From Martelella mediterranea (GTDB lineage Bacteria; Pseudomonadota; Alphaproteobacteria; Rhizobiales; Rhizobiaceae), in assembly GCF_004342225.1 (NCBI RefSeq), contig NZ_SMAR01000024.1, positions 1 through 64,000 of the forward strand: a stretch of 64,000 nt of DNA, read 5' to 3'. The notes beneath the pieces were generated by a model. The model saw only the letters and a program-made list of their open reading frames with translations, ran no database searches and was not told the origin of the DNA. Of this stretch, positions 1-64,000 are shown in pieces. The first letter of the stretch is position 1, and each line of letters opens with the position of its first letter. The translations under genes were made by a program, and so were the position numbers.

Positions 1-1271
1 TTCGATCGTCCGATATCCAGCAGCGCTGAAAACCGGCTGATCTTTGGCAGCTGGGCGAATTCGTCGACGAAAAACCAGATGCGACGGAGCTTGGCGTCGC
101 CAAGTTCCGGATCGGACACGATGCCGGAGGCAATGGTGAGAAACGCGCTGATCCAGCCGTCAGATTGGTCGGAAAACCGGCCAGACTTCTGCAGGATGAC
201 GGTGCGCCGATCTGTTTTGTAGAGCAGCCAGTCGCGCAACGAAAAACGTTCCAGACCTTCATAATTCGCCCACGCCGTTGCAAGCAGTCGCAGCGTGTTC
301 GTATCAGCGGTGAGCGTCGAAAGCGTCGAGGCGACTTGTCGATAGTCAGCGTCCAGAAAGCGAACCGCATCGGGATGATAGCGATGCGCGCCCTCAAGAA
401 GTTCAAGATGGTCACGGCGCGTCTCGGCTACCAGATCGGCCCATGTCCACCTTCCAGGGTTCTCATGCATAAGGCGTATGGTGCATGCGGCCAGCACGGC
501 ACGAGCCGAGTTGGAAAAGAACCGATCTCTTGATTCGGGGATTAGTCGCGTGGCCAGCTCAACGGCATCCTCTGCAATGCGCAGATCCTTGGCGATATCC
601 CAAACATGGGAACGCCGATCCTGTGGAGCAATGATGATTGGCTGCACCCTGGAACCATTCGGCTTCATCGTTGGAGGCAGCTTCTCGGTAAAGTCTCCCT
701 TGATATCGAAGACGAGAACCTTGTCATGTCGCGCGATCGCGGAGACGATCAGCCCGATCATGGTCTGTGTCTTGCCGCCGCCAATGGAGCCAAAGATGAT
801 GAAGTGTCGCACCTCACGTTCGAGCGCCAGCCGCCATCCATTGAACCAATGAAGGCCGTCCCGCTTGTCGATCTTTTCGGCTTTTGCGGCCCGTAGCAAT
901 TCGGGCATGCCTGCGACAGTCCGGCCGGACTTGATCCATTTATCCGGTGGCATGAGGAAGGCAATATAGCCGCCGATCGCAATGGCAATGATGCCTGCCA
1001 CAAGCGTGGCAGCCAACAACCATTGCAGTTTAGCCAGATCGGCCGGGACGTAGCCGAGTGCCTGAATGAAGTGACTTCGGCAAAGATCGGAGGACCAGAA
1101 TTTGAGGCAGTCGATCGCCTGCGAAACTGATAGGCGGTAGGCCGATCCGTTCGTGGCGTTCCATGAACGAAGCGCAAAAAAATAAACCCAGACAAGTGCC
1201 GAAATGCCGACAAGGAAGAGACCGGCATAGAGCAGAATAGCAAATTCGGAACGTCTGGGTTTGGTGATCAT
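1..1271 (-). CDS. Type IV coupling protein (TraD/TrwB/VirD4-like), 3' end beyond the window
   Basis: Hexameric inner-membrane ATPase that hands the relaxase-DNA complex to the secretion channel. Read on the minus strand from the ATG at 1271, the protein has two N-terminal membrane segments (about residues 11-33 and 85-107), a Walker A motif GSIGGGKT at 161-168, and a Walker B-like IWFFVDEFAQLP near the point where the window ends. About 423 residues are visible and the C-terminus is missing. The start overlaps the traD stop (ATGA, 1268-1271), so the two are translationally coupled. The order coupling protein-traD-traC, divergent from traA, is the arrangement of Ti plasmids. The N-terminus looks more like TraD/TrwB than Ti TraG, so I give no symbol. 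Confidence 0.88.
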   Translation of the reverse strand, partial: MITKPRRSEFAILLYAGLFLVGISALVWVYFFALRSWNATNGSAYRLSVSQAIDCLKFWSSDLCRSHFIQALGYVPADLAKLQWLLAATLVAGIIAIAIGGYIAFLMPPDKWIKSGRTVAGMPELLRAAKAEKIDKRDGLHWFNGWRLALEREVRHFIIFGSIGGGKTQTMIGLIVSAIARHDKVLVFDIKGDFTEKLPPTMKPNGSRVQPIIIAPQDRRSHVWDIAKDLRIAEDAVELATRLIPESRDRFFSNSARAVLAACTIRLMHENPGRWTWADLVAETRRDHLELLEGAHRYHPDAVRFLDADYRQVASTLSTLTADTNTLRLLATAWANYEGLERFSLRDWLLYKTDRRTVILQKSGRFSDQSDGWISAFLTIASGIVSDPELGDAKLRRIWFFVDEFAQLPKISRFSALLDIGRS

Positions 1272-1522
1272 TGGCGCAACGCCTCGTGACCCAGCTTGAT
1301 CATTTGTTCGCGAAGTTGAGCGTCACCCTTTCTCCGATTTCCTGTCAGCAGAACGCCAAGAATGTAGGCGCGGTCCTCATCTCCGAGGCTTGCTTTGATG
1401 ACCAGTCCGCCAAGCTCGATCTTGTGGCGGGTGTCTTCGCTTCGTTCGCGCTTGCGCATTTTTCTATACTCACCTTGCAGGGTGCTAAGCGTTCTGCGCA
1501 ATGTCAGAAGGTCGCTGCTCAT
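1268..1522 (-). CDS. traD: Conjugal transfer protein TraD (small Ti-type relaxosome accessory)
   Basis: About 84 residues, charged N-terminal half with a central KIELGGLVIKASLGDEDRAY segment typical of the small TraD proteins of Agrobacterium and Rhizobium plasmids (unrelated to F TraD). I chose the ATG at 1522 because GGGAG lies just upstream and the longer reading (to 1594) runs deep into traC. It overlaps traC by about 38 bases and the coupling-protein start by 4 bases, so the three genes form a tight operon leading away from oriT. The family is believed to assist relaxosome assembly; the exact role is unsettled. Confidence 0.8.
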   Translation of the reverse strand: MSSDLLTLRRTLSTLQGEYRKMRKRERSEDTRHKIELGGLVIKASLGDEDRAYILGVLLTGNRRKGDAQLREQMIKLGHEALRQ

Positions 1523-1724
1523 TCTCCCGCCCGGAACGAAAGGAATGAACCATCTCGGCAAAAGCCGCCTCAAGTTCATTCTCCGAAAGATCAAGGGTTT
1601 CGACGCCGGCTTTCATAGCGATTTGTCCAATCCTGAGTGCTTCCTTCTCTTCAGCTTCGCGCAACTGCTTTTGCAGAGTTCTGATCTGGTCACGGATCGC
1701 GGAAGGGGATTTGGCGCGGGCCAT
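1485..1724 (-). CDS. traC: Conjugal transfer protein TraC (oriT-proximal relaxosome accessory)
   Basis: About 79 residues starting MARAKSPSAIRDQI, followed by a charged helical stretch (roughly residues 9-28) and LSENELEAAFAEMVHSF, the conserved pattern of TraC from Ti/Sym plasmids. The start at 1724 is supported by an AGGAGAAAG ribosome site; upstream codons run into the oriT region and are unlikely to be translated. First gene of the traC-traD-coupling protein operon, divergent from traA across the oriT at about 1860-1914. In Ti plasmids TraC is needed for oriT processing with TraA; I infer the same here. Confidence 0.82.
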   Translation of the reverse strand: MARAKSPSAIRDQIRTLQKQLREAEEKEALRIGQIAMKAGVETLDLSENELEAAFAEMVHSFRSGRENEQRPSDIAQNA

Positions 1725-1861
1725 GTGCTTTCTCCTTTTCGGCATTAAACGATGAGAAGATTGCAGAGATGTTCTGTATTTGTAAACACCGATGATGCGT
1801 GAAAAAGGGAACATGCTGAGCAGTGTGGATCGGCGAAGCCGATGCCGCACTCCGTCATGCG

Positions 1862-1881
1862 AACAAAACGATCGTTTTGTT
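1862..1881. repeat. 20-bp perfect palindrome beside oriT
   Basis: AACAAAACGATCGTTTTGTT reads the same on both strands over its full 20 bases. It lies 4 bases from the predicted nic core and about 53 bases before the traA start, in the traC-traA divergent promoter region. Position and symmetry suggest a binding site for a relaxosome protein or a regulator of the two operons. No known protein is assigned. Confidence 0.75.
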
Positions 1882-1914
1882 AAATGCGCACTTATACATT
1901 GTTTTCAACAATGT
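1882..1914 (-). other. oriT: Predicted origin of transfer (oriT), MOBQ / RSF1010-like nic region
   Basis: Read on the minus strand there is an 8-bp inverted repeat ACATTGTT-GAA-AACAATGT (1914-1896) followed directly by ATAAGTGCGCA (1895-1885). This is the RSF1010/Ti layout: a hairpin and then TAAGTGCG at the nick. By analogy the nick would fall between 1887 and 1886 on the minus strand. It sits between traC and traA, as in Ti plasmids, and the plasmid encodes a MOBQ relaxase. The sequence match is seen; the exact nick is inferred. Confidence 0.8.
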
Positions 1915-1933
1915 AGGATGGTACGCTATTTCC

Positions 1934-4900
1934 ATGGCGATCTATCATTTGCGCGCTCATCAGATATCCCGTGGCAAAGGGCAGAGTGCCGTTGCTGCCG
2001 CTGCATATCGCCACGCGACACATATGAATGTCGCACGCTCTGGCGAGATCGCTGACTACAGCCGAAAGAAGGGCTGTATCCACAGTGAAGTGGCATTGCC
2101 CGAAGGCGCCCCGCGGTGGATACATGCGTGGCATGATCGATATTCGCCACACGAGTTTGCCGAGCGTTTCTGGAACCGTGTGGAAGCCAGTGAAAAGCGC
2201 GATGACGCACAGCTCGCGCATGAGTTCGTCGTCGCACTGCCCGTTGAGTTGTCCGTAGAGCAGAACAAGGCTCTGGTGCGTGACTTCTTGCGTGATCAGT
2301 TCACGGCCCGCGGGCAGGTCGCAGACTGGAACTATCATGATGCGACGGGCAATCCGCATGTTCACATCATGGTGGCGTTGCGGCCGTTGACCGAGACAGG
2401 CTTTGGCCCCAAACGGGTTCCAGTGTTGGATGGTGATGGTGAACCGGTCCGAAGGCCGCCAAAGGTGGAGGGTCAAAAAGGGGAAATCGTCTATCGCCAC
2501 TTCGCGGGTTGGAAGGACCGGCTTCCTGATATCCGTGCAGCCTGGTCACAGGAGGTCAATCGTCATTTGCTCGCGCATGGATATGACGCGACGGTTGATC
2601 ATCGCAGCTTCGAAGATCGGGACATTCCGCTGGAGCCGACGACGCATCGCGGCCCCGCCGTCGACGACATGGAGGCGCGTGGCATTCAGACCGAGATGGT
2701 GCAGCAGCACCAACAGGTCATGCGTGAGAATTTTCGCAGGCTGGCGGAAGATCCTTCGCTTGTTGTGAAAATGATCACGGCGGAAAAGTCCGTTTTCGAT
2801 GAACGTGATGTTGCGAAGTTCATCCACCGCTATGCGTCAACGACTGAAGAGTTTTCCGGGCTATTCCTTCGGGTCGGTGCGCTCGAAAACCTCGTGACGC
2901 TTTCCCAGGAAATCCGCGACCCGTTCACGAACAAGCTTCTTGAGCGGGAGAAAATGACGACGCGAGACGTTCTGCATATGGAAGCGGGGATGATTGATGG
3001 CGTGCGTCAGCGCGCGACGGATCAGTCGTTCGGCGCCCCGCCGCGTCGTGTCGAGACGGCGCTTGCGGAATTCTCGAAGTCGCATGGATTCTCTCTTTCC
3101 GACGAACAGGCAATGGTGGTCCGCGCCGTAACGTCCGATCGCGGCGTTTCGACGGTGGTCGGCTATGCGGGTGCGGGTAAGTCCACGGTGATGGATGTCG
3201 TGCGGCAGGTGTACGAAGGGCAGGGGCGGCGTGTTGTTGGCGGTGCGCTTGCCGGCAAGGCGGCCGAGGGCTTGTCTGAATCGGCGGGTATCGAGAGCCG
3301 GACGCTTGCGTCCTGGCGCATCTCGTGGGAGCACGACAAGCACCGCCTTCAGAAAGGCGACGTGTTCGTTCTTGATGAAGCCGGAATGGTCTCATCAAAC
3401 GACATGGCGATGTTGGTTGATGCGGTGAACGCTGCACAGGCCAAGCTTATTCTCGTCGGAGATGCGCGGCAGCTTCAGCCTATTCAGGCTGGCGCTGCGT
3501 TTCGCGCCATTGCGGATAACACCGGGTTTGTCGAGCTGACGGAGGTGCGCCGTCAGAGCGAAACATGGATGCGGGACGCGTCCCTCGCATTCGGTCGCGG
3601 TGATAGCCGCGCGGCGCTTGAAGCCTATGCCGATAACGGACACATCCATATCCGGGGCCATCGTGACGATGCCATGTCTGAGTTGGTTGGTGCGTGGGGA
3701 GCTGATTGGCGCGCCGGCGCCGATACGCTGATGCTGGCGCACACCAAGGACGCGGTGTTCAGTCTGAATGAGCGGGCACGCCAGACCATCAAAGCCCACG
3801 GGGGGCTTCAAAATGAAGTGACGTTTGACGCGGTGCGTGGCCCGCGCGCTTTCGCCGTTGGCGATCGGCTGTTGTTTCTGGAAAACAATCGTGACCTTGG
3901 CGTCAAGAACGGAATGCTGGCAACCGTTGAGAAAGCGAGTGACGGCATTCTTGATGTTCGGCTCGACAATGGCAGGGTCGTTACGGTCAACCATGAGCAT
4001 TACAACAACGTTGATTATGGCTACGCGACCACGATCCATAAGTCTCAAGGATCGACTGTCGACCGGGTGCATGTGCTTGCCACACAGATGATGGATGCGC
4101 AGCTTTCCTATGTCGCGCTATCGCGTCATCGCGAGACGGTCACGCTTTATGCAGGTCGGAATGACTTTCCGGAAACCAAGGATCTGCTGGACACGCTGTC
4201 GCGGGACCGGCTCAAAGATTCTACGTTAGCCTACGAGCATACGCCCGACTATCAGCTAGAACGGGACGCATTTGTGCGTCGGCGCGACCTTCCGGACATC
4301 GGCGAACTGCGCGGTCTTTGGCGTCGATCGCTCGATGCCATGCGTTCGCGGTTCTCAGATATTGCGGAACGGTTCAGGGCAATTTCCGAACGGCTTTCGC
4401 TTGCGCGTCCGCAAGCGGTCGAAGTCTCGCCGAATGTCACGCCTGCTGCCGGCGCGCGGCCTGTTGAAGCTGAAAGAGAGATCAGGCTTCCTGAACTGAC
4501 GCCAGCGGTCAGTCAGGCGCTTTCGCGGCTGTCGGAAGTGGACCGCAACACGAACGGCTACAGCGGCAAACGGGGGCGCTGGTTCCGCGCTGCCGAAACC
4601 GAGCTGACGCAGATGTCGTCAGCGGTCGATCTGGTCATGTTCAATGACCAGATCGCAGCACTCGTTTCCCCGGTGGAAGTTCGGTCTCTTGGTCGCGATC
4701 CGGATGAGGACAAGCTTCAGTCGCTTGTCGCGCATCTTCCGCCATCGGCGCAGACTTTCATCAAGGAAAACTGGCAGCTCGTGCATGTCGGCCAGCTGGC
4801 CGCAGACGACAAGAGCCGCGTTGATGTTGCGTCCGTCATGGTCACGGAGCGGCGCGATGCTGGCCTTGAGGCCGATTATGAAAAGGAGCGGGCACGTTAT

Positions 4901-5689
4901 CGCCTTCCCGATGTTCCGCTTATTCCGGCCGTGACGCAATGGTCCGTTTCGGTCGAAGCCGTTGCCCGTGATCCGGCCAATCAGGCGGCCGTCACCAAGT
5001 TGCTGTGCCAATCCGCACTCAAGAACATGGGCAAGGTCTGGCACGATCCGGTCCCGATCCTCGAGAAGGTGTCGGCCGCAGTGATGACCGGCGGAGACGC
5101 CAGTCAGATTGTCAGATCAATGCATGAGAACCCGGCGTCTCTCGGTGAGTTGCGTGGCAAGGCCAACTTCCTCGGTCGTCCCGATGAGGACCGGAAAACG
5201 GCACTTGCAGCCGTGCTTCCTGCAGCCAGCAGTGCCGGCGATTTTGTCCGGTCACTCAAGGTTAGTGTCAAAGGCGTCGAAGAGGCTGAGAGGAAGCTGC
5301 GGAGCCAGATGGCCGCGCCGATCGACGGACTGTCGCCGGCCGCCAAAGATGTGCTGTCCGCCCTGGCAAAAGCGTCCAGTCTGCCGGAGCGCTCTGACGA
5401 ACGTCGCGCGCTTGAAAGGGCAGCGATTGACGACGGCGAAGCCATCGGCCAGCTGCGGGGTGTCGCTCATGATATCAGGGCGCGTTTTGGCGACAGCAGC
5501 GGTGTGCCGGCGCAAGATATGATCGCACGCGCAATGCCGGAGCTTTCTCCAGAAGCAAGATCAAGGATCTATCGTGATGCCCGCCAGATCTGCGCGGCCT
5601 ATGACAGGTGTGTCGAGATAGATCGGACACAACGGCGCGAAACTCGTCTTGAGCAAGAAAAGTCGCAGTATCATTCTATTGGGAGATAA
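1934..5689 (+). CDS. traA: TraA relaxase-helicase (MOBQ, Ti-plasmid type)
   Basis: Nicks oriT, stays bound to the 5' end, and unwinds the strand for transfer. About 1251 residues. The N-terminal MobA/MobL nuclease domain has the candidate catalytic tyrosine in AAAAYRHATH (Y26) and the metal-binding histidines in PHVHIM (about 141-146). A TraI/RecD-like helicase follows, with Walker A GYAGAGKST (about 410-418) and VFVLDEAGM (about 477-485). The C-terminal third (after about residue 800) has no motif I recognise. I chose the ATG at 1934 (MAIYHLRAHQ) because relaxase homology begins there; the longer frame to 1823 would translate through oriT. Divergent from traC. Length and order match TraA of Ti and Sym plasmids. 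Confidence 0.95.
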   Translation: MAIYHLRAHQISRGKGQSAVAAAAYRHATHMNVARSGEIADYSRKKGCIHSEVALPEGAPRWIHAWHDRYSPHEFAERFWNRVEASEKRDDAQLAHEFVVALPVELSVEQNKALVRDFLRDQFTARGQVADWNYHDATGNPHVHIMVALRPLTETGFGPKRVPVLDGDGEPVRRPPKVEGQKGEIVYRHFAGWKDRLPDIRAAWSQEVNRHLLAHGYDATVDHRSFEDRDIPLEPTTHRGPAVDDMEARGIQTEMVQQHQQVMRENFRRLAEDPSLVVKMITAEKSVFDERDVAKFIHRYASTTEEFSGLFLRVGALENLVTLSQEIRDPFTNKLLEREKMTTRDVLHMEAGMIDGVRQRATDQSFGAPPRRVETALAEFSKSHGFSLSDEQAMVVRAVTSDRGVSTVVGYAGAGKSTVMDVVRQVYEGQGRRVVGGALAGKAAEGLSESAGIESRTLASWRISWEHDKHRLQKGDVFVLDEAGMVSSNDMAMLVDAVNAAQAKLILVGDARQLQPIQAGAAFRAIADNTGFVELTEVRRQSETWMRDASLAFGRGDSRAALEAYADNGHIHIRGHRDDAMSELVGAWGADWRAGADTLMLAHTKDAVFSLNERARQTIKAHGGLQNEVTFDAVRGPRAFAVGDRLLFLENNRDLGVKNGMLATVEKASDGILDVRLDNGRVVTVNHEHYNNVDYGYATTIHKSQGSTVDRVHVLATQMMDAQLSYVALSRHRETVTLYAGRNDFPETKDLLDTLSRDRLKDSTLAYEHTPDYQLERDAFVRRRDLPDIGELRGLWRRSLDAMRSRFSDIAERFRAISERLSLARPQAVEVSPNVTPAAGARPVEAEREIRLPELTPAVSQALSRLSEVDRNTNGYSGKRGRWFRAAETELTQMSSAVDLVMFNDQIAALVSPVEVRSLGRDPDEDKLQSLVAHLPPSAQTFIKENWQLVHVGQLAADDKSRVDVASVMVTERRDAGLEADYEKERARYRLPDVPLIPAVTQWSVSVEAVARDPANQAAVTKLLCQSALKNMGKVWHDPVPILEKVSAAVMTGGDASQIVRSMHENPASLGELRGKANFLGRPDEDRKTALAAVLPAASSAGDFVRSLKVSVKGVEEAERKLRSQMAAPIDGLSPAAKDVLSALAKASSLPERSDERRALERAAIDDGEAIGQLRGVAHDIRARFGDSSGVPAQDMIARAMPELSPEARSRIYRDARQICAAYDRCVEIDRTQRRETRLEQEKSQYHSIGR

Positions 5690-5818
5690 GCGCACCAGGA
5701 TTGGCAAAAGCGGCGATTAACTACCCCTTTTGTTCTATTGGATGTTGCATCAAGGAGGCCATTGTGGTGAATTGCAGGTGTAATACGCTGCATTTTCCGC
5801 ACCGCAAGAGGTTTTCCC

Positions 5819-6322
5819 ATGCGCATCGCGATCAGCCTGGCACTGGCTGTGCTCGCTGGCTGTACCAGCACAAGAGACACCCCGTCGGATTCCCCTACGA
5901 TCAATTACATCGACAATCAAGTCCATCTCGTTCGAAGCGAGTTGAACGATGCAGCGCTCTATCAAAATGTCCTGGAACCGCGCGCTACGAATACGGTTGA
6001 GGTGCGCAATCCGGAGATTGCCCAAGGCCCGCTTATGAAGATCGTTGATGCCGAGTGGCAGGGAACGTTGGATGAGCTGACAACGCGGGTTGCCAGCGAA
6101 GTTGACTACAGTGTGTCGGCGTCCGGGGAAAAGTCCGGCGCTCCGATTTTGATCTCGACCAATTTCTACAATCTGACGGCTTTGGGATTGCTTCGGGAAG
6201 CCTACGGGCAGGCGAAGGGGCGAGCGCGCCTTGTGATCGATCAGGGCGCCAGACACATGACGATCTATTACGCCCGCCCTGAGCAAAGCCCGATCCCGCA
6301 TCAGGAGGACCTCAAGCCGTGA
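5819..6322 (+). CDS. dotD: DotD/TraH-like outer-membrane lipoprotein of an I-type T4SS
   Basis: About 167 residues with a lipoprotein signal (LAVLAGC, lipidated Cys15). In IncI plasmids and Legionella, DotD (TraH) and DotC (TraI) lipoproteins target DotH to the outer membrane to form the core-complex pore. The identity rests on size, lipobox and position immediately before dotC and dotB, the R64 traH-traI-traJ order. AAGAGG upstream serves as ribosome site. The stop overlaps the next start as GTGA (6319-6322). Residues about 70-160 would be the secretin-N-like DotD domain; I infer that from the family. Confidence 0.8.
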   Translation: MRIAISLALAVLAGCTSTRDTPSDSPTINYIDNQVHLVRSELNDAALYQNVLEPRATNTVEVRNPEIAQGPLMKIVDAEWQGTLDELTTRVASEVDYSVSASGEKSGAPILISTNFYNLTALGLLREAYGQAKGRARLVIDQGARHMTIYYARPEQSPIPHQEDLKP

Positions 6323-7233
6323 GCCAGACCCTTTCTCACCGTCGCCTTCGTGCCATGACGCTGACAGGCTTTCTTATGGCCGCGTGTTTGTCTTCATGCG
6401 CAACAATGAAGGACGAAACCCCGGAACCGCCGCCCATCCCGCAGCTCGGCGGCCCTGACGACCTCACCAGTCCGAGATATGCGCCTTTGTCCTACAAGCA
6501 GTTTGCTTCCCGGGCCAAACGCGGAAAGCTTGGCACGACCGAGGTTGAGGAGCAGCGCTATTCGGTCCTTCGGGACGCAGCCCTTGCCTATGGGGCACAA
6601 GCGGGATTTGAGCGGCGCAGCTGGGAGATCATGAATGATCTGGAGCGTGAATCGATCAAACTCTCTGAAACCTTCAATTTCAACCGGGTCGCATTCAAGG
6701 CGCCGCGGGAAACAGGCTACGTGTTGCCGCCGGTGATCACCCGCGCCACGGCGGCGATCAACGTCACCGACAACGGCCGCAAGAGTGTTGCCGCCGACGA
6801 ATACTACCGCATCGAGGAGCCCGGTCGACTGGTCGCCATTCTGCCGACCTGGCGCGACTATCTTGTGCTCCCGCTCGATACGCCGCGTGAGCCTGACGAT
6901 CGATTGTTGCCGCAGGATGACGATGAAACGAAAATCTGGTCGCAGTATCTTGATGAAGGCTGGGCGCAGGGCGAGCAACAGGCCGACGCCGCATTGCAGG
7001 AAAACATGAACCTGTTGCGGCGCGACTATCTCGGCATGGTCGAGTATCGCAAGGCAGTGGAAGCAGGTCTCATTACCAACCTCGTGCTGAAGTCGAGTGA
7101 GACGCGCGCGGCCGGTAATGTCGACGAGCTCTATATTGGCGAGCGCCGTGTCGAGATCGATGATGCTGCCCGGTTCGTCAAAAACCCGGCCCGATGGAAG
7201 CCGATCCAGAGACGTTTTCAGGTGGCCAAGTAA
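6319..7233 (+). CDS. dotC: DotC/TraI-like lipoprotein of an I-type T4SS
   Basis: About 304 residues with a GTG start and a lipobox LSSC (Cys27). The body contains EQRYSVLRDAALAYGAQAGF and the block LVLPLDTP...LLPQDDDETKIWSQYLDEGW, features of the DotC family. Works with DotD to place DotH in the outer membrane. It overlaps dotD by 4 bases, and its TAA stop shares a base with the dotB ATG at 7233, so the three are one translational unit. DotC of IncI is called TraI; it is not the F-plasmid relaxase TraI. Confidence 0.85.
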   Translation: MSQTLSHRRLRAMTLTGFLMAACLSSCATMKDETPEPPPIPQLGGPDDLTSPRYAPLSYKQFASRAKRGKLGTTEVEEQRYSVLRDAALAYGAQAGFERRSWEIMNDLERESIKLSETFNFNRVAFKAPRETGYVLPPVITRATAAINVTDNGRKSVAADEYYRIEEPGRLVAILPTWRDYLVLPLDTPREPDDRLLPQDDDETKIWSQYLDEGWAQGEQQADAALQENMNLLRRDYLGMVEYRKAVEAGLITNLVLKSSETRAAGNVDELYIGERRVEIDDAARFVKNPARWKPIQRRFQVAK

Positions 7234-8441
7234 TGCCGGCGGTTGATCTATCGAATTTGACGGAAGACGCCTACGATCCGAAGGAGCCCTATGCGCGCGT
7301 TCTGAACCATGAGCCGTTGCGTTTTGACGGTGACATGGACCCGTTTCAGCAGTTGCTGGTCGGGGCCTCGATCAAAGGGGCGTCGGACATCCGGATACAG
7401 ACGGACAGTCGTATTCGGATCAAGATGCATGGCACGCAGCATTTTGCGACCGCAAAACCTCTGAACGCCTCAGAGGTCTTGAGTATCCTGAGCCACATGT
7501 GGCGGTCGGAAGATGCCTTCAGCATCTTGCGGCAAGGGCGACCTCTGGATTTCTCGTTCGAGGTTCCGATTGACCGTCACCGGCGCCAGCGTTTCCGTGT
7601 GAACGCCAAGGGCGTGATGAAAGGTGCTGGCGACGGCATTTCCATGACGATGCGACCGTTGCCGACAAAGACGCCAACGATCGATGATGTCGGACTCGAT
7701 AGTGAGGTCCGCCCGTACATGTCGCCTCAGCATGGCATTGTCGTTGTCGCCGGCGCGACCGGCCAGGGAAAGTCCACGACGCTTGCCGGGATCACGCGCT
7801 TTCATCTTGAAAACACGGCCGATCCGAAAGCGATCGTCGATCTGCAGGCGCCTATCGAGTTCACCTATTCCGACGTGCTGACGGATCACAGCGACTGCGC
7901 GTCTTCCATTGAGCAGTCGGAGATCGGCGAAGGGCGCAACCTGCCGTCGTTCGGCGACGGAGTGTGGGCGGCGCTGCGCTGCGCGCCTGATATTATTTCG
8001 CTCGGCGAGGCCCGCGACAAAGCCTCCCTTGAGGGTTGCCTGGAGGCCAGTCTGACCGGCCACTTGGTTTACACCACCACGCATGCGGGATCGGTCGCGG
8101 AAGGCTTGCGGCGCATGGTCGTGAACTTCCCGGCCGAAGAACGCGATGCGCGCGCGTTCGACCTGATCACGTCGCTCCAGCTCTTCGTCGTTCAACACCT
8201 GGTCCGCACCAGCGACCATCGCGGCCGCGTGCCATTGCGCGAGTATCTGCTGTTTGACGACTATGTGCGCGATCAGTTTGTTTCTGTTCCTATCGGCGAC
8301 TGGCCGAAAGCCGTGAGCCGTCTGATGCAGGAGTCGGCCGACCGCGTTCTTGCCCGCTCCATGCATGATGCGGCCCAACAGAAAGTTGATGAGGGCAAGG
8401 TTTCGTATGACGACCTCAGGCGATTGCTGCCGCGCCACTGA
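7233..8441 (+). CDS. dotB: DotB/TraJ-like secretion ATPase (VirB11/PilT class)
   Basis: Cytoplasmic hexameric ATPase at the base of the type IVB channel. About 402 residues. The N-terminal domain (30-140) is PilT-like. Walker A is GATGQGKST at about 174-182, followed by an Asp-box region around DLQAPIEF, a Walker B region PDIISLGEAR, and the His-box TGHLVYTTTHAG. DotB proteins replace the usual E of DPIE-type boxes with variants such as this APIE. The start at 7233 overlaps the dotC stop; a longer in-frame extension to 7194 would run into dotC and lacks support. Last of the dotDCB set before the metal island breaks the tra region. Confidence 0.93.
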   Translation: MPAVDLSNLTEDAYDPKEPYARVLNHEPLRFDGDMDPFQQLLVGASIKGASDIRIQTDSRIRIKMHGTQHFATAKPLNASEVLSILSHMWRSEDAFSILRQGRPLDFSFEVPIDRHRRQRFRVNAKGVMKGAGDGISMTMRPLPTKTPTIDDVGLDSEVRPYMSPQHGIVVVAGATGQGKSTTLAGITRFHLENTADPKAIVDLQAPIEFTYSDVLTDHSDCASSIEQSEIGEGRNLPSFGDGVWAALRCAPDIISLGEARDKASLEGCLEASLTGHLVYTTTHAGSVAEGLRRMVVNFPAEERDARAFDLITSLQLFVVQHLVRTSDHRGRVPLREYLLFDDYVRDQFVSVPIGDWPKAVSRLMQESADRVLARSMHDAAQQKVDEGKVSYDDLRRLLPRH

Positions 8442-8468
8442 CGGCCGCTGATGACGAAGGAGGAAAAT

Positions 8469-8774
8469 ATGCAAATTCCAAAGTACCTTCGCCCCGTCAG
8501 GGATCATAAGAACTATGAGGCCGGCGTCGGAGAACGTGCTGTTCGAAAGCTTGTCTATTGGCCAATCATCTTGCTTCTCTGCTTGCCGGCCGCCGCCGCG
8601 ATGGCGGCTGTTGCTCTATCCTTCGGCCTGTTGTTCTTGAAATTTCTGAACATCATTGAGACTGCTATTGCAAATCATGACTGGCTTATGCTGTTTTTGA
8701 TCGCTCTCGCCGCAGCGGCTATCCTGTCGCTATGGAAGCTCGCCTACGTAATTCATCGGTACTTCATTCTTTAG
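8469..8774 (+). CDS. Small membrane protein of the dotDCB operon, unknown function
   Basis: About 101 residues. I chose the ATG at 8469 because AAGGAGG lies just before it; an upstream in-frame ATG at 8451 would place that ribosome site inside the coding region. Two hydrophobic segments are visible (about residues 30-58 and 70-90) separated by a short polar loop, with a basic N-terminus. It follows dotB by 27 bases on the same strand, so it is probably co-transcribed and could be a minor channel component. I do not recognise the family. Confidence 0.65.
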   Translation: MQIPKYLRPVRDHKNYEAGVGERAVRKLVYWPIILLLCLPAAAAMAAVALSFGLLFLKFLNIIETAIANHDWLMLFLIALAAAAILSLWKLAYVIHRYFIL

Positions 8775-9183
8775 TGGGCATTTGCAGAATGGGTGATGGT
8801 CCTCACTCCTTTGTGCAGGGTCCATAATTTGGCCTGCTTTGGGAATGACCGGGATGGGGCCGTCTGCTGACTGGCAGCTTCTGGCACGAGATGTGGTTGA
8901 GCGGACATTCATCAGCGCGCCATGAGGTCTGCCCGGCTCCTCAAAACCACGCCGGTAGTGGATTTGTCTCACGGGCAACTGTCCAACGGGAACGTCGTAC
9001 ATAGCGCCAGTTCAAGAGGTCTTGGCTCTGCCTTGGTGCGGAGCCGGTTGTCCGTGCAGACCGTATTGCTCTGTATCTCATGTAGGCGGATGGCTCTTGT
9101 GAGAGGGCGAGTTGACATGTCTAGAACGTCAAAAATAAAACAGCTCGCGCGAGATACAACTTAGGAACGGAGCCCATGCTCAC
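8775..9183. other. Intergenic junction between the tra region and the metal island
   Basis: No convincing gene. The stretch marks the left border of acquired DNA: tra genes before it, ynfA and metal genes after it. A plausible sigma70-type promoter for the ynfA-like gene lies at its end: TTGACA at 9112-9117 and an AT-rich -10 (ATAAAA) at 9135-9140, 17 bases apart. Small open frames here have no start-site or family support. Confidence 0.5.
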
Positions 9184-9504
9184 ATGACGATTCTTGCCTA
9201 TACCGGAGCAGCTTTGGCAGAGATTTCCGGGTGCTTCGCGTTCTGGGCCTGGCTACGTCTCGATAAATCACCATGGTGGATTGCGCCTGGTGTTTTGTCC
9301 CTCGCTCTGTTCGCCTACCTCCTCACATTGGTTGACGTCGCTGCAGCGGGTCGGACCTATGCTGCCTACGGCGGCGTCTATATCTTCGCGTCGCTTGCAT
9401 GGCTCTGGCTCGTTGAGGATGCCCGGCCGGACCGGTGGGATGTTACTGGAGCCGTGATCTGCCTTGTTGGTGCGGCCGTGATTATTTTCGGTCCCCGTCA
9501 GTGA
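9184..9504 (+). CDS. YnfA family (UPF0060) small membrane protein
   Basis: About 106 residues with four predicted membrane helices and the family pattern [20 protein letters not shown] near the N-terminus and [21 protein letters not shown] in the middle. YnfA proteins resemble small-multidrug-resistance (SMR) transporters in fold and length, but the substrate is unproven. The gene sits next to heavy-metal genes, as often seen on plasmids and Tn3-type transposons. Its likely promoter is at 9112-9140. Confidence 0.9.
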
Positions 9505-9573
9505 GCGGCACGCCTCTTGATCCGTATCAAACTCGATGAAACGACCCTGCAACGCGCTCAGTTCGTTTCCATA

Positions 9574-9975
9574 TCAGGGCGATAGCGCTTCGATAATCCG
9601 GCACTCGGCTATTGTACCGCAACCGCACTGATCGATGATGCTCCCCAGTTCGTGACGCAAGGCCTGCAGGTCCGCAATCTTGCGTTCCACCTCGGCTAGA
9701 TGCGCGCAGGCGATCGCGTCGACAGCGTCGCATGATCGGTCGCGTTGATCAGAAAGACTGAGTAGATCGCGCACCTGCTCGATCGTGAAACCGAGGTCTC
9801 GTGCCCGACGGATGAAGCTCAGCCGGCCGAGATGTGCGGCCGAGTAGCTGCGATAGTTTCCGGCGGTGCGCTCCGGCTTCGGCAGAAGGCCCACACGCTC
9901 GTAGTAACGGATCGTCACCACTTTCGTGTCAGTCGCCTTCGCAAGATCGCCGATGGAGAAGTTTTCGTGCCTCAC
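9574..9975 (-). CDS. MerR-family heavy-metal regulator (CadR/PbrR/ZntR-like)
   Basis: About 133 residues. An N-terminal MerR helix-turn-helix (FSIGDLAKATDTKVVTIRYYERVGLLPKPERT) is followed by a dimerisation helix and a metal-binding C-terminus with Cys82 (SCDAVD), Cys90, Cys117, Cys119 and Cys125. The C-terminal CGCG region fits divalent Cd/Pb/Zn sensors rather than Cu(I) or Hg sensors. I chose the GTG at 9975, since the longer frame would translate through the operator at 9983-10003. Divergent from the P-type ATPase at 10042, which it most likely activates when metal binds. Confidence 0.88.
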   Translation of the reverse strand: MRHENFSIGDLAKATDTKVVTIRYYERVGLLPKPERTAGNYRSYSAAHLGRLSFIRRARDLGFTIEQVRDLLSLSDQRDRSCDAVDAIACAHLAEVERKIADLQALRHELGSIIDQCGCGTIAECRIIEALSP

Positions 9976-9979
9976 GGCC

Positions 9980-10010
9980 TTGACCCTATAGTTGCTACAG
10001 GGTGCATATA
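9980..10010 (+). promoter_or_regulatory. MerR-type operator-promoter of the metal ATPase gene
   Basis: TTGACC (9980-9985) and CATATA (10005-10010) are separated by 19 bases, the over-long spacer that MerR-family activators correct by twisting DNA. Spanning it is the dyad ACCCTATAG-TTG-CTACAGGGT (9983-10003) with a single mismatch between arms, very close to CadR/PbrR-type operators as I recall them. It drives the ATPase at 10042 on the plus strand and lies directly upstream of the regulator gene on the minus strand. Confidence 0.88.
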
Positions 10011-10041
10011 AGGTGTCGCATCGAACAAGTCGAGGTGGCAC

Positions 10042-12282
10042 ATGCCGGTCGAGGCCAATACAACACTTAAACTCCGTGTCGAAGGGATGGATTGCGCTGC
10101 CTGCGCGGTCAAGATCGAGAACGGACTGAAGCGCCTGCCGGGCGTCAGCGAGATCAACGTGAACTACGGGCTCGAGAGGCTGTCGCTCGTCTTCGATGAG
10201 GATCGGACATCTCGTGGGGCCGTCGAAGGGCGCATTCGCTCGCTCGGTTACACACCGCTTTCAATGCCGGGTGAGCCGTCCGATGGAGCTAACGCTTCGC
10301 CCCTGCGACCCGAAACAGCTGGCCGGGTATGGTGGCGGACACGTAAAGGTCAACTCGTCATCGCAACCGGTGTTCTGCTCGGTCTCGCCTTTCTTGTCGC
10401 GACGGTTGCGCCCGCGATGGCCGAATGGGCCTATCTGGCGACGGCACTGCTCGGAGTTCTGCCGATCCTCCGGCGCGCGATAGCCGGTGCCCGGCACGGC
10501 ACGCCATTCAGTATCGAAACGCTGATGTCCGTTGCCGCGATTGGCGCTGTTGCAATCGGCGAGAGCGCGGAAGCGGCGATCGTCGTCTTCCTCTTCGCGG
10601 TTGGAGAAATCCTGGAGAACGTTGCCGCGGGCCGGGCGCGCGCCGGCATCGAGGCGCTGATGAACCTCGTTCCGCGCGTGGCGCGCCGCGAGCGTGCCGG
10701 CGTGGTGACGGAGGTGCCCGCGGATGAACTCGCCCTCGACGATGTCGTCGTGGTCCGGCCCGGCGACCGCGTGCCGTCGGACGGAGAGGTGATCGAGGGC
10801 AGCTCCGAGTTGGACGAGGCGCCGGTCACGGGCGAGTCCGTGCCGGTGCTGAAGGAGGTGGGCAGCACCGTCTATGCCGGCAGCATCAACGCCAATGGTG
10901 TGCTCAAGGTGCGGATCACGCACACGGCCGCCGATAATACGATCGCGCGCATCATCCATCTGGTAGAGGAAGCGCAGGGCTCGAAGGCACCGACCGCCCG
11001 CTTCATCGACCGCTTCAGCGCATACTACACGCCCGCCGCCATGGCGGTTTCCGCTCTCATCATTGTCGCGCCGCCCCTGCTTTTGGGGGCTGACTGGGGC
11101 ACCTGGATTTATCGCGGGCTGGCGACGCTGCTCATCGCCTGCCCCTGCGCGCTTGTCATCTCCACACCGGCGGCGATCGCCTCCGGCCTTGCCGCCGGTG
11201 CGCGGCTCGGGCTTCTGATCAAGGGCGGGGCGGCGCTGGAAACGCTTGGCAAGGTAGCCACGGTTGCCTTCGACAAGACGGGCACGCTGACGGTCGGAAA
11301 GCCGCGTGTGACCGACATCATTCCGCTCGAGGGCGACGAAGCCGGACTGCTCGCGAAGGCTGCCGCGGTCGAAGATGGATCCAGTCACCCGCTTGGCATG
11401 GCAATCGTCGAGACAGCCGAAGAACGCGGTCTCGAACTGCCGAAGGTCTTCGGCGGGGCGATGGCCATTCCCGGCAAGGCCGTCACGGCGCGGCTGCGGG
11501 AAGGCTTCGTCTCGGTCGGCTCGCCGCGCTACGCCGCCGAGCAGAATGATCTCTCGCCCGAACTCAGCGGAAAGCTGGAGGCGCTGGAGGCCGGGGGCAA
11601 GACGGCGGTGATCGTGTTGTCGGGCAAGCGCCCCATCGGCGTCATCGCGCTGCGCGACGAACCGCGCGAGGACGCTGCGAGCGGTGTCGCGCGCCTGAAG
11701 GCGCTCGGCATCCGGGCCGTGATGTTGACGGGCGACAACCGGCGCACCGCCGACGCGATCGCCTCCGGTCTCGGACTCGAGGCAAAGGCCGAACTGCTGC
11801 CCGACGCCAAGCTCTCGGAAATCGCCGCGCTCCGTGAGCATGGCGGCATCGCCATGGTCGGCGACGGCATCAACGACGCGCCTGCGCTTGCCGCGTCATC
11901 GGTCGGCATCGCCATGGGTGGTGGCACCGACGTCGCGCTCGAGACAGCCGACGCCGCTTTGCTCAAGAACCGCGTGACCGGCGTGGCCGAAATGGTGGGG
12001 TTGTCACGCGCCACGCTCGGAAACATCTGGCAGAACATCGCGCTCGCACTCGGGCTCAAGGCCGTCTTCCTTGTGACGACGCTCACCGGCACGACGACCT
12101 TGTGGATGGCAATCCTGGCAGACACAGGCGCGACCGTACTTGTCACGATCAATGCCCTGCGCCTTTTGCGGTTTCGCGGCGACCGGGAGACGCCTGCGGC
12201 AGCGGTCGAAGAGTCGGTCGGGTACGCTGACAGTTCACCTGCGATTGGCGATGAAACGGAAGGTCATCCGGCCCGTGGCTGA
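10042..12282 (+). CDS. Heavy-metal P1B-type ATPase (ZntA/CadA-like Zn/Cd/Pb exporter)
   Basis: Exports divalent soft metals from the cytoplasm using ATP. 746 residues. A single N-terminal heavy-metal-associated domain carries GMDCAAC (15-21). The membrane metal site is CPC at 367-369, the phosphorylated aspartate is in DKTGT (D411), the HP motif SHPLG is at 448-452, and the hinge is GDGINDAP from about 607. The CPC motif plus a CadR-like regulator favour Zn/Cd/Pb over Cu. Controlled by the operator at 9980-10010. The gene is strongly GC-rich, and long antisense open frames across it are composition artefacts. Confidence 0.95.
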   Translation: MPVEANTTLKLRVEGMDCAACAVKIENGLKRLPGVSEINVNYGLERLSLVFDEDRTSRGAVEGRIRSLGYTPLSMPGEPSDGANASPLRPETAGRVWWRTRKGQLVIATGVLLGLAFLVATVAPAMAEWAYLATALLGVLPILRRAIAGARHGTPFSIETLMSVAAIGAVAIGESAEAAIVVFLFAVGEILENVAAGRARAGIEALMNLVPRVARRERAGVVTEVPADELALDDVVVVRPGDRVPSDGEVIEGSSELDEAPVTGESVPVLKEVGSTVYAGSINANGVLKVRITHTAADNTIARIIHLVEEAQGSKAPTARFIDRFSAYYTPAAMAVSALIIVAPPLLLGADWGTWIYRGLATLLIACPCALVISTPAAIASGLAAGARLGLLIKGGAALETLGKVATVAFDKTGTLTVGKPRVTDIIPLEGDEAGLLAKAAAVEDGSSHPLGMAIVETAEERGLELPKVFGGAMAIPGKAVTARLREGFVSVGSPRYAAEQNDLSPELSGKLEALEAGGKTAVIVLSGKRPIGVIALRDEPREDAASGVARLKALGIRAVMLTGDNRRTADAIASGLGLEAKAELLPDAKLSEIAALREHGGIAMVGDGINDAPALAASSVGIAMGGGTDVALETADAALLKNRVTGVAEMVGLSRATLGNIWQNIALALGLKAVFLVTTLTGTTTLWMAILADTGATVLVTINALRLLRFRGDRETPAAAVEESVGYADSSPAIGDETEGHPARG

Positions 12283-12320
12283 TTGCCAGATTCGACATAC
12301 TCATAAAGAGGACCAGAAGA

Positions 12321-12821
12321 ATGTCTTTCATAAAGCCGCTCATCATCGGCTTCACATTGACAGCGATGGCGCAACCCGCACTTGCTCATGATTATGAGTT
12401 CGGTTCGCTCAAAATCGATCATCCCTGGGCGAGAGCGACGCCGCCTGGCGCGCCGGTCGCCGGTGGGTATCTCACCATCACCAACACGGGGACTGAGCCT
12501 GATCGGCTGCTCGGCGGATCGTCGGATGGAGCAGAGGCAGTCCAGGTTCATGAATCTACCGTAGTGGACGGCGTTGCCCGGATGCGGCATGTTGCGGAAG
12601 GAGTCGTGATCGCACCCGGAGAAACACTGAAGCTGGAGCCCGGCGCCTTGCATCTCATGTTCATCAATCCGAAAGAGCCGTTGAAGAAAGGCGATAGCTT
12701 TGCTGCGACAATCACGTTCGAAGCCGCCGGCGATGTTGCGCTCGAATTCTCGGTCGTCCCGATGGGAGCGACACCTGCAGCTACAGATGCTCACCAGGGT
12801 CGCGGGAAGACACCCGAATGA
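12321..12821 (+). CDS. Periplasmic copper chaperone PCu(A)C
   Basis: About 166 residues with a Sec signal peptide ending at ALA (residue 22). The Cu(I)-binding pattern of the family is visible: His77, Met88, and H111-x-M113. PCu(A)C delivers copper to the CuA centre of cytochrome c oxidase with SCO proteins. The SCO gene follows with an ATGA overlap (12818-12821), supporting a joint role. Its association with a metal exporter suggests copper handling as part of the same island. Confidence 0.9.
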   Translation: MSFIKPLIIGFTLTAMAQPALAHDYEFGSLKIDHPWARATPPGAPVAGGYLTITNTGTEPDRLLGGSSDGAEAVQVHESTVVDGVARMRHVAEGVVIAPGETLKLEPGALHLMFINPKEPLKKGDSFAATITFEAAGDVALEFSVVPMGATPAATDAHQGRGKTPE

Positions 12822-13441
12822 AGCGCCTGAAAACTATCCGGTTAGTCACCTGGGGCGCGGTTGTTGTTGTGGCCGGCTTTCTCATGATGTTCAGCGGGCT
12901 GTTGCCCGGGCTGGAGCGGCCGGGAACAGTCTCAACCAGCAGCTCTGGCGTCGCTGCAGTTGGCGGGACCTTCGAGCTGACGACGCATTTGGGCGAGACT
13001 CTGACCAACGAAGAACTTGAGGGCAAACCCTATCTGGTCTTTTTCGGCTTCACTCACTGTCCCGACGTTTGCCCGACAACCCTGTTTGAGCTGACGAGCC
13101 TATTCGATGATTTGGGACCGGCGGCGGACAAGATCACGCCGCTCTTCATCACCGTTGATCCCGAACGGGACACGCCAGAGCTTCTGGCGAGTTACCTGAC
13201 TTCTTTTGACAGCCGCATCATCGCGCTACGCGGCACCAAGGACCAGACCGAACAGGCTGCGAAGGCATTTGCCGCCTTTTACGAAAAGGTGCCGCTGGAA
13301 GGCGGAAACTACACAATGGACCACACCGCCGGCGTCTATCTGGTCAACGCCGAAGGGAATTTCATGGGCATGCTGGACAGCCATGAGCCACGAGAAACCC
13401 AAATGCAAAAACTTCGCCGGCTTGCCGACACGGCAGACTGA
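12818..13441 (+). CDS. SCO1/SenC/PrrC family copper protein
   Basis: About 207 residues, anchored by one N-terminal membrane helix (residues 9-30), with a periplasmic thioredoxin-like domain. The copper ligands are Cys81 and Cys85 in FTHCPDVCP and a histidine in TMDHTAGVYLV (about 169). SCO proteins transfer copper to, or reduce, the CuA site of oxidase. Start overlaps the PCu(A)C stop. The pair is a standard chromosomal assembly unit here carried on a plasmid. Confidence 0.93.
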   Translation: MKRLKTIRLVTWGAVVVVAGFLMMFSGLLPGLERPGTVSTSSSGVAAVGGTFELTTHLGETLTNEELEGKPYLVFFGFTHCPDVCPTTLFELTSLFDDLGPAADKITPLFITVDPERDTPELLASYLTSFDSRIIALRGTKDQTEQAAKAFAAFYEKVPLEGGNYTMDHTAGVYLVNAEGNFMGMLDSHEPRETQMQKLRRLADTAD

Positions 13442-13457
13442 ACCAAGGAGAAACACC

Positions 13458-13925
13458 ATGTCACTGCTTCGCAGAACCGGATTCGCATTCATCGCCTCGC
13501 TCCTGATGAGCGGAACCGCGCTGGCCGCCGCGCAGCACCTTGAAGTGCTGTCCACCAACGGCTGCGGCTGTTGCATCGCCTGGACGAAGCACGTCGAGGA
13601 AAACGGCTACACGGCCGAGATCGAACATCTGCCGATGGCCGACCTGATGCAGGAGAAGATCAAGGCCGGCTTGCAGCCGGATCAGACGAGTTGCCACACC
13701 GCCATGATCGAGGGCTATGTTATCGAGGGCCACGTACCCGCGCGCGAGATCGACCGCCTGCTGGCCGAGCGCCCGGGCGCAATCGGACTGGCCGTGCCCG
13801 GCATGCCATACGGATCGCCTGGCATGGGCGAACCCGGGCCTGACGCAGACCCGTATGATGTCCTGCTTGTTCGCCGCGACGGATCGACCGAAGTGTTCGC
13901 CAACTATCCCGACGGCCGGAACTGA
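13458..13925 (+). CDS. DUF411 family periplasmic metal-binding protein
   Basis: About 155 residues. I chose the ATG at 13458 after AAGGAG. A Sec signal peptide ends around ALAAAQ, followed by the family motif STNGCGCCIAW (Cys36, Cys38, Cys39) and later QTSCHTAMIEGYVIEGHVPA. DUF411 proteins (CopG-like of copper loci) are associated with copper and other metal resistance, though the mechanism is not settled. Sits 17 bases after the SCO gene in the same operon. Confidence 0.9.
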   Translation: MSLLRRTGFAFIASLLMSGTALAAAQHLEVLSTNGCGCCIAWTKHVEENGYTAEIEHLPMADLMQEKIKAGLQPDQTSCHTAMIEGYVIEGHVPAREIDRLLAERPGAIGLAVPGMPYGSPGMGEPGPDADPYDVLLVRRDGSTEVFANYPDGRN

Positions 13926-13933
13926 AACCGGTC

Positions 13934-14527
13934 ATGTCTTCGTTCGAAGCCGTCTCTGCCGCAGTCGTGCTTACCTATATGGCGCTGTTCCTGATGTGGA
14001 CCATGTGGGCTGGCCGGGCGTCAGGGCGATCCGTTTGGCTTTTCGGCAAGGGATCGGAGAGACAAGGGCTTCCGGCGCTGCTGTTTCGCCTCTTGTTCAC
14101 CGGCACCTCAATCTACGCCCTGGTCGCCCTGTTCCTCGGTGGCGCGCCTGCCGATCCGATGCACGTTGCGCTCTTCGGCGGCCCGCTCGCGCCGTTCGGA
14201 GCACTGATCGTACTCGCTGGGGCCGCGCTGTCACTCTATTCGCAGGTTTATATGGGGCGCTCCTGGAGAATCGGGGCGGCGTCCGGTGAACTGGGCCGGA
14301 TCGTGAGGACAGGTCCGTTCGCCATCTCTCGCAATCCCGTCTTCGTCGGACAGATGGTGCTGTTCTTCGGATTGTTTCTTGCGCTGCCGAGCCTCGCAAC
14401 TCTAGCCCTTACTCTGGTGCTGATCGTGGCTGTCCACCTTCAGGTTCGGATCGAGGAACGTGTCTTAGACTTGGAACTCGGCGTGGAATACAGGAACTAC
14501 CGCCGTGATGTGCATCGTTGGATCTGA
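13934..14527 (+). CDS. Isoprenylcysteine carboxyl methyltransferase (ICMT) family membrane protein
   Basis: About 197 residues with five or so membrane helices. The C-terminal part has the family signature RTGPFAISRNPVFVGQ and, near the end, RIEERVLDLELGVEYRNYRRDVHRW, which bind S-adenosylmethionine in characterised relatives. Bacterial members near metal-resistance genes are common, but the substrate is unknown. Last gene of the metal operon, 8 bases after the DUF411 gene. Confidence 0.85.
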   Translation: MSSFEAVSAAVVLTYMALFLMWTMWAGRASGRSVWLFGKGSERQGLPALLFRLLFTGTSIYALVALFLGGAPADPMHVALFGGPLAPFGALIVLAGAALSLYSQVYMGRSWRIGAASGELGRIVRTGPFAISRNPVFVGQMVLFFGLFLALPSLATLALTLVLIVAVHLQVRIEERVLDLELGVEYRNYRRDVHRWI

Positions 14528-14705
14528 TGCCAATGGGATGAAAATCCATTTCTCCGCCGAGCCGCTCGCATGCTTGAAGGAACCTCTCAACGGGCAGCGT
14601 CAGATAATAAACCAAGTCTGAATATTGCTGGCCGTGTTTCGCGCAACCGCGACCTGCAGAATATTCAATGGATATGTCTGCTTTCAGGAATCGCCAAAAC
14701 TAGTC
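14528..14705 (-). other. Possible gene remnant left of the IS5 element
   Basis: A minus-strand frame with protein-like composition runs from about 14700 down to 14409 (for example QQYSDLVYYLTLPVERFLQA and GGEMDFHPIG), but it lacks a credible ATG and overlaps the end of the ICMT-family gene. It may be the truncated end of a backbone gene cut when the metal island entered. I do not recognise it. Confidence 0.25.
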
Positions 14706-14708
14706 TGA

Positions 14709-15640
14709 GAGCCGGATTCAAAAGTTCATGACGGGAAACAATATCGTGCGAGCCGCCTTGTCATCACCCTGATGCTTGCGATGTTGACCCATGCTGTGGC
14801 GCTTGCGATGGACTTCTCCCAATCTTTGGCCAGTCGACGGCATCGACCGAACCAGCCGAAGGTGCGCTCAACCACCCATCGGCGGGGCAGAACCTCAAAG
14901 CCTTTCGCTGTGTCGGAGCGCTTGATGATCTCAAGGTTCCATTGGCCGCATCCGCGCAGCGCTTTTCGCAACTTCTGCCCGGCATAACCACCGTCTGCGA
15001 AGACATGGCGCAACCAGGGGAAACGGTAGCGGATGGCTTTCAGGACGCTGGGCGCACCGTCACGGTCCTGGATATCGGCTGCATGGACATGCGCGAACAG
15101 CATCAGCCCGAGCGTATCGGTGATAATGTGGCGCTTGCGGCCCTTGATCTTCTTGCCGGCGTCGCAGCCCGAAACCCCGCCACTTTCAGTGGTCTTGACA
15201 CTCTGGCTGTCGATGACACCGGCCGTGGGCGAGGCCTCGCGCCCCTCCAGTTCGCGCGTAGCGCAGACAAGCAGATGGTTGATGGTCTGCCAAAGGCCGA
15301 TATCGCGCCATCCATAGAAATAGCCTCGCACCGTGGAGACCGGAGGAAAATCCTTCGGCAGGGCCCGCCATTGGCTGCCGCTGCCCGCAATATAAAGGAT
15401 CGCGTTCACCACCTCCCTCATGTTCGTTTTCCGTGGTCGCCCACCGGGCTTGGCCGGCGGTATCAGTGGAGCAATTACAGCCCACTCACGATCCGTCAAA
15501 TCGGTTGGATAGCGAAGGCGATCACGGTTATGCTGCAGGCGGGTGATATCAGTCCAGGGCATGCAATCCTCCACGTTCTTGGCAGAGGTGGTTGAATCAC
15601 ATCCTTCTGATATCACTCAATAACTTTTAAATCCGGCTCT
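14709..15640 (-). mobile_element. IS5-family insertion sequence (932 bp) with 3-bp target duplication
   Basis: Terminal inverted repeats GAGCCGGATTCAAAAGTT (left, from 14709) and GAGCCGGATTTAAAAGTT (right, read inward from 15640) differ at one base. TGA is present on both sides (14706-14708 and 15641-15643), a TNA-type duplication as expected for the IS1031-like part of the IS5 family. It holds one intact transposase gene. It lies at the right end of the metal island and cut the last codons of a small tra-linked gene. Confidence 0.88.
14726..15616 (-). CDS. IS5-family transposase
   Basis: Up to 296 residues; the alternative start MPWTDITRLQ at 15562 is equally plausible and gives 278. N-terminal DUF4096-like region (YPTDLTDREWAVIAPLIP...GGRPRKTNMREVVNAILYI) followed by a DDE domain with GVIDSQSVK, HVFADGGYAG and the terminal E region WVVERTFGWFGRCRRLAKD. 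Uninterrupted, so the element could still be active. It fills almost the whole element between the inverted repeats. Confidence 0.92.
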   Translation of the reverse strand: MISEGCDSTTSAKNVEDCMPWTDITRLQHNRDRLRYPTDLTDREWAVIAPLIPPAKPGGRPRKTNMREVVNAILYIAGSGSQWRALPKDFPPVSTVRGYFYGWRDIGLWQTINHLLVCATRELEGREASPTAGVIDSQSVKTTESGGVSGCDAGKKIKGRKRHIITDTLGLMLFAHVHAADIQDRDGAPSVLKAIRYRFPWLRHVFADGGYAGQKLRKALRGCGQWNLEIIKRSDTAKGFEVLPRRWVVERTFGWFGRCRRLAKDWEKSIASATAWVNIASIRVMTRRLARYCFPS

Positions 15641-15857
15641 GAGTGACCGAAGTGGAGGCGCTTTTCCGCCATTCTTCTCTTAGCTTTTCAGTGTCCAGTA
15701 TTCGTCGACCGATAGCATATGCAATCGGAAAGCTCAGGAATTGACGCGGCGGCGCAGCCGGGACTCCTGATATGCGCCTAGCATGATCAGACCAGTCGCT
15801 GAAAACTAGAAATGCCCGGCTGACCTCGTCGGCCGTTCTCAAAGGTCGCGTGACCAC
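15627..15857 (-). CDS. Small tra-linked protein, 3' end rewritten by IS5 insertion
   Basis: About 76 residues from a GTG at 15857, overlapping nothing but starting 2 bases after the stop of the ribbon-helix-helix gene. The last codons (QSRI) come from the IS end. Removing the IS and one TGA copy gives an in-frame ending TSVTQTSFGDS, so only the extreme C-terminus changed. The body (DWSDHARRISGVPAAPPRQF) is not a family I know. By position it closes the long minus-strand T4SS operon. Confidence 0.5.
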   Translation of the reverse strand: MVTRPLRTADEVSRAFLVFSDWSDHARRISGVPAAPPRQFLSFPIAYAIGRRILDTEKLREEWRKSASTSVTQSRI

Positions 15858-15859
15858 TG

Positions 15860-16036
15860 TCAGCTTTGATTTGGCGTTTGAGCCGGAACTGGCGTCGAGC
15901 GCCTTTCGACAAATTCAGCAACGGCTTGACGCATTAGCGCGTGGGGAGTGCAGTTCAGTCGATTAGCCAAGGCGTTCAGTCTCGCGCGCGTATCGACATC
16001 CAACCGAACTGAAACGGGCGAGTTGGTGCCAACCAT
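15860..16036 (-). CDS. Ribbon-helix-helix (CopG/Arc-like) small DNA-binding protein
   Basis: About 58 residues from the ATG at 16036, which has AAGGAAGG upstream. The pattern SPVSVRLDVDTRARLNALANRL is a ribbon-helix-helix strand plus helix, followed by CTPHALMRQAVAEFVERR. Such proteins bind operators or act as relaxosome accessory factors. It follows dotA by 13 bases, suggesting autoregulation of the T4SS operon or an oriT-binding function; neither is shown. Confidence 0.72.
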   Translation of the reverse strand: MVGTNSPVSVRLDVDTRARLNALANRLNCTPHALMRQAVAEFVERRSTPVPAQTPNQS

Positions 16037-16049
16037 TTCCTGTCCTTCC

Positions 16050-18269
16050 TTATTCATTTGTTTTAGGGGCCTTGCTTGCAATTCTTTTATTAAAGCCGCC
16101 GCCTGCTGAACTCGTCAGGCTGCCCATTGAACCGGCTGTTCCACCGGCGGCAACATTGGCACGCATCGCTGCATGCGTGTCGAGATCGCTGACGGCATCC
16201 GGCTCGATCAGTCGAAACACCTTGCCAGGAAATTCGGCGATCAAGGCAAAAGAGCGTTCCAGCATGACGACATATGCGAAGAGCATAAACACCATGATGG
16301 CCAAGATGCCGATGAACCAGGTGATTTGGGTGTAGCTGTCACCAGACAGAGCCTGCGCTGCGGTGATGGCGTAGTAAAAGCCCCCGTTGAGTAGCGTTCC
16401 GCCAATCCGGAAGATGATCATGCCCACAAGAAGCCCGAAGAGCATGAGCACCGGTGTTGCCGTCAGCGCCAGCAACATGACGTATCCGCGTCTGGCCTGC
16501 CGACCGCCCAAACCTTCGCCTTCCATCGACAAGTGAGCGATCGCCCACAGTGGTGCGGCGAAGATCATCTCCACGACCAAAAGGAAGAAGGCCGTCACGC
16601 CGATGACCCAAATCACTGTCGGGATCATTGGCAGCACAAACGCCATGAAGTAGCCGGCAACCGAGATCCCGCTCAAAACCCAGCCGAGGAAGCCGGCGAA
16701 CGCGATCACGGACTGGCCAAGAAAAGGAACCGCTGCCAGTACCGCGAGCGAAATCATGATGACGCCGCTATAGAACGCCAGCTGATTGCCAACGGCGATC
16801 AGGCCCACCATCGGGTCACCGTCATTGGCAGCCGGGTTCAGAAAGTCGAAGGCTTCGTACAAATTGCCGGCAGACACCATATAGGATGTCATGTCGGCCG
16901 TTGAATCCGCAAAGGCTGCACGCTCGTTGGTAAAGGCGCGTACATCGCTTCTGGCGACGCTCTCGTTCCACCATTCGACGACACCGTTGTAGGTGCCGGC
17001 GAAACTCTCAAGGAATTTCGTGGCGTCTCCCTGGGCTGAACCGAACAGATACCAGTTGGCGTCGTCATACTGCGAGGCAATAGACTCTCCGACTCGACCT
17101 TTCGGATTGGCTGTCGCTCCGATCGCGCCGCCCGGTGTTGTTTGCGGGATTCCTCCCGCGACGGCCGAAGCGTCGGCGGTGAAGCGGCTGATCAGCTGAT
17201 AGTAGTAGCCCGCTTGCAGCCATCCGCCATCCTTCAGACTGGCAGACAGGTCGATGTTCTGCTCCTTGTCGCCGATGCCGTTGATGTTGATCGTTTCTGT
17301 TTCGGACGCCGCGGATTGTACATCCTTTTGAAGTTTGTCTGTTGCAATATAGTCCTTGAGGATGTTGGCATGGAGCTCGCGCCATTCCGCAAGGTCATCT
17401 GCAAGACCCCTATAGTCGGGCAAAGGCTGCCGTTGAGAAACGGCCAAGGCGACCGAATCCGCCATCGGCGCATAATTATTGGTGATCTGAGTAACTGCGT
17501 CGCGCATGGCTTTTGCATAATCGGCGTATGTTTTGTCCGATGACGCAGCGACCCTTTGAAAACCTTTGGTTTCTGAAGGAAGCGTGATCGTGCCGCACGC
17601 ACCCCGATAGTTGGGCATGTCATAGGAGAGCGCTAAGCTGCCGCTGGCGGTTGTCCGCCAGTTTTTGGTAATGCCGGCAATGTCGCCCCCGCCCTTTGCA
17701 GCCTCAGCGTTGTAGACAGCCCGGCACATTTCCATGCGCCAAACAGCCTGAATGAACTGACCGTCCTTTTGGGACATGTCCGTGCCAACGATCGGCATAT
17801 GGTCGTTGAAGACGAGATCCACGCTTTTCTGCCAGAAATACGATGCCGTGCCCGTACCAAATTGCACCAGATAGGCGGCTGCGTGCTGAACGCCATTGTA
17901 CCCCGTCGCAGGGATGGGAATGAGCAGCGCTGCTGCGACCAGTGTGCGGATCGGCGCCCACAGGGATGAATGACGTCGGCCGAGGACTTCGCCGTGGTGC
18001 GCCGATTCCATCGTCCCGATAATAATGTTGTAGGCCAACAGGATCGCACCGAGGGCGAAGAACAGAATATTGAAGTCCGAGATCAGCACCGAGATCAGGG
18101 TTTTGTCGTTCGGGCCGGGAAAAAGCGGACCAAAAATCGTGTTCAGATAGGTGTTCGTTCGTTCGTCGCCGCCGCCGGACAGAATGTCCACGACATCGAT
18201 TTCCTGTGCGAACGCGCCGGAACTGGTAAAGATGAAGGCCAGGGGCAGACCTTTGAGAAATCGCCGCAA
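16050..18269 (-). CDS. dotA: DotA/TraY-like polytopic inner-membrane protein of an I-type T4SS
   Basis: 739 residues, signal-like N-terminus ending FAQ (residue 22), one membrane segment near residues 65-85 and another at about 105-125, a large soluble (periplasmic) region of about 300 residues, and a cluster of C-terminal membrane segments from about residue 500 to 680. This is the DotA/TraY topology. The conserved stretch ILLAYNIIIGTMESAHHGEVLG...LWAPIRT is the family hallmark as I know it. Last large gene of the minus-strand operon, preceded by a TraX-position gene, matching R64 traX-traY order. Confidence 0.9.
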   Translation of the reverse strand: MRRFLKGLPLAFIFTSSGAFAQEIDVVDILSGGGDERTNTYLNTIFGPLFPGPNDKTLISVLISDFNILFFALGAILLAYNIIIGTMESAHHGEVLGRRHSSLWAPIRTLVAAALLIPIPATGYNGVQHAAAYLVQFGTGTASYFWQKSVDLVFNDHMPIVGTDMSQKDGQFIQAVWRMEMCRAVYNAEAAKGGGDIAGITKNWRTTASGSLALSYDMPNYRGACGTITLPSETKGFQRVAASSDKTYADYAKAMRDAVTQITNNYAPMADSVALAVSQRQPLPDYRGLADDLAEWRELHANILKDYIATDKLQKDVQSAASETETININGIGDKEQNIDLSASLKDGGWLQAGYYYQLISRFTADASAVAGGIPQTTPGGAIGATANPKGRVGESIASQYDDANWYLFGSAQGDATKFLESFAGTYNGVVEWWNESVARSDVRAFTNERAAFADSTADMTSYMVSAGNLYEAFDFLNPAANDGDPMVGLIAVGNQLAFYSGVIMISLAVLAAVPFLGQSVIAFAGFLGWVLSGISVAGYFMAFVLPMIPTVIWVIGVTAFFLLVVEMIFAAPLWAIAHLSMEGEGLGGRQARRGYVMLLALTATPVLMLFGLLVGMIIFRIGGTLLNGGFYYAITAAQALSGDSYTQITWFIGILAIMVFMLFAYVVMLERSFALIAEFPGKVFRLIEPDAVSDLDTHAAMRANVAAGGTAGSMGSLTSSAGGGFNKRIASKAPKTNE

Positions 18270-18272
18270 GGT

Positions 18273-18788
18273 TCAATCCTTCCTGATTATCTGCATGTCG
18301 TAAGGAAGACGGTGCTGGAGGTAGTCCGCAAAGGGACCGAAACGGCCCTGTCGGATTTGCCAGTAGGCAAAATCGGCTTTCACCGCTTTGGCCGTCAACA
18401 AAAATGCCAAAACGATGAGCGCTATGAGCGTGAAGATGCTGAACATGCCGAAGGCAAACAGGGCCGGGATCGCAGCGAGACAAAGAAACGCGTTGATCGT
18501 ATAGACCGTTCGTTCCCGCAGCCAGGCACGGGCGTCATCATCGATTTCCTGTTGGCTCATGCCGGAGGTCTGAGCCTTGAAGCGGGAGATGCCGCCATCG
18601 TCGTCCGTTTTGTAGAACTTCTCACGCGAATAACGCTTCGGCCGCATCGCGCTGGCGATAATATCCCAAGCCGCCATGCCGACCGAAAACCCGGACGTGA
18701 CGATGAAGGCAAGCTGGTGCATGCCGCCGCGTCGGGCGAGCCAGCCAGTCTTATGCGGATCAGCCTGTCGGTTCCGCCGCCTTTTCAT
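18273..18788 (-). CDS. Membrane protein in the TraX position of the I-type T4SS operon
   Basis: About 171 residues with membrane segments at about 22-45 and 97-133 and a charged middle containing QTSGMSQQEIDDDARAWLRER. In R64 the small gene before traY is traX, and I infer correspondence from position, size and topology only. Its start overlaps the stop of the upstream gene by one to three bases and dotA begins 3 bases after its stop, so it is tightly embedded in the operon. Confidence 0.65.
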   Translation of the reverse strand: MKRRRNRQADPHKTGWLARRGGMHQLAFIVTSGFSVGMAAWDIIASAMRPKRYSREKFYKTDDDGGISRFKAQTSGMSQQEIDDDARAWLRERTVYTINAFLCLAAIPALFAFGMFSIFTLIALIVLAFLLTAKAVKADFAYWQIRQGRFGPFADYLQHRLPYDMQIIRKD

Positions 18789-19897
18789 CAGTCGTTCACC
18801 GGGATTACGGTTGTCCTGCTGTCGCGATCGTCAAGCTGAAGAGCGAGCAGTGCAGACAGAGCGGCCGCCTGTCGCCGTTCGAGACCGAAACGCTCCCATG
18901 AGACGTAGAGCTGCAGGGCATTGGTCAGAAGGGTTTCGCGTTCAACGGCCTCTGGTGACATTTTGGCAACCGCCTGATGCCATTCCGGATTCGGGAAGCG
19001 ACTTTCAACGAAAATATCCAAAGCCTGAAGCTTCGAAACCTCGTCTCCAATCTCATAGGGATAGTTGGTCGGCGCGGCCTTTTTGGCCCATTCGGCGAGC
19101 TCGCTGCTGCCGGTCGGCGCGCTCAGATCGCCAAGGTAGGAAAGAATGGCGTGAGAGGCTGAGCGACGTGTCGCGTCGACCTGGCGCGCCGCCATCTGCG
19201 CCTTGCCGGCCGGCGTTTTCGCTTCGCCTTCCGTAATTGGCTTTGCCGGGATGGGGTCAACCATATTGTTGACCATGCGCGCATATGCCTGAGCGACCTT
19301 AGCTTCGGACGTGTCCAACGTCTGCGCATCGGTCAAGAAACGAATGTCAGACGTCGGATCTTTGAACCCGCCAACATCTTCCAGCTCGTCCCGGTCTTTG
19401 ATAATCGCATTGGCGATCGCAAGCCCGCCCTGGGACACTGCCTGTCCCTCAGCACCGTTGCCACGCGAGCGATTGCGCGAAAGATTGGAGACGTCTGTCC
19501 CGCCGACGCCATAGGAAGCAGTTCCGCCGCCAAATTGCATCAGCCCGGAAAGGTCGAAGCAGGCCGAGGCTGCCGGATCGTAACGACCGCCCTCAGCCTG
19601 GCCGCGGGCCTCTTGACGCGCCCGCAGCGTGTCATTCAACTGTGCTGCGTCCTCGATGCGCTTTTGCGCTTCGACGGATCGATCAGAATAGGCACTCAGC
19701 TGTGCGACCCCTTTCAGGATCGTGTCCGCAATCTGCTGCCCGACATCCGTCGTGTGGTCGTTGACGTCCTGGATTGTTTTGTTGCTGTATTGGGCAACGA
19801 TATTGCGCACGCCACCGCAGGAGCAGGCCGCTTCAGCCGTCTGAGCCAGTCCGACACTCGCAACCGAAACCAACAAGCCATAAATCAGGTGTTTCAT
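18788..19897 (-). CDS. Secreted protein in the TraW position of the I-type T4SS operon
   Basis: About 369 residues. I chose the ATG at 19897, which shares bases with the preceding stop (TGATG) and has GGAGGACAG upstream. Sec signal peptide ending AEA, then a mature start ACSCGG with two cysteines that could cross-link or be lipidated. The rest is helical and rich in Gln, Asp and Ala, with SERFGLERRQAAALSALLAL near the C-terminus. R64 has traV-traW between traU and traX; this is the likely TraW counterpart by position. Function unknown. Confidence 0.65.
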   Translation of the reverse strand: MKHLIYGLLVSVASVGLAQTAEAACSCGGVRNIVAQYSNKTIQDVNDHTTDVGQQIADTILKGVAQLSAYSDRSVEAQKRIEDAAQLNDTLRARQEARGQAEGGRYDPAASACFDLSGLMQFGGGTASYGVGGTDVSNLSRNRSRGNGAEGQAVSQGGLAIANAIIKDRDELEDVGGFKDPTSDIRFLTDAQTLDTSEAKVAQAYARMVNNMVDPIPAKPITEGEAKTPAGKAQMAARQVDATRRSASHAILSYLGDLSAPTGSSELAEWAKKAAPTNYPYEIGDEVSKLQALDIFVESRFPNPEWHQAVAKMSPEAVERETLLTNALQLYVSWERFGLERRQAAALSALLALQLDDRDSRTTVIPVND

Positions 19898-20490
19898 CAC
19901 TGTCCTCCGGTGCCATAGAGCTTCTGATAGGTATCGCGCAGCAACGAATTCGCGCCAGCACCTCTCACGCCCGCGTCGCCGCCATAATCGCCGCCCTGTG
20001 ACAGGCCCATGTTGACGGACCCGAAGTCGAGCACGTCACTGGAACCACCGGTAAAGCTGTCTACCGAGATGCCGTCGAAGGACGGCAGCTGAAGCGCCGA
20101 TGTCAGGGGCTCCGTGGCCTTGTCCCAGGCTTCTTGTGCAAAGGAGCAGATCTGTTGTTCTGCGTTGGACAAGGCAGAATCGAACAGGCCCTGCACGTCA
20201 GGAACCTGAATGGCGATATCCAGGTCCAGATTCATGAGGTTGTCCAGGCAACCAAGGCCATCAACGGGCTTCGGCTGTTGAAGCGCCGCTTCCTTTCGCG
20301 CCACCTCAGTGTCGATCCCTGCGCGGATTGCGTCGGTCAAGCTGATTTTAACGGTGTCAGCACATGCGCCGCTTTGGCCGCCGAGCATGGAATCGAATAG
20401 ATGTTCGATCTGGTCGGTTCCCTCTGCGGCATGGGTCAATCCTGCGTGCAGCATCAGGGCAGGTGCAAAAAACAATACAAGCTTCTTCAT
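19897..20490 (-). CDS. Secreted protein in the TraV position of the I-type T4SS operon
   Basis: About 197 residues with a signal peptide ending THA-AEG. The mature region has five cysteines (for example GACADTV, GLGCLDNL and QQICSFAQ) and a Gly/Ser/Asp-rich C-terminus. Cysteine-rich periplasmic T4SS parts often need disulfide bond formation, and the plasmid carries a CPHC thioredoxin-fold protein at 26631. Overlaps both neighbours by 1 to 4 bases. Not a family I recognise. Confidence 0.65.
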   Translation of the reverse strand: MKKLVLFFAPALMLHAGLTHAAEGTDQIEHLFDSMLGGQSGACADTVKISLTDAIRAGIDTEVARKEAALQQPKPVDGLGCLDNLMNLDLDIAIQVPDVQGLFDSALSNAEQQICSFAQEAWDKATEPLTSALQLPSFDGISVDSFTGGSSDVLDFGSVNMGLSQGGDYGGDAGVRGAGANSLLRDTYQKLYGTGGQ

Positions 20491-21206
20491 AGCGTTTTCT
20501 TTTCTCCCTGATATGGCGGCACTTCCTGAATGAGAACTGGCCGCTTTGATCCAAAACCGGGAAAGTCGCTGGTCGCGCCATACATTCCCCCGACGGAATA
20601 GCTGTTCGTGTATCCGAAGCCGTCGTATGAATTGCCGTTGATGGATGCCATGCGCTTCAGGATGAGATCCTGCAGCTCCGCGTAGGAGGACAGGCTGTTG
20701 GCCGCGAGATAGCTCTCGGGTAGCGCGTTGGGATCAAAACCGCTTGCGACCCAATCATTCAGGGCGCCGGAGCCAAGAAAATGCGCCGCGTCCAGAAGGC
20801 TTTCCTGTGTGATCTGCACGCCATTCACTGTCTGACCTACCAGCCCGCGTGTTTGGGAACTCATTGAATTCCAGTTGCTGATTGTCAGCTCGTTCACGGC
20901 ACGCTCTTGCAGTGCCTTGCCGGCTTCGGAATACCGGAGATCGTCGAGCGACGAGACGCCGGCTGCGCGGGCCTTGTCTGTGAAGGTGTAGTTAGACCAG
21001 TTGCCACCAGATCCCTGGGTATATCCGAGCGTGGCCCAGGTACCGGCCGTGATCTGGTACTTGCCGAGCGCGGTGCCCTTTTTGTTGATGACCGAGTAGC
21101 TGTCGCCTCCCTCATGTCCCTTGAGAGCATCCAGATATCCCGCATGTGCCGCTACCGATGCCAATCCGAGCGAAAAAGCGGATAAGCACAAGATAACCTG
21201 TTTCAT
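20487..21206 (-). CDS. Peptidoglycan-hydrolase-like protein (lysozyme/transglycosylase fold) of the T4SS
   Basis: About 239 residues, signal peptide ending AHA-GYLD. The segment LKGHEGGDSYSVINKKGTALGKYQIT resembles lysozyme/muramidase-type domains, in which the Glu of HEGG would be the catalytic acid and GKYQIT lines the cleft. Such enzymes open the peptidoglycan so that the channel can span the wall. It overlaps neighbouring genes by 4 bases on each side, so it is an integral part of the operon. Remaining C-terminal half (after residue about 150) is unassigned. Confidence 0.72.
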   Translation of the reverse strand: MKQVILCLSAFSLGLASVAAHAGYLDALKGHEGGDSYSVINKKGTALGKYQITAGTWATLGYTQGSGGNWSNYTFTDKARAAGVSSLDDLRYSEAGKALQERAVNELTISNWNSMSSQTRGLVGQTVNGVQITQESLLDAAHFLGSGALNDWVASGFDPNALPESYLAANSLSSYAELQDLILKRMASINGNSYDGFGYTNSYSVGGMYGATSDFPGFGSKRPVLIQEVPPYQGEKKTL

Positions 21207-22039
21207 AGCGGCTTCTCCCGACCAGCCTCCAGGACAGGCATAAGACCGATTGTCTTGACCCGTTCACCACTGCCGACGCTGTAAACGCCGATGCCGTCGT
21301 CGATCGACAATTCGATCAGGCGGTAACCTTCCTCGTCGCGATCTGGCTCGAGAGCGAAATCTTGCGTATAGGTCCGGAAGTTGGCGATCGCCTTGTTATC
21401 GCCGTCGAGGACAATCAGTGGGCAAGGACCGTTGCCGCAATAGTAAAGGGAGCGCGCTGTAATGACGGTTTCGTCGCCGCTCTTCAGGTCCACGTCAAAT
21501 GCGAGAAACTCAGGCGGCTCAACGCCCTCGGGAGGTGCCGATCGAGCATTCAGGACGCCATAGGCGGCGCGCTTCTCATCTTCCGTGGAAACGCGGGACT
21601 CGTAAACATCACCTAGTACCTGGGGCGAGTAGGACGTGCTGAACCATTTCCAAACACGACCGTCGTCACCATGGATGGAGCGAATGCCATCCATGCCGAC
21701 GTCTCCAATACCAACCGCATCGCCACGGCCCCGCCAGACTTCAAGCCACATTGCGTCCGGCTCGCTGTAATAAAGAGCAACAACGCCGCAGTTTGGATCG
21801 CATTTGCGGTTGTCGCCGAGGCGCACCACCATCTGGTCATAGCTTTCGGTCGGCTCTTCCAGCCAGACGCGCTCGGCCTCGACCATGCGATAGAAGCGCC
21901 CATACATCTTGCGAGCGACCTGTGTCGCATCCGCATCCACATCGTTGAAGGTGATGTATGTGGTCGCTACATCCGTATCTTGCGCGACAGCTGCCGATGA
22001 CGACAACAGAAGCGCCAAGGCTGCGTTTCGAAAACTCAT
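21203..22039 (-). CDS. Secreted protein of the T4SS operon, unknown function
   Basis: About 278 residues with a signal peptide ending AVAQ. The mature protein has two cysteine pairs (RKCDPNCG and YYCGNGPCPL) and an acidic, beta-rich composition. Starts with an ATGA overlap to the dotO stop (22036-22039) and ends with an ATGA overlap to the hydrolase gene, so expression is tied to the channel. I do not recognise the family. It occupies a slot that R64 does not obviously fill between traU and traV. Confidence 0.6.
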   Translation of the reverse strand: MSFRNAALALLLSSSAAVAQDTDVATTYITFNDVDADATQVARKMYGRFYRMVEAERVWLEEPTESYDQMVVRLGDNRKCDPNCGVVALYYSEPDAMWLEVWRGRGDAVGIGDVGMDGIRSIHGDDGRVWKWFSTSYSPQVLGDVYESRVSTEDEKRAAYGVLNARSAPPEGVEPPEFLAFDVDLKSGDETVITARSLYYCGNGPCPLIVLDGDNKAIANFRTYTQDFALEPDRDEEGYRLIELSIDDGIGVYSVGSGERVKTIGLMPVLEAGREKPL

Positions 22040-25000
22040 GCTACTGCCTCCTTCACAATTTGATCTGCGAGATCGCGGATGACATCGCCTCTCTTGCCCT
22101 CGTCAACGGCAACACCCCGATCTTCCAACTCACCGAGCCGGCGTTCGATCGTTGCCTTTGCGGACCCGTCGGGAAACCGGGCGGCCAGAATGGTGCGCGC
22201 GCGCTTCGAGCCGAGACGGTCATAGAGCATGTACCGCAGGGCCGTGTCCTCGGATGTCGTGGACAGCGCCCATAGCTCGATCGGGCCGAGCTCATTGATC
22301 AGATATTGGGTGTAAACACCGCTCTTAAGGGTCAGATAAGCCATGACCGGAGCGCCCTCGCCTGGGACGGGGCCATGGAGTGTTCGGAGGATCGATCGAG
22401 CAGAGGCTGAAAGATTGTAGGTTTCGGAGACCTCTGAAATCGCGCTTTCGGTCGGCACGTTGCAGAACCAAATATTGGTGACGAGCTTCTGAATGGCCTC
22501 ATCGAAGTCATCCATCAGCTGCGATGCCAAGGCGATCTGGACACCCGCTTTGCGGCACACTCGAACGTCATTGATGACCTGCTGGCGAATACCGAGCCCA
22601 CCAGTCATGTGGTACTCGTCAAAGCACAGTCGTTTGTGCATCTGACGGTTATTTTTCCAACGGCGCAGATGGTAGTCGATGTAGACTTGCGGTGCCTTCA
22701 GGCCCCGCAACTCGTCTTCGTCCAACCAGAAGTCAGAGGTGACGGCATGGTGGGCCAGCATATACATGATGGCGGTATGTCGTTTTGCTTGCGGCCCGAC
22801 CGTCGCGGTCACGTCCGACAGATCAAAGGCTATGATGCGCGCGCCGGAGACATCGAAACGCGTCGGGCGAGCGAGGATGGGGAAGTCCTTGGTCGCGGAG
22901 CTGACCATGCGCTGAAATGCTTTAAGCACCGGCTCCTGGGTGCGCGTCACCATTTCTCGGAAGGGTTCTCGAACTGTCTCGGAGTTCGATACCAAGATGA
23001 GATCGGACAGCGTCGGAACGGCAAAGCGCTGCGCCAGTGCAGCCTCATGCCGTCGACCGTTTTCCATCAGAACGTCGGTCACCTCCCACCAGGTCGAGGA
23101 CTGGTCGGCTACATAGCCGACCTCACCGAGAGCGGCGTCGACTTCATAACTTTCCGATGGCACGTATTTCTTCGGCTCCCGGTCATCCGAAAACCGCTCA
23201 TAGGCTTCGTTAATGCAGCTTGCTGCCAGCGCGGAAATGCCGTCATAGGCCGATTCAGCCCCGTCCGGCGTGCATAGCAAGGTCACAAGATTGACGAGGT
23301 ATCCGCGCTCGTGAGCAAGGGGAAACCGCAATGCGAGCTGGGTGTCGAACGGATTGACAGAATACTGTTCTTCCATCCGAAGCCGGTGATAGACGACCTC
23401 GTGACGCCGGTTCGCCGGCAGGCTGTCACGCAGGAGTGAAATCAATCCGGCCGAGGACGGGCCGACATCGATGATCGAAATGCGTGGCAACAATCCGCTA
23501 CCATCATCTGACTGGCCACTTTGCGGTGACAGCGCCACGCCAAGGTTCATCGAGTTCAGCAGGACCGACTTGCCGGAGCCCGGCGTTCCGACGATAACGT
23601 CGACCCATGAAGTTTGCTTGGATGATCCCGGCTGATAGGGCCACAGCTTTCCGTCCGAAGTTCTGAACAGCACAGCACCATGGTCCCAGCATTTCGCCGG
23701 GCGCGAAATCGGACTCATCGCCAGCGCGTGCGACAGGCTCGCCGCCATGGGCGGCGCCGTTGACGCGCAGTTCATCGCGAGCGCCGACGACATGACGTTT
23801 TCAACCGGATCTCCGATCAGCGCATCGGTTTGCGCCGATCCCCAGCGCTCGACGGCTCGCCGTAGATTGGCAACCTGTCTCATGAGCACGTCCTTGTCCG
23901 TTTTCGGAGCCCAGGCCGCAAAGGAGACACGGAAGCGAACGGCCGTATCGTCGATGCCGTCGGCTTCGCGCAAGGCATCGAACGCCTGTACGATACGCCG
24001 GTTGCGCGACGGCGCGGTCCAGGTGAACAGCCGCGCATATTGTTCTTTGAAGATCTGCCCCTGATAGCCGCCTGCTTCGGTCAGCATCGAGGCGCGCCAG
24101 GAAATCCTGTCTTTGCTGTCGAGAACCCGCCGCACAAGATCGTTGAACGAAACAACGATTTCAGGCGGCAAGGACAAATCAAATCCCGAGAAGACGCTGT
24201 TGCCGATTTCAACCGTCGACTGATCGACGATCGTCGCGCTTTCGGTCAGCAACTGGCGAGAAAGCGCCGGCCAGGTAAGATTGGAAATATCGCCCTTCTT
24301 CAGTTCGGCATTCGTGGACGGCATCTTCTTCCGCATCATGTCCCCTGGCAGAACAGGAGACCAACTTGGTGATGCGTGCAGAAACTCGGGGTAGAGAACG
24401 CCTCTTGCGGCTGTGATGGCCGTACGCGCATCCAAGCGCTCCATTTCGATGCCGACCAGCGCAAATTCGCGAAAAAGCGCATCCGAGACCGACCTGTGAC
24501 GTGTTCTGAGTGCTTCCAGAGCCGCATCGGGCCATTGCGATTGTCGCATCGAGGGCGCGCCTGAGAGGTTTTTCCTCCTCGCCGCCTGCCCCGCCTTGAT
24601 CTCGTTCTTTGTCAGGTTGGAGGGGCGTGACCACACCGCCAGATAAGAACGTTCTCCGGTCAGCTTTCGCGGCAAAATCCTACGGCGCTCGTCAATCAAG
24701 TCGCCAACGTCAAGCCCGCTGTCATGAGCGACGCGCCCTATCGAGCTTAATGCCATGTCGATTTCAGATGCGCCGAGATCCGGCGAATGGCCGAACCAGA
24801 ATTGCAGGGCGCATCCGGGAGAGGCGAAATAGGGTGTGATCGTGCGTCGCAGCTGTTCGACAGTCTGCGACACTTCCGTTTCACCGGCCAGCGAGCGGAA
24901 CCCTTCGAGCGCAAAGACACTCACCAGCGACCCGTCGTCGGCGACAAGGGTATCGTTGTCCTCCGCGGTCACCAGACGGCAATAGCCATCCAGCGACTTG

Positions 25001-25062
25001 CGGAAGACCGATCGGCTCAAGGCCGCTGCGATGTAGTCGAGGGTTTCGCCGAAACGTGCCAT
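22036..25062 (-). CDS. dotO: DotO/IcmB/TraU-like ATPase (VirB4 class) of an I-type T4SS
   Basis: 1008 residues. The energy-providing ATPase of the type IVB channel, related to VirB4. Walker A is VGTPGSGKS at about 491-499, after an N-terminal domain of nearly 480 residues, and a Walker B-like KRLCFDEYHMTGG lies near residue 820. The N-terminus (RSVFRKSLDGYCRLVTAEDNDTLVADDGSLVSVFALEG) matches the DotO/IcmB pattern. It begins one base after the icmD stop. Size and position match TraU of R64. Confidence 0.94.
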   Translation of the reverse strand: MARFGETLDYIAAALSRSVFRKSLDGYCRLVTAEDNDTLVADDGSLVSVFALEGFRSLAGETEVSQTVEQLRRTITPYFASPGCALQFWFGHSPDLGASEIDMALSSIGRVAHDSGLDVGDLIDERRRILPRKLTGERSYLAVWSRPSNLTKNEIKAGQAARRKNLSGAPSMRQSQWPDAALEALRTRHRSVSDALFREFALVGIEMERLDARTAITAARGVLYPEFLHASPSWSPVLPGDMMRKKMPSTNAELKKGDISNLTWPALSRQLLTESATIVDQSTVEIGNSVFSGFDLSLPPEIVVSFNDLVRRVLDSKDRISWRASMLTEAGGYQGQIFKEQYARLFTWTAPSRNRRIVQAFDALREADGIDDTAVRFRVSFAAWAPKTDKDVLMRQVANLRRAVERWGSAQTDALIGDPVENVMSSALAMNCASTAPPMAASLSHALAMSPISRPAKCWDHGAVLFRTSDGKLWPYQPGSSKQTSWVDVIVGTPGSGKSVLLNSMNLGVALSPQSGQSDDGSGLLPRISIIDVGPSSAGLISLLRDSLPANRRHEVVYHRLRMEEQYSVNPFDTQLALRFPLAHERGYLVNLVTLLCTPDGAESAYDGISALAASCINEAYERFSDDREPKKYVPSESYEVDAALGEVGYVADQSSTWWEVTDVLMENGRRHEAALAQRFAVPTLSDLILVSNSETVREPFREMVTRTQEPVLKAFQRMVSSATKDFPILARPTRFDVSGARIIAFDLSDVTATVGPQAKRHTAIMYMLAHHAVTSDFWLDEDELRGLKAPQVYIDYHLRRWKNNRQMHKRLCFDEYHMTGGLGIRQQVINDVRVCRKAGVQIALASQLMDDFDEAIQKLVTNIWFCNVPTESAISEVSETYNLSASARSILRTLHGPVPGEGAPVMAYLTLKSGVYTQYLINELGPIELWALSTTSEDTALRYMLYDRLGSKRARTILAARFPDGSAKATIERRLGELEDRGVAVDEGKRGDVIRDLADQIVKEAVA

Positions 25063-25063
25063 A

Positions 25064-25438
25064 TCAGTTGATGCTTCTCAGCGTTCCATCGATGGTCGAG
25101 GTATCCGCACCCGAGCCGAGGAAGCTCGTGACACCAACGCCAGCCCAGGCCGGCAAGCCGATCAACAGTGCGCCGGCGAGAAACCAGATGAGCATCGACA
25201 TCGGGGAATGCTGTTGATGCGGATTCCTGGAGTTCGAGACGAGTTTCACAATGCCGATGATGATGCACAAAAGGCCGCCGAAGAAGGCGATGGAGCCGAG
25301 AAGGTCGGCCCATGGGCCAAGTGTGGTCGTCGAAAAATTGCTGGCTAGATCGCCCAGCGATTGTTGCGCCATCACTGGCCCAAGCATGGCCAGATAAAAG
25401 CCGGAAAATGTCAGCAGGCCGGTGCACTTTCTCTGCAT
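25064..25438 (-). CDS. icmD: IcmD/DotP/TraR-like small membrane protein
   Basis: About 124 residues with a signal-like N-terminus ending MAQ and two membrane segments (about residues 47-66 and 83-105), between them a short basic loop SNSRNPHQQH. This is the IcmD/TraR size and topology (reminiscent of VirB2 pilin-like proteins). Located directly before dotO as traR is before the traS-T-U block in R64. Confidence 0.8.
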   Translation of the reverse strand: MQRKCTGLLTFSGFYLAMLGPVMAQQSLGDLASNFSTTTLGPWADLLGSIAFFGGLLCIIIGIVKLVSNSRNPHQQHSPMSMLIWFLAGALLIGLPAWAGVGVTSFLGSGADTSTIDGTLRSIN

Positions 25439-25452
25439 TTGGTCTCTCCTTT

Positions 25453-25995
25453 TTATTTGACCAGAAGTTTTTCAAGCATCTGCAGGACAACGACGATGTT
25501 GATCGCCAACGTCCCTGCGACGAGGTGGACAATCCCGCGTCCCGTGTCGCCGACTTGTCCGCCGTTGCCGGCGCGGGCGAGCAGGAACAGACCCCGTACA
25601 AATCCGAGAAGGCCGATAAATTGCGCGAAACGAACCAGAGCAATAACGGCTCTCTGGCTCATTTCAGCGGAAAGCGGCTTGGTGATTTCGGGCGCGTAGG
25701 TGAATACCTGTTCCGCCGACACGCTCTCGGATTGCAAGAAGAAGCTCATCAGGAATGCCCCGATGACCGTCGACAGCGAAATCAGAAGTGAGCCGACGAA
25801 GAACAGAACCAGCGGACCGGTGTATGAGCCAGACGCCGCGCCCCCAATACTACGGAGCTCGTGGGCTGAGGCCATGCCGACGATCGAGCGCGCCACGAAA
25901 ACAAGACCCACCAAAAAGCAGGTGCCTGCGACCAACGCCTGCAAGGGGGCAATGATCGCGACACCGCGCTCCAGAAGCTGGACAAAACTATCCAT
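25453..25995 (-). CDS. IcmC/DotE/TraQ-like membrane protein
   Basis: About 180 residues with four hydrophobic segments (about 15-40, 62-88, 115-135, 152-172) and a periplasmic loop containing SESVSAEQVFTYAPEIT. This matches the topology of the IcmC/DotE and TraQ proteins, which are paralogues of IcmD and DotV. Position between the DotF-like gene and icmD agrees with R64 traP-traQ-traR. Confidence 0.72.
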   Translation of the reverse strand: MDSFVQLLERGVAIIAPLQALVAGTCFLVGLVFVARSIVGMASAHELRSIGGAASGSYTGPLVLFFVGSLLISLSTVIGAFLMSFFLQSESVSAEQVFTYAPEITKPLSAEMSQRAVIALVRFAQFIGLLGFVRGLFLLARAGNGGQVGDTGRGIVHLVAGTLAINIVVVLQMLEKLLVK

Positions 25996-26003
25996 AGCCC
26001 GCC

Positions 26004-26525
26004 CTATTCCGCACTATCCCCGTCCGGGGCCGGCATGGCGACGACCGGATGGGTTACAATCTCGTGCTTTACGCCAACGCCGCCATTTGCGGCCTCAAAG
26101 CCAAGAGGCCCGCCGGTGCCCTGGAGCGTGACCAGTTCGTTCAGGATAAACTCGTCCTGCTTCTTCAGCTCATTCACATGACCGATAATGCGCTCAAGGA
26201 CGCCGTTCCTGGCGGTCAGCGTGTTCAGTTGCTGTACCAGGTCAGCCTGCGCGGTTTTTAGCCGTTGTACCTCTGAATGTAGCTCTGAGACCTGCACCGA
26301 TGTTGCATCGGAGACCCGACCTGATTTGACCGCCTTTGGTTGACCCAAAAACAGGTAGAGGTTGACCGCCGACACGGCCACAGCGACCACGATCGCCATG
26401 AAAACAAGCGATTTAGGGCCAATTTTCAGCAAATTAGGGTTGCGTCGATACGATTCGTGTTCGTATAACTCAATTTGATTTGTCACGAGAGCCCCCGATG
26501 AGGTCTGATTTTTCCCCGAAATCAC
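26004..26525 (-). CDS. DotF/IcmG/TraP-like bitopic membrane protein with coiled coil
   Basis: About 173 residues from a GTG at 26525; a second GTG at 26486 (VTNQIELYEH) is an alternative. One membrane helix at about 39-60 followed by a coiled-coil-prone region (about 78-130) and a Gly/Pro-rich tail. That is the layout of IcmG/DotF and TraP, which bind the core complex. First gene of the ten-gene minus-strand operon. The bases between it and the divergent gene at 26631 must hold both promoters. Confidence 0.65.
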   Translation of the reverse strand: MISGKNQTSSGALVTNQIELYEHESYRRNPNLLKIGPKSLVFMAIVVAVAVSAVNLYLFLGQPKAVKSGRVSDATSVQVSELHSEVQRLKTAQADLVQQLNTLTARNGVLERIIGHVNELKKQDEFILNELVTLQGTGGPLGFEAANGGVGVKHEIVTHPVVAMPAPDGDSAE

Positions 26526-26630
26526 CCGTCTTCCAAGGGGACTTCACAGCTCCAATGTCTTGATGTATTACAGGCTCACGCCATTCAATGCAACATTGAC
26601 AGGAACAAATTAGCACCGGGGGCCTCCTTA
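26526..26630. promoter_or_regulatory. Divergent promoter region between the two T4SS operons
   Basis: 105 bases separate the GTG start of the minus-strand operon from the plus-strand ATG at 26631. A TTGACA occurs on the plus strand at 26596-26601, but no good -10 follows at 17 bases (the region is G-rich), so promoter assignment is weak. No strong inverted repeat is visible. Both halves of the mating channel are therefore probably controlled from this one interval. Confidence 0.45.
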
Positions 26631-27767
26631 ATGTTCAAACGCAAGTCGGCGCTTTCTACGTCCGTCCTTTTCCCCGCCGCCTTACTCGGCCTGTGGCCAC
26701 TCGGGGCGATCGCCGAAAACGTGACTCAGGCCGACATCGATCTGCCCTGGCAGACCACCTTTGTCGGTTGCAGCACATCAGCAGCACCTTTCATCGAGAA
26801 CCAGCTCAACCTTTACGGCGCGCGCCCGTTGATGAAGGTCGGTGGTATGCAGGCATGGGCTGTGCCGCAGGGTGACGGCACAGAGAAATTTGCGCTGACA
26901 ACCGAGGACGGACTGACGATCTTCGGCTCGGTCGTCGGGCCGCAAGGCGAGGACATTTCCGGCGCGTTGCTGTCGACCAGGCCTAATACCGTTTCACTGG
27001 AAACCGCCAACACTCCCTCTTCTTCACGGCCCCCTTCACCGAAGGTCGCCAACGAGGAGCCCGCTGCATCGAACCCCAGCGCTCTCGAACCCCCCGGTCG
27101 GTTGACCGAGGCAGTTCCTGCGGAAGCGGAACCTGTCAAAGCACCGTCTTCGGATGTAGTTGAACCGAGCTACGATGCCACGCGGGCCGCATCGGCCGAT
27201 CAGGTTGAGGCAAGCAAACCGCCCAAACTGGCGTCGGTGGGCTCTCAAAATACACCAGACATTCCGATCGCCCAGACTTTGGATGAGCTGGTGCAGCAGG
27301 CCCATGATTTCAGCGCGTGGTTTCCGGTCGGCAATCCAAAGCCCGACGCACCGACCTTTTTCCTGCTTGCCGATCCCACGTGCCCGCATTGTGCATGGTC
27401 GATCGATTCAATGAAACCGCTCATCCAGAACGGCGATATCGACCTGCGCATCATTCTTGCCCCGATCCTCAGCGAGGCGGCTTTCAATGTCTCTGCGGCC
27501 ATCCTTCAGTCGGACAATGTCGGCACGGTTTTCTTGAAAAATGAGTATGCCGCGACTTCAAGCGTTGGTGGCCAAAAGGTTGCTGCGATCGCTTCCGACA
27601 AAATCGACGATCAGACGGCTGATATTCTGCGCAGAAACGTGTTGTGGATGCGCCAGAACGGGATCAAGGGTGTTCCCTTTTTCATTTACAAGACACCCGA
27701 GGGCGGACAGTTCGCTTTTGGCAACCTCACCCAACAAGCGCTCGATACAGCGCTCACAATGGAGTGA
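26631..27767 (+). CDS. DsbC/DsbG-like thioredoxin-fold protein of the T4SS (CPHC)
   Basis: 378 residues. Signal peptide ending AIAENV, an N-terminal domain of about 100 residues containing VGCSTS, a low-complexity Pro/Ser/Ala/Glu linker (about 120-210), and a thioredoxin domain with redox CPHC at 251-254 and the cis-proline loop GVPFF at about 347-351. It probably forms or isomerises disulfides in cysteine-containing T4SS parts, like TrbB of F or TraB-linked Dsb proteins. It begins the plus-strand operon with dotI, dotH, dotG and icmT. Confidence 0.82.
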   Translation: MFKRKSALSTSVLFPAALLGLWPLGAIAENVTQADIDLPWQTTFVGCSTSAAPFIENQLNLYGARPLMKVGGMQAWAVPQGDGTEKFALTTEDGLTIFGSVVGPQGEDISGALLSTRPNTVSLETANTPSSSRPPSPKVANEEPAASNPSALEPPGRLTEAVPAEAEPVKAPSSDVVEPSYDATRAASADQVEASKPPKLASVGSQNTPDIPIAQTLDELVQQAHDFSAWFPVGNPKPDAPTFFLLADPTCPHCAWSIDSMKPLIQNGDIDLRIILAPILSEAAFNVSAAILQSDNVGTVFLKNEYAATSSVGGQKVAAIASDKIDDQTADILRRNVLWMRQNGIKGVPFFIYKTPEGGQFAFGNLTQQALDTALTME

Positions 27768-27770
27768 GGC

Positions 27771-28412
27771 ATGAGCGAGCAATCCTACGGCGCACTCGAA
27801 ACCGTCATGAAGCGCACACAGACGTATCGGACGGCTTTCCGGGTGATGTCGGTAATCAGCTGTGCGCTTCTGGTCACAACCGTCGTTTCGGTGGGCGCAG
27901 CGGCCTACCTTGCCACCCATCGGCCCGAGCCCCGCTACTTTGCGACAACAACCAACGGCCAAATCTTGCCATTGGTGGCGTTGGATAAACCGCACCTCAA
28001 TGCAAACGAAGTCGCCAACTTCGCCACCCAGGCCGTTACCGCAGCGCTGACCTACTCCTTCACCAATTATCGCGCCGACCTCACAGCCGTGCAGAAGTAT
28101 TTCACGCAGCCCGCCGGATGGAACTCGTTCATCGACGCTCTCGACAAGAGCGGTCAGCTCGAAATGGTGAAGGAGCGCAGGCTGAATACCACGGCGGTTG
28201 CTCAAGACGCAGTGATCCTTTCACAGGGGCCAAACGCTCGTGGCGTCTATCAGTGGGTCGTGCAGATTCCGCTCCGCATCACCTATGAATCCGCAAGTGA
28301 AGTATCGGGGCAGGATCTTCTTGTGACAGTTACCATCAATCGGATGGAAACCTATCAGACCCCTGAAGCCGTCGCGATCAACCGCTTTATCGCAGCGCGT
28401 GGAGGCGCCTAA
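27771..28412 (+). CDS. dotI: DotI/IcmL/TraM-like inner-membrane protein
   Basis: About 213 residues. A short cytoplasmic N-terminus, one membrane helix (about 24-46) and a periplasmic NTF2-like/VirB8-like domain beginning at about residue 75 (NEVANFATQAVTAALTYSFTNYRADL), the IcmL/DotI hallmark. It links DotO/DotB-driven inner complex to the core. Four bases after the redox protein stop; stop overlaps the next start. Confidence 0.9.
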   Translation: MSEQSYGALETVMKRTQTYRTAFRVMSVISCALLVTTVVSVGAAAYLATHRPEPRYFATTTNGQILPLVALDKPHLNANEVANFATQAVTAALTYSFTNYRADLTAVQKYFTQPAGWNSFIDALDKSGQLEMVKERRLNTTAVAQDAVILSQGPNARGVYQWVVQIPLRITYESASEVSGQDLLVTVTINRMETYQTPEAVAINRFIAARGGA

Positions 28413-29431
28413 TGACAATGCGTACCTCAGGCGCCGTTCTATGCGTTCTACTAATGACCACGGCACCTGCTCTCGCGCAGGACGCGCCGAGCGGACTTGC
28501 CCAGGCGGCTGCACAAGGCACGCAGCGCGCCGAACAGATTAATCAGCAGCAAGCCGACCAGCAACAATACGAGCAGCCCGACAGCGAGTTTCCTGTCATT
28601 GGGTCAGACCACCTACTCAAGTCGCTCGATGAGTTGGACCGCCCGCTTTCGCCGGAAGAAATCACGGCTTACGGCGCGGCAGTTCAATCTCAAATGCCGA
28701 TGACCCCCGAGTTGATCCGCGACTACAAGCGTCGGGTGAATGAAAGCCAGAAAGCCGCAGCTCAACCCGCGACCGGCTTTCGGCCGAAGGCGATCTCTGA
28801 TCAGGTTCAGGTTTCGCTCGAGGCAGCCGCCCAAACCACCGCGATCAAAACCTCACCCGGAACGATCTCCAACCTCGCCTTCTTTGACCGCACCGGAAAG
28901 GCTTGGCCCATTGCCAGCTATGGCGTCGGTCGCCCCAATGCGTTTCAGGTCTATGCGATGCAGGAGGGGAGCAATCAGCTCATGATCACGCCGCTTCTTC
29001 CGCATGCCTTTACAAACCTGACCGTTTCTCTGGTCGGTGAGGACCGGCCATTAATCATCGACGTCGAAACAAACGAAAAGGTCACCCAATATCGGCGCGA
29101 CTATCAGGTCGACGGTCTTGGCCCGAACGCGCATGTTTCCACGGCCGTCAGCGCTCCGCCGAGCCGCGCCTCCAACCAGGTCATGATGGCGTTCGTCCAA
29201 GGCGCCGGCATTCCACAAAACGCCACGAGGCTTTCCACGGACGAACCGTCCGTATCGGCATGGCGATACGGAAAGGATCTCTACATCCGCACGACCAGCA
29301 CGCTGCTTTCACCATCCTGGACTGAAAGCCAGACCGGTCCTGGCTCGGTGCACGCCTACAAGCTCAAACCGACGCCCGTTGCACTGATCTCGTCCGATGG
29401 CTCTGTCAAGAAAGTGAGAATTTTCCAATGA
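28412..29431 (+). CDS. dotH: DotH/IcmK/TraN-like outer-membrane core component
   Basis: 339 residues with a signal peptide ending ALAQ, a Gln-rich N-terminal region (about 30-65), and a C-terminal beta domain containing DRTGKAWPIASYGVGRPNAF and LTVSLVGEDRPLIIDVE, equivalent to VirB9-like/DotH folds. Needs DotC and DotD for outer-membrane localisation, and those genes are present at 5819-7233. Start overlaps dotI; stop overlaps dotG (ATGA, 29428-29431). Confidence 0.9.
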   Translation: MTMRTSGAVLCVLLMTTAPALAQDAPSGLAQAAAQGTQRAEQINQQQADQQQYEQPDSEFPVIGSDHLLKSLDELDRPLSPEEITAYGAAVQSQMPMTPELIRDYKRRVNESQKAAAQPATGFRPKAISDQVQVSLEAAAQTTAIKTSPGTISNLAFFDRTGKAWPIASYGVGRPNAFQVYAMQEGSNQLMITPLLPHAFTNLTVSLVGEDRPLIIDVETNEKVTQYRRDYQVDGLGPNAHVSTAVSAPPSRASNQVMMAFVQGAGIPQNATRLSTDEPSVSAWRYGKDLYIRTTSTLLSPSWTESQTGPGSVHAYKLKPTPVALISSDGSVKKVRIFQ

Positions 29432-30720
29432 CCGATGCAGAAAACCGATCTGACGAGAACCACAACAACCCCGACACCAGCGAAACGCACCAGGCCGCGC
29501 CGGAAGTCGAAACGGAATCGCCCATGAACGATGAACGGCGTTCCACGATTGATCGGAGCGCGCAGCGCAACAATCGCATTGTCTACGGCGGCATCCTGGT
29601 GATCGCGGTGGGTCTTGGTTTCGTGCTGTGGCAGAGTTATTCGTCTTCGCCCGTTCCATCGTCGAGCGTTGCACGCCCACCGAATGTCGAGAGTACGCCC
29701 GGCGGCGAACAGCAAGGACGGTCAGAGCGCTACCAGAATACGCTCGATCAGTCGAACGAGGCCGGTGCCAAGAGTGCTTTCGAAAACGACGAAAGCTTCA
29801 TCGCGACACCTGACGAAGCCATGCGGTCGATCGACACGATTGGGCAGAAGAAAGATCCGCCGCCGGTCAAACGACCCGTCGCGCCCGCCAATGTCATTGA
29901 GCGTCGCGACCAGCCTGTTGAGTACCGAACCGCCGATCGGCGGCAGCCCCCCAAACCGCAGACTGACTATCGACGCATCGATCAGCTTGCGAGCGCCATG
30001 AGCGCACAACAGCAAGGATTGCTTCAGTCATGGCAGCCTGTGGCCTCACAGGCAACGGTTGTCATTGAACAGGACCTGTATACGCCGCCTGAACCGCTCA
30101 CGGCCAGCAATGGACAGGGCGGTGGCAATGGTTCCGTCCAGTCGTCCGGAGCTTCGTCGGTTCAAACCTATGCGGTCGCTGGCGATACGGTCATGGCGCG
30201 CATCCAGAACGCTTCCGATTCCGATACGCCCGGACCGGTGATCGCCGAGATCATCAATGGCCCCCTTGATGGCGCCCGCGCCATTGGCGCTTTTGAGGTG
30301 AACAAGACGCAGAGCGCGCTCGTCATCCAGTTCGATCGGATCGTGATGCCCGATGGCGCAAACTACGACACCAGCGCCTACGCGATCGATGCACAGCAGT
30401 CGACCATCGCCGTGAAAACAGACATCGATCGTCGTTATTTTCAGCGCTACGGCGGTAAACTGGCGGCCGCGTTCATATCCGGTCTGAGCGGCTCTCTGTC
30501 TCAACCGCAACAGCAATATGTTGGCATTTCCGACAATATTGGCTCCATCATCACCAACAAGCCGACGGTGAACGAAAGCATCTATGCCGGCTTCGCCGCA
30601 GCTGGCGACGCCATTTCCAGCGACCTCAACAACAACGCGCCGAACGGACCCCTGGTCAAGGTTCGGGCCGGTCAAATGATCGGCATCCTGTTCCTTGAAA
30701 ATGTCGGGGTGGCGAACTGA
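29428..30720 (+). CDS. dotG: DotG/IcmE/TraO-like core channel protein (VirB10 class)
   Basis: 430 residues. Acidic N-terminus, one membrane helix (about 51-68), a Pro-rich spacer, and a C-terminal VirB10-like domain (about 245-430) with GDTVMARIQNASDSDTPGPVIAEI, DRIVMPDG and VRAGQMIGILFLENV. It spans both membranes. It is much shorter than Legionella DotG because the central pentapeptide-like repeats are absent, as in IncI TraO. Stop overlaps the icmT start (TGATG at 30718-30722). Confidence 0.92.
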   Translation: MTDAENRSDENHNNPDTSETHQAAPEVETESPMNDERRSTIDRSAQRNNRIVYGGILVIAVGLGFVLWQSYSSSPVPSSSVARPPNVESTPGGEQQGRSERYQNTLDQSNEAGAKSAFENDESFIATPDEAMRSIDTIGQKKDPPPVKRPVAPANVIERRDQPVEYRTADRRQPPKPQTDYRRIDQLASAMSAQQQGLLQSWQPVASQATVVIEQDLYTPPEPLTASNGQGGGNGSVQSSGASSVQTYAVAGDTVMARIQNASDSDTPGPVIAEIINGPLDGARAIGAFEVNKTQSALVIQFDRIVMPDGANYDTSAYAIDAQQSTIAVKTDIDRRYFQRYGGKLAAAFISGLSGSLSQPQQQYVGISDNIGSIITNKPTVNESIYAGFAAAGDAISSDLNNNAPNGPLVKVRAGQMIGILFLENVGVAN

Positions 30721-31040
30721 TGGCGGAAAGCAGCTTCAACATCTATGGCACGCCGATTTACTGGCGGGAAACAGTGCGAACGCCGCGCCTGCTTATCTTC
30801 GATGCGCGCCTGATATTCTTCTTCCTGCTTTTGACATTGCACCTGCGGCTATGGACCTTCATCGCTCTGCTCCTCGCGTGTTGCGCGTTCTGGCTCATCG
30901 AGCGCTATGGGTACGCTTTCCCGAATGCACTGAGGGCCATTCGCAGTCTTGTTGCTGGCCGCCAACGTCCCGCCCTGCCCGGCTACAGATACCGGTCAAT
31001 GATCGACTACGGTTTTGAGACGCGTGAGGTTCAGGGATGA
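30720..31040 (+). CDS. icmT: IcmT/TraK-like small membrane protein
   Basis: About 106 residues. N-terminal YWRETVRTPRLLIFDARL and two closely spaced membrane segments (about 29-62), then ERYGYAFPNALRAIRS, the conserved IcmT/TraK pattern. Overlaps dotG by one base. It closes the recognisable plus-strand T4SS operon. Confidence 0.88.
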   Translation: MAESSFNIYGTPIYWRETVRTPRLLIFDARLIFFFLLLTLHLRLWTFIALLLACCAFWLIERYGYAFPNALRAIRSLVAGRQRPALPGYRYRSMIDYGFETREVQG

Positions 31041-31243
31041 GCATAGCGCGAACAAACACAGCCAAAGCTCCCGTCTGCGCATGTGTGCTCTCGGAAGGCA
31101 TTGCCGGCGGCAGCGCAATTCGCGCTGGGGGTGGCGACTATCGCCTGATCAACACGAGACAGAACCAGTTGGCGGATGCCGCTGAATCTACTTTGGCTTC
31201 GGTGAAGTCAAACTCAGCGCGACAAAAAGGAGAGACAATTTGA
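31037..31243 (+). CDS. Small open frame coupled to icmT, uncertain
   Basis: 68 residues, start overlapping the icmT stop as ATGA, which favours translation. Two N-terminal cysteines (CACVL) in a weakly hydrophobic stretch; otherwise no domain. It ends where the antisense-RNA-like leader of the orphan repC begins. It could be a tra gene remnant. Protein-likeness is modest. Confidence 0.35.
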   Translation: MSIARTNTAKAPVCACVLSEGIAGGSAIRAGGGDYRLINTRQNQLADAAESTLASVKSNSARQKGETI

Positions 31244-31245
31244 GG

Positions 31246-31345
31246 TAGCCTCAAAACGACAAAGCCCCGCGCGGCTGCAACCGGCGGGGGCTTGGTGCTA
31301 AAAATAGCCAAGATGTTGATAGGCTCTTTTTAGCATTCACCCGAC
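31246..31345 (-). ncRNA. Possible repC counter-transcribed RNA (ctRNA) with terminator
   Basis: Upstream of the orphan repC, read on the minus strand, a 14-base inverted repeat (31335-31322 with 31309-31296, one mismatch) is followed by a GC-rich hairpin AAGCCCC/GGGGCTT (31293-31262) and a T-rich run TTTGTCGTTTT. This is the hairpin-plus-terminator shape of the antisense RNAs that control repC in repABC plasmids. I could not identify its promoter with confidence. Confidence 0.4.
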
Positions 31346-31425
31346 ATCGTAGGCAAGAGGAAAAACGCAGTTTCTGCGCACGATACCCCTTTGCCTGCTT
31401 CCTGCTCGAAAGCAAGGAAAGCGGA

Positions 31426-32718
31426 ATGTTAAAATCATCGACCGGGTGGCGAAAACAGACACCCGAGCGTGCCTATTTTTCCGATCTCGCGGCCAAGGCC
31501 CCGATCGGAGACCATAGCCGCGCCGAAATCAGGCGGCTCCTGAACCGCATACGTCCCGTTCTGAAAACGAACACCACGCAGATGCTGCTCCTCAATATCC
31601 TGTTCGACGCCACCTATGACCAGGACTGGAAAAACGGATCTCAGCCGATCGTTTGGCTGTCCAACGAGGCCATGGCCCGCCAGCTCAATATCAGCATCAA
31701 CGCGACACGCGCCGCGCTACGGTCACTGACCGACATGGGCATCATCTCGCATCACGACAGCGCCAATTGTCGGCGATCCGGCCAGCGCGATCGTTCCGGC
31801 CGCATCGTTCACGCCCACGGCATCAGCCTCGCTTTGCTCGAAGCGCGGTTTGATGAGCTGACAGCGAAAGCCGACAGGTACGACCTGGACAATCAGCGCC
31901 GCCGCGTCCTCCGCAACGACATTACGTCGCTCCGGCGCGATATCATGGCAACGCTCGAAATCGCCAAGGAGACGGTCAAGCCGTCGCGCTGGCATTCAAT
32001 TGCCCAGCGCTTCGACCAGCTCAGGGCCTTTCTCGGAAAGATCGGCCGCGCCAGCGTCGAGCATCTGGAGCGGATGCACCGCGATTTCGAACGCCTCAGG
32101 AAGGCGCTCAATGCCCTCGTCATGAGTGACTTGGACAAGAAAACTGACACCAAGGCGTCATCTGACGGACACCTATTAGAACCTACAACCCAACCTGAAA
32201 TCGTATCTTGTAATGAGAAACGGAGTTGCGCTGACGCGCAACACTCAGCTTTGAAGACTGACAGCGCCTACGGCGCTGAAAGAATGGCTCTTGAAAATGA
32301 GCCTCGGCAAGTTGAGGGGCATGAGCAACCCGAAAAATCAGTGAAATCCGGCCGACGGATAGATCTACGAACCGTGCTGACGGCATGCCCGATCATCACC
32401 GAGCTTTCCGCCGAACCGCTGCGAAGCTGGCGCGATCTCGACGCATACGCGGCTGAACTTCGCCCCATGCTCGGCGTGTCGGCCCAGGCGTGGGCAGAAA
32501 TGCGACAGGTCGCAGGGCAAGGGCTCGCTGCGCTCGCCCTCGCCATTACCGCCCAAAAACAAGCCGACGGCGAGGTGAGTTCGCCGGGAGGCTATATCCG
32601 GGGCATGACCCGGAAGGCCAAATCCGGCGATTTGCATCTCGAAAAATCCTTGCACGGGCTGCTCGCTCGGAAATTGGCCGTGCGCGCGTCTCAGCCGGGC
32701 GCCGAGCTGTTCCATTAG
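31426..32718 (+). CDS. repC: Orphan RepC replication initiator
   Basis: 430 residues. Contains the RepC N-terminal pattern RPVLKTNTTQMLLLNILFDATYDQDW and a DNA-binding core QPIVWLSNEAMARQLNISINATRAALRSLTDMGIISHHDSANCRR. The C-terminal end SPGGYIRGMTRKAKSGDLHLEKSLHGL is also typical. No repA or repB adjoins it. RBS AAGGAAAGCGGA. In repABC plasmids RepC initiates replication from an origin inside its own coding sequence, so this gene could be a second, repAB-independent replicon. Confidence 0.92.
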   Translation: MLKSSTGWRKQTPERAYFSDLAAKAPIGDHSRAEIRRLLNRIRPVLKTNTTQMLLLNILFDATYDQDWKNGSQPIVWLSNEAMARQLNISINATRAALRSLTDMGIISHHDSANCRRSGQRDRSGRIVHAHGISLALLEARFDELTAKADRYDLDNQRRRVLRNDITSLRRDIMATLEIAKETVKPSRWHSIAQRFDQLRAFLGKIGRASVEHLERMHRDFERLRKALNALVMSDLDKKTDTKASSDGHLLEPTTQPEIVSCNEKRSCADAQHSALKTDSAYGAERMALENEPRQVEGHEQPEKSVKSGRRIDLRTVLTACPIITELSAEPLRSWRDLDAYAAELRPMLGVSAQAWAEMRQVAGQGLAALALAITAQKQADGEVSSPGGYIRGMTRKAKSGDLHLEKSLHGLLARKLAVRASQPGAELFH

Positions 32719-32743
32719 AGGTTTAGGAGGCTGAAAACCTGAC

Positions 32744-33256
32744 ATGAAACGCATGCGATCCAAATTGTTGCTCGGTCTTGCCGGGGCCATCGCAATTATC
32801 GCCGCTGTTCCGGAGTCCGGAAGCTTCCTTCGGTCCATTGGCATTTCCAAATCGGTCCTTCGGGAGATCGGTCGAGAGGCGGATCGATATGCCAAGCAAA
32901 CGATAATGGTCACCAGCGCTGGCCAAATCTATGTTTACGACGGGGATACCATCAAAATTGGTGGTCAGAGGATGCGATTGCTCGATATCGACACGCCCGA
33001 AATTTCAAAGCCGCGATGTAGCTACGAGGAAAAGGTTGGTTATGAAGCCCGCGACAGGTTGCGAGAGCTGATCGGCAAGGCCGGGACCGTCGAAATCATC
33101 GAAAGCGGGACCACCGACAAATACGGTCGGAATCTGATACATGTCGAGATCGATGGTCGCGACGTCGGGAAAATCCTTGTCAGCGAGGGACTTGCTTTGC
33201 GTTATCGGGGCGGTTCGGTCGCCTGGAACGAGCGAAAGCGCCATTGGTGCGGGTGA
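32744..33256 (+). CDS. Secreted or membrane-anchored staphylococcal-nuclease-like protein
   Basis: About 170 residues with a hydrophobic N-terminus (residues 7-22) that may anchor or export it. SNase-domain active-site residues are visible: YDGDT (D66/D68), R78, the DIDTPE region (D83, E86) and GR (R129, in KYGRNL). Plasmid-borne members of this family are found beside transfer or replication genes and may trim DNA or RNA; function here is unknown. 26 bases after repC. Confidence 0.85.
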   Translation: MKRMRSKLLLGLAGAIAIIAAVPESGSFLRSIGISKSVLREIGREADRYAKQTIMVTSAGQIYVYDGDTIKIGGQRMRLLDIDTPEISKPRCSYEEKVGYEARDRLRELIGKAGTVEIIESGTTDKYGRNLIHVEIDGRDVGKILVSEGLALRYRGGSVAWNERKRHWCG

Positions 33257-33543
33257 TCTGTTTGAATATATGAAATCGATGCCGCCGGCGATGACGGCGA
33301 TGAAGTCTGTATCGGAGGCGATGGTGGTATATTTTTGCGTTGGTCAGCATCAAGGGTAATGGATTTCAACTGACCAAGAATTGTCATCATGCGAAATCTT
33401 GGCCGTTCGGCCGATGGCCGACCGCGCTCTATGCCTGCGGCACGAAGCCGCCCAAAGGCCGTCTTCGCCCATGCGGGTCACGATCGCTCGTCCAAAAACC
33501 TATCTCGAATTCCGATGAAGGTTCATAGTGTTTTGTAAAAGAT
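33257..33543. other. Non-coding stretch between the nuclease gene and an interrupted gene
   Basis: I see no credible gene. The base composition falls from GC-rich to AT-rich near 33540, marking the edge of the low-GC interrupted gene that follows. Confidence 0.45.
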
Positions 33544-34003
33544 CTAGATAAGTAAAGGAATTTCTCGACGCGGAGATTTATCAAAAAGAATCTCTTCAAC
33601 ACTCAATGACATCCATGAACCTCTATCTTCGTTTGTACCGGGTATAATTCCATTAAAGAAATCTTCTATACAATATAAAAAATCTCTAAGTTGTGTTATA
33701 TAAGTGATAAAATCGCGTTTGGCATCCGGATCGAAAGCAATCATAGATTTATTGTATAGGTATTCGATACCAAAACCCATCATTTCATCCAATATGGTGC
33801 ATTTAGCCGTTTTAAACACCAGTGAACGTATGTTCGGGTTACGCTCTCCGCCGTCAATAACATTGGTCAACAGTGCTTGAGTAAAATGGCCTTTGGGTTG
33901 CGTGTCGAATACACTTGAGAGCGCGATTTGCTCCCCGTCGAGAAATAGAGCTCCGCCAGCGATATCTTCCAAGCTGATTTCATCGGTTACCATGTATCCT
34001 TTA
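33544..34003 (-). pseudogene. 3' half of a hypothetical gene interrupted by the mer transposon
   Basis: The minus-strand frame ending at 33544 codes for the C-terminal half of the interrupted protein (for example SLEDIAGGALFLDGEQIALSS, FDPDAKRDFITYITQLRDF). Together with 40679-41094 it rejoins without a frame break when the transposon and one TTTATAAA copy are removed (see the finding on this gene). Low GC and AT-rich codons differ from the rest of the plasmid. Family not recognised. Confidence 0.8.
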
Positions 34004-34011
34004 TTTATAAA
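34004..34011. repeat. Left copy of the mer transposon target duplication (TTTATAAA)
   Basis: TTTATAAA here and at 40679-40686 flank the inverted repeats of the transposon. Eight bases is the duplication length of ISL3-family elements. Confidence 0.92.
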
Positions 34012-34107
34012 GGGTATCCGGATTATCTGGTTGGTATGCGAGAGCTAAAGGTGGCCGACAAACTCAATCCACAACGGATTAGCTGGTTGATGGCTCGCTG
34101 AGTACGC

Positions 34108-34242
34108 TCACTTGCTAGAGAGCAGATACTTCACCAAACAGGCGATGCCCAGGACCAGTAGCAATAGTAGGGCAATTCCGATCACTGGCATTATCCAGCC
34201 CATCGCCCCCATCATCCCGCAATCTGGTAGTGTCGTGTTCAT
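34108..34242 (-). CDS. 44-residue membrane protein downstream of merA
   Basis: Too short for normal gene calling. From the ATG at 34242 it reads MNTTLPDCGMMGAMGWIMPV and continues as a single hydrophobic helix ending LVKYLLSSK. A GGGAG lies before the start. It follows merA by about 80 bases on the same strand and ends about 96 bases before the transposon end. Cys8 near the membrane could touch metal; I infer an accessory role in mercury handling only from position. Confidence 0.6.
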   Translation of the reverse strand: MNTTLPDCGMMGAMGWIMPVIGIALLLLLVLGIACLVKYLLSSK

Positions 34243-34323
34243 CGTGACAGGGCTCCCTGTGGTGTCCATGCCCAAAACCCGTGGTGCCGCCGCCCAGTGG
34301 CACCACGGTCGCGCTCATATCGT

Positions 34324-36211
<1,888 letters not shown>

Positions 36212-36284
36212 GCTTATTCCTTCACCGTGACGGACAAGCTCGTAAACAACTCACCCGATGACCGCGATGTGCAGCTGCTTGATG

Positions 36285-36542
36285 TCACTCAGGGGGCGTA
36301 TTCCTTGATTTGATAGAGCAGTTGTCACAACAGGCGTCGAACTGCTTCTTACGCCAAATCGCATAAATGGTCAGGCCGATGAAGAAGGCCAGGGCCGGCA
36401 ATAACACAACGTCGAGATAGCCCGTCAGCGCCGCCAGGCCCACCGTGCCAAGCAGGATCACCAGGATCGGCGTAAAGCAGCACAATGCCACCAGGACGGT
36501 GCCGATCACGCTCACGCGCAGCAGGGTCTTGGGATTCTTCAT
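36285..36542 (-). CDS. merF: Mercury transporter MerF
   Basis: About 85 residues from the ATG at 36542. Two helices with the pattern VLVALCCFTPILVILLG (Cys pair) and LDVVLLPALAFFIGLTIYAIWRKKQ, and a second Cys pair in ACCDNCS. This is nearly the classical MerF. It sits immediately after merP in the operon, with overlap of the merP stop (TGATCATG). Confidence 0.93.
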   Translation of the reverse strand: MKNPKTLLRVSVIGTVLVALCCFTPILVILLGTVGLAALTGYLDVVLLPALAFFIGLTIYAIWRKKQFDACCDNCSIKSRNTPPE

Positions 36543-36544
36543 GA

Positions 36545-36841
36545 TCACTCTCGATCCGCTTGCGAGGATGTCGGGGTTGATGGATACCCAGCGTTGGTGG
36601 TGGCCTCGGTCAATGCCTCCACCGACGTTCGGGCGTCGTCAAAGGTGACCACGGCCTCGAGATCCGCGTAGCTCACGTCGACTTGCGAGACGCCGTCCAC
36701 CTTGTTGAGGGCGGCCTTGACGGTGATCGGGCAGGCGGCACAGGTCATGCCCGGCACCGACAGCTTCACGGTCTGCAAGGCCGCTAAGGCGGGCGTGCTG
36801 AGCAGGGCGAGTAGCGCGATGAAGGCGAAACGAGCTTTCAT
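36545..36841 (-). CDS. merP: Periplasmic mercury-binding protein MerP
   Basis: About 98 residues with a signal peptide ending ALA. The mature protein has the HMA motif GMTCAAC (Cys33, Cys36) and the fold pattern VKAALNKVDGVSQVDVSYADLEAVVTFDD. MerP captures Hg(II) in the periplasm and passes it to MerT or MerF. Follows merT by 13 bases. Confidence 0.95.
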   Translation of the reverse strand: MKARFAFIALLALLSTPALAALQTVKLSVPGMTCAACPITVKAALNKVDGVSQVDVSYADLEAVVTFDDARTSVEALTEATTNAGYPSTPTSSQADRE

Positions 36842-36854
36842 GGTAGATCTCCTT

Positions 36855-37205
36855 TTAATAGAACAAGGGCAAGACGTAGGGGAATACCAGGGCGATTAGC
36901 ACCAGCAGCGATACGAGCCAGAAGATCGCCTTGTAGCCCGTCCTGACCCGTGGCACGGCACACACCTCTCCCGGCTGGCACTTTTCCACTGGCCGAAAGA
37001 CGCGACGCCAGGCGAAGAACATCGCCACCAGCGCGACGCCGATAAAGAGCGGGCGATAGCGCTCCAGCGACGCCAGATTGCTGATCCAGGCGCCGGAAAC
37101 GCCCAGCGTGATCAGAACCAGCGGGCCGAGGCAACACGCCGAGGCCAGGAGGGCCGCGACTCCTCCGGCGGCCAGGGGCCCTCGCCCCGTTTTAGATGTC
37201 CGCAT
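36855..37205 (-). CDS. merT: Mercury transporter MerT
   Basis: About 116 residues from the ATG at 37205; three membrane helices, first-helix cysteine pair in ASACCLGPLVLITLG (Cys24-Cys25), and the cytoplasmic loop pair in EKCQPGEVC. First structural gene of the mer operon, controlled by the promoter at 37243-37273. Confidence 0.95.
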   Translation of the reverse strand: MRTSKTGRGPLAAGGVAALLASACCLGPLVLITLGVSGAWISNLASLERYRPLFIGVALVAMFFAWRRVFRPVEKCQPGEVCAVPRVRTGYKAIFWLVSLLVLIALVFPYVLPLFY

Positions 37206-37242
37206 TGACGATTCTCCTTTCGGGATGGGGGGAGCTACGATA

Positions 37243-37273
37243 AGGTTACTTCCGTAGCTTGGTACGGAGTCAA
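37243..37273 (-). promoter_or_regulatory. mer operator-promoter (MerR site)
   Basis: On the minus strand: TTGACT (37273-37268) and TAACCT (37248-37243) separated by 19 bases, with the arms TCCGTA (37268-37263) and TACGGA (37256-37251) forming the MerR dyad. This is the classic MerR-activated promoter of Tn501-type mer operons. It drives merT-merP-merF-merF2-merA; merR reads the other way from 37279. Confidence 0.95.
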
Positions 37274-37278
37274 GCATC

Positions 37279-37725
37279 ATGAAGAGACATGCAGATAAAG
37301 TGGCGGACACCATGACCATTGGCGGCCTGGCCAAGGCGGCCGGCGTCAATGTCGAGACAATCCGCTATTACCAGCGACGAGGGCTATTATCGGAGCCCGA
37401 ACGACCTCCCGGAGGTATTCGACGCTATAGTGCCGCCGATATCGACAGGTTGACGTTCGTGAAAACGGCGCAGCAGCTAGGCTTTAGTCTGGATGAGATC
37501 AGTGACCTACTTCGGCTGGAAGATGGCGCCCACTGTCAAGAAGCCAGTGCTCTCGCAGAGCACAAGTTAGGGGACGTTCGCGAGAAGATCGACAGGCTTG
37601 AAAGAATTGAGAAGGTGCTGAGCGAAATGGTCGACCGATGCCATGCACAACAAGGCAATATCACTTGCCCGCTAATTGCGTCATTGCATGAAGGGCTCAG
37701 AGAAGCAGAAGACCCAAGGGAGTAA
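37279..37725 (+). CDS. merR: Mercury-responsive regulator MerR
   Basis: About 148 residues. N-terminal helix-turn-helix [28 protein letters not shown], and Hg-binding cysteines Cys86, Cys121 and Cys130, spaced as in MerR. Divergent from merT, with the operator immediately upstream. An N-terminal extension of about ten residues ([10 protein letters not shown]) precedes the usual family start. Confidence 0.95.
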
Positions 37726-37782
37726 CTCACCTTCAGTTCGTAGAAAACAACGCGGTCAAAGAGTCGCGATCATCTATAGACC

Positions 37783-38691
37783 ATGTCGACAAGGAAAGTT
37801 TGCATGACCAGCTTGCCTGACAACATCCTTCACCTTCCCGAGTACCACGTCCTAGCCACCAAGATGGAAGAGCATGATCTCCACTACCAGGTTGAAGCTC
37901 CTGAGCCTCTAGCTTGCGAGGAATGCGGCGTTGAGAGTGAGTTTGTCAGGTTCGGTAAGCGCGATGTGGCCTATCGCGACCTACACATCCACGGAAAGCG
38001 GGTCACCCTCTGGGTGGTCCGTCGCCGCTACACCTGCCGGGCGTGTGGAAGGACGTTCCGGCCAGCTCTTCCGGAAATGGTAGACGATCACCGCATGACG
38101 CGGAGGCTTTACAACCACGTCGAGAAGGAAGCCTTCAATCACCCCTACGCCTACGTGGCTGATACCACGGGCCTCGACGAGAAGACTGTCCGCGAGATAT
38201 TCAAGAAGAAGGCTGAGTTCCTGGCAGCCTGGCATCGCTTCGAGACACCCCGCTGCCTGGGGATCGACGAGCTGTACCTGAACCGCCGCTACCGCTGCAT
38301 CCTGACCAACCTGGAGGAGCGTACCCTACTGGACCTGCTGCCCGGTCGCCAGCAGGACGCGGTGACGAGGCGCCTCATGAGCATGACCGAGCGCCACCAG
38401 GTCGAGATCGTCAGCATGGATATGTGGAAACCGTACCGCCGTGCTGTCCAGGCGGTGCTGCCGCAGGCTCGCATTGTGGTCGATAAGTTCCACGTCGTGC
38501 GAATGGCCAACGAGGCCTTGGAAAAGGTCCGCAAGGGGCTCAGGAAAAAGCTGACGTCCAACCAGCGCCGAACCCTCAAGGGTGACCGGAAGATCCTGCT
38601 GAAGCGCGCTCACGATGTCTCAGATCGCGAACGGCTCATCATGGAGACCTGGACAGGGGCATTCCCCCAGCTCTTGGCGGCCTACGAGCAC
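37783..38691 (+). pseudogene. ISL3-family transposase, 5' part (interrupted)
   Basis: First 303 codons of an ISL3 transposase; ATG at 37783 or 37804. Contains the zinc-finger-like ACEECGVES...CRACGRTF, an HTH, and the first DDE residues (GIDELYLN, about 170; VSMDMWKPY, about 213). The reading frame breaks at 38691, where a second IS is inserted. Removing that IS and one CTACGAGCAC restores frame with the segment at 40216. Reconstructed length 440 residues, normal for the family. Confidence 0.93.
38682..38691. repeat. Left copy of the nested IS target duplication (CTACGAGCAC)
   Basis: CTACGAGCAC occurs here and at 40206-40215, directly outside the nested element. Ten bases is longer than the 3-5 base duplications usual for IS3-family elements. 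Confidence 0.85.
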
Positions 38692-38765
38692 TGTCCGTCA
38701 TCGAATGATTATGGACAGAATGGGGTCTGGATATCAGGAGGATCTGGCTCGTCTTATTTGTTGAT

Positions 38766-39746
38766 TTAAGCTGCGTTTGCGTGATGTTGCAAGCGTCGGT
38801 TCAAAATGGTCTGTTCCTTGATCGTCTTACGCTGTTTCAGGATTTGGTCTCCTCTGCCGAAGTAGACATCCGCCGGCGTGAGATTGCCGAGGCTCTCGTG
38901 GTATCGGCGATGGTTGTAATGGTCGATGAACGCACCGATCTGAGCCTCAAGGTCTTCCCGGAAGAAGTAATTTTCGAGCAGGATCCGGTTTTTCAACGTC
39001 TGGTGCCAGCGCTCGATCTTGCCCTGCGTTTGCGGATGACCGGGTGCACCGTGAAGCTGCTCCATTTTCCTGTCCTTCAGCCAATCCGCCAGATCTTCGG
39101 CGATGTAGCATCCGCCATTGTCTGACAGCAGTCGCGGTTTGTGCTCGACCTTGACGCTGTCGCAGCCGGATGCGGCCAGTGCAATATTCAGCGTATCGGT
39201 CACATCCCCGACTTTCATGTTCGTGCACAGCTTCCATCCCACGATGTAACGCGAGAAGTCATCGAGAATGGTGGACAGATAGAACCAGCCCCAGCCGATC
39301 ACCTTCAAATAGGTGAAATCGGTTTGCCACATCTCATTAGGCCGAACGGTCTTGTCCTTGAACTCATTATCCGCCTTGACGACGATGAAGGCTGGCGAAG
39401 TTATTAGGTCATGGGCCTTGAGCAGGCGGTAGACGGAAGCCTCTGATACAAAATAGCTTTTTGTGTCGGTGAAGGTTACCGCCAGTTCACGGGGCGAGAG
39501 CTCCGGCTCTTCAAGCGCCAGTTCGATCACCTCGTCCCTGATCGCATCGGGAATGCGGTTCCACACGCGTGACGGGGCGGATGAGCGGTCTTCCAGTCCC
39601 TCGATGCCAAACCGCTGAAACCGGTCATACCAGCGATAGAAAGTCTGCCGTGGAATGGCGAGCTGTTCCAGTGTCTTCTTCACCGGCAGATGCGATTGTT
39701 CAACAAGCCGGATGATTTCCAGCTTCTCGGATGCGGGGTATCTCAT
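38766..39746 (-). CDS. IS3-like transposase OrfB (DDE integrase domain)
   Basis: About 326 residues. N-terminal HTH (SEKLEIIRLVEQSHLPVKKTLEQLAIPRQTFYRWYDRF) and an rve catalytic core with D in EMWQTDFTYL, D in LLSDNGGCY and E in TQGKIERWHQTLKN. Overlaps orfA by 4 bases (ATGA) rather than needing a -1 frameshift. Uninterrupted. Confidence 0.92.
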   Translation of the reverse strand: MRYPASEKLEIIRLVEQSHLPVKKTLEQLAIPRQTFYRWYDRFQRFGIEGLEDRSSAPSRVWNRIPDAIRDEVIELALEEPELSPRELAVTFTDTKSYFVSEASVYRLLKAHDLITSPAFIVVKADNEFKDKTVRPNEMWQTDFTYLKVIGWGWFYLSTILDDFSRYIVGWKLCTNMKVGDVTDTLNIALAASGCDSVKVEHKPRLLSDNGGCYIAEDLADWLKDRKMEQLHGAPGHPQTQGKIERWHQTLKNRILLENYFFREDLEAQIGAFIDHYNHRRYHESLGNLTPADVYFGRGDQILKQRKTIKEQTILNRRLQHHANAA

Positions 39747-40123
39747 TCGTCTGCGTCCCCATCCCCGATCATGCTCTTTTTGAGCAGGCGCAGCTCCAGC
39801 GTCTGCTCGGCCACGACCTCTTTCAGATCGCGTGTTTCACGACGCAAAGATTTTACTTCATCCGTGGTCGCGGCCCGTGCCGTATCGCCGGCCAGCCGTC
39901 TCTTGCCGGCCTCTAGAAATTCCTTCGACCAAGTGTAGTACATGCTTTCGGCGATGCCCTCGCGGCGGCAAAGAGCCGCGATACTGTCTTCGCCGCGCAG
40001 GCCTTCCAGCACAATGCGGATTTTCTCCTCAGCGGAATAGGATTTGCGCGTGGCTCGGCGGATATCCTTGATCGCCTTGTCTGCACTCGGCTTCTGCTGA
40101 CCGGATTTCTGTCTCATCGTCAC
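39743..40123 (-). CDS. IS3-like transposase OrfA (helix-turn-helix)
   Basis: About 126 residues with an HTH_Tnp_1 region (YSAEEKIRIVLEGLRGEDSIAALCRREGIAESMYYTWSKEF) and a coiled-coil C-terminus rich in Leu and Arg. Its stop overlaps the start of orfB. Confidence 0.9.
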   Translation of the reverse strand: MTMRQKSGQQKPSADKAIKDIRRATRKSYSAEEKIRIVLEGLRGEDSIAALCRREGIAESMYYTWSKEFLEAGKRRLAGDTARAATTDEVKSLRRETRDLKEVVAEQTLELRLLKKSMIGDGDADE

Positions 40124-40205
40124 TTCCTTTGCGTGAGCTATGATGAGCCAAATTCCTCCCTTATCCGTTAAGCCAAATCTGTCTCAAAGGCGTTGAGACG
40201 GAACA

Positions 40206-40215
40206 CTACGAGCAC
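40206..40215. repeat. Right copy of the nested IS target duplication (CTACGAGCAC)
   Basis: Matches 38682-38691. See the nested IS entry. Confidence 0.85.
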
Positions 40216-40629
40216 AAGGAGCGGTTCTTCCACATCTGGGACGCCACAACCCGGCGTGACGCCGAGAAGGCGCTGACTGCCTGGATTGACGACATCCCAC
40301 AGGGGCAAAAGGAGGTCTGGAAAGATCTCGTCAGTGCTATCAGTGGCTGGCATGAGGAGATGCTGACCTACTTCGAGACCGACATCCCGATCACCAACGC
40401 CTTCACGGAGTCAATCAACCGGCTGGCCAAGGATAAGAACCGCGATGGCCGTGGCTACTCATTCGAGGTGATGCGGGCCCGGATGCTCTACACCACCAAG
40501 CACAAGAAGAAGGTGCCGCAGACCAAGGAATCCCCCTTCCTGGGCAAGGCCACCATGACCTACAGCATGGGTCTTCCCGAGCCTGAGATAAACTACGGCG
40601 TCGATCTATCAACCTTCTGGGAGAGTTAA
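40216..40629 (+). pseudogene. ISL3-family transposase, 3' part (interrupted)
   Basis: Last 137 codons of the ISL3 transposase, starting KERFFHIWDATTRRDAEKAL and including the distal catalytic Glu region NAFTESINRLAKDKNRDGRGYSFEVMRAR. In frame with the 5' part once the nested IS is removed. Ends 49 bases before the transposon terminus at 40678. Confidence 0.93.
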
Positions 40630-40678
40630 GGGTTCGAAGGAGCAAGGGGGCTCCATCTACCACTTAATCCGAATACCC

Positions 40679-40686
40679 TTTATAAA
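40679..40686. repeat. Right copy of the mer transposon target duplication (TTTATAAA)
   Basis: Matches 34004-34011. Read on the minus strand it forms the codons TTT ATA AA of the interrupted gene. Confidence 0.92.
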
Positions 40687-41094
40687 GTTGTGGAATTCAT
40701 CGGGTCTTGACATAAGGCCGCGCTCTAATTCGCTTTTATAATTATCACGTATGACGCCTATAAGATTACTAATCTCTTCCTTAAATTCTCTAACAGATAG
40801 CTCTGCTAAATTTACTTTATTTTCGTTATAACGATAACGTAGGTCTGGAAAATAGTAATCAGCAAAACCGCCATATAGCAATGATCTTTTTGACGGAATC
40901 AATGCGAAAAATATATCATCGCAATGGTTCATCAGGATCTTGCAATCTGGATATTGGAAAATTATATCTCTAGCAAAATTTTGGCGGAAAGAGGCTTTAC
41001 TGTCCTTTATTAACCTTTCACACTTCTCGTAGTCGTATTTGGCATTTATTATCCTTCGTCCGCTCTTCGAAAATAAATCTGAAAAACCTACCAT
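40679..41094 (-). pseudogene. 5' half of the hypothetical gene interrupted by the mer transposon
   Basis: N-terminal part from the ATG at 41094 (MVGFSDLFSKSGRRIINAKY; a GTG at 41106 is alternative). Continues SRPDEFHNFI into the TTTATAAA duplication and then across to the segment ending at 33544. Reconstructed product is about 291 residues (295 from the GTG). Lower GC than the plasmid average. No domain recognised; contains FFALIPSKRSLLYGGFADYYF. Confidence 0.8.
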
Positions 41095-41131
41095 TGCTTG
41101 TCCCACTTTCTGTCGACAACGTAGTTGATAC

Positions 41132-41764
41132 TCAGAGTGACAGCAATATCAGGCCATCATCCGGCAAAGGCCGCTGGAGCGATTTTGCCTCGTCCCAAGG
41201 AGCCCTCATCCAGATATCCATTTCCTCTTCCTTTGTGAGGATCACGGGCATGGCCTTTGGATGGATCGGCCGGACAATGGCGTTGGCGTCGCAGGTCAAA
41301 AATCCGTATAACTCGTGGGTGCCCGGCCGCGGATTTTTTTGAGACCCACGCTCGCCTTCCCACGTCGTCCAGATCCCCGCAAAAGCCGCCAACGGCTTGT
41401 CCGCATCGATCGCGAACCACCGCTTTGTCTTTTTCGGTTTGGTGTTCTCCCACTCGCAAAATTCCGTCCACGGCACGAGACAGCGGTTTTCCGGCTTCAA
41501 CCATCGGCGCCAGTGTGGCGAGGACGTGTTGCGAATGTTGGTAACGCCCGTATCCGGTTTCCCTTTGGTCGCGAAAACCGGCGACGGCATGCCCCAGGTC
41601 GCAAAGGCCAACTCGCGTTCCCCGCCATTGTTGCGCACAACGGGCGCAGGTCGATCCGGATAAAATTCGCCGGTCGGATCGGCCCGGTTCGTCAAATCGG
41701 CCGTCGGCTTGAACAGCCGCCGCATGTTCTCATGGGTCGAGCCATTTCGATACAAATTGCACAT
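41132..41764 (-). CDS. SOS response-associated peptidase YedK-like (SRAP/HMCES)
   Basis: About 210 residues from the ATG at 41764, giving MCNLYR with the catalytic Cys2 that forms a thiazolidine link to abasic sites in single-stranded DNA. Other SRAP features: [10 protein letters not shown], the Glu of WTEFCEWEN (about 111) and HPKAMPVIL near the C-terminus. SRAP genes are typical of the leading regions of conjugative plasmids, where incoming DNA is single-stranded. The longer frame to 41941 is rejected because Cys2 must be the processed N-terminus. Confidence 0.92.
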
Positions 41765-41890
41765 CGATCGTCTCCGATTAGGCGGCATCCAAGTCGGACA
41801 AGATAGGGCGGTTCGGGCCAAACTGGAACCGTTGTCCTGATGCCGAAAGAGATAGAGGGATGTGTGAGCCCGGCGAGCGGGCTTAAAAGG

Positions 41891-41933
41891 AAGAGAAAGC
41901 TGTTCCGGCCTGCTCGAACGAAGGAGCAAGACC
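41891..41933 (+). promoter_or_regulatory. Leader with GAGAAAG motif before the ArdC-like gene
   Basis: GAGAAAG at 41893-41899, then GTTCCGGCC and AAGGAGC as ribosome site, then GTG at 41934. Similar leaders precede the genes at 43122, 45210 and 48089. See the finding on shared leaders. Confidence 0.5.
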
Positions 41934-42830
41934 GTGACCAAACAGAAAACCGGAGCCGACGTCTATCAGCTCGTCACCGACAAGATCATCCAGGCGATCG
42001 AGGCAGGCACCCCACCCTGGCAGAAGCCGTGGACGGGAGGTGCCGGCTTCGCCGGCTTCCCCCGCCGCTCAAACGGCGAGTTCTATAAGGGCATCAATGT
42101 TATCATACTGTGGTGCATCGCGGCCGAAAACGGATACCGATCAAGCTATTGGCTGACCTACAAACAGGCAAAGGCCATGGATGCCCAGGTTCGCCGAGGG
42201 GAGAAGTCGGCTCCCGTAGTCAAATTCGGCACGTTCGAGGTCGACGATCCCGATAGCGGCGAAGCTGTCACCCGGCCATATGCGCGCGGCTATCGCGTGT
42301 TCAATGCCGATCAGATCGACGGCCTGCCTGATTACTTTTACGGCGCTGACCCGGACGAACCGCGCGATCTCGGCACGAAACCCAATGTCGAGCTGGATCA
42401 GTTCTTCGCTGCGACCGGTATCGAGATACGAACGACTGATGAACCTCAGGCGTTCTATCATCTTCTCGATGACTATGTGCACATGCCACCAATCGCGACG
42501 TTTCACTCCGCGAACGGATACTATGCCAGCCTCGCCCATGAAATGGTGCACGCTACCAGCCATGTAGGCCGGCTTGATCGGAATCAGAGGTTTTGCCGCA
42601 AAGCCGACATCGCCTTCGAGGAGCTTTGTGCCGAAATCGGTTCCGCCATGCTTTGCGTTTCACTGGAGCTGGTTCCCGACTTTGCACAATCGGCAGCCTA
42701 TGTGGAGAGTTGGCTTCGATCACTGAAGAACGACAAGAAGTTCATCTTCCGCGCCGCTAGCGAGGCCCAGAAAGCAGCGGACTATCTTCTGCAGGCGTCT
42801 TCCGAACAAACCATCCAACATGCGGCATGA
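41934..42830 (+). CDS. ArdC-like antirestriction protein
   Basis: 298 residues from a GTG at 41934 (ribosome site AAGGAG). The N-terminal half is the ssDNA-binding ArdC-N domain ([25 protein letters not shown]...[11 protein letters not shown]). The C-terminal half is a metallopeptidase-like domain with HEMVHATSH (His202, Glu203, His206). ArdC protects incoming plasmid DNA from restriction. It is divergent from the SRAP gene, and both suit a leading region. Confidence 0.92.
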
Positions 42831-42854
42831 GGAGCCCGAAAATCTTAGTAAATC

Positions 42855-42886
42855 AAACGGGCTTCGCCGCCGCGCGAAGCCCGTTT
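42855..42886 (+). terminator. Rho-independent terminator after the ArdC-like gene
   Basis: Perfect 13-base arms AAACGGGCTTCGC (42855-42867) and GCGAAGCCCGTTT (42874-42886) with a six-base loop, followed by TTTTTG. About 25 bases after the stop. Confidence 0.92.
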
Positions 42887-43082
42887 TTTTGTTACGGCAC
42901 CTGCCTCGAACAGGGGTTTCGCCAAAGTGGGGGGGCTTGGCTGCGAAATGTCCGCAACGACACTTATGCAACATATGAAAGAACAAAAAGCAACCGAAAC
43001 GTTGATTTTGCCAGCAGTGTCGGTTTCACTGATCGATAGAGCAAGAGTTCAGCGAAGCCCGGTTGCCGGGCTTCCAAAAGGA

Positions 43083-43121
43083 GAGAAAGTCTTTCCTCCC
43101 GGCCGATACCGGAGAACAAGA
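43083..43121 (+). promoter_or_regulatory. Leader with GAGAAAG motif before the ParB-domain gene
   Basis: GAGAAAG at 43083-43089, CCGGCCGATACCGGAG and then ATG at 43122. Close match to the other GAGAAAG leaders. Confidence 0.5.
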
Positions 43122-45083
43122 ATGACCTCTACGACTATCAAGCTCATCCCCATCAAGCAGCTTGCTCTCAGCCCGCTGAATGTCCGTAAGACGCAGGCTG
43201 GACCGGCCGCCGATGCGGAGCTGAAAGCCTCGATCAAAGCCGACGGCGGCATCAAGCAAAACCTGCTCGTCTATCCCGCAGGCAAGAACAAGTTCCTGGT
43301 CCATGGCGGCGGTCGCCGGCTGAAGCAGCTGAAGGCGCTGATCGAGGAAGGGGCGCTGCCCGCCGACACGGCCGTCCCTTGCAAGGTCGAGACCGAGGAA
43401 CAGGCTATCATCAGCTCGACCACGGAAAACGTCGTGCGAGCCAATATGCACCCCGCCGACCAGTATGAAGCCTTCGCGGCGATGATCGAAAAGGGCTTCA
43501 AGACCACCGAAATCGCCAATCAGTTCGGCGTGACCGAAAACCTCGTGCAGCGCCGCCTCAAACTGGCCGAGGTCGATCCGGTTCTTCTCACGGCTTTCCG
43601 CAACGACGAGCTCTCCCTGGACGCGCTGACGGCGTTCACGATCTGCAAGGATCGGAGCCGTCAGGTCGAGATCTTCGAACAGCTCAAGTCTACCTATCAC
43701 GGCATCAACGCCTATCAGGTTCGCCACCTGGCTACGGAGGACGAAGTGTCGGCGAGCGATAGTGTCGCTCAATTTGTCGGCGTCGATGCCTATACGGCCG
43801 CCGGTGGAACGGTGCGCAGGGATCTGTTTTCCGAAGCCGACAATGTTGTTCTGGAAGATGTTGCTTTGTTGCATCGTCTGGCGACCGAGGCATTGAACGC
43901 CGAGGCCGAAAAGCTGAGGGGAGAGTGGAAGTGGGTCGATGTGCATCTCTCGGTCACCTATGACCAGTATATGCGCTATGGTCGCGAATACCCCCTCCCC
44001 GTCGAGCCGGCCCCCGAGGATCAGGCTAAGCTCGATGCCTTGAACGGTGAGATCGAGCAGATGGAGGAGATCGGCGAGGAGGCCTGGACCGACGAGGTGC
44101 AGGCGCGCTGGGATCAACTCCATAACGATCTGGAGGCGCTATCCGCAGACGTGAACCGGTCGGAGTACACCGATGAACAGCGCGCCCGGGCAGGCTGCGT
44201 TGTGTCCATCGATCACCGCGGGGCGTTGAGGGTTGAGACCGGACTGGTGCATCCGGACGACAAGCGACAGCAGGTTCGCTCTGGCGGCTCTGAAACGATG
44301 TCGGCCGAGGAAAAACGCAAGGAGGCCGGCGTGTCGAATTCGCTTTCGGCGGATCTGCGCGCCATCCGGCATCAGAACCTGCAGGCCCACCTTGCCAGCG
44401 ACTATCAAACCGCCTTCGACGCGATGCTCTACTCGATGATCGTCCGCCTGCCCATCGCCTATGCCGCCGCGCCGATCGATATCTCGATGCGTCAGGCGGA
44501 GGTCTTCAAGAGCCGTGAATATCTGGAGGATACAGTCGCGGCTGCCATGCTTGAGGAAATCAAGAGCACGCTCGACCTGTCATGGATCTCGCTCGAAAGT
44601 CCGCAGGACTTCATCACGATGTCGGCGCTGCCGATGGAAAAGAAGCAGGCGCTGTTCGCCTGGGCGACGGCGCAGGCTGTTCAGCAGCAATTGGCCAACG
44701 ATGACCATAGCTCGCCGGTTCTAGAGGAGATTGGCCGCCGTTGCAGCACCGATGTTGCATATTGCTGGCGTCCGGACGCGAAAAACTACTGGTCGCGCGT
44801 CCCGAAAAAGCATGCCCTTTCCGTTGCCGCGGAGGTTATCGGACAGAAGTGGGCCGATGAGCGCCGCGACTTCAAGAAAGACGCGCTCGCCGCCTCGATG
44901 GAAGCGGCTTTCCGGGAGGGCGCGGACGAACGGGTCGGCATCAATCCGGAAACGGCCAAGCGCACCGCGCTCTGGCTGCCCGAGGGCATGGCCTTCGAAA
45001 GTTCTGATGAGCAGCCGCAGGGCGAAGTCGAAAACCCGGAACCCGATGTGCTGCCGGCGTTCCTGAAAACAGCCGCGGAATAG
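43122..45083 (+). CDS. ParB/Srx-domain plasmid protein
   Basis: About 653 residues from the ATG at 43122. An N-terminal ParB nuclease-like domain (IPIKQLALSPLNVRKTQ...YPAGKNKFLVHGGGRRLKQLKAL) is followed by an HTH region (EIANQFGVTENLVQRRLKLAEV) and a long C-terminal part with no recognised domain (LADDLRAIRHQNLQAHLASDYQTAF). Large ParB-like proteins of this type are common on alphaproteobacterial plasmids and are distinct from RepB/ParB partition proteins; their role is unknown. A longer in-frame extension to 42927 has no start evidence. Confidence 0.85.
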   Translation: MTSTTIKLIPIKQLALSPLNVRKTQAGPAADAELKASIKADGGIKQNLLVYPAGKNKFLVHGGGRRLKQLKALIEEGALPADTAVPCKVETEEQAIISSTTENVVRANMHPADQYEAFAAMIEKGFKTTEIANQFGVTENLVQRRLKLAEVDPVLLTAFRNDELSLDALTAFTICKDRSRQVEIFEQLKSTYHGINAYQVRHLATEDEVSASDSVAQFVGVDAYTAAGGTVRRDLFSEADNVVLEDVALLHRLATEALNAEAEKLRGEWKWVDVHLSVTYDQYMRYGREYPLPVEPAPEDQAKLDALNGEIEQMEEIGEEAWTDEVQARWDQLHNDLEALSADVNRSEYTDEQRARAGCVVSIDHRGALRVETGLVHPDDKRQQVRSGGSETMSAEEKRKEAGVSNSLSADLRAIRHQNLQAHLASDYQTAFDAMLYSMIVRLPIAYAAAPIDISMRQAEVFKSREYLEDTVAAAMLEEIKSTLDLSWISLESPQDFITMSALPMEKKQALFAWATAQAVQQQLANDDHSSPVLEEIGRRCSTDVAYCWRPDAKNYWSRVPKKHALSVAAEVIGQKWADERRDFKKDALAASMEAAFREGADERVGINPETAKRTALWLPEGMAFESSDEQPQGEVENPEPDVLPAFLKTAAE

Positions 45084-45109
45084 ATCTCATCATCACCAGG
45101 TCTCCGGTG

Positions 45110-45145
45110 GACGGTCGCTCTCAAGTTAGAGGGCGGCCGTCTTTT
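45110..45145 (+). terminator. Terminator after the ParB-domain gene
   Basis: Arms GACGGTCGCTCTC and GAGGGCGGCCGTC pair with two G-T mismatches around the loop AAGTTA, followed by TTTT. It lies about 27 bases after the stop of the ParB-like gene. Confidence 0.65.
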
Positions 45146-45166
45146 ACGTGAACGGAAAACAAGAGC

Positions 45167-45209
45167 GAGAAAGTTGTTTTCTCCGCCGTTCGATACGGAG
45201 ACAAAATCC
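45167..45209 (+). promoter_or_regulatory. Leader with GAGAAAG motif before the gene at 45210
   Basis: GAGAAAG at 45167-45173, then TTGTTTTCTCCGCCGTTCGA, ACGGAG as ribosome site, and ATG at 45210. Confidence 0.5.
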
Positions 45210-45767
45210 ATGCGAGCTTACAGACCGAAACGAGAAGACTTCATCCCCGCATGTGCTGACGTGCGTTCCGATCCGGAATCCGATGCCGTCGCCTATCTAT
45301 TCGAAAACCGCGGCAGGCCCTGCGCCAAATTGTTCGTCGGCAAGCGCGCGCGCCCCGAGTGGCATTACTGGTTCAAAAGTCCGGAAGCGCGCGAGAAGCG
45401 GATCGAAGAGGGCTTCCAGGATCGCCGCAGGACGCTTGCGTGCAAAAATCGCTATCGGCCGTCTAATGCCGGCATCGAGATCGGCCATATCTTCGTGGCG
45501 TCCTGGGGCTATGATCAGACAAACGTCGATTTCTGGCAGGTCACAAAGCTCATCGGCAAGTCCATGGCCGAGATCCGGCCGATCGGATCGATCGACGCAT
45601 CGAGTGAGAACGAAATGCCGATGACCGAGCATGTCGTTCCACATTCCGATCACTTCATCGGTCCTGCCCGGCGCGTCAGGATCTCCAACAGTGGCTTCAG
45701 CCCGGAATCCTTCATTCATGCCCGTCTGTGGGATGGAAAGCCGTGCTACGCATCGCACTATGCGTAG
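45210..45767 (+). CDS. Hypothetical plasmid protein (about 185 residues)
   Basis: From the ATG at 45210 (MRAYRPKREDFIPAC). Contains HYWFKSPEAREKRIEEGFQDRR, followed by IEIGHIFVASWGYDQTNVDFWQVTKLIGKSMAEIR, a region of mixed beta and aromatic residues. I have seen similar proteins on rhizobial plasmids but know no function. Preceded by the GAGAAAG leader, so it probably belongs to the same regulon as its neighbours. Confidence 0.72.
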   Translation: MRAYRPKREDFIPACADVRSDPESDAVAYLFENRGRPCAKLFVGKRARPEWHYWFKSPEAREKRIEEGFQDRRRTLACKNRYRPSNAGIEIGHIFVASWGYDQTNVDFWQVTKLIGKSMAEIRPIGSIDASSENEMPMTEHVVPHSDHFIGPARRVRISNSGFSPESFIHARLWDGKPCYASHYA

Positions 45768-45781
45768 GTGTAATCTATCGG

Positions 45782-45810
45782 TTGACATATGTAATCAGAT
45801 TGTTTACGGT
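45782..45810 (+). promoter_or_regulatory. Promoter of the higBA pair
   Basis: TTGACA (45782-45787) and TACGGT (45805-45810) with 17 bases between. GTAATCAGATTGTTTAC lies across the -10 and could be the HigA operator. About 7 bases before the toxin start codon region. Confidence 0.6.
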
Positions 45811-45816
45811 TCTGTC

Positions 45817-46092
45817 ATGATAAAAGGCTTCGCCAACAAGCAACTCAAGGCGCTGTGGAAGACGGGAAAGTCGAAAATAGACGCCCGTCTTCACAAGCGA
45901 ATCCTGCTGCGCCTCGATGCTTTGGACGCGGCTTCAAAGCCGGAGGATTTAAACATTCCCGGCTTCAATTTTCATAGCCTCACCGGTTTTAGCCCAACCC
46001 GCTATACGGTGCATGTCAATGGCCCCTGGTGCGTGACATTCGAGTTCGAGAATGGGGACGCCTATGTGGTCGACTTTGAACAATATCACTGA
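45817..46092 (+). CDS. higB: HigB-like toxin (RelE superfamily)
   Basis: About 91 residues from the ATG at 45817 (MIKGFANKQLKALWKTGKSK). Family hallmarks NIPGFNFHSLTGFSPTRYTVHVNGPW and the C-terminal YVVDFEQYH. Ribosome-dependent mRNA endonuclease, inhibited by the antitoxin. The stop is 12 bases before the higA ATG. Confidence 0.92.
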   Translation: MIKGFANKQLKALWKTGKSKIDARLHKRILLRLDALDAASKPEDLNIPGFNFHSLTGFSPTRYTVHVNGPWCVTFEFENGDAYVVDFEQYH

Positions 46093-46104
46093 GAGGTGAC
46101 GATT

Positions 46105-46404
46105 ATGGCCCGCAATCCTGACCGCTGCCCGTCGCATCCGGGCGAATTGTTGCGTGAAACCGTTATTCCGGCCACGGGCAAGTCCATCAGCGAGATCGCC
46201 CGTCTTCTTGGCATATCGCGTCAGCAGCTCCATGCCATCCTGGCAGAGCGTAAGCCGGTCAGCCCTGAAGTTGCTGTTCGGCTTGGCAAGCTGTTCGGTA
46301 ATGGCGCCGGCCTCTGGCTGCGCATGCAGAGTGCCTATGATACCTGGCACGCCGAACGCACCGTCGACGTATCCAGCATTCCGACGCTCGATACGGCAGC
46401 ATAG
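46105..46404 (+). CDS. higA: HigA-like antitoxin (XRE family)
   Basis: About 99 residues from the ATG at 46105, after GAGGTGA (a GTG at 46096 is alternative). HTH SISEIARLLGISRQQLHAILAERKPVSPEVAVRLGKLFGNGAGLWLRMQ. Binds HigB and represses the operon. Toxin-first order is characteristic of hig. Confidence 0.93.
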   Translation: MARNPDRCPSHPGELLRETVIPATGKSISEIARLLGISRQQLHAILAERKPVSPEVAVRLGKLFGNGAGLWLRMQSAYDTWHAERTVDVSSIPTLDTAA

Positions 46405-46418
46405 AAGTTGCCTTGCAA

Positions 46419-46452
46419 AAAGCGCCGCCTCGATGTTCGAGGACGGCGCTTT
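46419..46452 (+). terminator. Long hairpin terminator after higBA
   Basis: AAAGCGCCG-CCTCG-ATGTT-CGAGG-A-CGGCGCTTT: two perfectly paired segments of 9 and 5 bases with a bulge, about 15 bases after the higA stop. T-run is short. Confidence 0.7.
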
Positions 46453-46481
46453 CGCCGTGCATCTGAACAAGGAGCACGGCA

Positions 46482-46580
46482 TGTTTGAACTGCACCGCGA
46501 AACCCTCAATGACAAGACAATCCGGATCATCCCCGATCCCGATCCGATGAACCTGCGTGTCGAGTGCGACACGCTGGGCA
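46482..46580 (+). pseudogene. N-terminal fragment of a plasmid protein (other half near 47751)
   Basis: Starts MFELHRETLNDKTIRIIPDP and continues to CDTLGTI, after which the frame changes to a different gene's end. Wording of the fragment matches the beginning of a common plasmid protein whose end reads like the segment at 47751-47921. See the finding on the split gene. Confidence 0.55.
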
Positions 46581-46719
46581 CGATCAGATCGAGGATTTGC
46601 GAGCGCGCTTGGACGGTGCAGAAGCAGAGAGGACGCGCCTTAATGCGCTTCTAACCGACCAGCGAGAAGGCTTCAAAATCGCAGATAAGCGTACCTTTTG
46701 GATGCGCTTCTTCGGGTGA
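46560..46719 (+). pseudogene. C-terminal fragment of a coiled-coil protein fused at the junction
   Basis: In a different frame from the preceding fragment: GHDQIEDLRARLDGAEAERT, then LNALLTDQREGFKIADKR and FWMRFFG. This is typical of the C-terminal ends of plasmid HTH/coiled-coil regulators. No start codon of its own. Its position suggests recombination joined two truncated genes around 46575. Confidence 0.45.
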
Positions 46720-46874
46720 TCGCATGTATCATGAATGCCTGCCACGGACACCAGAAGCGTAGCCTGTCCGGTGGATGGTCGCCTGATTTTTGGATCCATT
46801 GCACGCGCATGGCGATCTGTGTAATAACGCTGAACGATGTTAATGACATTGCAGGAATAGGACGGGCGCGCACA

Positions 46875-47189
46875 ATGTTCTGGAAGAGAAAAAAAGATCA
46901 TTCTGCTACAATCGAGAAGATTGCTCTTTCCTTGGTCGACAGTGGCCAAAAGACGGGAGTTCTACCTTTTCTTTCTCTCAAAGAAGCCACTGATTACGCG
47001 AAGGATAAGAGCCCGTTGTGCGCACCTGGATTCGTTCAGTGCCACGCCATCATTGGCGACGGTTACTATAATTTAGAGTTCAAGCCGCATCCCAAAGAAG
47101 GTGTCTACATGAGCGCATTCTACTACGGCAAGGCGAGCGAAATTGGGGATATGGCGCGCGGGGTAAAAGGATCGAGCGACTGGAAATGA
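46875..47189 (+). CDS. Hypothetical protein (104 residues)
   Basis: From the ATG at 46875 (MFWKRKKDHSATIEKIALSL). Mixed charged N-terminus, PFLSLKEATDYAKDK, and a C-terminal part with aromatic residues (YYNLEFKPHPKEGVYMSAFYYGK). No domain recognised. It lies in the inserted segment between the two parts of the split gene. Confidence 0.5.
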   Translation: MFWKRKKDHSATIEKIALSLVDSGQKTGVLPFLSLKEATDYAKDKSPLCAPGFVQCHAIIGDGYYNLEFKPHPKEGVYMSAFYYGKASEIGDMARGVKGSSDWK

Positions 47190-47285
47190 TATGCCGCATT
47201 TGTCTAGCATTCGACCCCGTTGCTTAGGGCAGAATATTTAGGATGCGTAATCCATCATTCCAGGAAAATTGTCATTTTTTGAAAC

Positions 47286-47522
47286 TCAACACTGGGATCG
47301 TATTTCTTGAAGGTCCGTTGTTAACTTGTCGATCCTAGCTCTAATTGTCGTGTCAACTGAGTCCATGTTTAGAGATAAAATCAGGTAATCAAGAACCTGA
47401 TCGACCTTTTCCAGTGGAATGTCGGACGCGGACAGATCCGATAGATTTCGGTTTAGTTCCTGAGCATCTTCGGGAGATATTTCAAATTCGCCCTCGCGAG
47501 CCAAGAATTCAGAAATCCTCAT
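47286..47522 (-). CDS. Hypothetical small acidic protein
   Basis: 78 residues, mostly helical and acidic (EISPEDAQELNRNLSDLSASDIPLEKVDQVLDYLILSL). It overlaps the upstream small frame by 14 bases. The acidic, helical nature would suit an immunity or antitoxin protein, but that is speculation. Function unknown. Confidence 0.4.
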   Translation of the reverse strand: MRISEFLAREGEFEISPEDAQELNRNLSDLSASDIPLEKVDQVLDYLILSLNMDSVDTTIRARIDKLTTDLQEIRSQC

Positions 47523-47709
47523 AGATAGCCCTCACCTTCTTACATTTGGTTCTGTATCTGACAGTGCGAACGTGCCGCCGATGTATCCTATCGAAGCTTC
47601 TCGTGCTTCTTGCAATAGGCCAAGAACGCCGCACCTTCATTCTTGGGTGGGTTGCCCTTGGACCGTCAACGACCAGAACGATCTCATCGCGCGCCTCTTC
47701 GGACTGCAA
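47509..47709 (-). CDS. Small basic open frame, uncertain
   Basis: 66 residues, very basic (RRSWPIARSTRSFDRIHRRHVRTVRYRTKCKK). Directly before and overlapping the acidic 78-residue gene. A basic-acidic pair can be a toxin and its immunity protein, but I see no family and the start is weak. Confidence 0.28.
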   Translation of the reverse strand: MQSEEARDEIVLVVDGPRATHPRMKVRRSWPIARSTRSFDRIHRRHVRTVRYRTKCKKVRAIYEDF

Positions 47710-47750
47710 AAGGTTAACAAAGCATGAAAATGCAACCCGTTACGGAATAA

Positions 47751-47921
47751 CTGCGTCCGCTGGAAAACTTTGCGACACGCCCTGTTTACGACGCCTATCT
47801 TCGCGGAGACTTTTGCGGTTTTGAGATCATGGGCGACGACGATAATGTCATCGATTCATGCTGGGGTTTTTTAACAATGACTGACTGCCTGACGGAAGCG
47901 CATAGTGTACTCGCCGCATAG
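47751..47921 (+). pseudogene. C-terminal fragment of the split plasmid protein
   Basis: Open from 47751 without a start. Reads ENFATRPVYDAYLRGDFCGF, EIMGDDDNVIDSCWGF and TDCLTEAHSVLAA before the stop at 47921. The VYDAYLRGD...GFEI...IDSCWGF pattern is the usual ending of the plasmid protein whose beginning lies at 46482. Followed by a terminator at 47946-47973. Confidence 0.5.
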
Positions 47922-47945
47922 GTATCGGCCCAGATCGACAAGTCA

Positions 47946-47973
47946 AAAGCCGTCCGAAAAACCGGGCGGCTTT
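47946..47973 (+). terminator. Rho-independent terminator
   Basis: AAAGCCGTCCG (47946-47956) pairs with CGGGCGGCTTT (47963-47973) with one G-T, loop AAAAAC, and then TTC. It terminates transcription from the plasmid fragments before the large helicase gene. Confidence 0.75.
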
Positions 47974-48019
47974 TTCTATGTTGCGGTTTGCCTGCGAAGC
48001 CAAAAGCAAGAGGGGGACC

Positions 48020-48039
48020 GGGAAGGTTTGAACCTTCCC
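48020..48039. repeat. GGGAAGGTT hairpin upstream of the Strawberry-notch gene
   Basis: GGGAAGGTT-TG-AACCTTCCC: perfect 9-base arms with a 2-base loop, at the start of the leader of the gene at 48089. Could be an operator or RNA hairpin. Confidence 0.6.
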
Positions 48040-48045
48040 AGGACA

Positions 48046-48088
48046 GAGAAAGGGGAGGTCTCAACCGTCAACCAAGCCGGAGATCCCC
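48046..48088 (+). promoter_or_regulatory. Leader with GAGAAAG motif before the Strawberry-notch gene
   Basis: GAGAAAG at 48046-48052, then about 25 bases and CCGGAG as ribosome site, ATG at 48089. Fourth gene in the block with this element. Confidence 0.45.
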
Positions 48089-51000
48089 ATGACCATCGTC
48101 GAAGCCGTTACGACCGGAACCCCCGTCACCGATGATCCCGCCGCCATTTTGAACGCAGCCAGGATATTGTTGCCGATCCTCGAAAGCGGGACCAGTATCT
48201 CGTCATCTGCGTTGCGAGACGCCATGGAGCGAGCCTCAGGCGGTTCCGATACAGACGGAACCTGGCTGTGGAAGCACGCCTATGAGGCCGCCGAATGCGC
48301 CCAGGTTCTGTTCCTGCAAAAATACGGCGCCACCATGTGCAAGCAGGCGAAGACGCCGCAGCAACTGGTGACGATGATCGAGACCATCGCCAGCCTGTCG
48401 CCGAGCCAGACGAAGCGTTCCGATGAATCTCAGGCCCTTCAGCAATTTTCCACTCCCCTGCCCCTGGCGTTCGCCGCCGCGCGTGCGGCGGCGATCACCG
48501 CCGCCGACCTTGTTCTTGAACCATCGGCCGGCTCGGGACTTTTGGCTGCTTTCGCCGCCATGGCCGGCGCAGACCTGCATCTCAACGAGATTTCGCAAAC
48601 GCGCGCTGCCTTGCTGACTGAGCTGTTCGCCGGATCAGACGTTACCCGCCATGATGCCGGCACAATCCATGACCGGCTCAACCCGTCGGTCGATCCGTCG
48701 GCCATTCTCATGAACCCGCCATTTTCGGCCGCCCCGGGCGTCACTCGCCGTTACAGGGCCGCGACCGCGCATCATCTGCGCTCTGCCCTCGCCCGACTTC
48801 GCCCTGGCGGCCGACTTGTGCTGATTTCCGGCGCTTCCTTTACGGCGCAGTCGCATTCGTGGCGTTCGTTTTTTAGCGATCTGCAGCAAACGGCTTCGGT
48901 TGTCTTCACCGCTTCGATTTCGGGCAAAGCCTATGCGCGGCATGGCACGACAGTCGAAACGCGCGTGACCGTGTTCGACAAGGAGCCGCAGTCGGTCGAG
49001 CCGCGGGCGTTTGCACGCTGCGAAACCGCAGACGCGCTGCTGGACCTTGTGGTCGAGCACTGCCCTGCCCGGCTGGCAACGACAACGCCCTCGACAACGT
49101 CGCACCTGGCTCCGGGCGCCCCGGCATTGGCGCAGATCCGCGCCAATGCACGCGCGGCCGCCAAAAAAACCGCAGCGCATCCCTTGGACAACGCCGAGAT
49201 CTGCGACGTCGCCTATCAGGCCCGCGACGACATGAGCGCCGACGGTCAAGGCTCGGATGATATCTATGAGCCCTACGAGGTTCAGACGATCGCGATCGAT
49301 CACGCCAAGTCGCATCCCGGCGAGTTGGTCCAGTCGGCCGCCATGGCGACCGTGCAGGCCCCGCTTCCTTCTTATCGGCCCCGCCTTCCAGCGCAGCTGA
49401 TTACCGATGGCATCTTGTCAGCCCCTCAGCTCGAAACCGTGATCTATGCCGGTGAGGCCCACGACACGTTTCTGAAAGGCGCTTACGATGTCGTCGACGA
49501 CTTTGCGTCGATCCAGCCGTCAAAGGCTGAAGCCAGCGCCTTTTCGGTCGAAACGCTGCCGGATGACGCATCGAAGACCGTCCTGAAAAATGCACGGTTG
49601 CGGCGCGGCTTCTTCCTTGGTGATGGGACCGGTTGCGGTAAGGGCCGACAGGTTGCCGCCGTCATCCTCGACAACTGGCTGAAGGGACGCCGGAAGGCGC
49701 TCTGGATCTCACGCAGCGACAAGCTCATCGAGGATGCCCGGCGAGACTGGCAGGCGCTCGGCGGGGTGGCCGCCGATATCATGCCGATTTCCAGCTTTCC
49801 GCAGGGCCGGTCGATCCCTGATCAGCCGGGCATTCTGTTCGTGACCTATGCCACGCTTCGCAGCCAGGCCAGGCAGGACAAGAAAAGCCGCCTCGCACAG
49901 ATCCTCGACTGGCTCGGTCATGACTTCGACGGCGTGATCGCGTTTGACGAAGCCCATGCAATGGCCAACGCCGTCAGCGCCAAGGGCGAGCGCGGCGAAC
50001 GCAAGCCGTCGGAGCAGGGTCGCGTGGGTCTTCTGCTGCAGAATGCCGTACCTGGCGCGCGGGTTCTCTACGTTTCGGCAACCGGTGCCACAACGGTCAG
50101 CAATCTGGCCTATGCCTCACGGCTCGGCCTCTGGCAGACCGGCGACTTTCCTTTCAGCACAAGGGCCGATTTCATCGCGTCCATGGAGGACGGCGGCATC
50201 GCTGCCATGGAGGTGATTTCACGCGATCTGAAGGCGCTTGGCCTTTACACGGCTCGCCTGCTTTCATTCAAAAATGTCGAGTATGATATGCTCGTCCATG
50301 ACCTCACCGAGGCACAGACCGAGATCTACGATGCCTATGCCAACGCCTATCAGGTCATTCACCAGAACCTCGAAAAGGCACTGGAAGCCGTCGGCATTAC
50401 TGCCGATGGAGCAACGCTCAATCCGCGCGCGAAGAGCGCTGCGCGATCGGCGTTCGAGGGCAACAAGCAACGGTTCTTCAACCATCTGATCACCGCCATG
50501 AAATGCCCTTCGGTTTTGCGGGCGATGCAGGCGGATATCGATGACGGCCACGCGCCCGTCGTCCAGATCGTATCGACCGGTGAGGCGCTGATGGAACGCC
50601 GCATTGCGGAAATCCCGCCGTCGGAATGGAATGACCTCAACGTTGATGTAACTCCGCGCGAATACGTACTCGACTATCTCAACAGCTCGTTTCCGATCCA
50701 GCTTTTCGAAGCCTTCGAGGACGAGAACGGGGAACTGCGCTCACGCCCTGTTCACGATGCACACGGCAATCCGGTTGTCAGCCGTGAAGCGGTCGAGGCC
50801 CGCGACGACCTGATCGAGCATCTTGGCGCCTTGCCTCCAGTCCAGTCGGCCCTTGACCAGATCATTTGCCATTTCGGGACCGAACAGGTGGCCGAAATCA
50901 CCGGACGTTCGCGCCGGATCGTCAAGACGCGCGACGGGCGCATGACACTGGAGCGCCGTCCGGCATCGTCGAACTACTCCGAAACCGATGCGTTCATGGG

Positions 51001-52447
51001 CGACAGCAAGAAAATCCTGGCATTCTCGGACGCCGGCGGGACCGGTCGTTCGTATCATGCCGATCTTGCAGCGACGAATACGCGCAAACGTGTCCACTAT
51101 CTGCTGGAAGCCGGATGGCGCGCGGATGCGGCCATTCAGGGGCTTGGACGCACGCACAGGACCAATCAGGCGCAACCGCCCTTGTTCCGCCCCTGTGCGA
51201 CCAATGTGAAAGGCGAGAAGCGGTTCCTGTCCACGATCGCACGTCGCCTCGACAGTCTTGGCGCCATCACCAAAGGTCAGCGCCAGACTGGCGGTCAAAA
51301 TATGTTCCGACCGGAAGACAATCTGGAGAGCGACTACGCCCGCGCTGCATTGCGCAGGTTCTTCAGCCAGCTCTATGCTGGCAAGATTCCGTCGTGCTCG
51401 CTGACGAAGTTCGAGGAGGTGACCGGTCTGGCGCTGACCGATCATGACGGGTCGCTACGCGAAACCCTGCCCCCGATCAGCCAGTTTCTCAATCGCTGCC
51501 TTGCGCTCACGATTGCTATGCAGAACACGGTGTTTGAAGCATTCACCCAAATCCTCGACGGGATCGTCGAAGAGGCGATTGAGGCTGGCACCTATGAGGT
51601 CGGCCTTGAGACGCTCACGGGTGAACGCTTCATGGTCAAAAAGCGCGTACCGATCTACGAACACGGTCACAGCAAGACCGAGATCCTGACGATCGAGAGG
51701 CTGACCCGAAACAAACCGATGTCGCTCGACGATGCGCGCCGGTTTCTGGAGCGTCAGCCTGACGCCCAAACCTATCTCGACAAGAAGACCGGCGCCGCTG
51801 CCATTGTTATCCCATCGGCGACCTGGTTCACCGAAGCGGGCGATCCGATCCGGCGCGTGCAGTTGATCCAGCCGATGTTTAGAAAGGCGATGCACCGATC
51901 GACGCTGGCGGATTCCAGCTGGAAGCCCGTCGAGCGTGCTGCGTTCGAAAGGGCATGGGCAACCAAGGTCGAGACCATCCCCCAATTGGACACATCGACA
52001 ATCACGATTGTGGCTGGCCTTCTGCTGCCAATCTGGCAGCACCTTCCACAGTCCAACACGCAGGTCTACCGCCTCACTGCCGAGGACGGAGAGCGTGTTC
52101 TCGGCCGCATGCTGACCCATATCGATGCGGTCAATCTCGCGGCTCAGCTCGGCGTTTCGGATGCCATCAAGCTTGATCCCGAGGAGGTGCTGCAAGCCCT
52201 CCTCATTGGCAACGCCCAATTCACATTGTCCAATAAAATCAAGCTTCGGAGGTCGAAAGTGATGGATCGCCACCGCATCGAGATGCTAGACTTCAAACCG
52301 GGGGATTTGAAAGCTTTCAAAGCGCTTGGCTGCTATACGGAGACCATCGCATGGAAGACACGCCTTTTCGTTCCGGACGACGAAAGCGTTCTCGCAAAAG
52401 TGCTGGAAGGCACGAAGATCGTCGCAGTCAGGGAGAGGTGGACATGA
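48089..52447 (+). CDS. Methyltransferase-Strawberry-notch family SF2 helicase (1452 residues)
   Basis: Two-part protein. Residues about 140-230 form an N6-methyltransferase-like fold: EPSAGSGLLAA (motif I) and NPPFSA (motif IV, about 209). The SBNO helicase core follows: Walker A GDGTGCGKGRQ at about 509-519, the DEAH box AFDEAHAM at about 620, and FQQTDSR-type C-terminal motifs around FSDAGGTGRSYHADL and GWRADAAIQGLGRTHRTNQ. Such proteins are large plasmid- and phage-borne genes of unknown role, suspected to act on incoming DNA or in defence. Its stop overlaps the Toprim gene start (ATGA, 52444-52447). Confidence 0.9.
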   Translation: MTIVEAVTTGTPVTDDPAAILNAARILLPILESGTSISSSALRDAMERASGGSDTDGTWLWKHAYEAAECAQVLFLQKYGATMCKQAKTPQQLVTMIETIASLSPSQTKRSDESQALQQFSTPLPLAFAAARAAAITAADLVLEPSAGSGLLAAFAAMAGADLHLNEISQTRAALLTELFAGSDVTRHDAGTIHDRLNPSVDPSAILMNPPFSAAPGVTRRYRAATAHHLRSALARLRPGGRLVLISGASFTAQSHSWRSFFSDLQQTASVVFTASISGKAYARHGTTVETRVTVFDKEPQSVEPRAFARCETADALLDLVVEHCPARLATTTPSTTSHLAPGAPALAQIRANARAAAKKTAAHPLDNAEICDVAYQARDDMSADGQGSDDIYEPYEVQTIAIDHAKSHPGELVQSAAMATVQAPLPSYRPRLPAQLITDGILSAPQLETVIYAGEAHDTFLKGAYDVVDDFASIQPSKAEASAFSVETLPDDASKTVLKNARLRRGFFLGDGTGCGKGRQVAAVILDNWLKGRRKALWISRSDKLIEDARRDWQALGGVAADIMPISSFPQGRSIPDQPGILFVTYATLRSQARQDKKSRLAQILDWLGHDFDGVIAFDEAHAMANAVSAKGERGERKPSEQGRVGLLLQNAVPGARVLYVSATGATTVSNLAYASRLGLWQTGDFPFSTRADFIASMEDGGIAAMEVISRDLKALGLYTARLLSFKNVEYDMLVHDLTEAQTEIYDAYANAYQVIHQNLEKALEAVGITADGATLNPRAKSAARSAFEGNKQRFFNHLITAMKCPSVLRAMQADIDDGHAPVVQIVSTGEALMERRIAEIPPSEWNDLNVDVTPREYVLDYLNSSFPIQLFEAFEDENGELRSRPVHDAHGNPVVSREAVEARDDLIEHLGALPPVQSALDQIICHFGTEQVAEITGRSRRIVKTRDGRMTLERRPASSNYSETDAFMGDSKKILAFSDAGGTGRSYHADLAATNTRKRVHYLLEAGWRADAAIQGLGRTHRTNQAQPPLFRPCATNVKGEKRFLSTIARRLDSLGAITKGQRQTGGQNMFRPEDNLESDYARAALRRFFSQLYAGKIPSCSLTKFEEVTGLALTDHDGSLRETLPPISQFLNRCLALTIAMQNTVFEAFTQILDGIVEEAIEAGTYEVGLETLTGERFMVKKRVPIYEHGHSKTEILTIERLTRNKPMSLDDARRFLERQPDAQTYLDKKTGAAAIVIPSATWFTEAGDPIRRVQLIQPMFRKAMHRSTLADSSWKPVERAAFERAWATKVETIPQLDTSTITIVAGLLLPIWQHLPQSNTQVYRLTAEDGERVLGRMLTHIDAVNLAAQLGVSDAIKLDPEEVLQALLIGNAQFTLSNKIKLRRSKVMDRHRIEMLDFKPGDLKAFKALGCYTETIAWKTRLFVPDDESVLAKVLEGTKIVAVRERWT

Positions 52448-53490
52448 TTTCTGCCTCCCAACTTTCCGATCAGCTCGCTGCGCGAACCGAACAGTTCTGC
52501 CGTACCTATCTGCCCGCCGGTCGGCGGGCGGGCAACTATTGGCAGGTGGGCAACAAATACGGTGACCCCGGTAGATCCATGGCCGTGCGTCTTAGAGACG
52601 CCGGCACGCGCAGGGCTGGCAAGTGGGCCGATCGTGCGACCCATGAATATGGTGATCTTCTCGATCTGCTGGAGAGTATCGTCGGGGCAGGCAGTTTTTC
52701 CGAAACCTGCAAGGAAGCCCGTCGTTTCCTGAATCTGCCGGAGGTGTCGGCTGATCCTGGCCGAGCCGGGAATGATCACGAGAAGCCACCCTCCAATGTC
52801 GATCAGGTCGAATCCGGCCGCAAGCTCTTCTCCTACGGCAAACCGTTCAAGGATACGCCCGTAGAGCGCTATCTGCGCGGGCGGGATATCAGCCGCTTCG
52901 GGCCAGCCCTCAAGTATCATCCCCGCGTTTTCTTTCGCGATGAGGACGGTCAGTCCCGGCAGTTGCCTGCCATGCTGGCGGCCGTGACGGATAATGACGG
53001 CGCGGTCATGGCATGTGCGCGAACCTGGCTCGATCTGAAAAACAACTCTGTCGCGCGCATCATCGAACCCAAGCGGGTTTCGGGCCAGCTCTACGGCAAC
53101 GCCGTGCGGTTTCACTCAAGCAGTGCGGGAGGTGACATCATTGCCGGAGAAGGCATTGAAACAGTGCTGTCCATCGGCTCGGTGTATCCAGTCGCGGAGC
53201 TGGCCGCTTGCCTGACGGCAACGCATCTGTCTCTGTTCGATCCGCCATTGAGCTGCACGCGGCTGTTCATCGGCCGCGACAGAGACGATGCCGGCGAACT
53301 GGCAAGCCGCCAGTTGCGCAGCCGGGCCGAAGAGCGAGGCATCGAGGTGGTCGATCTTGTGCCGACGCTCGACGACTTCAACGACGATCTGCGCAAGTTG
53401 GGCAGGCAGGTCCTGCGGGAAAACCTCGACCGGCAGATCATGGCGGCGATCACCAGGCCGGTACCATGGGCTGGTCTGCGCATGCCATAA
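52444..53490 (+). CDS. Toprim-domain protein (DUF7146-like, primase-related)
   Basis: About 348 residues from the ATG at 52444. N-terminal part (YWQVGNKYGDPGRSMAVRL) looks like a small CHC2-type primase zinc-less domain; the C-terminal Toprim has GEGIETVLSIG (Glu about 234) and LFIGRDRDDAG (Asp about 278-280), the catalytic acidic residues. Coupled to the helicase-methyltransferase by an ATGA overlap, so the pair is a functional unit. Confidence 0.82.
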   Translation: MISASQLSDQLAARTEQFCRTYLPAGRRAGNYWQVGNKYGDPGRSMAVRLRDAGTRRAGKWADRATHEYGDLLDLLESIVGAGSFSETCKEARRFLNLPEVSADPGRAGNDHEKPPSNVDQVESGRKLFSYGKPFKDTPVERYLRGRDISRFGPALKYHPRVFFRDEDGQSRQLPAMLAAVTDNDGAVMACARTWLDLKNNSVARIIEPKRVSGQLYGNAVRFHSSSAGGDIIAGEGIETVLSIGSVYPVAELAACLTATHLSLFDPPLSCTRLFIGRDRDDAGELASRQLRSRAEERGIEVVDLVPTLDDFNDDLRKLGRQVLRENLDRQIMAAITRPVPWAGLRMP

Positions 53491-53765
53491 CGTTTGGCCG
53501 ACGCACAGTTTCGCCTGACAAGTCGTTTTCCGTAGCGGGTTGTATGGCTTTGCCGATGAACCGAAAGCCGACCGCAAAGGCGGTCTGACAGGAAAAAGGA
53601 CAACCCCGCCCTCTCAACAAAAGCGGTTTCCACCTTCGGCGGACCCTCCCCTTTTCTTTTCGGTCGGGGTCCAGCGCTTGCGCTCGGCCCTACGGGTGTC
53701 AGCCCTGCCCTTTCGGTTCTTTTATCGCCCCATACAAACCGCAAGGAAAACGAGAGGACGAACCG
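53491..53765. other. Intergenic region before the DUF2493 gene
   Basis: No gene. Holds a hairpin GACCGC-AAAG-GCGGTC (53570-53585) and a pyrimidine-rich stretch. Promoter for the downstream gene is likely here but not distinct. Confidence 0.4.
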
Positions 53766-54686
53766 ATGAACGCCTACACAACCGAAGTTCAGCAGCCGCA
53801 GAGCCCAACCGCGCACCTCCTCCAAGAAATCGCCCTCTTTGGCTACCGCCCGAACGGCGATGAGCACGACTACCGCCCTCTTCCCAACGCAGAGACTGTT
53901 GAGATTGGTGTCGCCGGCATATTCGAAAGCCTTGAAACCATGTTCACCAACACCCGTCTGGAAGACGAACTGTCCGAGGTGCTGTGGGCCGTCGCCAATG
54001 TGTTTCACCGCCGTCTGACCCGAGCGCAGAAGAAGCTCGACGACAATGAAGCCGAACAGCGAAGCTTGATCGCCGTGCAGGATGGCAGTGAGATCAGCAG
54101 CGTCGAACTGGAAAGGAAAGCTGCCGAAGGGGATACGCTGACTGAAATACGCAATGCCTTCGAGGCAATGCGAGATCTGGCCGCAGACCATTACCGTGTG
54201 AGTGTCGGCTGTGAATGGCTACCGCGCACTGGTTCAAAGACCTCGTTCAATGGGCTTACCGCAGCGGTTATCGACAGTCGCGACTATCTCGCCAGGAAGC
54301 GCCACGAAGAGAAGGAAATCTATTGCCCGACCGGCACCAAGATCGCGTTCACGGGCGGCGCCGACTATCAGGACCACGAGACCATCTTCCATGCTCTCGA
54401 CCAGACGCACAAAAAGTACCCGGAAATGGTTCTGATCCACGGCGGTTCGCCCAAGGGGGCCGAGCTCATCGCCGCCAAATGGGCAGAACTTCGCAAGGTG
54501 GCGCAGGTGGTTTGCAAGCCCGACTGGACCGCGCACCGCAACAAGTCCGCGCCCTTCAAGCGCAACGACAAGATTGTCGAAATGATGCCCAAGGGGATGA
54601 TCGTCACGCCTGGTAATGGCATCAACCAGAACCTGGCCGACAAGGCACGCAAGGCGGGCATTCCGCTCATGAAGATCGGCTTCTAG
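53766..54686 (+). CDS. DUF2493 (SLOG-like YspA) domain protein
   Basis: About 306 residues. The N-terminal half is plasmid-specific (residues 1-190, coiled-coil prone). The C-terminal DUF2493 domain starts KIAFTGGADYQDHETIF and includes VLIHGGSPKGAELIAAKWA, a Rossmann-like SLOG fold that binds nucleotide-like ligands. Frequently found on alphaproteobacterial plasmids; function unknown, with a proposed role in sensing nucleotides during defence or stress. Confidence 0.85.
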   Translation: MNAYTTEVQQPQSPTAHLLQEIALFGYRPNGDEHDYRPLPNAETVEIGVAGIFESLETMFTNTRLEDELSEVLWAVANVFHRRLTRAQKKLDDNEAEQRSLIAVQDGSEISSVELERKAAEGDTLTEIRNAFEAMRDLAADHYRVSVGCEWLPRTGSKTSFNGLTAAVIDSRDYLARKRHEEKEIYCPTGTKIAFTGGADYQDHETIFHALDQTHKKYPEMVLIHGGSPKGAELIAAKWAELRKVAQVVCKPDWTAHRNKSAPFKRNDKIVEMMPKGMIVTPGNGINQNLADKARKAGIPLMKIGF

Positions 54687-54710
54687 GCCGATCTCCATCG
54701 CCTGAAGCAA

Positions 54711-54736
54711 AGGGCCAACGCCGAAGCGCCGGCCCT
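54711..54736. terminator. Candidate bidirectional terminator between convergent genes
   Basis: AGGGCC (54711-54716) pairs with GGCCCT (54731-54736), with an internal CGC/GCG pairing. It lies between the convergent stops at 54686 (plus) and 54749 (minus). No clear T-run. Confidence 0.4.
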
Positions 54737-54748
54737 GGATTTGGCTGT

Positions 54749-55081
54749 CTAATCGCGCCAGAAGATCACTGACATGAGCTTGTCATCGATCTCGCCCGGA
54801 TACTTGCCAAGATTTGCCCGCACAGTGCGTCCCGGCATATGCACCGACATCTGAAAGTACTCCTGACCCTGTTCGTTCTTACGCCGCCAAACTGCCCCGA
54901 TCTCCAGCTCCCGGTTTTTCGGGGTTTTGCCGTAAACGCGATATGCAGGTGAGCCTTCATTGTTGCTGTCAAGTTTGATGCCGCGAATGTCTTCGTCAAA
55001 CTCAAGCGATGCGATATTCCCTTCGAATGTTTCCCGCGTTCCGTCAAACTGCACGTAGTTCAAGCGCTCCATATTCTTCAT
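54749..55081 (-). CDS. DUF736 family protein
   Basis: About 110 residues from the ATG at 55081 (MKNMERLNYVQFDG). DUF736 pattern: beta-rich, with GSPAYRVYGKTPKNRELEIGAVWRRKNEQGQEYFQMSVHMP and a C-terminal IDDKLMSVIFWRD. Typical of plasmids and phages of alphaproteobacteria; function unknown. Confidence 0.85.
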   Translation of the reverse strand: MKNMERLNYVQFDGTRETFEGNIASLEFDEDIRGIKLDSNNEGSPAYRVYGKTPKNRELEIGAVWRRKNEQGQEYFQMSVHMPGRTVRANLGKYPGEIDDKLMSVIFWRD

Positions 55082-55400
55082 TTCTTGCTCCGTCGATTGC
55101 GTTGTTTTCAACGGTCCGCCATGGGCAAGGCATCCATTCCTTTTCCCTGGAAAACCAAGTTTTCCGGGGGCAAAGGAGGGAGGGTGCTGCCCGCCCGACG
55201 GCTTTTTCATTCGCGGTCATGACACATCTGTTGAGGTGGTGCGGCCGCAGGCGAAGCCGAGGCACGGTTCAACAGATGTCATCTGCCTTGCAGATGCTTG
55301 GTCATTGACAGCGAAGGGAAAAGATGGCGGCGGACTTCGAGACAAAGCCGCAGCCAATTGGCCGCGACCTTATTGCTGGAAGCACTTTGCGCGCGCTTGT
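55082..55400. other. Intergenic region with a 10-base inverted repeat
   Basis: No gene seen. CATCTGTTGA (55225-55234) and TCAACAGATG (55269-55278) form a perfect inverted repeat with a 34-base spacer, which could be a looped regulatory site between the two DUF736 genes. Confidence 0.4.
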
Positions 55401-55733
55401 TTAAACCGCGGTCGCCGTATCAGACGTCGTCGCGATGTTTTGAGAAGAAAGAGGCAGGAATGCGACTGTTCGTGGATCATCGGTCAAGTCTGCTTCGAAC
55501 GGGCCGCCTGGGAGTGACACGCGTAAATGCAGATATTCATTCCCATTCGCGTCGAAGCGTTTTCCGATGCCGCCGATCGCGACTTTTCGGCCGCGCGGTG
55601 AATACCCGAACATCTGGAAGTTATAAGGTCCCGACGGTTCGCCAATGATATGATACAGCATACCGTTATGATGAATTTCACCCTCAAGGCCGGCTTCATT
55701 GGTAAAGCGAAGAAAATTGCGTGCTTGAGGCAT
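55401..55733 (-). CDS. DUF736-like protein, second copy (diverged)
   Basis: About 110 residues from the ATG at 55733 (MPQARNFLRF). The pattern FDANGNEYLHLRVSLPGGPFEADLTDDPRTVAFLPL parallels the DUF736 ending of its neighbour, but the rest has diverged. It is probably a paralogue with altered function. Confidence 0.65.
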   Translation of the reverse strand: MPQARNFLRFTNEAGLEGEIHHNGMLYHIIGEPSGPYNFQMFGYSPRGRKVAIGGIGKRFDANGNEYLHLRVSLPGGPFEADLTDDPRTVAFLPLSSQNIATTSDTATAV

Positions 55734-55859
55734 GATATCTTTCCGTATTCGATGCATTGCAGAGGTGTACTATACCCATTAATCAACCGGTCAAATTGCG
55801 ACGTGTCAATAAATCCAGACTATACGATGACAGTTTTCACTAAGACTTTCGTATAAGTC

Positions 55860-56441
55860 CTAGCGGACGATGACATGCGTGCCCACGCCGACACGGTCAT
55901 ATAAATCAATGACATCGCTGTTGAGCAGGCGGATGCAGCCACTCGACACTGACTTACCAATCGAAGACGGGTCATTTGTGCCGTGGATGCGATAAAGCGT
56001 GTCGGTGCGATCCTGGTAAAGGTATAGGGCACGAGCGCCTAGCGGATTCACCTCGCTGCCGGATAATCCCGTGGCTAACGGTGCGTTCGCCTTTGGATGG
56101 TCGCGGATCATGGAGCTTGTTGGCTTCCAGGTCGGCCATTCGGCTTTCCTTCCAATGACAGCCTTTCCTGAAAAGTTATGGCCTTCTCGACCGACCGCGA
56201 CGTTATAGGCCAGCGCCGTGTTGGCCTCCTTGACGAGATAGAGCTTGTGGTGGGCCGGCTCTACGACGATTGTTCCGGGCGGTTCTGTTGTCTTGAAGCT
56301 AATCAGCGATGGCCCCGCGCCCCTTCTCTGCAGGCCGGCAACTTTAGTCGCTTCCGTCGGAGGATCTCCGACGCAGCCGAGAAGAAGGAAAACTATGAAT
56401 AGGGACGCCAGTGCTCCCGTAATCTGATTTGGTTTCGGCAT
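55860..56441 (-). CDS. L,D-transpeptidase (YkuD domain) lipoprotein
   Basis: About 193 residues with a lipobox FLLLGC (Cys23). YkuD domain from about residue 55 to the end, with the catalytic HGT and SSGCIRL (nucleophile Cys near residue 165) and DVIDLYDRVGVGTHV. Cross-links peptidoglycan or anchors proteins. Plasmid location suggests adjustment of the cell wall, possibly for DNA transfer, but no linkage to the tra genes is visible. Confidence 0.88.
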   Translation of the reverse strand: MPKPNQITGALASLFIVFLLLGCVGDPPTEATKVAGLQRRGAGPSLISFKTTEPPGTIVVEPAHHKLYLVKEANTALAYNVAVGREGHNFSGKAVIGRKAEWPTWKPTSSMIRDHPKANAPLATGLSGSEVNPLGARALYLYQDRTDTLYRIHGTNDPSSIGKSVSSGCIRLLNSDVIDLYDRVGVGTHVIVR

Positions 56442-57011
56442 TTCCAGCTACATCTACTTCAACGAGCAAAAAGACGGCAATGGTGTTGACACGCGCGATT
56501 CTGATGGCCTTGGCATCAGCGACGAGGAGTTTCACAGCTGGGCCTCAAACAGTCCAGGCAATCCGGTGGCGAAGAGCACCGTTCGGCTTATTCACATCCA
56601 CCGACCCAAAGCCATGACTGAATGGAAAGGTGCAGCCCAAATGGAGCATGAAAACTTCCGGTCTGCGCCGCTGTGCCCACCCGCAAAATAGCACCCATTT
56701 GGCCGTTTTCTAGAACTCACGATTCGCGGTAGTTGCGGTGACTGTATGGCGATTTTTCATTCAAAGATAATGGAGTGGGAGTTTCTGACGTCGTCTACAT
56801 CGTATCACGGCGTGGTTCACGCTTACTAAATACAACATGAATTCAGTCTCTTACGAGAGACCAACACGACTCGACCCAGCTTGGGTTAACCTTTCATTAA
56901 CGAATAAAAGTTTGACCTCGTTCATGAATCAAGGCAATCATCGATGCGACGGATTTAGGTCGATTGATGCCATTTTTCCGTCGCGATGGGATCAGGGGTA
57001 TTCAGGCGGAC
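56442..57011. other. Region before repA: gene fragment and palindrome
   Basis: A coding-like frame without a start runs from about 56430 to 56690 (NEQKDGNGVDTRDSDGLGIS, EEFHSWASNSPGNPVAKSTV), which may be a broken gene. After 56700 no gene is seen. GTCTCT-TACG-AGAGAC (56846-56861) is an inverted repeat possibly involved in repABC control. Confidence 0.35.
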
Positions 57012-58208
57012 ATGAACAAGTCTCACGAGACATCGACACAGAAGATCAGCAGACAGGCCCAGTCTCTCTCGACCCAGCTGCAGAACCTGCGCGAGCAGAT
57101 GTACCCGCCGGAAGCACGAAAGTCGCTAAAAAGCTTCTCTTCGCGCGAGACAGCCGCTCTGCTTGGTATCGCTGAATCCACTTTACGGCAAATGTCCCTT
57201 GACGGCGAGAGCGCCATACCGGCGCGTCAGGATAATGGTCGGCGCGTCTACACACTATCTCAGATCAACCAGTTGCGTCGCTATCTCGCCGAAAAACGTC
57301 CGCAGGACGCGTTGCGCTTCCTTCCTCAGAGACGGGATGGAGAGAAACTCCAAATCCTAACGGTGGCCAACTTTAAAGGCGGCAGCGCCAAAACGACGAC
57401 CGCGCTTCACCTCTCCCACTATCTTGCGCTGAGCGGCCTCCGGATCCTGGTTGTCGATCTGGATCCGCAAGCGTCGCTGAGCGCCATGTTTGGGTACCAG
57501 CCTGAGTTTGACGTCGAAGACGGTCAAACACTCTACGGCGCTTTGCGTTATGACGACGAGCGCGTTCCAGTTCGCGATGTGATCCGCAAGTCTTATTTCG
57601 ACGGTATCGACATCATTCCCGGCAATCTGGAACTCATGGAGTATGAACATGAGACCCCTCAGGCTATTATGAGCGGTCGTTCCCGTGGCCAGGGCATCTT
57701 CTTTCGTCGCATCAAGACCGCGCTGCTCGAAGTCGAGGGAGATTATGATGTCGTCATTATCGACGCACCGCCCCAACTCGGTTACCTGACGCTAGGCGCG
57801 ATCTTCGCTGCAACAGGTATGCTGATCACTGTTCACCCTGCGATGCTCGACGTGGCCTCCATGAACCAGTTTCTGGCAATGACCAGTGATATGTTGTCAG
57901 TCATTGAAGAGGCTGGCGGCACTATGGATCATGACTTTATACATTACGTGCTGACACGGCATAACCCGCATGACGGACCTCAGGTCAATATCGTGACGCT
58001 GCTTCGCTCCCTCTTCGGAGATGATGTTCTTGCTGCCGTTGTGGTTGAGACAACCGCAATCGCGAGTGCAGGCCTGGAGAAAAAAAGCCTCTATGAAATG
58101 CCACGCGGATCCATGGTGCGCGACACACTCATTCGCGCAATCGATTCCGTTGACGCGGTCAACTCAGAGATCCTGGCGCATATTCAAACTGCTTGGGGAC
58201 GAACATGA
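57012..58208 (+). CDS. repA: RepA partitioning ATPase (ParA family)
   Basis: About 398 residues from the ATG at 57012 (MNKSHETSTQKISRQ); an earlier ATG at 56967 is possible. An N-terminal HTH region (ARKSLKSFSSRETAALLGIAESTLRQMSLDGE) is followed by the deviant Walker A VANFKGGSAKTTTALHLSHYL (about 124-144) and the Walker B-like VVIIDAPPQLGYLTL. ParA-type ATPase that moves RepB-bound plasmids and represses the operon. Length is normal for RepA of repABC plasmids. Confidence 0.93.
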   Translation: MNKSHETSTQKISRQAQSLSTQLQNLREQMYPPEARKSLKSFSSRETAALLGIAESTLRQMSLDGESAIPARQDNGRRVYTLSQINQLRRYLAEKRPQDALRFLPQRRDGEKLQILTVANFKGGSAKTTTALHLSHYLALSGLRILVVDLDPQASLSAMFGYQPEFDVEDGQTLYGALRYDDERVPVRDVIRKSYFDGIDIIPGNLELMEYEHETPQAIMSGRSRGQGIFFRRIKTALLEVEGDYDVVIIDAPPQLGYLTLGAIFAATGMLITVHPAMLDVASMNQFLAMTSDMLSVIEEAGGTMDHDFIHYVLTRHNPHDGPQVNIVTLLRSLFGDDVLAAVVVETTAIASAGLEKKSLYEMPRGSMVRDTLIRAIDSVDAVNSEILAHIQTAWGRT

Positions 58209-59260
58209 CTAAGTCTTCCGATCGCAAGAAAAGAATGCAGTCGATGTTTGGCAATGTGTCTCCCGAGACCCTTGCCAAACAGGCATCAGATAGTGGGGAA
58301 GAAACGCCTCGGACAAATGATGCGCCTTCCCGGCCGCGCTCCTCCGGTTCGGTCAGAGCCATGTCGGATTCTTTATCGGCGATTGAGGCCGAAAATGAAG
58401 AGCTGCGTCGTTCGCTCTCTGATGGAGAGCGCGTTGTTGATATTGACCCTTCCAATATTCACGCGTCTTTTGTGCGCGATCGCATGGACATCGGGAACGA
58501 TCCTCAGTTCCCCAACTTTGTCGCGAGCATAGAGGAGAGCGGCCAGCAGGTTCCGGTCCTAGTCAGGCCGATGAAAGATCGTGTCGGGCACTATCAACTG
58601 GCCTATGGACACCGGCGGTGGCAGGCGTGCCGCCACCTTGGGCAGCCGGTCAAGGCGATTGTTCGTGAACTATCGGACGAAGACCTCGTGATCGCTCAGG
58701 GACGCGAGAATACTGAGCGCAAAGACCTGTCCTTTATCGAACAGGCGCTTTTCGCCCATAGCCTCAAGGAGCGCGGATTTACTCGCAAGACAATCGCTCA
58801 ATCCCTCGGTCGGGACGGCGGAAGTGCCCTCCCCTACATATCCATGCTGACCGCGCTCGTGGATGCCTTGCCGAGTGACCTTCTTCACCGGATCGGCCCC
58901 GCTCCCAAAAGCGGTCGCCCGAGGTGGGAAAGGTTTGCTGAGCTTTACCGCAAGGGCGCCCTATCCGCGCAGAAGGCCAGCTCAATTGATGATCTTGTTG
59001 AGTCATCCGACTGGGTCTCAATGGACAGTGATGTGCGCCTCACTCGGTTGATCGGCGTTTTGGAAACAAAGAAAGCTCAACCGGCGTCCCGAGAGATCAA
59101 AAACGACGCTGGAAAGAACGTTATCAAGGTCACAAAGACCGCCAAGGCAACGCAAATTTCGATCGACCAGTCGGCGTCTGATGGTTTTTCGGACTGGCTC
59201 GTGGAACAGCTTCCCGAACTTCTTAGAGCTTATAGTGGCAAACAGGAGACCAAAAGATGA
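58205..59260 (+). CDS. repB: RepB partitioning protein (ParB family)
   Basis: 351 residues from the ATG at 58205, overlapping the repA stop by 4 bases. ParB N-terminal domain (FVASIEESGQQVPVLVRPMKD, and YQLAYGHRRWQACRHLGQPVKAIVREL) and HTH (RKTIAQSLGRDGGSALPYISML). Binds parS sites, for which candidates lie after repC at 60768-60875. C-terminus mediates dimerisation. Confidence 0.94.
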   Translation: MTKSSDRKKRMQSMFGNVSPETLAKQASDSGEETPRTNDAPSRPRSSGSVRAMSDSLSAIEAENEELRRSLSDGERVVDIDPSNIHASFVRDRMDIGNDPQFPNFVASIEESGQQVPVLVRPMKDRVGHYQLAYGHRRWQACRHLGQPVKAIVRELSDEDLVIAQGRENTERKDLSFIEQALFAHSLKERGFTRKTIAQSLGRDGGSALPYISMLTALVDALPSDLLHRIGPAPKSGRPRWERFAELYRKGALSAQKASSIDDLVESSDWVSMDSDVRLTRLIGVLETKKAQPASREIKNDAGKNVIKVTKTAKATQISIDQSASDGFSDWLVEQLPELLRAYSGKQETKR

Positions 59261-59274
59261 CTTAGCGCGCCAGC

Positions 59275-59362
59275 AAAAGAAAAGGGCTCACCGACTGGCA
59301 TCGGCAAGCCCATTTTCGAGGCCAAAACGATCTGAAAATCATCCGTCGTAGCCCCATTTTCC
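59275..59362 (-). ncRNA. Candidate repABC counter-transcribed RNA (ctRNA)
   Basis: Between repB and repC, on the minus strand: a promoter TTGATT (59397-59392), 17 bases, TAGAAA (59374-59369), then a transcript ending in the hairpin GGGCTTGCCGA...TCGGTGAGCCC (59311-59284) and the run TTTTCTTTT. This is where ctRNAs that limit repC expression are encoded in repABC plasmids. The start and end are inferred from the promoter and hairpin. Confidence 0.7.
59284..59311 (-). terminator. Terminator hairpin of the ctRNA
   Basis: Minus strand GGGCTTGCCGA-TGCCAG-TCGGTGAGCCC with flanking TTTTCTTTT. Perfect outer arms (GGGCT/AGCCC) and inner arms (CCGA/TCGG). Confidence 0.8.
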
Positions 59363-59508
59363 AATTACTTTCTACGGCAGATGTGAGAGCGAATCAAGAC
59401 CGGACCGAACGGACCGGCGGTTTCGTGTGTCCTTTTTTGGACTTTTTGGCTGCAAATCCCTAGAAGTGAAGAGGCGTCGATCCCTGGCAGGACGGCGGGT
59501 GGTTTGTT

Positions 59509-60720
59509 ATGCAAAAAGAAATCTGTACTGCCGGCTTCCGCCGGATAACGCCGGCAATTGCCAAAAGCATCCGGCTAGCCAATGCAGAGAAATTTCCTGA
59601 TGTGGACAAAGCTCAGGCGTGCCTAACCTTGAAAAAAGTCGCGCCCGTTCTCGGTATATCCGGGACCGCGTATCATGTGCTGGACATCCTACTGAACCTC
59701 ACACGTCAATCCGACTGGATCGGAAATGCCCGCCCGATCGTGGCTATCTCAAATCGTAAACTGGCTGAATTCACGATGCGTTCGACCAGAACCGTCATCC
59801 GCGCGGTGAGGCAATTGGTAGAGGCGGGCCTGTTGGCCTATCGGGATAGCCCAACAGGCCGACGCTTTTCATACCGTACCGCAGATGGTTCACTTGGCGA
59901 AGCGTATGGTCTCGACTTCTCCCCTGCCCGCGCATCATTTCAGGAACTGAAGTCCAAGGCTCATGAGAACCAACAACGCATCGCTCGCGAGCGTACAGCC
60001 CGCCGCTCGATCACGACGCTTTCACGCGCCCTGGTAGATATGTCGAGCTTGCTCACCAAAACCGAAGCCTCCAAGTTGATCGATGAGATCGCTTTCGTCC
60101 GTGAAGCCCACACCGATGTCTGTGAGACTGAAGCGCACTTGGAAGCATTATATTCCAAGACGATTCATCAAGTTGAAAGAGCCATAACACCAAAAGAGAA
60201 TGACGAAATGTCATCCGAGGATGTCACAAATGTCACCCGCAATACTACTACAAATTATCAAAAACAGATTCCTGTAATCGATAGTCATGAGCGAACACAT
60301 ATGGATGAGTTGCAATCAATTCCGAAGGGCTTGGGAAAGAATGAACGCTGCGCAGAGTCATCGCGAATGATTGATAAATCTCCTGCCGATCGTATAGAGC
60401 TACCCATCTTTAGCAGCGCTTGCCCAAAGTCTCGAGCAATACTCGAGGCAGAATTTCAAACATGGCGAGATGTCGTGCATGCTGCGCCAACAGCTTGTTC
60501 GATGCTCGGGCTGCCACAATCCTTATGGAAAAGTGCTTGCAATGATGTTGGCGTTTCCCGTGCCGCCATCATGGTTGTCGTCATTCTCGAAAAGTGCCTG
60601 AGAAATCCTGATGCTGTTCGAAATCCGGGGTCTTATCTAATTGGTTTGGTCCGCAGAGCAGCCGAGGGCAAACTGCATCTAACGCGGAGCATTTACGGAC
60701 TTAGCCAGCGGCCGTGTTGA
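59509..60720 (+). CDS. repC: RepC replication initiator of the repABC operon
   Basis: 403 residues. N-terminal VLGISGTAYHVLDILLNLTRQSDWIGNARPIVAISNRKLAEFTMRS and the winged-helix region RTVIRAVRQLVEAGLLAYRDSPTGRR, typical of RepC. Starts 248 bases after repB, leaving room for the ctRNA. The origin of replication is expected within this gene. Different from the orphan repC at 31426 over most of its length. Confidence 0.95.
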   Translation: MQKEICTAGFRRITPAIAKSIRLANAEKFPDVDKAQACLTLKKVAPVLGISGTAYHVLDILLNLTRQSDWIGNARPIVAISNRKLAEFTMRSTRTVIRAVRQLVEAGLLAYRDSPTGRRFSYRTADGSLGEAYGLDFSPARASFQELKSKAHENQQRIARERTARRSITTLSRALVDMSSLLTKTEASKLIDEIAFVREAHTDVCETEAHLEALYSKTIHQVERAITPKENDEMSSEDVTNVTRNTTTNYQKQIPVIDSHERTHMDELQSIPKGLGKNERCAESSRMIDKSPADRIELPIFSSACPKSRAILEAEFQTWRDVVHAAPTACSMLGLPQSLWKSACNDVGVSRAAIMVVVILEKCLRNPDAVRNPGSYLIGLVRRAAEGKLHLTRSIYGLSQRPC

Positions 60721-60767
60721 ATTCCCTGCCGCTCTGCTTTGTTTAAACGAATAGCTGGCGGAGAGAG

Positions 60768-60785
60768 GGGTAACAGCTGTTACCC
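60768..60785. other. parS: parS-like palindrome downstream of repC
   Basis: GGGTAACAGCTGTTACCC is a perfect 18-base palindrome. Centromere sites of repABC plasmids have the GTTNNNNGCNNNNAAC-like shape of this size. It lies 48 bases after repC, a known parS location in some repABC plasmids. Confidence 0.75.
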
Positions 60786-60857
60786 TTTGGAGTAAGGTCC
60801 GACCGCACAGACCGGTGGCTTGATGTAGTCGCCCAGTTGAACGAAAGCCAGGCTGCA

Positions 60858-60880
60858 GGGAGTAACACCTGTTACCCTAG
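60858..60880. other. Second parS-like site
   Basis: AGTAACACCTGTTACCCT (around 60861-60878) repeats the 60768 site with one central mismatch. The spacing of about 92 bases suggests a cluster of RepB sites. Confidence 0.6.
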
Positions 60881-61581
60881 AAGATACAGCATCCGAGCAA
60901 CCGGGATAAATCCGTATAAAGCTGCTAAGTGCACTGTGCCGCTCGCCAACGGAACAGACAAGGTCACGATTAAGGTCACAGCTCGACAAGCGCTATGCCG
61001 AGCCGCTCGCCCGCCCAAAAAGCATGGAGCCTGCGCTGAAACCTCTCCGGATCAAAGCAAATCAAGTCGGACCTGCATTTACCAAAGTCAAAGACGGCAT
61101 CACTGATCATGGAACGCCGCCGGTCATTGGACCAACTACATGCAGTTCAAGCATGCATACGATAAGCTCGAACAGAACCGTCATTCGCTGAGCCAGCGTC
61201 TCGTCGAAGAAGTCTCGCACGAACGTGGGATTATCGTATCTTACGAAGCTATGGCACGCTCATTGCAAACAATGGAAGAAGCTCACAACTCTATCAGAGG
61301 CCAGAAGCACCGACTTTAGCACACTGTCGAGCAGGGTGAGTCCGCCCTATCTTCCGTTCAGCGATCTGCTGCCAAGCGGCCCTTCCACTCCGTCCGGAAC
61401 AGATCAATAGCGCAAAGATAATGGATAGCGTGAGGGGAGGGGTCGGCAGTGTTTGAAAATGAACCGACACACGGTCTCAACCTGGCGATTGAGCTACTTT
61501 GTCTGCCCCGTCCATGCAGTTTCAGCAATCAGAACGTCGCAGCGGAGCGATAGCGACAGTCGGCCGGGCTGGATTTGTACT
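60881..61581. other. Region after parS: IS6-family fragment and no clear gene
   Basis: A plus-strand segment near 61130-61318 reads YDKLEQNRHSLSQRLVEEVS, then ERGIIVSYEAMARSLQTMEEA and RGQKHRL, resembling the N-terminal part of IS6-family transposases (LSLRLVEEMLLERGIVVSYETIRRW). Frame is broken and short, so it is debris. The remainder holds nothing I can support. Confidence 0.45.
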
Positions 61582-62004
61582 TCACACGGCCCATGGATCG
61601 ATCAGCTCTATGCCACAACCCGTGAAATCCTTGATATTGCGTGTCGCAAGGGTGAGCCCATGTGCCATTGCCGTGGCCGCGATCAGCCCGTCCATCGATG
61701 ACATTCCGCGGCCACGGCGCTTTGCATCTCCCATCAGTTCACCCCAGGCGAAAGCCACGGCCTCGTCCACCGCGAGCACGCGATGCTCGAAACGTTGCGG
61801 CAGATCATTGGTAAGCCAATCGGCGAGAGCATCGCGTCTTCGCCCGCTGTCCATGAGCGCGACACCACGACGGATTTCGGCAAACGACACGACACTGATA
61901 AAGGAACGATCCTCATCAATCTCATCCAGCCATGCAAGAACGCGGCTCTCGGGGCGCGGTTTCGTCACCTCCGACAACACATTGGTGTCAAGCAAGAGCT
62001 TCAC
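61582..62004 (-). CDS. vapC: VapC toxin (PIN domain)
   Basis: 140 residues with PIN acidic residues D6 (MKLLLDTNVL), E43 (FAEIRRG), and SMDGLIAA with a further Asp, plus terminal RNIKDFTGCGIELIDPW. RNase toxin. Start overlaps the antitoxin stop by 4 bases (ATGA, 62001-62004). Confidence 0.93.
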   Translation of the reverse strand: MKLLLDTNVLSEVTKPRPESRVLAWLDEIDEDRSFISVVSFAEIRRGVALMDSGRRRDALADWLTNDLPQRFEHRVLAVDEAVAFAWGELMGDAKRRGRGMSSMDGLIAATAMAHGLTLATRNIKDFTGCGIELIDPWAV

Positions 62005-62267
62005 AGCGAGAGATCGCGCGGTTCGTCGCCCTTTCGGTCGAGATCAAGCTCGGCGCCATGCAGCGGGGAGGCCATCAGAAACTCCGCCAGGGTCCCCTTT
62101 CGCGCGACCTTGCGCTGCCATTCTTCGGCTGAGACGACCACGACGCTCGGCTTGCCGTTGCGCGTAATTGTCTGCGGTGTGGATTGCGCACGTTCGATCA
62201 CTTCCGAAAGCTTTGCCTTTGCCTTGGCGACCGTCCAGTCCTTTTCGTCCTTCGATAAGTGCTTCAT
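62001..62267 (-). CDS. vapB: VapB-type antitoxin (Phd/YefM family)
   Basis: 88 residues with the Phd/YefM N-terminal domain WTVAKAKAKLSEVIERAQSTPQTITRNGKPSVVVVSAEEW and a C-terminal toxin-binding tail. First gene of the pair. A short direct TATAGTC-like promoter area lies upstream of 62300. Confidence 0.92.
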   Translation of the reverse strand: MKHLSKDEKDWTVAKAKAKLSEVIERAQSTPQTITRNGKPSVVVVSAEEWQRKVARKGTLAEFLMASPLHGAELDLDRKGDEPRDLSL

Positions 62268-62414
62268 TGATCGCCTCCTGACCAGAATGACTATGATGAC
62301 TATACATAGTCCATCGCCTGATAAACGGCAAGTAGGGCAAGGGGAGGGGAGGCGTCTGGCGAATTTCTGCGTTCCGTGAACGGTGAACCGGTATCCACTT
62401 TGCCTGGAAGTGCT

Positions 62415-63023
62415 CTACAACCCCGCGGCCTTGGTGAGATTGACGCGGAACCTGTCGCGCCTTCGCTGGTATCGCCTTGTCATTTCGGCGGAGGCATGGC
62501 CGAGCGGTTTCTGGACGCAGCGCTCGTCGACTTCGGCAGAAGAGGCGAGAACCGCTCTCAAGGAGTGACCGGAAAACAGTTTTATCCGTTCGGCCTCTGG
62601 CAGCTCGCCGCGAATGCCGGCAGCAAGAACGGTCTTCTTGATCAGGCGGCCAATCTCAACCTCGCGCCAGCCGGTCTTGCCGCACCAGCATGCCCTTGTC
62701 GAGGATGTCGATCCAGCCGTTTCCGTCCTCGCTCTGGTCGCGGCCGCAATCGAGTGCGACGATTTCCGAACGGCGCAACCCGTCGGCAAAGCCCACCAGC
62801 AGCATGGCGCGGTCACGCAGGCCGCGGAGCGTACCCCGGTCCAGTGTTTCGACCATGCGATCAGCTCCTCGGGCTGGATCGCCTCCTTCTGTCGCGGTGG
62901 GGCCGCATGACGATTGCGGATGCCGGCCAGCACCGTGGCGATATGGCGGTCGCGGCGATCGAGCGAGAGGCGGCTGCCATGTGCCAGCGCCTGTGAGTTC
63001 GTTGAAAGCCAATTTTCAAACAT
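62415..63023 (-). pseudogene. Tyrosine recombinase (integrase) pseudogene
   Basis: The C-terminal region reads FSGHSLRAVLASSAEVDERC, QKPLGHASAEMTRRYQRRRD and RFRVNLTKAAGL to the stop at 62415, with catalytic residues of the tyrosine recombinase family (His of HSLR, Arg, and Tyr in RRYQRR). Upstream the frame shifts between ALLVGFADGLRRSEIVALDCG and the 62415 frame, and a stretch before LIKKTVLAAGI appears deleted. It is inactive. A duplicate of its 3' end lies at 63848-64000. Confidence 0.85.
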
Positions 63024-63137
63024 AGAAGCTACGGATAATCTATCATCCGCTGGCCTCTTCAGAGGAAGAGTTACTGTTGTCTCCAGGAGAGATATGGGCT
63101 ATATATCCCAAAGTATCTATATCATTTAGGATATTAA

Positions 63138-63503
63138 ATGACGAAATGGAAGGTCGCGTTTCATAACCGCTTCAAAGGCGAGATCACAGATCTTCCAGCA
63201 GATGTTCGGGTCGAATTGCTCGCGCATCTGATGCTGCTTCGCGAAAAGGGATTTCGATTGGGACGGCCTGAGGTCGACACACTCGAAGGCTCCAAATACG
63301 CGAACATGAAGGAACTGCGCGTCAAGGTGTTGAAGGTGCAATGGCGGTTCGCCTTTGCCTTCGATCCGGAGCGAAAGGCTATAGTCCTCTGCGGCGGTGC
63401 AAAGAGCGGTGTGAGCCAGAAGCTCTTTTACAAGCGCCTGATCGATCTGGCGGACAAACGGTACGATGAGCATTTGAGCGAGTTGGAGAAGAAACATGGA
63501 TGA
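63138..63503 (+). CDS. RelE/HigB-family toxin (Gp49-like)
   Basis: About 121 residues: FHNRFKGEITDLPADVRVELLAHLMLLREKGFRLGRPEVDTLEG and KELRVKVLKVQWRFAFAFDPERKAIVLCGG, a Gp49-like RelE fold. Overlaps the antitoxin start by 8 bases. Preceded by an AT-rich promoter region. Confidence 0.9.
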   Translation: MTKWKVAFHNRFKGEITDLPADVRVELLAHLMLLREKGFRLGRPEVDTLEGSKYANMKELRVKVLKVQWRFAFAFDPERKAIVLCGGAKSGVSQKLFYKRLIDLADKRYDEHLSELEKKHG

Positions 63504-63822
63504 TCTCGATAAGCTGATGCAGACGCTTCCTGAAGAAGAACGAGGCGCTATTGAAAAGCGTGCCGGCGAGCTTGTTACGGCCTACAATCTGCGGGAACTG
63601 CGCGTACTTGCCGGACGGACGCAGGAGGATGTGTCCGTCGGAACAGGTATCAAGCAGAACAATGTTTCGAGACTGGAGAAGCGGGCCGACATGAAACTGT
63701 CGACGCTTCGCGATTATGTTGAATCCCTTGGCGGCACGTTGAAGATCGTCGCGGATGTCGCGGGCAAGAAAGTTGATCTGTCGAGCATTGCGGAGCGCTC
63801 CCGACACGGCCCAAAGCTCTGA
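63496..63822 (+). CDS. XRE-family antitoxin partner
   Basis: About 108 residues with an HTH (LRVLAGRTQEDVSVGTGIKQNNVSRLEKRADMKLSTLRDYVESLGG). Partner of the RelE-family toxin. The C-terminus is basic. Confidence 0.9.
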   Translation: MDDLDKLMQTLPEEERGAIEKRAGELVTAYNLRELRVLAGRTQEDVSVGTGIKQNNVSRLEKRADMKLSTLRDYVESLGGTLKIVADVAGKKVDLSSIAERSRHGPKL

Positions 63823-63847
63823 GAGAGCCACGGCAGGGGAGGGGCTG

Positions 63848-64000
63848 CTACAGCCCCGCCGCCTTGGTGAGATTGACGCGGAACCTGTCGCGCCTGCGCT
63901 GATAACGCCGTGTCATTTCGGCAGAGGCGTGGCCGAGCTGTTTCTGGACATAGCGCTCATCGACTTCGGCGGAAGAGGCAAGCCCGGCACGCAGAGAATG
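63848..64000 (-). CDS. 3' end of a tyrosine recombinase, continuing beyond the window
   Basis: On the minus strand it begins at the window edge HSLRAGLASSAEVDERYVQK and ends RRRDRFRVNLTKAAGL at 63848. It is nearly identical in meaning to the pseudogene end at 62415-62570, but with intact residues. The rest lies to the right of the window. Confidence 0.85.
   Translation of the reverse strand, partial: HSLRAGLASSAEVDERYVQKQLGHASAEMTRRYQRRRDRFRVNLTKAAGL

What the first reader, a model, noticed from the sequence alone, without database searches (positions are those of the whole stretch)
1..31040. Hybrid conjugation system: Ti-type relaxosome with an I-type (Dot/Icm-like) mating channel
The DNA-processing genes (traA, traC, traD and oriT layout) are those of Ti/Sym plasmids, which normally pair with a P-type trb channel. 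Here no trb genes are seen in the window; instead a nearly complete dot/icm-type set (dotD, C, B, A, O, I, H, G, icmD, icmT and likely icmC and dotF) is linked to them. Such a combination is unusual in Alphaproteobacteria as far as I know. It suggests the relaxosome can dock to an unrelated channel through the coupling protein.
Basis: partly seen in the sequence, partly recalled or inferred. Interest (0 to 1): 0.78.

Follow-up and report, generated by a model that had tools for sequence, protein, structure and literature searches.

The report
Three-origin plasmid transfer machine
A bacterial plasmid carries a DNA-transfer machine whose DNA-cutting part, docking motor and channel come from three different known machine families, and the same combination recurs in several related bacteria, so it looks like a settled working design rather than an accident.

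Summary
Window 1-31040 carries Ti-type traA, traC, traD and an oriT-like site beside an I-type (Dot/Icm-like) channel set. No complete trb/virB system was found in the draft genome, and no VirB4 in five related plasmid records searched whole. The combination is in print in outline: PMC5613091 (2017) reports an Icm/Dot T4SS with traA on pMM259 and syntenic relatives. Not found in print here: (1) the coupling protein, in the place of Ti traG, is neither TraG nor DotL but TraD/TrwB-like (one reduced tree leaves DotL open); (2) DotL- and DotM-type genes were not found in this genome or six plasmid records, with a held-out positive control; (3) TraA ends in a BID secretion domain, and three related plasmids encode a Fic toxin with a TraA-like C-terminus. 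Coupling protein and TraA are neighbours in 9 of 9 plasmid records and 9 of 9 genome loci, under purifying selection. Most likely a TraD-like motor docks a MOBQ relaxosome to an I-type channel. Transfer is untested.

The parts
1..1271 (-). type IV coupling protein, TraD/TrwB-like, C-terminal third cut off by the contig start
   Evidence: PF10412 146 bits vs PF02534 29 bits; full-length orthologue in pMM259 L001:11412-13271; tree and profile comparison
1268..1522 (-). traD, Ti-type relaxosome accessory protein
   Evidence: PF06412 52.7 bits
1485..1724 (-). traC, Ti-type relaxosome accessory protein
   Evidence: PF07820 54.2 bits; NCBIfam CjTranTraC_Agrob 64.8 bits, below its cut-off
1862..1915 (.). 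putative oriT core: palindrome 1862-1881, GCGCACTTAT at 1886-1895, inverted repeat 1895-1915
   Evidence: 10-mer identical in 10 of the 11 full traC-traA intergenic regions examined; single occurrence in the window, 0.11 expected; inverted repeats
1934..5689 (+). traA, MOBQ Ti-type relaxase-helicase
   Evidence: TIGR02768 891.5 bits, PF03389 224 bits
4949..5272 (+). BID domain of TraA (about residues 1006-1113)
   Evidence: PF17841 24.2 bits, below cut-off; AlphaFold model, mean pLDDT 77.8; Foldseek ranks 1-8 all Bartonella BID or Bep structures; VIA Z 12.6, 105 residues
5819..6322 (+). dotD/traH lipoprotein
   Evidence: PF16816 50.5 bits
6319..7233 (+). dotC/traI
   Evidence: PF16932 193 bits
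7233..8441 (+). dotB/traJ ATPase
   Evidence: PF00437 98 bits; NCBIfam DotB 235 bits and TraJ 206 bits, below their cut-offs
8451..8774 (+). small conserved protein, function unknown; homologues lie just after dotA in Shinella and Sinorhizobium
16050..18269 (-). dotA/traY
   Evidence: TIGR04346 254 bits, cut-off 100
18273..18722 (-). TraX/IcmV-like protein
   Evidence: NCBIfam TraX E 2.5e-4, below cut-off; hhalign to R64 TraX 80%
18788..19897 (-). IcmX/TraW-like protein
   Evidence: hhalign 96.6% to alphaproteobacterial I-type family A_g400, itself 82.8% to R64 TraW; no direct match to TraW
19897..20490 (-). I-type accessory protein
   Evidence: hhalign 96.8% to alphaproteobacterial I-type family A_g174
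20487..21206 (-). conserved protein of 239 aa without known family
   Evidence: 60-63% identical to the other three genera by tblastn, 63-65% by global alignment; no family found
21203..22039 (-). conserved protein of 278 aa without known family
   Evidence: 42-44% identical to the other three genera; no family found
22036..25062 (-). dotO/icmB/traU ATPase
   Evidence: hhalign to R64 TraU 100%, E 5e-71, 958 columns; tblastn
25064..25438 (-). TraQ/TraR-like small membrane protein
   Evidence: NCBIfam TraQ E 4.4e-4, below cut-off; hhalign 41% to A_g145, 26% to TraR
25453..25995 (-). TraQ/TraR-like small membrane protein
   Evidence: NCBIfam TraQ E 5.5e-6, below cut-off; hhalign to R64 TraR 78%
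26004..26486 (-). conserved but fast-changing protein, function unknown
   Evidence: 27-30% identical to the other genera; dN/dS 0.45
26631..27767 (+). DsbG/TrbB-like thiol-disulfide protein
   Evidence: NCBIfam DsbG 67 bits, below cut-off; hhalign to R64 TrbB 61%
27771..28412 (+). dotI/icmL/traM
   Evidence: PF11393 162.8 bits
28412..29431 (+). dotH/icmK/traN
   Evidence: hhalign to R64 TraN 97.6%
29428..30720 (+). dotG/icmE/traO, VirB10-like C-terminus
   Evidence: NCBIfam DotG 149.8 bits and TraO 90.2 bits, both below cut-off; PF03743 45.5 bits, over cut-off
30720..31040 (+). icmT/traK
   Evidence: NCBIfam IcmT_TraK 81.6 bits, cut-off 40

Best explanation
This is a self-transmissible conjugation system built from three lineages. 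(1) TraA, a MOBQ relaxase-helicase, with TraC and TraD nicks and unwinds the plasmid at the oriT between traC and traA (inferred from families and layout). (2) A TraD/TrwB-like coupling ATPase, encoded where Ti plasmids have traG, recruits TraA with its bound DNA strand; the BID domain at the TraA C-terminus is the likely export signal (domain shown by model and fold match; role inferred). (3) The strand is passed through an I-type channel (DotB, DotO, DotA, DotC, DotD, DotH, DotG, DotI, IcmT and others) that lacks the usual DotL/DotM coupling module (absence shown at profile level; consequence inferred).
For: Gene identities. Nine plasmid records match the coupling protein over at least 80% of its length and the same nine lead the TraA search; by the positions in those two calls both genes are side by side in 9 of 9. 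The order coupling gene-traD-traC-traA-dotD-dotC-dotB was read in the 6 of 9 records fetched at that spot; NC18, NC20 and CP070277 were not read there, but NC18 has the channel block. In genome contigs 9 of 20 loci hold this coupling protein; all 9 have TraA beside it and 8 have dotD, dotC and dotB on the same stretch, the ninth contig ending first. Ti-type comparison pMl2 has traG-traD-traC-traA-traF-traB in the same layout. No VirB4 in 5 of 5 hybrid plasmid records without the roseobacter part; the model does find it in pMl2 and pMM259. No DotM and no full-length DotL match in G000 or 6 records; held-out pBIND01 scores 1053 and 413 bits. Coupling protein: only PDB sequence hit is TrwB; hhalign 99.7% TraD_F, 98.9% TrwB, 91% Ti TraG over 96 columns, 57% DotL-type, 34% R64 TrbC, 17% VirD4; tree. 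BID fold. 22 of 22 genes show the same order of divergence, by mean identity, among four genera. dN/dS at or below 0.25 in 22 of 23 comparisons.
Against: No mating data. In a reduced 16-row tree the grouping of the coupling protein with DotL-type ones was no longer rejected (AU p 0.09), though with 21 rows it was (p 0.0017). The window's coupling gene is truncated by the contig end. The short positively charged tail that accompanies BID signals in the review is not evident: in the last 25 residues of five hybrid TraA the net charge is -1 to +1. The Pfam BID match in the window's TraA is below cut-off, and no Foldseek E-value is under 0.001. pMM259 also has a full VirB/VirD4 system, so there transfer need not use the I-type channel. 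Some copies look damaged: dotO is truncated in plas-001 and in two frames in Sinorhizobium, and traA seems interrupted in L029.
Confidence: 0.75

Rival explanations
1. The relaxosome and the I-type channel are neighbours that do not work together: TraA and its coupling protein use another channel in trans, and the I-type set does another job such as delivering toxins to neighbouring cells.
For: pMM259 carries a complete VirB/VirD4 set as well. A Fic toxin lies near the locus on the related plasmids and in 3 records has a TraA-like C-terminus. On NC18 the traA end and the channel block are about 30 kb apart.
Against: Five hybrid plasmid records have no VirB4; the own genome has only a broken virB fragment. 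Coupling protein, relaxase and channel genes share one divergence pattern across four genera, and dotD, dotC and dotB lie beside traA in 8 of 9 genome loci (in L030 with 3.7 kb between traA and dotD).
Confidence: 0.1
2. The locus in this genome is a decaying remnant that no longer transfers the plasmid.
For: plas-001 of M. lutilitoris lost part of dotO, both TraQ-like genes and most of the DsbG-like gene. Sinorhizobium dotO is split into two frames. An island and an IS5 lie inside the window's locus. A second copy of the DNA-processing genes on contig C87 ends at traA residue 447.
Against: Apart from the coupling gene at the contig edge, the transfer genes in the window match pMM259 over their full length and show low dN/dS.
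Confidence: 0.08
3. The I-type channel still works with a DotL/DotM-type coupling module that sits elsewhere or has diverged beyond recognition, for example in the unassigned 239- or 278-residue proteins; the TraD-like protein is an extra.
For: Two conserved proteins between dotO and the next assigned genes have no family.
Against: DotL and DotM profiles find pBIND01 at 1053 and 413 bits but nothing in G000, and in the six hybrid records only 10-14 bit matches inside the TraD-like protein. The unassigned proteins have 239 and 278 residues, while the four DotM-type proteins aligned have about 370-400.
Confidence: 0.06

Closest known systems
Icm/Dot-type T4SS with traA on Martelella mediterranea plasmid pMM259 (PMC5613091, 2017; first author Bartling is recalled; passages read)
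   Same: The same locus: all 23 window-derived queries match in order at 92-100% protein identity. The paper names the Icm/Dot superoperon, its traA, and syntenic relatives in Sinorhizobium sp. CCBAU 05631 and Ochrobactrum anthropi OAB.
   Different: In its main text the term coupling protein occurs once, for the VirB system; BID, Fic, TraG, TraD and oriT do not occur.
IncI1 plasmid R64 conjugation system (MPF_I)
   Same: Channel genes correspond to R64 traH, I, J, K, M, N, O, U, X, Y, and more weakly to traQ/R, traW (indirectly) and trbB.
   Different: R64 uses the MOBP relaxase NikB and the coupling module TrbC/TrbA; here MOBQ TraA and a TraD-like motor, with no TrbC/TrbA found. No R64 TraP, TraT or TraV counterpart was found.
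Ti/Sym-type tra-trb system (control: Sinorhizobium medicae pMl2)
   Same: traD-traC, intergenic AAGGGCGCA motif, then traA in the same layout.
   Different: pMl2 has traG, traF, traB, trbI and VirB4-family matches; here a TraD-like motor stands in the place of traG and dotDCB in the place of traF-traB.
Bartonella pVbh: TraA relaxase with BID and Fic-BID toxin VbhT (Harms et al. 2017, PMC5675462; passages read)
   Same: BID domain on TraA and, in three related plasmids, on a nearby Fic toxin; a VbhA-family antitoxin is annotated beside Fic in Shinella and Sinorhizobium and in three of the Martelella plasmids.
   Different: There the channel is VirB-like (Vbh); here it is I-type with a TraD-like motor. 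The window's own Martelella lineage has a short Fic without BID.
dot/icm genes with a Zeta/BID gene on linear plasmids of Rhizobiaceae (PMC13293297, 2025; passages read)
   Same: Dot/Icm-type channel genes in Rhizobiaceae and a BID-like protein downstream of icmL.
   Different: The passages describe linear plasmids and mention a relaxase gene in one putative plasmid; no Ti-type relaxosome is described in what I read.

Membership tests
MPF_I (IncI / Dot-Icm-type) channel | DotO/TraU ATPase | tested here: met
   hhalign to R64 TraU 100%, 958 columns
MPF_I (IncI / Dot-Icm-type) channel | DotB, DotC, DotD, DotG, DotH, DotI, IcmT, DotA set | tested here: met
MPF_I (IncI / Dot-Icm-type) channel | DotL/TrbC-type coupling protein | tested here: not met
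   profile A4: nothing in G000, only 10-14 bit matches inside the TraD-like protein in six hybrid records; held-out control 1053 bits
MPF_I (IncI / Dot-Icm-type) channel | DotM/TrbA | tested here: not met
   profile A5: none in G000 or six hybrid records; held-out control 413 bits
MPF_I (IncI / Dot-Icm-type) channel | TraP/DotF | tested here: inconclusive
   none of 11 hybrid families matched R64 TraP by hhalign; single R64 sequence as target
Ti-type DNA processing (MOBQ) | TraA relaxase-helicase | tested here: met
   TIGR02768 891.5 bits over cut-off 590
Ti-type DNA processing (MOBQ) | TraC and TraD divergent from traA, oriT between | tested here: met
   the nic site itself was not mapped
Ti-type DNA processing (MOBQ) | VirD4-family TraG as coupling protein | tested here: not met
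   AU rejects grouping with Ti TraG (p 0.009) and with TraG plus VirD4 (p 0.006; 0.004 in the reduced set); hhalign 91% over 96 columns only
Ti-type tra-trb system | trb (P-type) channel | tested here: not met
   the own genome is a draft assembly
TraD/TrwB-type coupling proteins | TrwB_AAD_bind domain and nearest relation to TraD_F/TrwB | tested here: met
   PF10412 203-213 bits in six records; tree support 96/97, 96/99 with TraD_F in the reduced tree, where a DotL-type grouping is not rejected; hhalign
BID secretion signal | BID fold at the C-terminus | tested here: met
   Pfam above cut-off in Aminobacter and Sinorhizobium TraA, below it in window and Shinella TraA
BID secretion signal | short positively charged tail after BID | tested here: not met
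   last 25 residues of five hybrid TraA: K+R minus D+E between -1 and +1
Conjugation system | transfer of the plasmid between cells | not testable with these tools
   no mating data

The most novel reading that the evidence does not exclude
A natural case in which the I-type channel has been uncoupled from its DotL/DotM module and refitted with a TraD/TrwB-type motor that recognises BID-tagged cargo, both the relaxase and, in some relatives, a Fic toxin. The coupling step would then be an exchangeable adaptor between unrelated relaxosomes and channels, and the BID signal would not be tied to the VirB/VirD4 lineage.
Probability: 0.55. Interest if true: 0.72.

Novelty: new variant of a known kind. 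Interest (0 to 1): 0.52.

Why it matters
[quoted passage not shown] A conserved system with a TraD-like motor on an I-type channel offers a natural swap experiment. A review states that the vast majority of BID substrates are linked to VirB/VirD4-like systems and that their VirD4 coupling proteins form one group (PMC6509941); BID cargo with a TraD-like motor and an I-type channel would break that rule. Practically, of seven hybrid plasmid records whose MOB-suite typing I saw, two are called non-mobilizable and four only mobilizable (pMM259 is called conjugative with MPF_T), so such plasmids are probably under-counted as self-transmissible.

Tried and rejected
Complete trb/virB elsewhere in the genome: looked for with PF03135, PF02534, PF03743; only a virB4/5/8/9 fragment on C6, with an ISL3 transposase at the virB4 end.

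DotF in the window: not supported.

DotL by Pfam alone: PF10412 does not hit R64 TrbC, so its silence says nothing about DotL; I made DotL and DotM profiles instead.

Tree robustness: leaving out TrwB and four far rows weakened the rejection of a DotL-type affinity (AU p 0.09); the profile comparison is my main basis for TraD/TrwB affinity.

Structure of the coupling protein: mean pLDDT 47.6, not used.

Order-wide spread: in 397 genomes of the order a DotO at E 1e-30 or better was found in 5, only the own one of this type; the other four are 32-34% identical.

Nearest coupling protein outside the hybrid group whose neighbourhood I read (Mariprofundus, L037) lies beside a TrwC (MOBF) relaxase, not TraA; the TraA match there was its helicase part. 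The other ten loci match over short stretches and were not followed up, apart from four put in the tree.

Literature: (PMC open-licence library only). Not found in print there: the coupling-protein type, the lack of DotL/DotM, or the BID/Fic link of this system. Two pNGR234a regions missed its tra genes, so pMl2 was used as Ti-type control. The M. extorquens AM1 record has no gene annotation; its coupling protein was not worked out.

Full report
Where it is. The window is bases 1-64000 of a 64,096-base contig (C24) of a 105-contig draft genome of 4.30 Mb. Window 1-33256 aligns at 97.3% to plasmid pMM259 of Martelella mediterranea DSM 17316. The contig also has repA-, repB- and repC-type genes (56964-60720) and an extra repC beside icmT, so it is plasmid DNA; the whole replicon is not assembled.

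What is there. Left block: coupling protein (cut by the contig start), traD and traC on the minus strand; an intergenic oriT-like site; then traA, dotD, dotC, dotB on the plus strand. Right block: a minus-strand run from three small proteins (two TraQ/TraR-like) through dotO, four proteins, a TraX/IcmV-like protein and dotA, and a plus-strand run of a DsbG/TrbB-like protein, dotI, dotH, dotG, icmT. Between the blocks lie copper-resistance genes and an IS5 transposase, read from the pMM259 annotation and DNA match; Shinella has no such island. Profile comparison of 11 hybrid families with R64 and with four alphaproteobacterial I-type plasmids gives TraU, TraN and TraX counterparts, an IcmX/TraW-like one only through the alphaproteobacterial family, and weaker TraR and TrbB ones; it gives none for TraP/DotF, TraT, TraV or TrbA/DotM.

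No other complete channel. In the own genome VirB4 (PF03135) occurs once, on contig C6, as residues 124-794 of the pMM259 homologue beside an ISL3 transposase, with virB5, virB8 and virB9; no virB10, virB11, virB6, virB3, virD2 or virD4 match was found in that 20 kb stretch. Genome-wide, VirB10/TrbI (PF03743) hits only DotG, and VirD4/TraG (PF02534) hits only the window's coupling protein, weakly. pMM259 does carry a complete roseobacter-type VirB/VirD4 system, because it is a fusion of two plasmids. Five other hybrid plasmid records (M. lutilitoris plas-001, Martelella NC18, Shinella, Aminobacter, Sinorhizobium) have no VirB4, while the Ti-type control pMl2 has two matches.

The coupling protein. 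In 72,556 plasmid records the full-length coupling protein matches nine records over at least 80% of its length: six Martelella-type, one each of Sinorhizobium, Aminobacter and Shinella. The search reached its 5000-record limit; in the 60 rows shown the rest are 24.6-29.2% identical and mostly named traD of F-type systems. The same nine lead the TraA search. One of the six Martelella-type records is labelled Dysgonomonadaceae but has the same length and matches as plas-001, so it is probably the same plasmid. Pfam TrwB_AAD_bind scores the protein 203-213 bits in six records; R64 TrbC is not matched by that model. The only PDB sequence match is TrwB. hhalign: TraD_F 99.7%, TrwB 98.9%, Ti TraG 91% over 96 columns, DotL-type 57%, R64 TrbC 34%, VirD4 17%. 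In a 21-row tree the hybrid group (100/100) falls with TraD_F, TrwB and a Mariprofundus protein (96/97); AU rejects grouping with DotL-type (p 0.0017), with TraG plus VirD4 (0.006) and with TraG (0.009). Without TrwB and four far rows, grouping with DotL-type is not rejected (p 0.09), grouping with TraG plus VirD4 still is (0.004). Long branches are present, so I rest on profile and tree together.

DotL and DotM are missing. Profiles from three alphaproteobacterial I-type plasmids plus R64 find Beijerinckia pBIND01, not used to build them, at 1053 bits (DotL) and 413 bits (DotM). They find no DotM and no full DotL in G000, pMM259, plas-001, Shinella, Aminobacter, Sinorhizobium or NC18; the only DotL-profile hits in the six records are 10-14 bit matches inside the TraD-like protein. 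This is absence at the reach of those profiles, in a draft assembly for G000.

oriT. The 10-mer GCGCACTTAT lies between traC and traA in 10 of the 11 full intergenic regions examined (it differs in L036, Brucella thiophenivorans) and also on C87; four further genome loci and four plasmid records were not examined. It is followed by an inverted repeat whose letters differ between Martelella and the others. It occurs once in the window, 0.11 expected. The Ti-type control shares AAGGGCGCA. The likeness to the nick region of RSF1010 and Ti plasmids is recalled, not tested.

Conservation. The gene order coupling protein-traD-traC-traA-dotD-dotC-dotB was read in six of the nine plasmid records. In a scan of genome contigs 20 loci were returned; 9 hold this coupling protein (three Martelella assemblies, five species named Brucella, formerly Ochrobactrum as I recall, one Pseudochrobactrum). 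All 9 have TraA beside it; 8 have dotD, dotC and dotB, the ninth contig ending within TraA; TraD is found in 9 and TraC in 8. L029's traA seems interrupted, L030 has 3.7 kb between traA and dotD, and L038 (B. oryzae) looks fragmentary. Across Martelella, Shinella, Aminobacter and Sinorhizobium, 22 of 22 genes show the same order of divergence by mean identity, which fits relaxosome, motor and channel having been inherited together. Window against NC18 or plas-001 (one comparison is pMM259 against plas-001): dN/dS 0 to 0.25 in 22 of 23 comparisons, 0.45 for one small gene. Not every copy is intact: dotO is truncated in plas-001, in two frames in Sinorhizobium and cut at the record end in AD-3. 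The system is rare: in 397 genomes of the order 5 have a DotO at E 1e-30 and only the own one is of this type.

BID domain and Fic toxin. The TraA C-terminus (985-1251) was modelled from 7 sequences (mean pLDDT 77.8). Foldseek against PDB puts Bartonella BID or Bep structures at ranks 1-8 with probability 1.00, though no E-value is under 0.001. VIA gives Z 12.6 over 105 residues, the next unrelated entry 7.6. In the related plasmids of Sinorhizobium, Aminobacter and Shinella a Fic protein of 551-559 residues has a BID domain over the Pfam cut-off. Its C-terminus is 58% and 54% identical to the TraA C-terminus of the same plasmid in Sinorhizobium and Aminobacter; in Shinella only 26%, but 39% to Sinorhizobium TraA, so a toxin signal matched to the resident relaxase holds in two of three. 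With residues 1-368 of the Sinorhizobium Fic as query, nine of the ten best rows in the plasmid collection are the nine hybrid records. The two Martelella Fic proteins translated are 304 residues without BID (pMM259 and plas-001), and the own genome has two genes 91-93% identical to the pMM259 one on other contigs. So a toxin fusion of the VbhT kind seems to have arisen among this system's relatives; that this toxin is exported is inference. The positively charged tail of known BID signals is not evident in the last 25 residues of hybrid TraA.

Prior work. PMC5613091 (2017; passages seen) reports the Icm/Dot system with traA and syntenic relatives and calls it extremely divergent. PMC13293297 (2025; passages seen) reports dot/icm genes with a Zeta/BID gene on linear plasmids. 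The BID review PMC6509941 (introduction and passages seen) ties most BID cargo to VirB/VirD4-like systems. PMC3158045 (passages seen) names the four MPF types. In nine answered searches of an open-licence library I saw nothing on the coupling type, the lack of DotL/DotM or the BID link of this system; subscription papers were not searched.

Mechanism and verdict. Shown by sequence: gene identities, linkage, no DotL/DotM and no rival complete channel at the reach of the searches, and a BID fold by model. Inferred: that the TraD-like ATPase takes BID-bearing TraA with its DNA and passes it to the DotB/DotO-powered I-type channel. The basic finding was known in outline; the motor swap and the BID cargo make it a new variant. 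Interest 0.52.

Noticed in passing
G000 contig C87 (L017, 3,076 bases): A second copy, 94% identical, of coupling protein (residues 1-325), traD, traC and traA (1-447), the outer two genes incomplete; with two Fic copies on C35 and C49 it suggests a second related plasmid.
   Followed up: partly
G000:C6:129900-137200 (L016): virB4, virB5, virB8, virB9 fragment with an ISL3 transposase at the virB4 end, flanked by DNA almost identical to pMM259 regions.
   Followed up: partly
window 9184-15562: Copper-resistance island and IS5 element between dotB and dotA; shared with pMM259, while plas-001 and AD-3 hold other genes there, so this spot seems to collect cargo.
   Followed up: no
L008:15049-17236 (plas-001): Deletion that leaves only the ends of the DsbG-like gene and dotO (from residue 364), with both TraQ-like genes gone: a decayed copy of the system.
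   Followed up: no
CP070277.1: Plasmid labelled Dysgonomonadaceae bacterium zrk40 has the same length and matches as M. lutilitoris plas-001; probably a mislabelled record.
   Followed up: no
NC_012811.1, NZ_CP016463.1, NZ_CP140867.1: Best DotO and DotI matches on megaplasmids of Methylorubrum, Bosea and Rhizobium lie more than 200 kb apart: dispersed I-type genes.
   Followed up: no
window 31426-32718 and 56964-60720: An extra repC beside icmT in addition to a repABC-type set on the same contig.
   Followed up: no
window 34327-37722: Flavoprotein disulfide reductase with an HMA domain (mercuric-reductase-like; name recalled) and a MerR regulator, near transposase genes.
   Followed up: no
L037:7875-12742 (Mariprofundus micogutta): Coupling protein of the same TraD-like kind beside a TrwC (MOBF) relaxase and integrases, a possible source type for the swapped motor.
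   Followed up: partly
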